A DNA stretch of 21,213 nt from a bacterium (GCA_029210545.1 JARGFV010000036.1:1-21213), one strand, 5' to 3'. Numbered from the stretch's first letter, positions 1 to 21,213 are shown. A program made the numbers and translations. The notes: a model not told the origin generated them from the letters alone.

Positions 1-85
1 GAAAGGGAAAACGACGCTTTTCCCTTTCCCCAGGACATTAATGAGCCAGGAAAAGTCCCGACTGGACTTTTTGCGACTCTATCAA
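1..85 (-). repeat. Inverted partial copy of the multi-hairpin repeat
   Basis: Positions 64-85 are the exact reverse complement of 3435-3456, and 1-29 are the reverse complement of the 3480-3508 hairpin (arms GAAAGGGAAAA and TTTTCCCTTTCC). Between them, 30-52 differ from the 3435 copy by a short insertion, but an AAAAGTCC/GGACTTTT hairpin persists. The copy is cut by the window edge and probably continues upstream. It overlaps the presumed nusA reading frame. Confidence 0.85.
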
Positions 86-157
86 GGTTCAACCGAGGAA
101 GCCGTGGAAAATGAGGCCCCGGAACCGGATGAGGGTACTGAAGAGGTTGACGAGTGA
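2..157 (+). CDS. nusA: Probable C-terminal tail of NusA (5' truncated by window)
   Basis: The frame is open from the window edge and ends at TGA 155-157. Its last 24 residues are very acidic (STEEAVENEAPEPDEGTEEV region), like the acidic tails on some NusA proteins. The genes downstream (ylxR, infB, rbfA, truB, rpsO, pnp) are those that follow nusA in many bacteria, and this position is the main reason for the call. No NusA domain (S1, KH) is visible because the body of the gene lies outside the window. The first 85 bases are also an inverted copy of the multi-hairpin repeat seen at 3435, so residues such as LDFLRLYQG are encoded by repeat DNA. Alternatively nusA ends upstream and the frame is fortuitous, or a 38-residue peptide starts at ATG 41; no strong ribosome binding site supports that start. 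Confidence 0.42.
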   Translation, partial: KGKTTLFPFPRTLMSQEKSRLDFLRLYQGSTEEAVENEAPEPDEGTEEVDE

Positions 158-211
158 GCCGCCAGAACTGACGGCGACGGGACCGGCGGGGAGAACGACG
201 GTGAGGTGCCT

Positions 212-817
212 GTGACCCGGCGTCCGAGTCCCGTCAGGACCTGCACCGGCTGCAGTGAGCGGAAAGAAAAAGGGGAAATGGTCCGTATCGTGGCCGACCC
301 GACGGGACAGGTGATCCCTGATCTCAAGGGAAATCTCCCCTCGAGGGGCGCTTATGTGTGTCCGGATCGCGGCTGCATCGACAAGGCGGCCCGTGGCAGG
401 CTCTGGGCCTCCCTGAAGGTTCCGGCCGGAAAAGAGGGCCCGGATCGGATCCGCAGTGCCGTTGCCCAGGGGTACCATCGCAGGGTGCTTTCCCTGCTGG
501 GACAGGCGAAAAAGAGCGGACGGTTCGTTTCCGGGACGACCCTCGTCGAAGGGGAGTTGAGAAGACGGCCGGATAAAGAGTGGTTCGGACTTGTGGCTGC
601 CGACGCCTCGGGGGACATCTCGGAGAAGGTCCAGAAAAGATTTATGGCGGCATCGGTGCCCTTTCGTGTCGCCATGAGCAAGATGGAACTTGGTGACGCT
701 CTTGGGAAGAGCCCCAGAAGCGCTGTCCTCGTCAAGGACGCCGGTATTTCCGCGGCGATAGACGAATCTTTGGACCGCTATTACAGGGTTTTGAATCAGG
801 GAGGTTCAGATAAATGA
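212..817 (+). CDS. ylxR: YlxR (DUF448) - L7Ae-like fusion, RNA-binding protein
   Basis: The N-terminal ~85 residues carry the YlxR signature: [19 protein letters not shown] near the start, then [13 protein letters not shown]. After a short linker, the C-terminal ~100 residues (from about [13 protein letters not shown] to the end) look like an L7Ae/YlxQ-type RNA-binding fold. In Firmicutes these are two separate genes between nusA and infB; here they form one ~201-residue protein. YlxR is a nucleoid/RNA-associated protein, and L7Ae proteins bind kink-turn RNA; the role of the fusion is inferred only. GTG 212 was chosen because GAGG at 203-206 lies five bases upstream; GTG 206, six bases earlier in the same frame, overlaps that site and is the alternative. 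The stop TGA 815-817 overlaps the infB start as ATGA, indicating translational coupling. Confidence 0.85.
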
Positions 818-3438
818 GCACGGTTCGGGTAGATGAGCTCGCCCAGGAATACGGGATAAATCCCGATGAGCTCTTCTCACAGCTCAAATCAATGGGCTTT
901 GATGTCGTCAATGTTACCAGCAGCGTGGACCGTTCACTGGTGGACATGGTCAGTGACATGCTGACCCATTCCCCACCCAGGGAACGGGAGGAATCCTCCA
1001 AGCGGAGGATCGTCTCTGTTCGAAAGGGTGAGGCGGAAGTCGAGGTCCGCATGGAGGCGGCTCCCGAAGAGGGAGAGCCTGAAGAGGTCCCGGAATCGGA
1101 CCTTCCTGAAGAGGAAGCCCAGCCTGCAGGTGAAGAAGTGGCGCCTGCCGAAGTAGAAACCGCAGCCGCCCAGGAGGAGCCTGCGGCCCAGGGCGAGGAA
1201 GCTCTGAAGCCGGTTGAGCTTTCCGAGGAGGAACTCGGGGAGCTAAAGCGCCAAAAACGGCAGATCCCCCTCACGACCCTCACTATCGAAAAGAATCTTT
1301 CCAATATCGGTACCGAGATCCCCACTCACAAGGTCATTCAGCAGGCCAAGCCGGTCAAATCGGTGGAAACCCCGGTCGAGGATGCCAGGGGGAAGGGCAA
1401 GAAAGGGAAAGCCGAAGACGAGGAAGATGTTTCCAGAAAGCCCGGGGCCAAAAAGGGCCGCAAGCCATCGCGCAAGGCGCTCATCGAGGATGTTGAGGAT
1501 GTGGACGCCCTCCTGGATGAGACGGCCGACGTGGACGAGCCCACCCTCAAAGTGGTGGAGATAAAACACACGGCCACTCCCCAGCCCGTTCGCCGGAAAG
1601 AACAGCCCATGAGGAGGAGGGGGAGGAAGCCGAAGAGGCGGGATCGGGGCGAGATGGAAGCCGAAATGCCCGTTGAAAGCGCCAAGTCGGTTCAAAAGAC
1701 CATCCGTATCACCCCGGGGCTCACCGTCAGCAGCCTGGCCGGGATCACCGGCACCAAGGCCTCCGAGATCATCAAGGTCCTGTTCCAGCTGGGGATCATG
1801 GCAACCATTAACCAGACCCTTGATCCTGATACGGCAGGCCTGGTGGCCAGCGAGCTCGGTTTCGAGGTCGAAGTCAAGGCTCACTCCATCGACGATCTGC
1901 TCAAGGAAGATCCGGATAGGAAGGAGAACCTTGTCCCGAGGCCTCCGGTGGTTACTGTCATGGGGCACGTCGATCACGGGAAGACCTCCCTGCTTGACGC
2001 TGTCAGGGAAACCGACGTGGTATCGGGCGAGGCCGGCGGGATCACCCAGCACATCGGAGCCCACCTCGTCCGCCACAAGAAGGGACAGCTTGTCTTCCTC
2101 GACACGCCCGGTCACGAGGCGTTTACCGCCATGCGATCCCGCGGCGCTCAGGTCACCGACATCGTGGTCCTGGTTGTCGCGGCCGATGATGGAGTGAAAC
2201 CCCAGACCATCGAGGCCATCGACCACGCCAAGGCCGCCAACGTGCCCATCCTCGTCGCTGTCAACAAGATGGACAAGCCCGAGGCGGATGCGGATCGGGT
2301 CATGAGAGAGCTTTCCGACCACGGTGTCGTGTCGGAAGAGTGGGGCGGCGACAGCCTGTTTTGCAAGGTGTCTGCCAAAAAGAGGGAGGGGATGGACGAT
2401 CTGATGGACCTCATCCTTCTCCAGGCAGAGATGCTGGAGCTTAAAGCCGATCCGAACCGGGAGGCAAGAGGGACAGTTATCGAATCGAAACTGGACAAGG
2501 GCAAGGGGCCCGTGGCTACCTTGCTGGTCCAGAAGGGAACGCTCAGGCCCGGTGACCTCATGGTAGCCGGAACGGTCATGGGCCGGGTTCGCGCCATGCT
2601 GGACGGCCGGGGCAAGAAAATTGTGGAGGCAGGGCCGTCGGTTCCCGTGGAAGTCCAGGGGCTCGGTGGTGTGCCCCGGGCCGGCGAACCGTTCGTCGTT
2701 TTCACGGACGAGCTCAAAGCCAAGCGGATCGCCCAGATGCGTGAAACCGTATTGGATGCTGCAAAGGCCAGCCACAAGAAGGTGACCCTCGAGGACCTTT
2801 TCACCCGGATCCAGGAGGGTGAGGTCAAGGACCTCAGCGTTGTCCTCAAGGCTGATGTCCAGGGTTCGGTTGGAGCTATTCGTGATTCCCTCATGAAACA
2901 GGCCACTGATGAGGTGAGGGTGAAGGTCATCCACGAGGGGACCGGGGGCATCAACGAAGGGGACGTCATGCTGGCTTCCGCCTCCAACGCCATCATCATC
3001 GGTTTTAACGTGCGTCCCGACAACAAGGCGTTGGAAGCGATCCGCAGGGAACAGGTGGACGTGAGGTTCTACAACGTCATCTACGATATTGTAAAGGATA
3101 TCAGGGACGCTCTCACGGGGCTCCTGGCTCCCGTATTCCTCGAGGAGGTCCTCGGCCGCGCCGAGATCCGCGAGACGTTCCACGTCCCCAAGGTCGGGAC
3201 CATTGCCGGGTGTTACGTCCTGGACGGCCTTATCAGGAGAAATGCCCAGGTCCGGGTGGTCCGCGACGGTGTCGTCGTCCAGGACGGGAAGATCGACTCC
3301 CTCAGGCGGTTCAAGGACGATGTGCGTGAGGTGGCTTCCGGCTACGAGTGCGGCATCGGTCTCGAGAACTTTAACGACGTCAAACCGGGCGATATCCTCG
3401 AAAACTACGTCATGATCGAACAGGAGGCCAAACTTTGA
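814..3438 (+). CDS. infB: Translation initiation factor IF-2
   Basis: An 874-residue GTPase that delivers initiator fMet-tRNA to the 30S subunit and promotes subunit joining. Domains in order: an IF2_N segment at residues 1-50 ([12 protein letters not shown]); a long charged linker to about 285, alternating Glu/Pro-rich and Lys/Arg-rich; a second IF2_N-like segment ([14 protein letters not shown]) at about 295-350; and the G domain with G1 GHVDHGKT at 384-391, G2 [10 protein letters not shown]3 DTPGHEAF, G4 NKMDKPEA and G5 SAKKREG. The beta-barrel and C-terminal fMet-tRNA binding domains follow (ending near [16 protein letters not shown]). The start ATG overlaps the ylxR stop; GGGAGG at 799-804 is its ribosome binding site. 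The stop TGA 3436-3438 lies inside the left terminus of the repeat at 3435. Full length and intact. Confidence 0.98.
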
Positions 3439-3628
3439 TAGAGTCGCAAAAAGTCCAATCCGGGACTTTTTGCTCAACGGAAAGGGAAAAGCGTCGTTTT
3501 CCCTTTCCTTACAAATCAATGACTTGCGGGACGGGTCATTGATTTGGGCACCCCGCGCGGGGTGCGTTGATGGACTTTTTGCGAGTCCATCAACTTTAGA
3601 ATCGCGCCTTTCATACGCGATTCTAAAG
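3435..3628 (+). repeat. Multi-hairpin intergenic repeat element (six consecutive stem-loops)
   Basis: Six perfect or near-perfect hairpins fill almost the whole infB-ylxP gap. HP1 is 3446-3456/3463-3473 (GCAAAAAGTCC). HP2 is 3479-3490/3497-3508 (GGAAAGGGAAAA). HP3 is 3513-3523/3535-3545 (AAATCAATGAC). HP4 is 3548-3556/3557-3565 (GCACCCCGC). HP5 is 3566-3576/3584-3594 (GTTGATGGACT). HP6 is 3594-3606/3616-3628 (CTTTAGAATCGCG). The stretch 3435-3593 also has 22-bp inverted ends (3435-3456 against 3572-3593, two mismatches). No T-run follows any stem, so an ordinary intrinsic terminator is not indicated. The left end contains the infB stop codon, and the right end stops two bases before the ylxP ribosome binding site. 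A divergent relative lies at 21002-21213. Confidence 0.9.
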
Positions 3629-3644
3629 TAGGAAGATCCTGCCT

Positions 3645-3926
3645 GTGGTCATCGGTGTCCTCCACTTCACCCTTTACCTGCCCGGGAACGGTTCCCTGAA
3701 GGGGAAAAGACGGGTTCTCCGGAGTCTGAAGGATCGTCTGCGATCCCAGTTCAACGTTTCGGTGGCTGAGGTCCAGTTCCAGGACCTCTGGCAAAAGGCG
3801 GGGATGGCCGTGGCCATCGTGTCCCCTGACAGGGATTACGCTGATGGAGCCCTGCAGAAGATACTTGACAGGATCGAGTCCTGGCATCTGGCCGAAGTGA
3901 TGGATGTGGAAGTGGAGATCATTTAG
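3645..3926 (+). CDS. ylxP: YlxP / DUF503 family protein
   Basis: A 93-residue protein opening VIGVLHFTLYLPGNGSLKGKRR, the typical DUF503/YlxP beginning (short hydrophobic strand, then the S-L-K-x-K-R motif). The family sits between infB and rbfA in many bacteria and has been linked to ribosome or RNA metabolism, but the biochemical role is not firmly known to me. The length fits the family. The start is GTG 3645, with AGGAAG at 3630-3635 as ribosome binding site nine bases upstream; that site sits directly after the last hairpin of the repeat. The gap to infB (206 bp) is unusually large for this operon and is entirely filled by the repeat. Confidence 0.88.
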   Translation: MVIGVLHFTLYLPGNGSLKGKRRVLRSLKDRLRSQFNVSVAEVQFQDLWQKAGMAVAIVSPDRDYADGALQKILDRIESWHLAEVMDVEVEII

Positions 3927-3927
3927 G

Positions 3928-3997
3928 AGATTTCAGTAGCCAGTAGCCAGATTTCAGACGTTTTTGACTTTATCTGACTGCTGACTACTGACTACTG
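3928..3997. repeat. Degenerate heptamer array A (ten 7-base units, two inverted arms)
   Basis: The whole ylxP-rbfA spacer reads in a 7-base register: AGATTTC, AGTAGCC (twice in a row), AGATTTC, then after two degenerate units TTATCTG, ACTGCTG and ACTACTG (twice). The left arm (CAGTAGC type) is the inverted counterpart of the right arm (GCTGACT/ACTACTG type), so the array can fold on itself. It ends six bases before the rbfA ATG and leaves no recognisable Shine-Dalgarno sequence there. Confidence 0.8.
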
Positions 3998-4003
3998 TTT
4001 ATT

Positions 4004-4366
4004 ATGAGCCGTTATTTTGACTACAAAAGAGCCGACCGCGTGAGCGAACTGCTCAAGCACGAGATATCGGAGATCCTCTTTCGTGAGACCAAGGATCCCG
4101 GTATCGGCGAGGTGACGATCACCCGGGTCGAGGTGACCGATGACCTCAAACTTGCCACGGTCTATTTCGGGGTGCTGGACCGGACCGCCGAGGCCGAGCA
4201 GGTGACGGAAGGACTGCAGCGGGCGGGCGGTCACATTCAGCGGCTGCTTGGAAAAAGGCTCCGGCTCAGGTTCATCCCCAAGCTGACCTTCCAGTTCGAC
4301 AGGAATCTGGATTACAGCATGAAGATCGCGAAAATTCTCCAGGTGATCGATGAAGAGGGCAGCTAA
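4004..4366 (+). CDS. rbfA: Ribosome-binding factor A
   Basis: A 120-residue single-domain KH-type protein that binds the 30S subunit and assists 16S rRNA 5'-end maturation, important at low temperature. Family features: N-terminal RADRVSELLKHEISEILF, the central VTITRVEVTDDLKLATVYF strands, and C-terminal RFIPKLTFQFDRNLDYSMKI. The length is normal. The start ATG 4004 gives the expected N-terminus, but the preceding bases (CTGTTTATT) hold no purine-rich ribosome binding site; they come from heptamer array A. The 3' end overlaps truB by 17 bases, the usual rbfA-truB coupling. Confidence 0.96.
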   Translation: MSRYFDYKRADRVSELLKHEISEILFRETKDPGIGEVTITRVEVTDDLKLATVYFGVLDRTAEAEQVTEGLQRAGGHIQRLLGKRLRLRFIPKLTFQFDRNLDYSMKIAKILQVIDEEGS

Positions 4367-5315
4367 GCTGGGTTTCAGACGGAAAAAGACAGATAACCGG
4401 ATTTCGGTGCACCAGGGGATCCTGGTGGTCGACAAACCGGTCGGACTGACCTCCCACGACGTGGTGCAGAAGGTGAGGAAGGTGTTCGGGACCCGGCAGG
4501 TGGGACACGCCGGCACTCTCGATCCCATCGCTTCGGGAGTTCTCGTGCTCCTGGTGGGATCAGCTACCCGGATCGCGCAGTACCTCCAGGAGGATGACAA
4601 GGAGTACCACCTGACCCTCCGGCTCGGGATGGAAACCGACACCCAGGACATTACGGGGCAGATCCTGTCAGGAGCGGATCCCTCCGGTGTCGGTCGTGAA
4701 GAACTGGAAAAGGCCCTGGCCGCTTACAGGGGGCAGTTCAAGCAGGTCCCGCCTTCCTTTTCGGCGGTCAAGCGCGCAGGGCAGCCCCTGTACCGGTTGG
4801 CCCGCAAAGGGGTCCGCATTGAGGTCGAGCCGCGGGAGGTTCAGATCCGCCGGCTGGATCTCACCGGCTGGGATCCGCCGGTAGCTTCCCTTCAGGTCGT
4901 ATGTTCCAAGGGTACCTACATGAGGACCCTTTGCCACGACATCGGCCGGGATCTCGGTGTGGGGGGGTGCATGGAATCGCTGGTCCGGTTCAGCAGCGGC
5001 GCTTTCCCTCTGGAGGAGGCCGTTTCTCTCGATCAGGTCACCTCCGACCCGGAACCGGCCAGGTGGCTGAGGGCCGCTGCCGGAGGCCTCCGTTTTCCGT
5101 CGGTTGAGCTTGCTGACGAAGCGCTGATACAGCTGGCGGGAGGCAAGGACGTCCCGTGCCCGAACGGCATCCGGAAGGGGCTCGTTTCCATAACGAGAAA
5201 GGGCCGGCTCATAGCAGTAGCCACGGTACGCAGCAGGGACGGTGAACAGTACCTGGGACCCATCAGGGTCCTCGAGCCGAACCTCAAAGAACTTTTAAAA
5301 CAAACTGATAAATGA
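4350..5315 (+). CDS. truB: tRNA pseudouridine-55 synthase TruB
   Basis: A 321-residue enzyme that converts U55 in the T-loop of tRNAs to pseudouridine. Catalytic motif GHAGTLDPIASGVL with Asp58 as nucleophile; upstream VVDKPVGLTSHDVV (motif I) and downstream KEYHLTLRLGMETDTQD are typical. Mid-protein VPPSFSAVKRAGQPLYRLAR and KGTYMRTLCHDIG also match the family. The C-terminal ~60 residues (VELADEALIQLAGGKDV to GPIRVLEP) look like a PUA domain. ATG 4350 lies inside the rbfA 3' end, with AGGTGA at 4341-4346 as the likely binding site. A later in-frame GTG, just before HQGILVVDKP, is a less likely alternative. Operon position between rbfA and rpsO is canonical. Confidence 0.96.
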   Translation: MKRAAKLGFRRKKTDNRISVHQGILVVDKPVGLTSHDVVQKVRKVFGTRQVGHAGTLDPIASGVLVLLVGSATRIAQYLQEDDKEYHLTLRLGMETDTQDITGQILSGADPSGVGREELEKALAAYRGQFKQVPPSFSAVKRAGQPLYRLARKGVRIEVEPREVQIRRLDLTGWDPPVASLQVVCSKGTYMRTLCHDIGRDLGVGGCMESLVRFSSGAFPLEEAVSLDQVTSDPEPARWLRAAAGGLRFPSVELADEALIQLAGGKDVPCPNGIRKGLVSITRKGRLIAVATVRSRDGEQYLGPIRVLEPNLKELLKQTDK

Positions 5316-5353
5316 TAATATATTAAACTTAATTTTCGGAAGGAGGATTTAAT

Positions 5354-5623
5354 ATGCCGCTCAACAGCGAATCGAAGCGGGAGATCATCGGTGATAACCG
5401 GCAGCACCAAACTGATACCGGTTCGTCCGAGGTACAGGTTGCTCTTTTAAGCAAGCGGATCGAGGAACTTACCGAGCATTTCAAGGTCCACAAGAAGGAT
5501 CACCACTCCCGGGTGGGGCTCCTCAAGCTTGTCGGCCGCCGCAGGCGTCTGCTCAACTATCTCAGGTCCCGGGATATCGAGAGGTATCGCGAGATCGTCA
5601 AGAAGCTCGGCCTGCGCAGATAA
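5354..5623 (+). CDS. rpsO: 30S ribosomal protein S15
   Basis: An 89-residue protein with the complete S15 pattern: [46 protein letters not shown] and a basic C-terminus [13 protein letters not shown]15 is a primary binder of the central domain of 16S rRNA. Its ribosome binding site is strong (GGAAGGAGG, 5338-5346), in an AT-rich leader (5316-5353) between truB and rpsO. In E. coli S15 represses its own translation through a leader fold, but no equivalent fold could be confirmed here. It precedes pnp, as in many bacteria. Confidence 0.98.
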
Positions 5624-5657
5624 TCTCTGCCTGTCCCCATACTCAAGGAGTGCCCTA

Positions 5658-7772
5658 ATGAAAAGTCAGGTTCAGCTGGAATGGGGCGGGAGAACCATCA
5701 CCCTCGAGACCGGTGCCGTGGCCCGGCAGGCGAGCGGCTCAGTTTGGGCCCGATACGCCGACACCGTGGTCCTTGCGACCGTGGTGGCCATGCCCGAACC
5801 CAGGGAAGGTGTTGATTTTCTCCCCCTCACTGTCAATTATCAGGAGAAGACCTATGCCGCCGGCAAGATCCCCGGCGGCTTTTTTAAGCGTGAGGGTCGT
5901 CCCACAGAAAAGGACACCCTCGCCAGCCGTCTCATCGACCGGTCCATAAGACCCCTGTTCCCGCAAGGGTTCAGCCACGAGACCCAGGTTATCATCAACA
6001 TCCTCTCGGTGGACAAGGAGAACGATGCCGACATCGTCTCCCTGGTCGCCTCTTCAGCGGCGCTCATGGTTTCCGATGTTCCCTTTGACCGGACCGTGGG
6101 CGCTGTCCGCGTGGGTCTGGTAGACGGTGAATACATCCTAAACCCGACATTCACCCAGCTTGAAAACAGCACCATGGACCTGATCGTCGCGGGGACAAGG
6201 GAGGCTGTCATGATGGTGGAGGGCGAGGCGAAGGAGATCTCCGAAGATGAGATGCTCGGCGCTCTCGAATTCGCGCATACCCACATCATCGAGATCATCG
6301 ACCTCCAGAACCAGCTCCGCTCTGCCGCCGGTAAGGAGAAGTGGAATTTCGCCGCGGCTGCCGTGGACGAATCCCTCGTCCGCACGGTCCAGGACGCCTG
6401 CCGTGACAAGATAGCCGAGGCGCTCCGGATCGCCGACAAGAAGGAACGGAAATCCCAGATCAAGGGGATCCGCGAGAAGGTCATGGAGCCCTACGCAGCC
6501 GCCGAGAATGGTGGAGCCGCAGCCGGTGAGGTCGCGGATATCCTGAGGTCCCTGGAAAAGGATCTCATGCGCTCCATGGTCCTCGAGGAGAACAGGAGGA
6601 TCGACGGGCGCAGCCCCGATCAGGTTCGCCCCATCACATGTGAAGTCGGAGTCCTTCCCAGAGCCCACGGGAGCGCCCTGTTCACCAGGGGTGAGACGCA
6701 GGCTCTGGCTGTTACCACCCTCGGGACGAAGGATGACGAACAGATCATGGACTCCCTCGAGAAGGATTACCGGCGCAAGTTCATGCTCCACTACAACTTC
6801 CCGCCTTTCTCAACGGGTGAAGCCAAGTTCCTGAGGGGCCCGGCACGCCGGGAGATCGGCCACGGCAACCTCGCCCAGAGGAGCCTGATGTCTACCCTGC
6901 CGGGCAGGGAGGATTTCCCGTACACCATCCGTATCGTGTCGGAGGTCCTCGAGTCCAACGGGTCCTCTTCCATGGCTACGGTGTGCGGCGGCAGCCTGTC
7001 CCTCATGGACGCGGGCGTCCCCGTAAAAAAAGCTGTAGCCGGGATCGCCATGGGGCTGATCTACACCCCGGCAAAATCGGTCGTCCTTTCCGATATCCTC
7101 GGCGCTGAAGATCACCTGGGCGACATGGATTTCAAGGTGGCCGGTACACGGGACGGTATCACCGCTTTCCAGATGGACCTCAAGGTGGCCGGTATCAGCC
7201 GTGAACTCATGGCACGCGCACTGAATCAGGCCAGGGACGGACGGGAACACATCCTGGGAGAGATGGACAAGGCACTCAAGACCCACCGCGAGTCCATTTC
7301 ACCCCATGCGCCCCGCATCATCACCATTCACGTCAAACCTGACAAAATCCGCGAGATCATCGGCCCCGGGGGCAAGGTGATCCGCTCTATCGTCGAGCAG
7401 ACCGGAGTCAAGATCGAGGTCGAGGACAACGGGACCGTTCTCATCGCCTCGGTGGACGAGGAAGCAGCCCAGCGGGCCATCGCCATGATCCAGGCCATCG
7501 TCGAGGAGCCCGAGATCGGCAGGATCTACAGGGGCACCGTGAAGAAAGTCCTCGACTTCGGCGCTTTCGTCGAGATCGTGTCCGGAACGGACGGACTGGT
7601 TCATATCTCCCAGCTTGCCGAACACCGCGTCGCCAAGGTCGAGGACGTGGTAAAGGAAGGGGACGTGGTCAACGTCAAGGTCCTTGACATCGACCGTGAC
7701 GGCAAGATCCGTCTGAGCATGAAGGAGGCGGAAAGGGAACTGGGAACCGGCGGCAAACCGGATCCCAGGTGA
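5658..7772 (+). CDS. pnp: Polynucleotide phosphorylase
   Basis: A 704-residue 3'-to-5' exoribonuclease that uses phosphate and takes part in mRNA decay. Two RNase PH domains (about 1-140 and 310-540) flank a helical linker; the second contains the active-site segment RDGITAFQMDLK at about residues 498-509. A KH domain follows at about 555-615 (IREIIGPGGKVIRSIVEQTG), then an S1 domain at about 618-690 (GTVKKVLDFGAFVEIV, GLVHISQLAE). The start is ATG 5658, seven bases after AGGAG 5646-5650. The frame is open further upstream to 5529, but that part overlaps rpsO and lacks family similarity. Full length, no lesion. Confidence 0.98.
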   Translation: MKSQVQLEWGGRTITLETGAVARQASGSVWARYADTVVLATVVAMPEPREGVDFLPLTVNYQEKTYAAGKIPGGFFKREGRPTEKDTLASRLIDRSIRPLFPQGFSHETQVIINILSVDKENDADIVSLVASSAALMVSDVPFDRTVGAVRVGLVDGEYILNPTFTQLENSTMDLIVAGTREAVMMVEGEAKEISEDEMLGALEFAHTHIIEIIDLQNQLRSAAGKEKWNFAAAAVDESLVRTVQDACRDKIAEALRIADKKERKSQIKGIREKVMEPYAAAENGGAAAGEVADILRSLEKDLMRSMVLEENRRIDGRSPDQVRPITCEVGVLPRAHGSALFTRGETQALAVTTLGTKDDEQIMDSLEKDYRRKFMLHYNFPPFSTGEAKFLRGPARREIGHGNLAQRSLMSTLPGREDFPYTIRIVSEVLESNGSSSMATVCGGSLSLMDAGVPVKKAVAGIAMGLIYTPAKSVVLSDILGAEDHLGDMDFKVAGTRDGITAFQMDLKVAGISRELMARALNQARDGREHILGEMDKALKTHRESISPHAPRIITIHVKPDKIREIIGPGGKVIRSIVEQTGVKIEVEDNGTVLIASVDEEAAQRAIAMIQAIVEEPEIGRIYRGTVKKVLDFGAFVEIVSGTDGLVHISQLAEHRVAKVEDVVKEGDVVNVKVLDIDRDGKIRLSMKEAERELGTGGKPDPR

Positions 7773-7788
7773 CCACCTCCTCCCGTCG

Positions 7789-9060
7789 ATGAGTGCCAGA
7801 TCAGGCGCCGGCGTTGTCAGGGAAAACCTTCCCAACGGGCTCACTGTCCTCGTCGAGCCCCTGAAGGAGTTTTCCTCTGTCAGCGTAGGTGTCTGGGTCC
7901 TCATCGGTTCCAGAGACGAGACCGAGATCCAGTCCGGCATCAGCCATTTCATCGAACACCTTGTATTCAAGGGGACTTCCCGCAGGACCGCAAAGCAGAT
8001 CGCCCTGGAGATCGATTCCCTGGGCGGTTCTCTCAACGCGTTCACGAGCAAGGAGTTCACCTGTTTTTACGCCAGGGTGCTGGGTGAAAGCCTGACGCAG
8101 GCCCTGGACGTCCTGTCGGACATCACCCTCAATTCCCTGTTCGCCGGCGACGACCTCGTTAAGGAAAAGGACGTGATCCTCCAGGAGATATCCATGGTGG
8201 AGGATACGCCCGATGACCTCGTGCACGACCTCCACTGCCGCGAGTTCTGGGCCGGCCAGGGCATCGGGTGGCCCGTCCTGGGTACCCGGGACTCCCTGCT
8301 GGCCATTGGAAGTGGAAACGTACTGGATTTTCACCGATCCCATTACCGTCCCGAACAGATGCTCATCACCGCCTCGGGGGCGGTGGATTCAAACGATCTG
8401 ATCGATCGGATCGGGAGCATCTTCGGAGAACTCGAGCCCGGTACCTCCCCGGTACTCCGATCGGCCCCCCGGCCCACGCCGGGTATCTGTGTTCTCGAAA
8501 AGCCGGTGGAGCAGATCCATTTCTGCGTGGGCTACAACGGGCTGCCCGCTACCCATGAAAAGCGTTATGCCATGTACCTGCTCAACACCCTGCTGGGCGG
8601 TGGGATGAGTTCGAGGCTGTTCCAGAAGATACGCGAAGAACAAGGCCTGGCCTATTCCGTGTACAGCTACCACTCCACTTACCAGGATGCCGGGCTGCAC
8701 ACCATCTACTGCGGTACTTCCCGGGAGGGGTTCTCCAAAGCTCTGGAGATCATCCGCGAAGAGACGGAAAACCTCGCGGCTGAAAGGCCGCCCGAAGAAG
8801 AACTGACCATAGCCAGGCAGCAGCTCAAGGGAAACCTTCTCCTGGGACTTGAAAGCACCGGTAACCGCATGAATCAACTCGCCAAGAACGAGATCTATTT
8901 CGGCCGGCAGGTCTCCCCGGAGGAGATCGCCGAGGGGATCGACAGCGTGACCTCCGAGCAGGTCCGCCAGTTGGCATCCGAGCTGTTCGTCGAAGAGTCC
9001 ACGGCCCTTACGGTCATCGGCCCGGTGAGTGAGGAAGAGGTCCGTGACCTCATGGGATAA
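7789..9060 (+). CDS. M16 family zinc metallopeptidase (processing peptidase-like)
   Basis: A 423-residue protein of the pitrilysin/M16B family. The inverted zinc motif HxxEH is present as HFIEH (His53, Glu56, His57), with the third ligand in VILQEISMVEDTPDD (Glu133). The C-terminal half (from about IHFCVGYNGLPATHEKRYAM) is the inactive M16 partner domain, including GGGMSSRLFQKIREEQGLAYSVYSY, matching MPP-beta/YmxG-like proteins. Such a gene commonly follows pnp. The natural substrate is unknown; a role in peptide turnover is inferred. There is no evident signal peptide. ATG 7789 is 16 bases after the pnp stop; the ribosome binding site there is weak (AGGTGA overlaps the pnp stop), so the start is moderately certain. 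It overlaps the start of dut. Confidence 0.92.
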   Translation: MSARSGAGVVRENLPNGLTVLVEPLKEFSSVSVGVWVLIGSRDETEIQSGISHFIEHLVFKGTSRRTAKQIALEIDSLGGSLNAFTSKEFTCFYARVLGESLTQALDVLSDITLNSLFAGDDLVKEKDVILQEISMVEDTPDDLVHDLHCREFWAGQGIGWPVLGTRDSLLAIGSGNVLDFHRSHYRPEQMLITASGAVDSNDLIDRIGSIFGELEPGTSPVLRSAPRPTPGICVLEKPVEQIHFCVGYNGLPATHEKRYAMYLLNTLLGGGMSSRLFQKIREEQGLAYSVYSYHSTYQDAGLHTIYCGTSREGFSKALEIIREETENLAAERPPEEELTIARQQLKGNLLLGLESTGNRMNQLAKNEIYFGRQVSPEEIAEGIDSVTSEQVRQLASELFVEESTALTVIGPVSEEEVRDLMG

Positions 9061-9517
9061 CAGCCGGAAAGGTCCCGAAATCCTCATCAAGGTCCTTCCT
9101 CACGGGCGGGGCCTCGATCTCCCGGCATACGCCACCGAAATGGCCGTGGGTATGGATCTTGCGGCCGCGGTCGATCAGGACATGCTCCTGGAACCGGGTC
9201 AGAGGGGTCTCGTTCCAGCCGGTTTCGAGATGGCGGTGCCTCCCGGGTACGAAGCCCAGGTGCGTCCCAGAAGCGGGTTGGCGGTCAACAACGGCATTAT
9301 CGTTCCCAACGCGCCCGGGACCATCGATCCCGATTACAGGGGGGAAGTGAAGGTCATTCTTCTCAACATGGGAACGGAACCGTTCATCATCCGGCGCGGA
9401 ATGAGGGTGGCCCAGATGGTGATCGTGCCGGCGGTGCACGCCGATGTCCGCACCGTCGATCAGCTTCCCCCGACCGGCCGGGGAGACGGCGGGTTCGGGA
9501 GTACAGGGACGTCCTAG
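9044..9517 (+). CDS. dut: dUTP diphosphatase (dUTPase)
   Basis: A trimeric-type dUTPase that hydrolyses dUTP to dUMP and diphosphate, keeping uracil out of DNA and supplying dTMP synthesis. All five family motifs are present in order: AVGMDLAAA, PRSGLAVNNGI, GTIDPDYRGEVKVILLN, RVAQMVIVP and GRGDGGFGSTG. The start is uncertain: GTG 9044 with GAGGAAG at 9031-9037 was chosen; GTG 9029 in the same frame is possible. Both lie inside the end of the M16 gene, implying coupling. The stop TAG 9515-9517 is part of the CTAG bounding the MITE-like element that follows. Confidence 0.95.
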   Translation: MTSWDNSRKGPEILIKVLPHGRGLDLPAYATEMAVGMDLAAAVDQDMLLEPGQRGLVPAGFEMAVPPGYEAQVRPRSGLAVNNGIIVPNAPGTIDPDYRGEVKVILLNMGTEPFIIRRGMRVAQMVIVPAVHADVRTVDQLPPTGRGDGGFGSTGTS

Positions 9518-9616
9518 CCCGCATTATTCATGATGCAAATGAGATGTCCGCTAACTGTGTGGCAATTAAAGATAAATGGGAATGGCACTATAAGCATCAT
9601 GAATTATGCGGGCTAG
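9514..9616. mobile_element. MITE-like element with 23-bp inverted ends, bounded by CTAG
   Basis: Left arm 9514-9536 and right arm 9594-9616 are inverted copies with one mismatch (CTAGCCCGCATT... and ...ATGCGGGCTAG). The 57-base interior is AT-rich and holds no gene. Excluding CTAG at each end, a 95-bp unit with 19-bp inverted termini starting CCCGCATT remains, and CTAG could be a 4-bp target duplication. The right CTAG is at the same time the first bases of the REP-like repeat that follows. Without a transposase, the mobilising family cannot be named; 4-bp duplications occur in IS1380-type and CTAR-targeting IS5-type elements, among others. Confidence 0.6.
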
Positions 9617-9849
9617 GAGTCTGTCGGAGAACCTGCCTGTCTGGTTAGACAGGCAGAGCACAGACTCCTGGATAGAGTTTGTCGGAAGATGTGATCTTGG
9701 TCCAGTATTTTATATAATACATTGTGTTAACAGTGACTTACCATCTTCACCGACTACTTTATCATCGGTTGATATGAAGAAAAAATATTATAAGCGTTTT
9801 TCCGACAAACTTTTACGCAGCGTGTCACGGTTTTCCGACACGCTGCTAG
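9613..9849. repeat. REPIN-like doublet: two inverted REP-like hairpins around an AT-rich core
   Basis: The left unit begins CTAG, then GGAGTCTGT (9616-9624) pairs with 9660-9668; its loop carries TCGGAGAACC and a nested hairpin (9633-9641/9648-9656). A second GTTTGTCGGAA follows at 9677-9687. The right unit is the same in reverse: TTCCGACAAAC at 9800-9810, hairpin GCAGCGTGTC (9817-9826) with 9837-9846, loop ACGGTTTTCC, ending CTAG at 9846-9849. Loop and flank sequences are conserved but the stems differ, both remaining paired. The ~112-base core (9688-9799) is strongly AT-rich compared with the genes around it and encodes nothing recognisable. A third copy lies at 12501. Confidence 0.72.
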
Positions 9850-9850
9850 G

Positions 9851-9948
9851 GCGCAAAGCACAGTCCGTCCCGGAGCGAAGCGCAAAGTGCGATGTCCGAA
9901 GAGAAAGTCTTCCTTCGCGCTTCGATCTTCGATCTTCGCGCTCGCGAA
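9851..9948. repeat. Heptamer array G (7-base register, inverted arms)
   Basis: Follows the REPIN-like doublet directly. The clearest part is TTCGCGC, TTCGATC (twice), TTCGCGC at 9914-9941. The left part (AGCGCAA, AGTGCGA, TGTCCGA at 9879-9899) is in the same 7-base register, roughly inverted relative to the right part: CGAAGCGC at 9876-9883 pairs with GCGCTTCG at 9917-9924. Together with the MITE-like element and the doublet it fills the 461-bp dut to 9979 gap. Confidence 0.6.
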
Positions 9949-9978
9949 TAAACTTACTGATAAAGGAGATCTGTAAAG

Positions 9979-10749
9979 TTGATTCGCGTATCCTCTCTGG
10001 CGAGCGGGAGCAAGGGCAACTCCCTGCTCATCGACGGTCCTGAAGGGGCTCTGGCTGTCGATGCGGGTTTGAGCGCCAGGGAACTCGTCCGGCGCATGGA
10101 GATCGTGGGTGTTGATCCGGGCCGTCTCAGGGCGATCCTGGTAACCCACGATCACTCGGACCATCTGCGTGGTGTCAGGGTACTGGCAAAACGCCTCGGG
10201 ATACCTGTCTACGCTACCCGCGACACCCTGGCGGCGGCCCACCTTCCCCCCGGTATCAGAGAAATTCCCATCACTCCAGGTATCCCTTTTGACGCCGCCG
10301 GTTTTTCAGTGGTACCTTTTCCGCTACCCCATGACGCGGCCGACCCGGTCGGGTACGTGGTCCAGGGGTACGGGATCCGGATGGGAGTCGCAACGGACCT
10401 GGGCAGCGTGAACGCCCTTGTCCGGGAACGGCTCACCGGATGTGATATGCTCCTCCTCGAGTTCAACTACGAAGAGCGGATGTTGCTGGATGGGCCTTAC
10501 CCGTGGTTCCTCAAACAGAGGATCCAGGGCCGTCTGGGGCACCTGTCCAACGACCATTCCGCGAGGTTTCTAAGCGAACTCATCCACACGGACCTGCAGC
10601 ACGTTATCCTGGGCCACTTGAGCGAGGTGAATAACTGTCCCGATCGGGCGCTCGCGGCAGCCGAGACGGTAGCCGGTTACGGAAACGGGACCCGGCTTAC
10701 CGTGGGCCGCCAGGCGGAACCGACGCCGATCATCGTTCTGGAACCATGA
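9979..10749 (+). CDS. Metallo-beta-lactamase-fold hydrolase, YycJ/VicX type
   Basis: A 256-residue single-domain MBL-fold protein. The N-terminus VSSLASGSKGNSLLI is the hallmark of the YycJ/VicX/WalJ group. The metal motif HxHxDH is at residues 57-62 (THDHSDH), with a further ligand candidate in PLPHDA and the C-terminal ILGHLSEVNN. Relatives are metal-dependent phosphodiesterases or nucleases; in Firmicutes WalJ is linked to DNA replication/cell-wall signalling, but no such partner is visible here. The start is TTG 9979, with AAAGGAG at 9962-9968, ten bases upstream. No upstream ATG gives the family N-terminus. It stands between two large repeat-filled gaps, so it may be its own transcription unit. 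Confidence 0.9.
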   Translation: MIRVSSLASGSKGNSLLIDGPEGALAVDAGLSARELVRRMEIVGVDPGRLRAILVTHDHSDHLRGVRVLAKRLGIPVYATRDTLAAAHLPPGIREIPITPGIPFDAAGFSVVPFPLPHDAADPVGYVVQGYGIRMGVATDLGSVNALVRERLTGCDMLLLEFNYEERMLLDGPYPWFLKQRIQGRLGHLSNDHSARFLSELIHTDLQHVILGHLSEVNNCPDRALAAAETVAGYGNGTRLTVGRQAEPTPIIVLEP

Positions 10750-11210
10750 TCGGAGTGCAGGGTGCGAAGTGCAGGGTGCAGAGGGGCCAGTCCAACGTCC
10801 AGTGCGCCGTCATTGAGAGCATAAAGTAGCTACTTTCCTTGTTCTTCTTCCCCCTTGAGGGGGGAAGACCGGGATGGGGGTGACTACGCCAGGGGCGAGA
10901 GCGACGTGGCAATCTCAAGGTTCAAAAGCTGCAACGCATGATAGCTTTGCAGCACCAGAGCAAGGATTTCACCACACAGATCACCAGCCGTCGCTCACTG
11001 GCATGAGCTATGGCTGGCAGGCAGCTTGTCCACCGTGGCTTTACGCGAAGGCGGGAGAACACAGAGAAAAGCTGGGAATCGGGGGTAGAGCTCAGGCGTA
11101 TGCCATCAAACCCTGAAAGGCATTCACTGTGGAGCGGCCTTCAGGTGGCCGCACTGTGGTAAGCTGGCTTTTAATCGTTCTGGATTTTGAATTAACCAAG
11201 GAGGATTAGT
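10750..11210. other. 461-bp non-coding gap upstream of purB
   Basis: No convincing gene; the 80-codon frame at 10874-11116 has no family features and no binding site. Contents: heptamer array B (10755-10803); a 14-bp perfect palindrome AAAGTAGCTACTTT at 10823-10836; a C-rich hairpin CTTCCCCC/GGGGGAAG (10847-10854/10860-10867) followed by a segment (GGGATGGGGGTGACTACG) of a kind I recall recurring between genes in environmental genomes; and a GCGGCC/GGCCGC hairpin (11134-11139/11147-11152). No purine riboswitch or clear promoter could be identified. Confidence 0.5.
10755..10803. repeat. Heptamer array B (seven 7-base units)
   Basis: Starts five bases after the stop of the MBL gene. Units include GTGCAGG (10755-10761 and 10769-10775), GTGCGAA, GTGCAGA and, further right, GTCCAAC and GTCCAGT; six of the seven begin with GT. 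No clear inverted second arm is seen. Confidence 0.7.
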
Positions 11211-12503
11211 ATGATCCCCCGTTACACAAGACCTGAAATGGCGGCCATATGGGAACCGGAGAACCGGTTCCGAATCTGGCTCGATGTGGAGATCGCCGCG
11301 TGTGAGGCGTGGAGCCGGCTCGGCAGGATCCCCGACGCGGCCCTTGAGTGCATCATCGGGAAAGCCGCTTTCGACGTTGCCCGCATCGATGAGATCGAGC
11401 TCGAGGTCAAACACGATGTCATTGCGTTCCTTACCTCTGTAGCGGAAAAGGTGGGTCCTGAATCCCGGTTCATCCACATGGGGATGACAAGCTCCGACGT
11501 GCTGGATACCTCTTTCGCCGTTCAGCTGGCGCAGGCAGCCGATCTGATCCTGGAAGGGTTCGAAAGGGCACGCCAGGCGGTGCGCAGGCAGGGGTTGGCG
11601 CATAAAGACACGGTGATGATGGGACGCTCCCACGGCATGCACGCCGAGCCGACCACCTTCGGTCTGAAGATGGCTATCTGGTACGAGGAGTTGGGGCGTG
11701 CCATGGAGAGGGTCAAAAGGGGCAGGGAACAGGTTGCGGTGGGGAAACTGTCAGGCGCGGTGGGTACCTACTCCAATATCCCGCCTGAGGTGGAGGCGCA
11801 CGTCTGCGAGAGGCTGGGGCTTGTCCCTGCCAAAGTCGCTTCGCAGGTGATCCAGCGGGACCGCCATGCCGAGTACATGGGCGCCCTGGCTCTGGCCGCT
11901 TCTTCCATTGAGAAGTTCGCCGTGGAGATCCGACACCTCCAGAGGACCGAGCTGGGAGAGGTCTCCGAGCCGTTCACCAGGGGGCAGAAAGGCTCTTCGG
12001 CCATGCCCCACAAGAAGAACCCCATCCTTTCTGAAAACCTCACGGGCCTGGCGAGGCTCATCCGGGGTTATCACCTGTCGGCCCTGGAGAACATCCCGCT
12101 GTGGCACGAGAGGGACATCAGCCACTCTTCGGTGGAAAGGGTGATCTTCCCCGACGCGACCATGGTCATCGATTTCATGCTGCACCGGTTCGCGGGAATG
12201 ATGGAAGGACTGGTGGTGAACGCGGACCGTATGCGGTCCAATATGGACCTTTCCGGGGGTACCACCTTCTCACAGACGCTGCTTCTCGCCCTGGTCGATT
12301 CGGGGATGACAAGGGAGGAGGGGTACGCCGTGGTCCAGAGGAACGCCCACCAGGCCCTCGATTCGGGCCGCGCGTTTTCCGACCTGGTCAGGGAAGACGA
12401 GGAGGTTTCCTCCAGGCTCGGCAGCGGGGAACTGGACGCTGTTTTCGATCCTGCCGGGCTCCTGAAACGGACCGGGATCATCTTCGAACGGGTGTTCGGC
12501 TAG
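11211..12503 (+). CDS. purB: Adenylosuccinate lyase
   Basis: A 430-residue homotetrameric fumarase-superfamily lyase. It acts twice in purine synthesis: it splits SAICAR to AICAR plus fumarate, and adenylosuccinate to AMP plus fumarate. Visible signatures: TSSDVLDTSFAVQL, the catalytic His region MGRSHGMHAEPTTFG, and the mobile signature loop GQKGSSAMPHKKNPI, which carries the catalytic serines. The start ATG 11211 has an excellent binding site (AAGGAGG, 11198-11204). Length is typical of the bacterial family (about 430). The stop TAG 12501-12503 forms the first bases of a REP-like hairpin. Confidence 0.97.
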   Translation: MIPRYTRPEMAAIWEPENRFRIWLDVEIAACEAWSRLGRIPDAALECIIGKAAFDVARIDEIELEVKHDVIAFLTSVAEKVGPESRFIHMGMTSSDVLDTSFAVQLAQAADLILEGFERARQAVRRQGLAHKDTVMMGRSHGMHAEPTTFGLKMAIWYEELGRAMERVKRGREQVAVGKLSGAVGTYSNIPPEVEAHVCERLGLVPAKVASQVIQRDRHAEYMGALALAASSIEKFAVEIRHLQRTELGEVSEPFTRGQKGSSAMPHKKNPILSENLTGLARLIRGYHLSALENIPLWHERDISHSSVERVIFPDATMVIDFMLHRFAGMMEGLVVNADRMRSNMDLSGGTTFSQTLLLALVDSGMTREEGYAVVQRNAHQALDSGRAFSDLVREDEEVSSRLGSGELDAVFDPAGLLKRTGIIFERVFG

Positions 12504-12550
12504 GAGTCTGTCGGAAAACCTCACGCAGACTCCTAGCTGGAGTTCGTCGG
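12501..12550. repeat. Third copy of the REP-like hairpin repeat
   Basis: TAGGAGTCTG (12501-12510) pairs perfectly with 12526-12535; the loop 12511-12525 begins TCGGAAAACC. A second GTCGGA follows at 12546. Loop and flank match both halves of the 9613-9849 doublet, and the stem equals the left half of that doublet. The purB stop codon is the outermost part of the stem. No T-run follows, so terminator activity is only a possibility. Confidence 0.75.
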
Positions 12551-12558
12551 ATGAACCG

Positions 12559-12621
12559 AAAATTGAAAATTGAGGGTTGAGGATCGGAACCTGGAACACG
12601 GAACACGGAACCTGAGCTCAG
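12559..12621. repeat. Heptamer array C (nine 7-base units) upstream of purL
   Basis: Nine consecutive 7-base units, all ending in G: AAAATTG (twice), AGGGTTG, AGGATCG, GAACCTG, GAACACG (twice), GAACCTG, AGCTCAG. It follows the REP-like hairpin at 12501 and stops 14 bases before the purL ribosome binding site. The unit sequence drifts along the array while the period stays at seven. Confidence 0.82.
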
Positions 12622-12647
12622 CGAGGTAATTGACTGGAGGAGCGAGC

Positions 12648-15626
12648 GTGGCTGTCAGGATCGAGGTAGGGTACAGGGACGGGGTCAGGGATCCCCGTGG
12701 GGAACGGATCGTCCGGGAGGCCGGGGAACTGGCCGGGCTGACTCTGGATTCGGTGCGGACCGTGGCGGTGTATACCGTGGATGTCGGCCTTACCCCGGAG
12801 CAGCTCGATGAGGCGGCTTCGGGACCGCTTTCCGATCCGGTGATCCAGGAGTATTCCATCGGGCAGCCCCTGGCCGGAGATTTTGACCTTCTCATCGAGG
12901 TGGGTTTTAAACCCGGTGTGACCGATAACGTCGGGCGAAGCGCCGGCGAAGCCGTATCCCAGATCCTGGGCCGTTCTCTTTCAGCGGAAGAAGGGGTCTA
13001 CACATCGTTCCAGTACCGGATCAAGGGTGGCCTCGACGATGACGCGGCTCGCCGTCTTGCCTCCGGGGTGCTGGCCAACGAGCTGATCCACAGGTGGCAG
13101 GTCGTATCCTCTGCCCGGTTCGACCGCGGCGCCGGCCTGCCGGCCGAAGTGCCCAGGGTCAATATCGTCGGCGGGGGACGTGTCTGTGTAGCGGACCTGT
13201 CGGGCGACGATGAAGAACTCATGAGGATCAGCCGCAAAGGGCTGCTTGCCCTCTCCCTCGAGGAGATGAAGGCGATCCAGGCTCACTACGGCGACCCCGG
13301 GGTCCGCAAGGTCCGTCAGCAGGTCGGGCTGGATCCCATGCCCACTGACGTGGAGCTGGAGTCGCTCGCCCAGACCTGGTCGGAGCACTGCAAGCACAAG
13401 ATCTTCAACGCCCTCATCAGGTACGAGGATGAGGAGGGGAACGTTGAGACGGTGGACTCCCTTTTCGCGACCTGTATCGTCGGGGCCACTGCCAGGATCA
13501 GGGAACAGAAGGGTGCGGACGACATATGCCTGTCGGTCTTCAAGGACAACGCGGGGGTCATCCGTTTCAACGACAGGTATAACCTGGTCTTCAAGGTGGA
13601 GACCCACAACTCGCCGTCGGCCCTCGATCCCTACGGCGGGGCTCTCACCGGCATCGTCGGAGTGAACAGGGACCCCTTCGGTACGGGCCTGGGAGCGAAC
13701 CTGCTTTTCAATACCGACGTGTTCTGTTTCGCCTCTCCCTTTCACTCCGAGCCGCTCCCTCCACGCATCCTTCATCCCCGCAGGATTTACGAAGGGGTCG
13801 TGGAAGGCGTCGAGCATGGGGGCAACAAAAGCGGGATCCCCACGGTCAACGGCGCCGTGGTCTTCGACGAACGGTTCCTGGGCAAGCCCCTCGTCTACTG
13901 CGGTACGGCCGGTATCATGCCTGTGACCGTTACAGGCCGGCCCTCCCACAAAAAGAAGGCCCTTCCCGGAGACAGGGTCGTCATGGTGGGAGGGAGGATC
14001 GGCAAGGACGGTATCCACGGGGCGACCTTCTCGTCGGAGGAGCTCCACGAGGGCTCTCCGGTAACCGCTGTGCAGATCGGCGACCCGATCACACAGAAAC
14101 GGATGACCGATTTTCTGCTCAAGGCCCGGGATGAGGGACTTTACAACAGCATCACCGACAACGGCGCCGGCGGCCTGTCGTCCTCGGTGGGGGAAATGGC
14201 CGAGGACACCGGCGGGGCCATGCTGGAGCTCGACCTGGCTCCCCTCAAATATCCCGGGCTCGACCCCTGGGAGATCCTCATTTCCGAGGCCCAGGAGCGA
14301 ATGACCGTGGCGGTGCCACCCGAGAACCTCGACCGGTTCATGGAGCTTTCACAGAGGATGGGGGTCGAATCCACCGATCTTGGCGAGTTCACCGACACGG
14401 GCTACTTCCACCTGAAATACGAGGGCCGGACGGTGGGGTACCTGTCCATGGAGTTTCTCCACGACGGAGTGCCCCAGATGGTCCTGGACGCGAAATGGAT
14501 TCCCCCTGTGAGGACTGAGCCGGTTAATGAAAAAAAGGGGGAACCCGGCCATTTACTGCTGGCGCTGTTAAGCCGCCTGAATATCTGTTCCAAGGAGTCC
14601 ATCGTCAGGCGCTATGACCACGAGGTCCAGGGCGGCAGCGTCGTCAAGCCGTTCACCGGCGCGGCCGATGACGGGCCGTCCGACGCCGCGGTGGTTCGCC
14701 CGATCCTGGACTCCTTTGAGGGTATTGTCGTCTCCAACGGGATAATCCCGCGTTACAGCGACATCGATACCTACCACATGGCCGCCAATGCGGTGGACGA
14801 GGCGATGAGGAACTACGTGGCTGTGGGCGGTGATCCGGGATGGGCGGCGGCCCTGGATAATTTCTGCTGGTGCGATCCTGTCCAGTCGGAAAAAACGCCG
14901 GACGGAACCTACAAGCTTGCCCAGCTTGTCCGGGCCAACCGGGGTCTGTACGATGCGGTCACCGCCTACGGAATCCCCCTGATATCCGGCAAGGACAGTA
15001 TGAAGAACGATTACATCATGGGCGATTTAAAGATCTCCATCCCCCCGACCCTCCTCGTGTCGGTCATCGGACGGATCGACGATGTACGGAAAGCGGTGAC
15101 CATGGACCTCAAGGGGCCCGGGAACGTGATCTACATTCTCGGAGGAACTGCAGACGAGATGGGAGGGTCCGAGTACTACGCTCACCTGGGGTATGTGGGC
15201 AACAAGGTGCCAAGGGTGTCCTTCGACGAGGCGGTTCGGAGGTACAGGAGCGTTCACCGGGCCATCGAGCAGGGACTTTTGAGAAGCTGTCACGATTGCT
15301 CTGACGGGGGACTTGCGGTGGCCCTGGCGGAAATGGCTTTCTCGGGAGAGACGGGGCTCGACATCGACCTCGGTTCCGTCCCGGTCCGCGGAGATCTCAC
15401 CCTTGAGGCGATCCTGTTCTCCGAAACGGCCAGCCGGCTCCTGGTTGAAGTCACCCCCGGGAACGCGCCGGCGTTCGAGTCGATCATGGAGGGAACCAGC
15501 TTCGCCAGGATCGGTGTGACGACTGCCAGGGACAGGCTCGCCATCAACCTTGGCGGACGAAAGATCATCTCCATGCACCTCGATACCCTCAAGGGAGCGT
15601 GGCAGAAACCGCTGAAAGATCTTTAG
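12648..15626 (+). CDS. purL: FGAM synthase, PurS-like domains fused to PurL
   Basis: A 992-residue ATP-dependent synthetase subunit converting FGAR to FGAM with ammonia supplied by a glutaminase (PurQ, next gene). The N-terminal ~160 residues contain two PurS-like halves, starting EVGYRDGVRDPRGERI and EVGFKPGVTDNVGRSA. The PurL body follows, with TWSEHCKHK at about 243-251, the nucleotide-site segment HNSPSALDPYGGA from His320, GGLSSSVGEMAEDTGG, and the second AIRS-type half with ISGKDSMKND and CHDCSDGGLAVALAEMAFSG. It is longer than the ~740-residue small PurL and shorter than ~1300-residue PurL with its own glutaminase. GTG 12648 was chosen because GGAGGAG (12636-12642) lies five bases upstream; an in-frame TTG at 12630 precedes that site. 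Confidence 0.95.
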   Translation: MAVRIEVGYRDGVRDPRGERIVREAGELAGLTLDSVRTVAVYTVDVGLTPEQLDEAASGPLSDPVIQEYSIGQPLAGDFDLLIEVGFKPGVTDNVGRSAGEAVSQILGRSLSAEEGVYTSFQYRIKGGLDDDAARRLASGVLANELIHRWQVVSSARFDRGAGLPAEVPRVNIVGGGRVCVADLSGDDEELMRISRKGLLALSLEEMKAIQAHYGDPGVRKVRQQVGLDPMPTDVELESLAQTWSEHCKHKIFNALIRYEDEEGNVETVDSLFATCIVGATARIREQKGADDICLSVFKDNAGVIRFNDRYNLVFKVETHNSPSALDPYGGALTGIVGVNRDPFGTGLGANLLFNTDVFCFASPFHSEPLPPRILHPRRIYEGVVEGVEHGGNKSGIPTVNGAVVFDERFLGKPLVYCGTAGIMPVTVTGRPSHKKKALPGDRVVMVGGRIGKDGIHGATFSSEELHEGSPVTAVQIGDPITQKRMTDFLLKARDEGLYNSITDNGAGGLSSSVGEMAEDTGGAMLELDLAPLKYPGLDPWEILISEAQERMTVAVPPENLDRFMELSQRMGVESTDLGEFTDTGYFHLKYEGRTVGYLSMEFLHDGVPQMVLDAKWIPPVRTEPVNEKKGEPGHLLLALLSRLNICSKESIVRRYDHEVQGGSVVKPFTGAADDGPSDAAVVRPILDSFEGIVVSNGIIPRYSDIDTYHMAANAVDEAMRNYVAVGGDPGWAAALDNFCWCDPVQSEKTPDGTYKLAQLVRANRGLYDAVTAYGIPLISGKDSMKNDYIMGDLKISIPPTLLVSVIGRIDDVRKAVTMDLKGPGNVIYILGGTADEMGGSEYYAHLGYVGNKVPRVSFDEAVRRYRSVHRAIEQGLLRSCHDCSDGGLAVALAEMAFSGETGLDIDLGSVPVRGDLTLEAILFSETASRLLVEVTPGNAPAFESIMEGTSFARIGVTTARDRLAINLGGRKIISMHLDTLKGAWQKPLKDL

Positions 15627-15642
15627 ACGGCCGGCGGCCGCC

Positions 15643-15720
15643 AACGAGACACGGCGACACGAGGACACGGAGACACGGGGAAAGTACTTTTCGCCGCGTC
15701 GCCCCCTCCCCGCGTCTGAA
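15643..15720. repeat. Octamer array D with inverted arms and palindromic centre
   Basis: The left arm reads in 8-base steps: ACGGCGAC, ACGAGGAC, ACGGAGAC, ACGGGGAA (15651-15682). The centre GAAAGTACTTTTC (15680-15692) is near-palindromic. The right arm (CGCCGCGTCGCC to CGCGTCTGAA) is the imperfect reverse complement of the left, with CGCGTCT opposite AGACACG. Fills most of the purL-purQ spacer. Confidence 0.7.
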
Positions 15721-15735
15721 TTAATGGAGTGCGTA

Positions 15736-16554
15736 ATGAGCACAAAACCAAAGGCCATCGTCATCACCGGCAACGGGACCAACTGCGAGCGGGAGGCCGC
15801 CGAGGCGTGCCGACTGGGAGGTTTCGAAGCCGATATCGTCCACATCTCCCGGATCCTTTCCGGACAGGTGACCCTGGACGGTTATCATTTCCTCAACCTC
15901 ACCGGCGGTTTCCTGGACGGGGATGACCTCGGGTCGGCCAAGGTACAGGCCAACCGGATGAAGTATTCCGCGGTGGAGGGGGGGACGGAAAAGGTAGCCG
16001 ACCAGATCGAACGGTTTATCGAGGCGGGGAAACCGATCCTCGGTGTCTGCAACGGTTTCCAGCTTATGGTCAAGATGGGGCTGCTCCCGGGTTTGTCCGC
16101 TCGATGGGAACAGGAAGCTTCCCTGACCTTCAACGATTCGGGGCGGTTCGAGGACCGATGGGTGACGCTCCTGGTGGATGACAGCTCCCCCTGCATTTTC
16201 ACCAGGGGACTTCAGGCGGTTCCCCTGCCTGTCCGTCACGGTGAGGGCAAGTTCGTCGTGGCCGACGAGACCGTCCTGGACCGGATGAGGGATAAGGCGC
16301 TCCTGGCGGTGCGATACATGGATCCGAAGACCGGCAAGAGGACCATGGAGTACCCCCTCAACCCCAACGGTTCCGTGGAGGCGATTGCGGGAGTCTGTTC
16401 CCCGTCCGGCCTTCTTTTCGGGCTCATGCCGCACCCAGAGGCTTACCTCCACCGGGTCAACCACCCGCGGTGGACCCGTGAAGAGCTTCCCGATGAGGGG
16501 GGCGGGGTTGCCTTTTTCCGGAACGCGTACGAATATGTGAATCAGGCGCTGTGA
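15736..16554 (+). CDS. purQ: FGAM synthase glutaminase subunit PurQ
   Basis: A 272-residue class I glutamine amidotransferase that hydrolyses glutamine and passes ammonia to PurL. The nucleophile Cys105 lies in ILGVCNGFQLM; His233 and Glu235 of the triad lie in GLMPHPEAYLHR. The N-terminus KAIVITGNGTNCERE is typical. It is longer than the ~227-residue Bacillus PurQ, resembling the glutaminase domain of large PurL enzymes, which fits a partner PurL carrying fused PurS-like domains. ATG 15736 follows GGAG (15726-15729) by six bases; the in-frame ATG at 15724 overlaps that site and was rejected. The 3' end, including the stop, lies within a 15-bp hairpin. Confidence 0.95.
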   Translation: MSTKPKAIVITGNGTNCEREAAEACRLGGFEADIVHISRILSGQVTLDGYHFLNLTGGFLDGDDLGSAKVQANRMKYSAVEGGTEKVADQIERFIEAGKPILGVCNGFQLMVKMGLLPGLSARWEQEASLTFNDSGRFEDRWVTLLVDDSSPCIFTRGLQAVPLPVRHGEGKFVVADETVLDRMRDKALLAVRYMDPKTGKRTMEYPLNPNGSVEAIAGVCSPSGLLFGLMPHPEAYLHRVNHPRWTREELPDEGGGVAFFRNAYEYVNQAL

Positions 16555-16571
16555 TGGCCTGATTCACATAT
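16533..16571. terminator. Perfect 15-bp inverted repeat spanning the purQ stop
   Basis: Arm ATATGTGAATCAGGC (16533-16547) pairs perfectly with 16557-16571, with a nine-base loop containing the TGA stop. There is no T-run, so it is either a non-canonical 3' end or an mRNA-stabilising hairpin. Half of the stem is coding sequence. Confidence 0.45.
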
Positions 16572-16898
16572 CAGCTATAAGCTGTAACGCAGAGTTACGC
16601 AGAGGCGGCCCGCTGGTAGGCCGCATGACCCGCAGGGTTACGCAGTCAGATCATGAACTAATACCAGTTCCATGTTTCAGTTTTAACTGCGGCCCTCTGC
16701 GACAGCGCCTGGAAGGTGGCGCTATCGGCGGCCATCTGCGTTATTGCTTTTGTGTAGCGAAACTGGAACCTGAGCGAAGCGAGCACGCAAAATCCAAAAC
16801 TCAAAACACAGCTCAACGAGCGACGACCTTTTTGAGATTTGAGATGTGAGATCTGAGATCAAATTCTTTTTCACTTGGGGTGTTTTTGCGAGGTGCTG
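16572..16898. other. Non-coding gap upstream of purF (repeats only)
   Basis: No gene is supported. The left half (16585-16743) is an imperfect inverted-repeat element: TAACGCAGAG and ACGCAGAGGCGGCC on the left face GCGGCCCTCTGCG (16689-16701) and a copy ending ATCTGCGTTA at 16743, with an AGCGCC/GGCGCT hairpin inside the right arm. The right half is heptamer array E (16788-16861). No promoter was identified with confidence. Confidence 0.5.
16788..16861. repeat. Heptamer array E (two arms) upstream of purF
   Basis: Left arm CAAAATC, CAAAACT, CAAAACA (16788-16808) and right arm GAGATTT, GAGATGT, GAGATCT, GAGATCA (16834-16861), each in exact 7-base steps. They are separated by about 25 bases, and the left arm reads roughly as the reverse complement of a TTTGAG-type unit like those on the right. 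The array ends about 38 bases before the purF start. Confidence 0.72.
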
Positions 16899-18329
16899 AT
16901 GGAGCCCTTTGATAAATTTCGCGAAGAGTGCGGTGTGTTCGGCATTTACGGGAATTCTGAAGCCGCCAACCTGACCTACCTGGGGCTGCACGCCCTTCAG
17001 CACCGCGGCCAGGAGAGCGCCGGCATTGCCACCACCGATGGAACGAGGATCTACCGTCACGGGCAGATAGGGCTCGTCAACGACATCTTCACACCCCAGG
17101 TCCTGGAAAACCTCCCCGGCAACATGGCTATCGGCCATAACCGCTACTCCACCACCGGTGACAGCCTCGCGGAGAATATCCAGCCCATCGCAGTGACTTA
17201 CGCACGGGGCAGCCTTGCCATCGCCCATAACGGGAACCTTGTCAACGCGCATGAGGTCAAACAGGATCTTGAGGAGGCCGGCGCAATTTTCCAGTCGTCC
17301 TCCGATACGGAGGTCATCATCCACCTCATGGCAAGGTCCAGGGGCGGGCATATCCTGGACCGTCTCGTGGAAGCTCTCAACCAGCTGAGGGGGGCCTATT
17401 CCCTCCTTATCCTGACGGAGACGAAAGTCATCGCCGTAAGGGATCCGAGGGGGTTCAGGCCCCTTTCCATGGGGCGCCTGGGTGACGCCACGATCTTCAC
17501 GTCGGAAACATGCGGGCTTGACCTTATCGAGGCCGACTTCGTGCGGGATATAAGCCCCGGTGAGATCGTCATGGTTGACAGGGACGGGGTCAACTCCTAT
17601 TTCCCGTTCCCGAAGATGAAAGGGTCTCCCTGCATCTTCGAATTCATCTATTTCGCGAGGCCCGACAGCATCATCGACGGGATCAGCGTGTACATGGCGC
17701 GCAAGAATCTGGGGCTTCAACTGGCCAGGGAGGCTCCGGTGAACGCCGATGTAGTGGTGGCGGTGCCCGATTCGGGGGTTCCGGCCGCCGTCGGGTTCTC
17801 CGAGGGGATGGGGATACCAAGTGAGTGGGGGCTCATCCGCAACCATTATATCGGCCGCACCTTCATCGAACCAAGCCAGTCAATCAGGCACTTCGGCGTA
17901 AAACTCAAGCTGAACCCCTGTCGTGCGGCGATCAAGGGCAAGCGCGTGGTCCTCATCGATGACTCCATCGTCAGGGGGACCACGAGCCGCAAGATCGTCA
18001 AGATGGTCCGTGACGCGGGGGCCACCGAGGTACACCTGAGGATCAGTTCTCCCCCCACCATGAACCCCTGTTACTACGGCATCGATACCCCCACCCACCA
18101 GGAACTCATCGCCTCGAGCCATTCCGTGGAAGAGATCAGGAAATACATCACAGCCGACTCACTGGGCTACCTGAGCCTGGAGGGGCTTCGCAAGGCGATC
18201 CGTCCCGACATCCCGGCTGACAGCGCCGGTTTCTGCGAAGCGTGTTTTTCCGGGGATTATCCGGTGGCTTTCCCCCGCTCCCATGACGCCCAGATGTCCC
18301 TCTGGGCGCCCAGGATCACCCATGTCTGA
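16899..18329 (+). CDS. purF: Amidophosphoribosyltransferase (glutamine PRPP amidotransferase), Fe-S type
   Basis: A 476-residue enzyme of the first committed step of purine synthesis: PRPP plus glutamine gives phosphoribosylamine. The class II glutaminase nucleophile is Cys11 in [11 protein letters not shown], so the first ten residues form a propeptide like that of B. subtilis PurF. The PRPP loop is [17 protein letters not shown]. Four cysteines at 245 (GSPCIF), 391 (MNPCYYG), 446 and 449 (FCEACF) match the 4Fe-4S ligands of the Bacillus-type enzyme, implying oxygen-sensitive regulation. ATG 16899 was preferred over TTG 16875 because it has a GAGGTG site just upstream (16890-16895) and gives the right propeptide length. 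The end overlaps the next gene by eight bases. Confidence 0.97.
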
Positions 18330-18762
18330 GATGGCGGCCTTCATGGCCCTCATCGAAACCGCGTCTACCGAGGGGATTCTCACCCGCCGGCGTTACCTCA
18401 GGGAGCACGGCCCCCAGGAAATGGGGTGGAGTTACGACAATATCCTCTGGGTCGAGAAAAGACTGATGCGGCAGATCGACAGGAAAGGGTTCTTCCGCAT
18501 CTACCTGTATACGGGTAACGGTGACGGCGAGGTCCGCTACCGTATGAAAGTGACGGGGCTCAGGACGTATCGTCAACCGGAGGTGTTCTCGGACCCGGTC
18601 GATGGACGGCGCTATCTGGTCCACTCCAGGATGTCCATCGATTCCATCGAGGAGCTGGACAATGTGCGGACACTCTCCGATTTTGCGAGTGTAGACATGA
18701 GGAAACCGGACGTGAGGCATCTGCAGCTCGGTTTCCTGTTCGTTGTCGATCCGGAGGTCTGA
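18322..18762 (+). CDS. Uncharacterised 146-residue protein
   Basis: I do not recognise a family. The protein is soluble, with no signal peptide or membrane segment. The N-terminal ~50 residues look helical ([20 protein letters not shown], a winged-helix-like length). The C-terminal ~90 look beta-rich ([33 protein letters not shown]), faintly reminiscent of PUA/EVE-type folds; this is a guess. The start ATG 18322 overlaps the purF stop by eight bases, suggesting coupling; ATG 18331 is an alternative and ATG 18283 would overlap purF further. The downstream gene starts immediately after the stop, so the three genes probably share a transcript. Confidence 0.7.
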
Positions 18763-20430
18763 TTGGATCCCGTGAAACTGCTGGTGCTCATGACGGGCGC
18801 CTTTTTCCTGGCATTCGGGGTGGCCGCTTACAGGCACTTTTACTCCGTCCTGGGCGGCGCCGCCGGCCTGGCGGTGTGGGCCGGCCTGCACCACCGGGTC
18901 GTCAGCCTGCCCGGCCTTCGGGATCATCCGGGTACCGCCAACCTCCTGCTCATGATCCTGCTGTTTTTTTCCGGGATGCTCCTTGCCAGAAAGTTCCGCA
19001 AGGTCCTGGCTTTCGTCGGCGGTTTTGGAACAGGAGTCATGCTGTCTTTGGCCGTGGGATCTTTCCTTGGTGCTGGCGGCCCGCCGCCGGTTTTTCTGTC
19101 ACCTGAAACGGTCGGCTCGATGGATCTCCTGGCCGGGATGGTCGGCGGCGTCGCTTTCCTGTTCTTCGAGAAGTTCTTCGCGATCCTGCTTACGTCGGCT
19201 GTGGGCGGTTCCCTTTGCTACTGGGCCATCGGGGGAAGGTGGACCTTCCCTGTCTGCGTTTCCCTGGGGCTCGCCGCACAGCCGCTCATTTCCATGCGTT
19301 TCAGCCCGAAAGGCTCCGGAGATGGGGAGGAAAGGACCAGAAGCGGTCCAACCGCCGTCCTTCTGCTCCTTGTGGCCCTGTCTTTCCCCTCCGCTGCCGC
19401 GGCCGAGTGGGTGGTCGATCGCGTCAACAGCCTGAACTCACGGGTGGTCATCGCCGCGGGATGGAGGGATGGTGTCAACCTGGGTGAACAGTACGCCGTT
19501 CTCGGGGAGGGGGGCAGGCTCATCGCGGTCATCACAATCTCCGACGTGTTCTCCGATTCCTCCTACACGGATCCGATCCCCGCGGACAGGCTTACCCTGG
19601 TCAGATCAGGTATGCTGATCAGGACCATGGAGGAGTTCGATTACGATCAGGCCATGAAACTGGGGGGAGAGCCCCACATGGAGGAGTTTTTAACCAAGTA
19701 TCCGGCAAGCCGCTTCCGGAAAGAGGTGTTTGACGCCCTTGACGAGGTACGGTTCCGGCGCGTGGAGATGATCGGCAGCATCGACGCTTTCAGGGAGTTC
19801 CAGCGTCAGTATCCCACCAGCCGTTTCGGGCCCGAGGCCCGCCGTAAGGAAGAACTGTTGACCCTCGAACAGGCCAGGGAAGGGGGCACCGAAGAGGCGT
19901 TTCTCCAATTTCTCCAGCGGTTCCCCGGTTCATCGCTCCTTTCAGGGATGGCCGAAGTGAGAGGTTACCTGAGAGCCCGGGAGATGGCCAGGATCTACGC
20001 TTACGAGGATTTTCTCGCTGCCTACCCCAGGAGCAGGCTGGCCGACGAGTTCATACCCCTGATCGACGAGTTTGAACTCTGGGCCGAAAAGCTTGAGTTC
20101 GGCAAGGATCCGGTGGAGGCCATCAGGCATTTTGGACTGCTTGGCGACGAGACGGCGGTGCCTCTCCTTGTGGGCAAGTTGACCGTCCCCTCCCTCGAAG
20201 CGGAGGCCCGTAAAGCCATATTTCTCATCGGGGAGCCCGCCCTGGGCACCCTCATGGAGGTTCTCATCTCACCTCTGCAGTCCCTGGAGCTCAAGGATCG
20301 GGCAGTCCTGATCATCGGGGAACTGGGTGACTTGTCAGTTATCCCGGCCGTAAGGAGTTACGTGGACAAGGAGGGCACGGCGGCCGGCCGTAAGGCCCTT
20401 TTGAAGCTGGAACAGAAGGCCGGCAGGTGA
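18763..20430 (+). CDS. Membrane protein with periplasmic-type repeats and HEAT repeats
   Basis: A 555-residue multi-domain protein of unknown function. Residues 4-177 hold about six hydrophobic segments. Residues 193-214 look like a signal peptide or a further membrane span (TAVLLLLVALSFPSAAAA, then EW). Residues 216-285 resemble a small beta-barrel like the C-terminal domain of FlgT-type proteins (VVIAAGWRDGVNLGEQYAVL). Residues 305-430 contain four copies of an F-L-x-x-Y-P-x-S-R-F-like motif (at about 309, 346, 383 and 417), as in TPR/YbgF-like proteins. Residues 448-550 are HEAT/PBS-lyase-like repeats (GDETAVPLLVGKL, GELGDLSVIPAVRSYV). The TTG start abuts the previous stop and has GGAGG (18753-18757) five bases upstream; GTG 18772 is an alternative. 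Confidence 0.8.
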   Translation: MDPVKLLVLMTGAFFLAFGVAAYRHFYSVLGGAAGLAVWAGLHHRVVSLPGLRDHPGTANLLLMILLFFSGMLLARKFRKVLAFVGGFGTGVMLSLAVGSFLGAGGPPPVFLSPETVGSMDLLAGMVGGVAFLFFEKFFAILLTSAVGGSLCYWAIGGRWTFPVCVSLGLAAQPLISMRFSPKGSGDGEERTRSGPTAVLLLLVALSFPSAAAAEWVVDRVNSLNSRVVIAAGWRDGVNLGEQYAVLGEGGRLIAVITISDVFSDSSYTDPIPADRLTLVRSGMLIRTMEEFDYDQAMKLGGEPHMEEFLTKYPASRFRKEVFDALDEVRFRRVEMIGSIDAFREFQRQYPTSRFGPEARRKEELLTLEQAREGGTEEAFLQFLQRFPGSSLLSGMAEVRGYLRAREMARIYAYEDFLAAYPRSRLADEFIPLIDEFELWAEKLEFGKDPVEAIRHFGLLGDETAVPLLVGKLTVPSLEAEARKAIFLIGEPALGTLMEVLISPLQSLELKDRAVLIIGELGDLSVIPAVRSYVDKEGTAAGRKALLKLEQKAGR

Positions 20431-20437
20431 TATATTT

Positions 20438-20468
20438 GTCTCATCAGGTCTCGGCGACCTGATGAGAC
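20438..20468. terminator. 13-bp perfect hairpin after the HEAT-repeat gene
   Basis: GTCTCATCAGGTC (20438-20450) pairs with 20456-20468 around a five-base loop, eight bases after the stop. No T-run follows; heptamer array F begins within its right foot. Possible 3'-end structure. Confidence 0.45.
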
Positions 20469-20578
20469 CAAGTACCAAGTACCAAGTCCTGAGTACCAAG
20501 TGCAAAGTACCAGGCACTGAGATCTAAGAACTGATTTTGCTTTACCTGGCACGTAGCACATAGTTCTCAGCACAACAC
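20467..20578. repeat. Heptamer array F (about fifteen 7-base units, two arms)
   Basis: The left arm runs 20467-20536 in exact 7-base steps: ACCAAGT three times, then CCTGAGT, ACCAAGT, GCAAAGT, ACCAGGC, ACTGAGA and others. After seven bases a right arm (20544-20578) follows: ACCTGGC, ACGTAGC, ACATAGT, TCTCAGC, ACAACAC. Read on the opposite strand, the right arm gives GTGCCAG/GTGCTGA-type units similar to the left arm (GTACCAA), so the arms are inverted relative to each other. It is the longest array in the window. Confidence 0.8.
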
Positions 20579-20601
20579 GAGTTTCATGACAGGAAACCCT
20601 T

Positions 20602-20994
20602 ATGTCCAGAAGAAAACGGGAAATAAAGAAGAGAAAGAAGACCCAGGAGCAGCTTCTGCAGCCCGGCGGGTCGGTTTTTGAAAAGGAAGACACTGTTGCT
20701 GAGCCGGCTGGACAGGTCATTGCGTCTTTCCATGACGCTCCCGGTGAGCCGGAATTCGACGACAGCACTGCGGTGGCTCCCTCATCACCGCCCCTTGCGG
20801 AAAAGGTCGGTGGGAAGGCCCGGCGTGAAGAACCACCGCCTGCCAAAAGGGTTCCGCAGAGCAGCTGGCTCGGCAGGAACAAGGAGAACCTCCTCCTGGG
20901 GATGCTGGTCCTTTACGTCTTTTTGCTCGGGCTGGGTACAGTGGGGGAACTGTTCGAGATCGAGTGGATCCTGAACCTGCCCCTCTTCAGATAG
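20602..20994 (+). CDS. Small single-span membrane protein of unknown function
   Basis: A 130-residue protein with no recognised family. The first 14 residues are almost all basic (SRRKREIKKRKKTQ). Residues 20-90 are low complexity, rich in Pro, Glu, Ala and Ser, probably disordered. One membrane span lies at about 96-114 (NLLLGMLVLYVFLLGLGTV), followed by a short tail ending ILNLPLFR. The positive-inside rule puts the basic N-terminus in the cytoplasm. ATG 20602 has AGGAAA at 20591-20596. Codon use resembles that of the neighbours. It stands alone between array F and the tandem repeat at the window end. Confidence 0.72.
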   Translation: MSRRKREIKKRKKTQEQLLQPGGSVFEKEDTVAEPAGQVIASFHDAPGEPEFDDSTAVAPSSPPLAEKVGGKARREEPPPAKRVPQSSWLGRNKENLLLGMLVLYVFLLGLGTVGELFEIEWILNLPLFR

Positions 20995-21001
20995 GGGCTA
21001 T

Positions 21002-21213
21002 TGGAAGGGTCGCGAACGGTCCTGGCGGGACCTTTCGCTCAACGGAAACCGAAAAGCGTGGTTTTCGGTTTCCTTACGGATCGCTGACATGCTTTCCGGT
21101 CATCGATCCGGGCGCCCTTCCCAGGCGCGGCTGCTGTGGAAGGGTCGCGAACGGTCCTGGCGGGACCTTTCGCTCAACGGAAACCGAAAAGCGTGGTTTT
21201 CGGTTTCCTTACG
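21002..21213 (+). repeat. Tandem 135-bp repeat, divergent relative of the 3435 element
   Basis: Positions 21002-21078 recur identically at 21137-21213 (77 of 77 bases), a period of 135; the second copy is cut by the window end. Each copy contains HP1 (first copy 21012-21022/21028-21038, one mismatch) and HP2 (GGAAACCGAAAA, 21044-21055, pairing with 21062-21073). The first copy also contains HP3 (21078-21088/21099-21109, one mismatch) and HP4 (GCGCC/GGCGC, 21112-21116/21124-21128). Linkers GCTCAACGG, AAAAGCGT and TTTCCTTAC are shared with 3435-3545, while stem bases differ in paired fashion. No gene is seen after 20994. Confidence 0.9.

Follow-up and report, generated by a model that had tools for sequence, protein, structure and literature searches.

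When a repeated sequence folds into a chain of hairpins, and the two sides of its stems change together from one copy to the next, is it an RNA of the host that is being preserved or the DNA itself? Functional RNA is usually proven by compensatory base changes, and the stretch of bacterial DNA analysed here (21,213 bp, called the window throughout) carries repeats that show them clearly. Comparing the two main copies by hand, we arrive at the same count that a sequence-only reading had given, seven paired changes against two breaks: in HP2, GGAAAGGG.../...CCCTTTCC becomes GGAAACCG.../...CGGTTTCC, with two pairs altered on both sides; in HP3 three A-T pairs become G-C and one pair breaks; in HP1 two A-T pairs become G-C, again with one break.

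We find that the repeats form a new family of MITEs, which grow by nesting and have an unusual interior of five covarying hairpins. The whole explanation that we favor, to which we give a probability of roughly 0.78, is a non-autonomous DNA transposon (MITE) that is served by a transposase in trans, inserts at AANNTT and has its hairpins kept up at the level of the DNA.

Copies in the window and across the phylum

The features of the repeats in the window are as follows.

3431-3436, no strand: left target-site duplication AACTTT
3437-3591, plus strand: copy 1, full-length hairpin-chain MITE, 155 bp
3437-3456, plus strand: left terminal inverted repeat of copy 1, GATAGAGTCGCAAAAAGTCC
3446-3473, plus strand: HP1 of copy 1, overlapping the left terminal repeat
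3479-3508, plus strand: HP2 of copy 1, GGAAAGGGAAAA-GCGTCG-TTTTCCCTTTCC; covarying alignment columns 49-67 and 56-60
3512-3546, plus strand: HP3 of copy 1; covarying columns 79-112, 80-111, 85-107 and 87-105; longer copies have further units between its two arms
3548-3565, plus strand: HP4 of copy 1; covarying columns 117-132
3569-3591, plus strand: HP5 of copy 1, palindrome GATGGACTTTTTGCGAGTCCATC at the right end, serving also as right terminal inverted repeat
3592-3597, no strand: right target-site duplication AACTTT
21003-21137, plus strand: copy 2, diverged, first 135-bp unit, HP1-HP4 without HP5
21138-21213, plus strand: copy 2, second tandem unit, extending beyond the window into a run of N
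1-83, minus strand: copy 3, partial, at the contig start, with HP2, HP1 and the left end

Copy 1 ends in terminal inverted repeats (GATAGRGTCGCAAAAAGTCC...GGACTTTTTGCGAGTCCATC) with the 6-bp duplication AACTTT on either side. The element earlier placed at 3446-3545 is a real repeat, but those limits are too short and leave out the fifth hairpin. A separate hairpin at about 3593-3629 lies outside the copy, the duplicated target bases excepted. On the other side, the infB gene (ORF 814-3438) ends directly at copy 1, its TGA stop taking one base from the left duplication and two from the start of the element. In copy 2 the HP1-HP4 unit recurs every 135 bp and then meets an N gap just past the end of the window. 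Two copies had been recognised in the window beforehand, but the minus-strand partial copy at its start was overlooked; the AAGGTT at 84-89 is the target flanking that copy.

The window's genome holds about 190-250 HP2 cores overall. A 30-bp HP2 core with up to 3 mismatches finds 188 matches in the 2.72-Mb genome (0 for the reversed-pattern control), a pattern that allows degenerate bases in the stem and includes a 3' linker finds 221, and symmetric degenerate patterns find 254, a slight overcount, since a near-palindrome may be matched on each strand. Nearly every genome examined of one little-known bacterial phylum has the family: it is present in 11 of 12, with 2 to roughly 250 matches in each, and G003 is the one among the 12 with no match to the element patterns. 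Taken together, the 12 genomes contain roughly 1,000 copies. The order-, class- and phylum-level genome sets are these same 12 genomes, and the figures for spread cover that phylum. We saw no copy at the purF loci of other named genomes (L048-L127, the regions around purF), nor in the plasmids, phages and viral contigs searched, the last of these searches using one exact pattern only.

The elements have length modes of 133-155 bp and no coding capacity, and 123 of 126 copies are not deep within an ORF, so that about 98% lie outside long ORFs. Relative to neighbouring genes, 28 copies have the same and 35 the opposite orientation, which is no bias. Convergent gene pairs hold no excess of copies (12/101), and for lack of enrichment between convergent genes we rejected a convergent or terminator role. 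Copies also sit at many contig ends, so they probably break these genome assemblies.

In most elements (151 of 168) a single 5' unit (HP1-HP2) is joined to a single 3' unit (the 3' arm of HP3 with HP4). In 16 of the 17 longer elements all 5' units precede all 3' units (for example 3+3 in L274, 2+2 in L007 and L185), with the junctions within HP3; the additional HP1-HP2 units lie on the left of a central HP3 and the additional HP3/HP4 units on its right. Copy 2 in the window and a single composite, however, are tandem. We read the longer copies most readily as the outcome of nested insertion, or of expansion, within the HP3 loop, rather than of tandem duplication.

Ends, targets and a candidate mobiliser

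We follow mobility in 147 full-length copies drawn from ten genomes. Of these, 62 are flanked by an exact 6-bp duplication, as compared to a mean of 4.6 and a maximum of 12 when the right flanks are shuffled; duplications of other lengths number 0 at 5 bp and 5 at 7 bp. The insertion target is AANNTT, often inside TCAANNTTGA, and terminal inverted repeats lie at fixed ends across copies, as they do in a MITE. Two species of one genus provide one clean empty site: G002 reads ATTATT-element-ATTGTT where G001 has a single ATGGTT, with collinear flanks. At a second compared site G001 keeps a 23-bp hairpin remnant, and remnants of this type may account for the solitary HP5-like hairpins found at other places. 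That the repeats are a mobile, non-autonomous element is in our view almost certain. The sequence-only reading had suggested a structured RNA, a protein-binding array or a trans-mobilised element; the last of these is supported by the inverted repeats, the 6-bp duplications, the empty site and the transposase gene described below, while the RNA is left without support.

Which class of enzyme could move such an element? REP/REPIN repeats, moved by a Y1 (RAYT) transposase, are likewise high-copy intergenic palindromes, and Y1 proteins occur in 8 of the 12 genomes. Against this, 6-bp duplications are not expected from Y1 single-strand transposition, and copy number does not follow the presence of Y1: in G003 there are two Y1 matches and zero elements, whereas G005, G007 and G011, with 96, 41 and 20 element matches, have no Y1 match. 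We therefore reject the RAYT link and regard this origin as extremely unlikely. Insertion of the IS1272 type, in which a stem-loop is replaced, was also rejected, because duplications are present and stem-loops are not enriched at the targets. There are two striking cases of a stem-loop target (this window and L002), and host stem-loops at targets show no enrichment over shifted nearby intergenic controls.

The absence of an associated transposase, as first described, is true of the window but wrong at the scale of the genome. We scanned pairs of terminal inverted repeats 0.7-4.5 kb apart for autonomous elements; mostly these are two unrelated copies flanking host genes, and within one such stretch an IS1182-like gene turned up. 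It is a 520-aa ORF on contig C1 of the window's genome, G000 (L128:15775-17337, minus strand), outside the window, with a DUF772 + DDE_Tnp_1 architecture. Its closest profile is NF033551 (IS1182), at 116 bits, and because this falls under the NCBIfam equivalog cut-off of 270 we call the transposase only IS1182-like. The gene is bounded over 1665 bp by AATATT followed by GACGGCATCGCAAAAAGT... on one side and ...CTAATTGCGGGTCCATC followed by AAGGTT on the other, close versions of the element ends; the resemblance is close and not perfect, and the flanks AATATT and AAGGTT are not a matching duplication. Homologous DNA in G001 (GACGGACTCGCAAAAAGT) and G011 (GATGGCTTCGCAAAAAGT) starts at the same left end, and so this end belongs to the IS itself and not to a neighbouring MITE. 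Other DUF772 transposases of the bacterial family were rejected as mobilisers, since their surroundings are without element ends.

In four of the 12 genomes we detect the transposase, as a single open frame along with fragments. That frame, in G000, is without the catalytic-glutamate region, the segment in which the copy of G011 bears its YR...E motif; the latter copy has a frameshift, and that of G001 is truncated. Every transposase copy thus looks broken, and no intact mobiliser was seen among the 12 genomes; in the copy-rich G005, G008 and G010 no relative was detected. For genomes of this kind the transposase must have been lost, lie in unassembled parts or have been replaced in its role by another enzyme. 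We consider it likely that an IS1182-like transposase moves, or once moved, the family.

In the mechanism that we propose, a transposase supplied in trans, putatively of the IS1182-like type, would recognise ends of about 20 bp, GATRGRGTCGCAAAAAGTCC on one side and the palindromic HP5 on the other. Insertion at AANNTT with a 6-bp staggered cut would then produce the 6-bp duplications.

How the stems are maintained

Now we consider the covariation. We aligned the 147 copies, built a FastTree phylogeny and counted changes by parsimony; as a control, one arm of each stem was slid by 1-3 columns. We find 46 joint changes from Watson-Crick to Watson-Crick on both sides, as compared to 0-5 in the slid controls, so the stems are maintained, and the earlier expectation of paired changes beyond chance holds across many copies and a tree. 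About ten pairs are altered on both sides in many of the 147 copies; among them are CG/TA at columns 11-36 and 56-60, GC/CG/TA at 49-67, and AT/GC at 79-112, 80-111 and 117-132.

This is the kind of evidence that could speak for a structured RNA (a riboregulator, RNA stabiliser or attenuator) of which each copy is selected for a host function: covariation is strong in four hairpins, the linkers CGGAAA and TCCTYAC are conserved, and the copies keep outside long ORFs. The details point elsewhere. G.U pairs are no commoner than A.C, the one-sided stem changes comprising 53 from Watson-Crick to G.U and 79 from Watson-Crick to A.C, and an Rfam scan matched no family above its gathering score. The lack of an orientation bias or of an excess between convergent genes, together with the target duplications and the empty site, also tells against a host RNA. 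Private mutations in stems are almost as frequent as in loops, with 0.92 private variants per 100 sites in the stems of HP3/HP4 and 1.27 in their loops, though the events are few and, taken by itself, G000 shows fewer private changes in stems than in loops. We regard a host RNA as very unlikely, and the step from covariation to a folded RNA, taken in the sequence-only reading, does not stand.

For variants shared between copies the picture in HP3/HP4 differs, with 0.26 per column in stems and 1.07 in loops (Fisher P = 0.001). Copies were gathered by HP2 and end patterns, which biases the stem conservation of HP1, HP2 and HP5 upwards; HP3/HP4 were not used for gathering. Resident copies seem to decay nearly freely, and multiplying lineages seem to retain their stems. 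Because G.U is not preferred, orientation is unbiased and private mutations in stems come close to those in loops, it is as DNA that the hairpins seem to be maintained, in lineages that continue transposing, and not as host RNA. Paired mutations have long preserved the hairpins, apparently since the structure helps the DNA to jump or to survive jumping, rather than serving the host.

What could maintain a hairpin at the level of DNA? Stem upkeep may come from selection for mobilisation or from arm-to-arm correction during replication. For the latter, template switching between hairpin arms would copy one arm onto the other and keep the palindromes perfect, a mutational origin which fits the adjacent HP2 pairs that changed together (GG to CC with CC to GG), the many mismatches that return to Watson-Crick on the tree (28 from A.C, 13 from G.U) and the absence of a strand asymmetry favouring G.U. 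Set against this, resident copies show one-sided stem changes near the loop rate, so such correction would act mainly during transposition. We see template switching as a possible cause, if not the one we would bet on, and it is a rival only to selection as the explanation of the covariation, not to the mobile-element reading.

In the explanation that we favor, the five hairpins would be maintained as a cruciform, as single-strand hairpins or as palindromic protein sites, in the lineages that keep moving, and would either aid mobilisation or be restored in its course. We advance only tentatively the stronger form of this idea, in which transposition makes use of the hairpins as DNA structures, a transposase or replication-coupled step acts on the folds so that well-paired stems multiply, and HP3 accepts further units to give Russian-doll elements. 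If true, the covariation in these repeats records selection on single-stranded or cruciform DNA and not on RNA.

Transposition could also have spread a set of palindromes that a host DNA-binding or nucleoid protein later adopted as its sites. In favor of this reading are the DNA-level symmetry, the many copies and the five conserved palindromes, in which short related words recur (GACTTTTTGC, AATGAC/GTCATT). However, G003 and G004 live with 0-2 copies, and the words in HP2 and HP3 change freely with compensation, so that no fixed binding word is kept; we judge co-option of this kind unlikely, and single palindromes may still be bound by a protein. With the mobile-element reading, this is a case where a strongly compensated family is mobile DNA by every test made and shows no RNA-type tolerance of G.U. 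It should caution those who search for RNAs by covariation, and it offers a natural system in which to ask if DNA hairpins undergo selection during transposition.

Comparison with known systems

The Geobacter multicopy intergenic sequences comprise many palindromic intergenic repeat families, for most of which RNAs and regulatory sites, not MITEs, were proposed (PMC2700814); they are likened to the present family by description alone. The REP/REPIN-RAYT systems (PMC2817692, PMC3116915) share with it the high-copy intergenic palindromes. Unlike them, the present element is much longer, bears a DDE-type duplication signature and does not track with RAYT genes in these genomes.

Members of the IS1182 family are reported to use palindromic targets, and IS1272, which belongs to this family, to replace stem-loops without making duplications (PMC5678879). 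The likeness here lies in a transposase that has closely similar ends and is nearest to NF033551 IS1182; the differences are its score of 116 against the cut-off of 270 bits, the 6-bp duplications and host stem-loops that are not enriched at targets.

Prokaryotic MITEs such as ERIC, the Correia elements and RUP are short and non-coding; they have terminal inverted repeats and target duplications, occur in hundreds of intergenic copies and share their ends with a transposase-bearing element. The present family is like them in being small and non-coding, with inverted repeats, duplications and a high intergenic copy number. It differs in its 6-bp AANNTT target, in being known so far from one phylum (to which all 12 genomes examined belong), and in its interior, which consists of five separate hairpins with covarying stems and grows by nesting from within.

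Insertion sites and a genome without copies

Past infB, at 3592-3629 of the window, stands a separate perfect hairpin (CTTTAGAATCGCG...CGCGATTCTAAAG), with copy 1 of the hairpin-chain MITE (the mobile repeat of five hairpins, HP1-HP5) at its foot. The same arrangement is found in stretch L002 but, despite these two cases, we find no overall enrichment of separate hairpins at MITE insertion sites. The complete 2.8-Mb genome G003 holds zero copies of the MITE, where relatives have up to ~250, and yet it encodes two Y1 (RAYT-type) transposases.

A second repeat and its composites

Besides the MITE, the window carries a second dispersed hairpin repeat of ~105 bp (CTAGCCCGCATTATTCATGATGC...GCATCATGAATTATGCGGGCTAG) at 9514-9618, directly 3' of the dut ORF. 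Its 23-bp arm recurs at about ten further sites in this genome and also in G008, another genome of the phylum, and the repeat is apparently an independent miniature element. Five copies contain an inserted MITE at almost identical position (AAAGAT or AAAGTT), as if the composite had been copied as one unit; the majority of these five lie close to contig ends.

Composites of the ~105-bp repeat and the MITE (stretch:position)
L131:19465
L134:13475
L138:19873, minus strand
L168:2125, minus strand
L186:19377

Subfamilies and possibly related elements

Members of a 173-175-bp MITE subfamily have an additional hairpin (about GTCCCGCA...TGCGGGAC) within the HP3 loop. Because this subfamily is common to different genera (this genome and G002), MITE subfamilies either predate the genera or moved between them. 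Further elements start with TTGACAGGGTCGYAAAAAGTC and finish with an HP5-like end, as the MITE does, around different interiors; these are possibly sister families that share its transposase.

Members of the 173-175-bp subfamily
L010:984
L024
L169:10948
L158:3556
L164:7542

Elements with the same ends and different interiors
L142:19113-19220 region
L137:4540-4705 region
L138:2446
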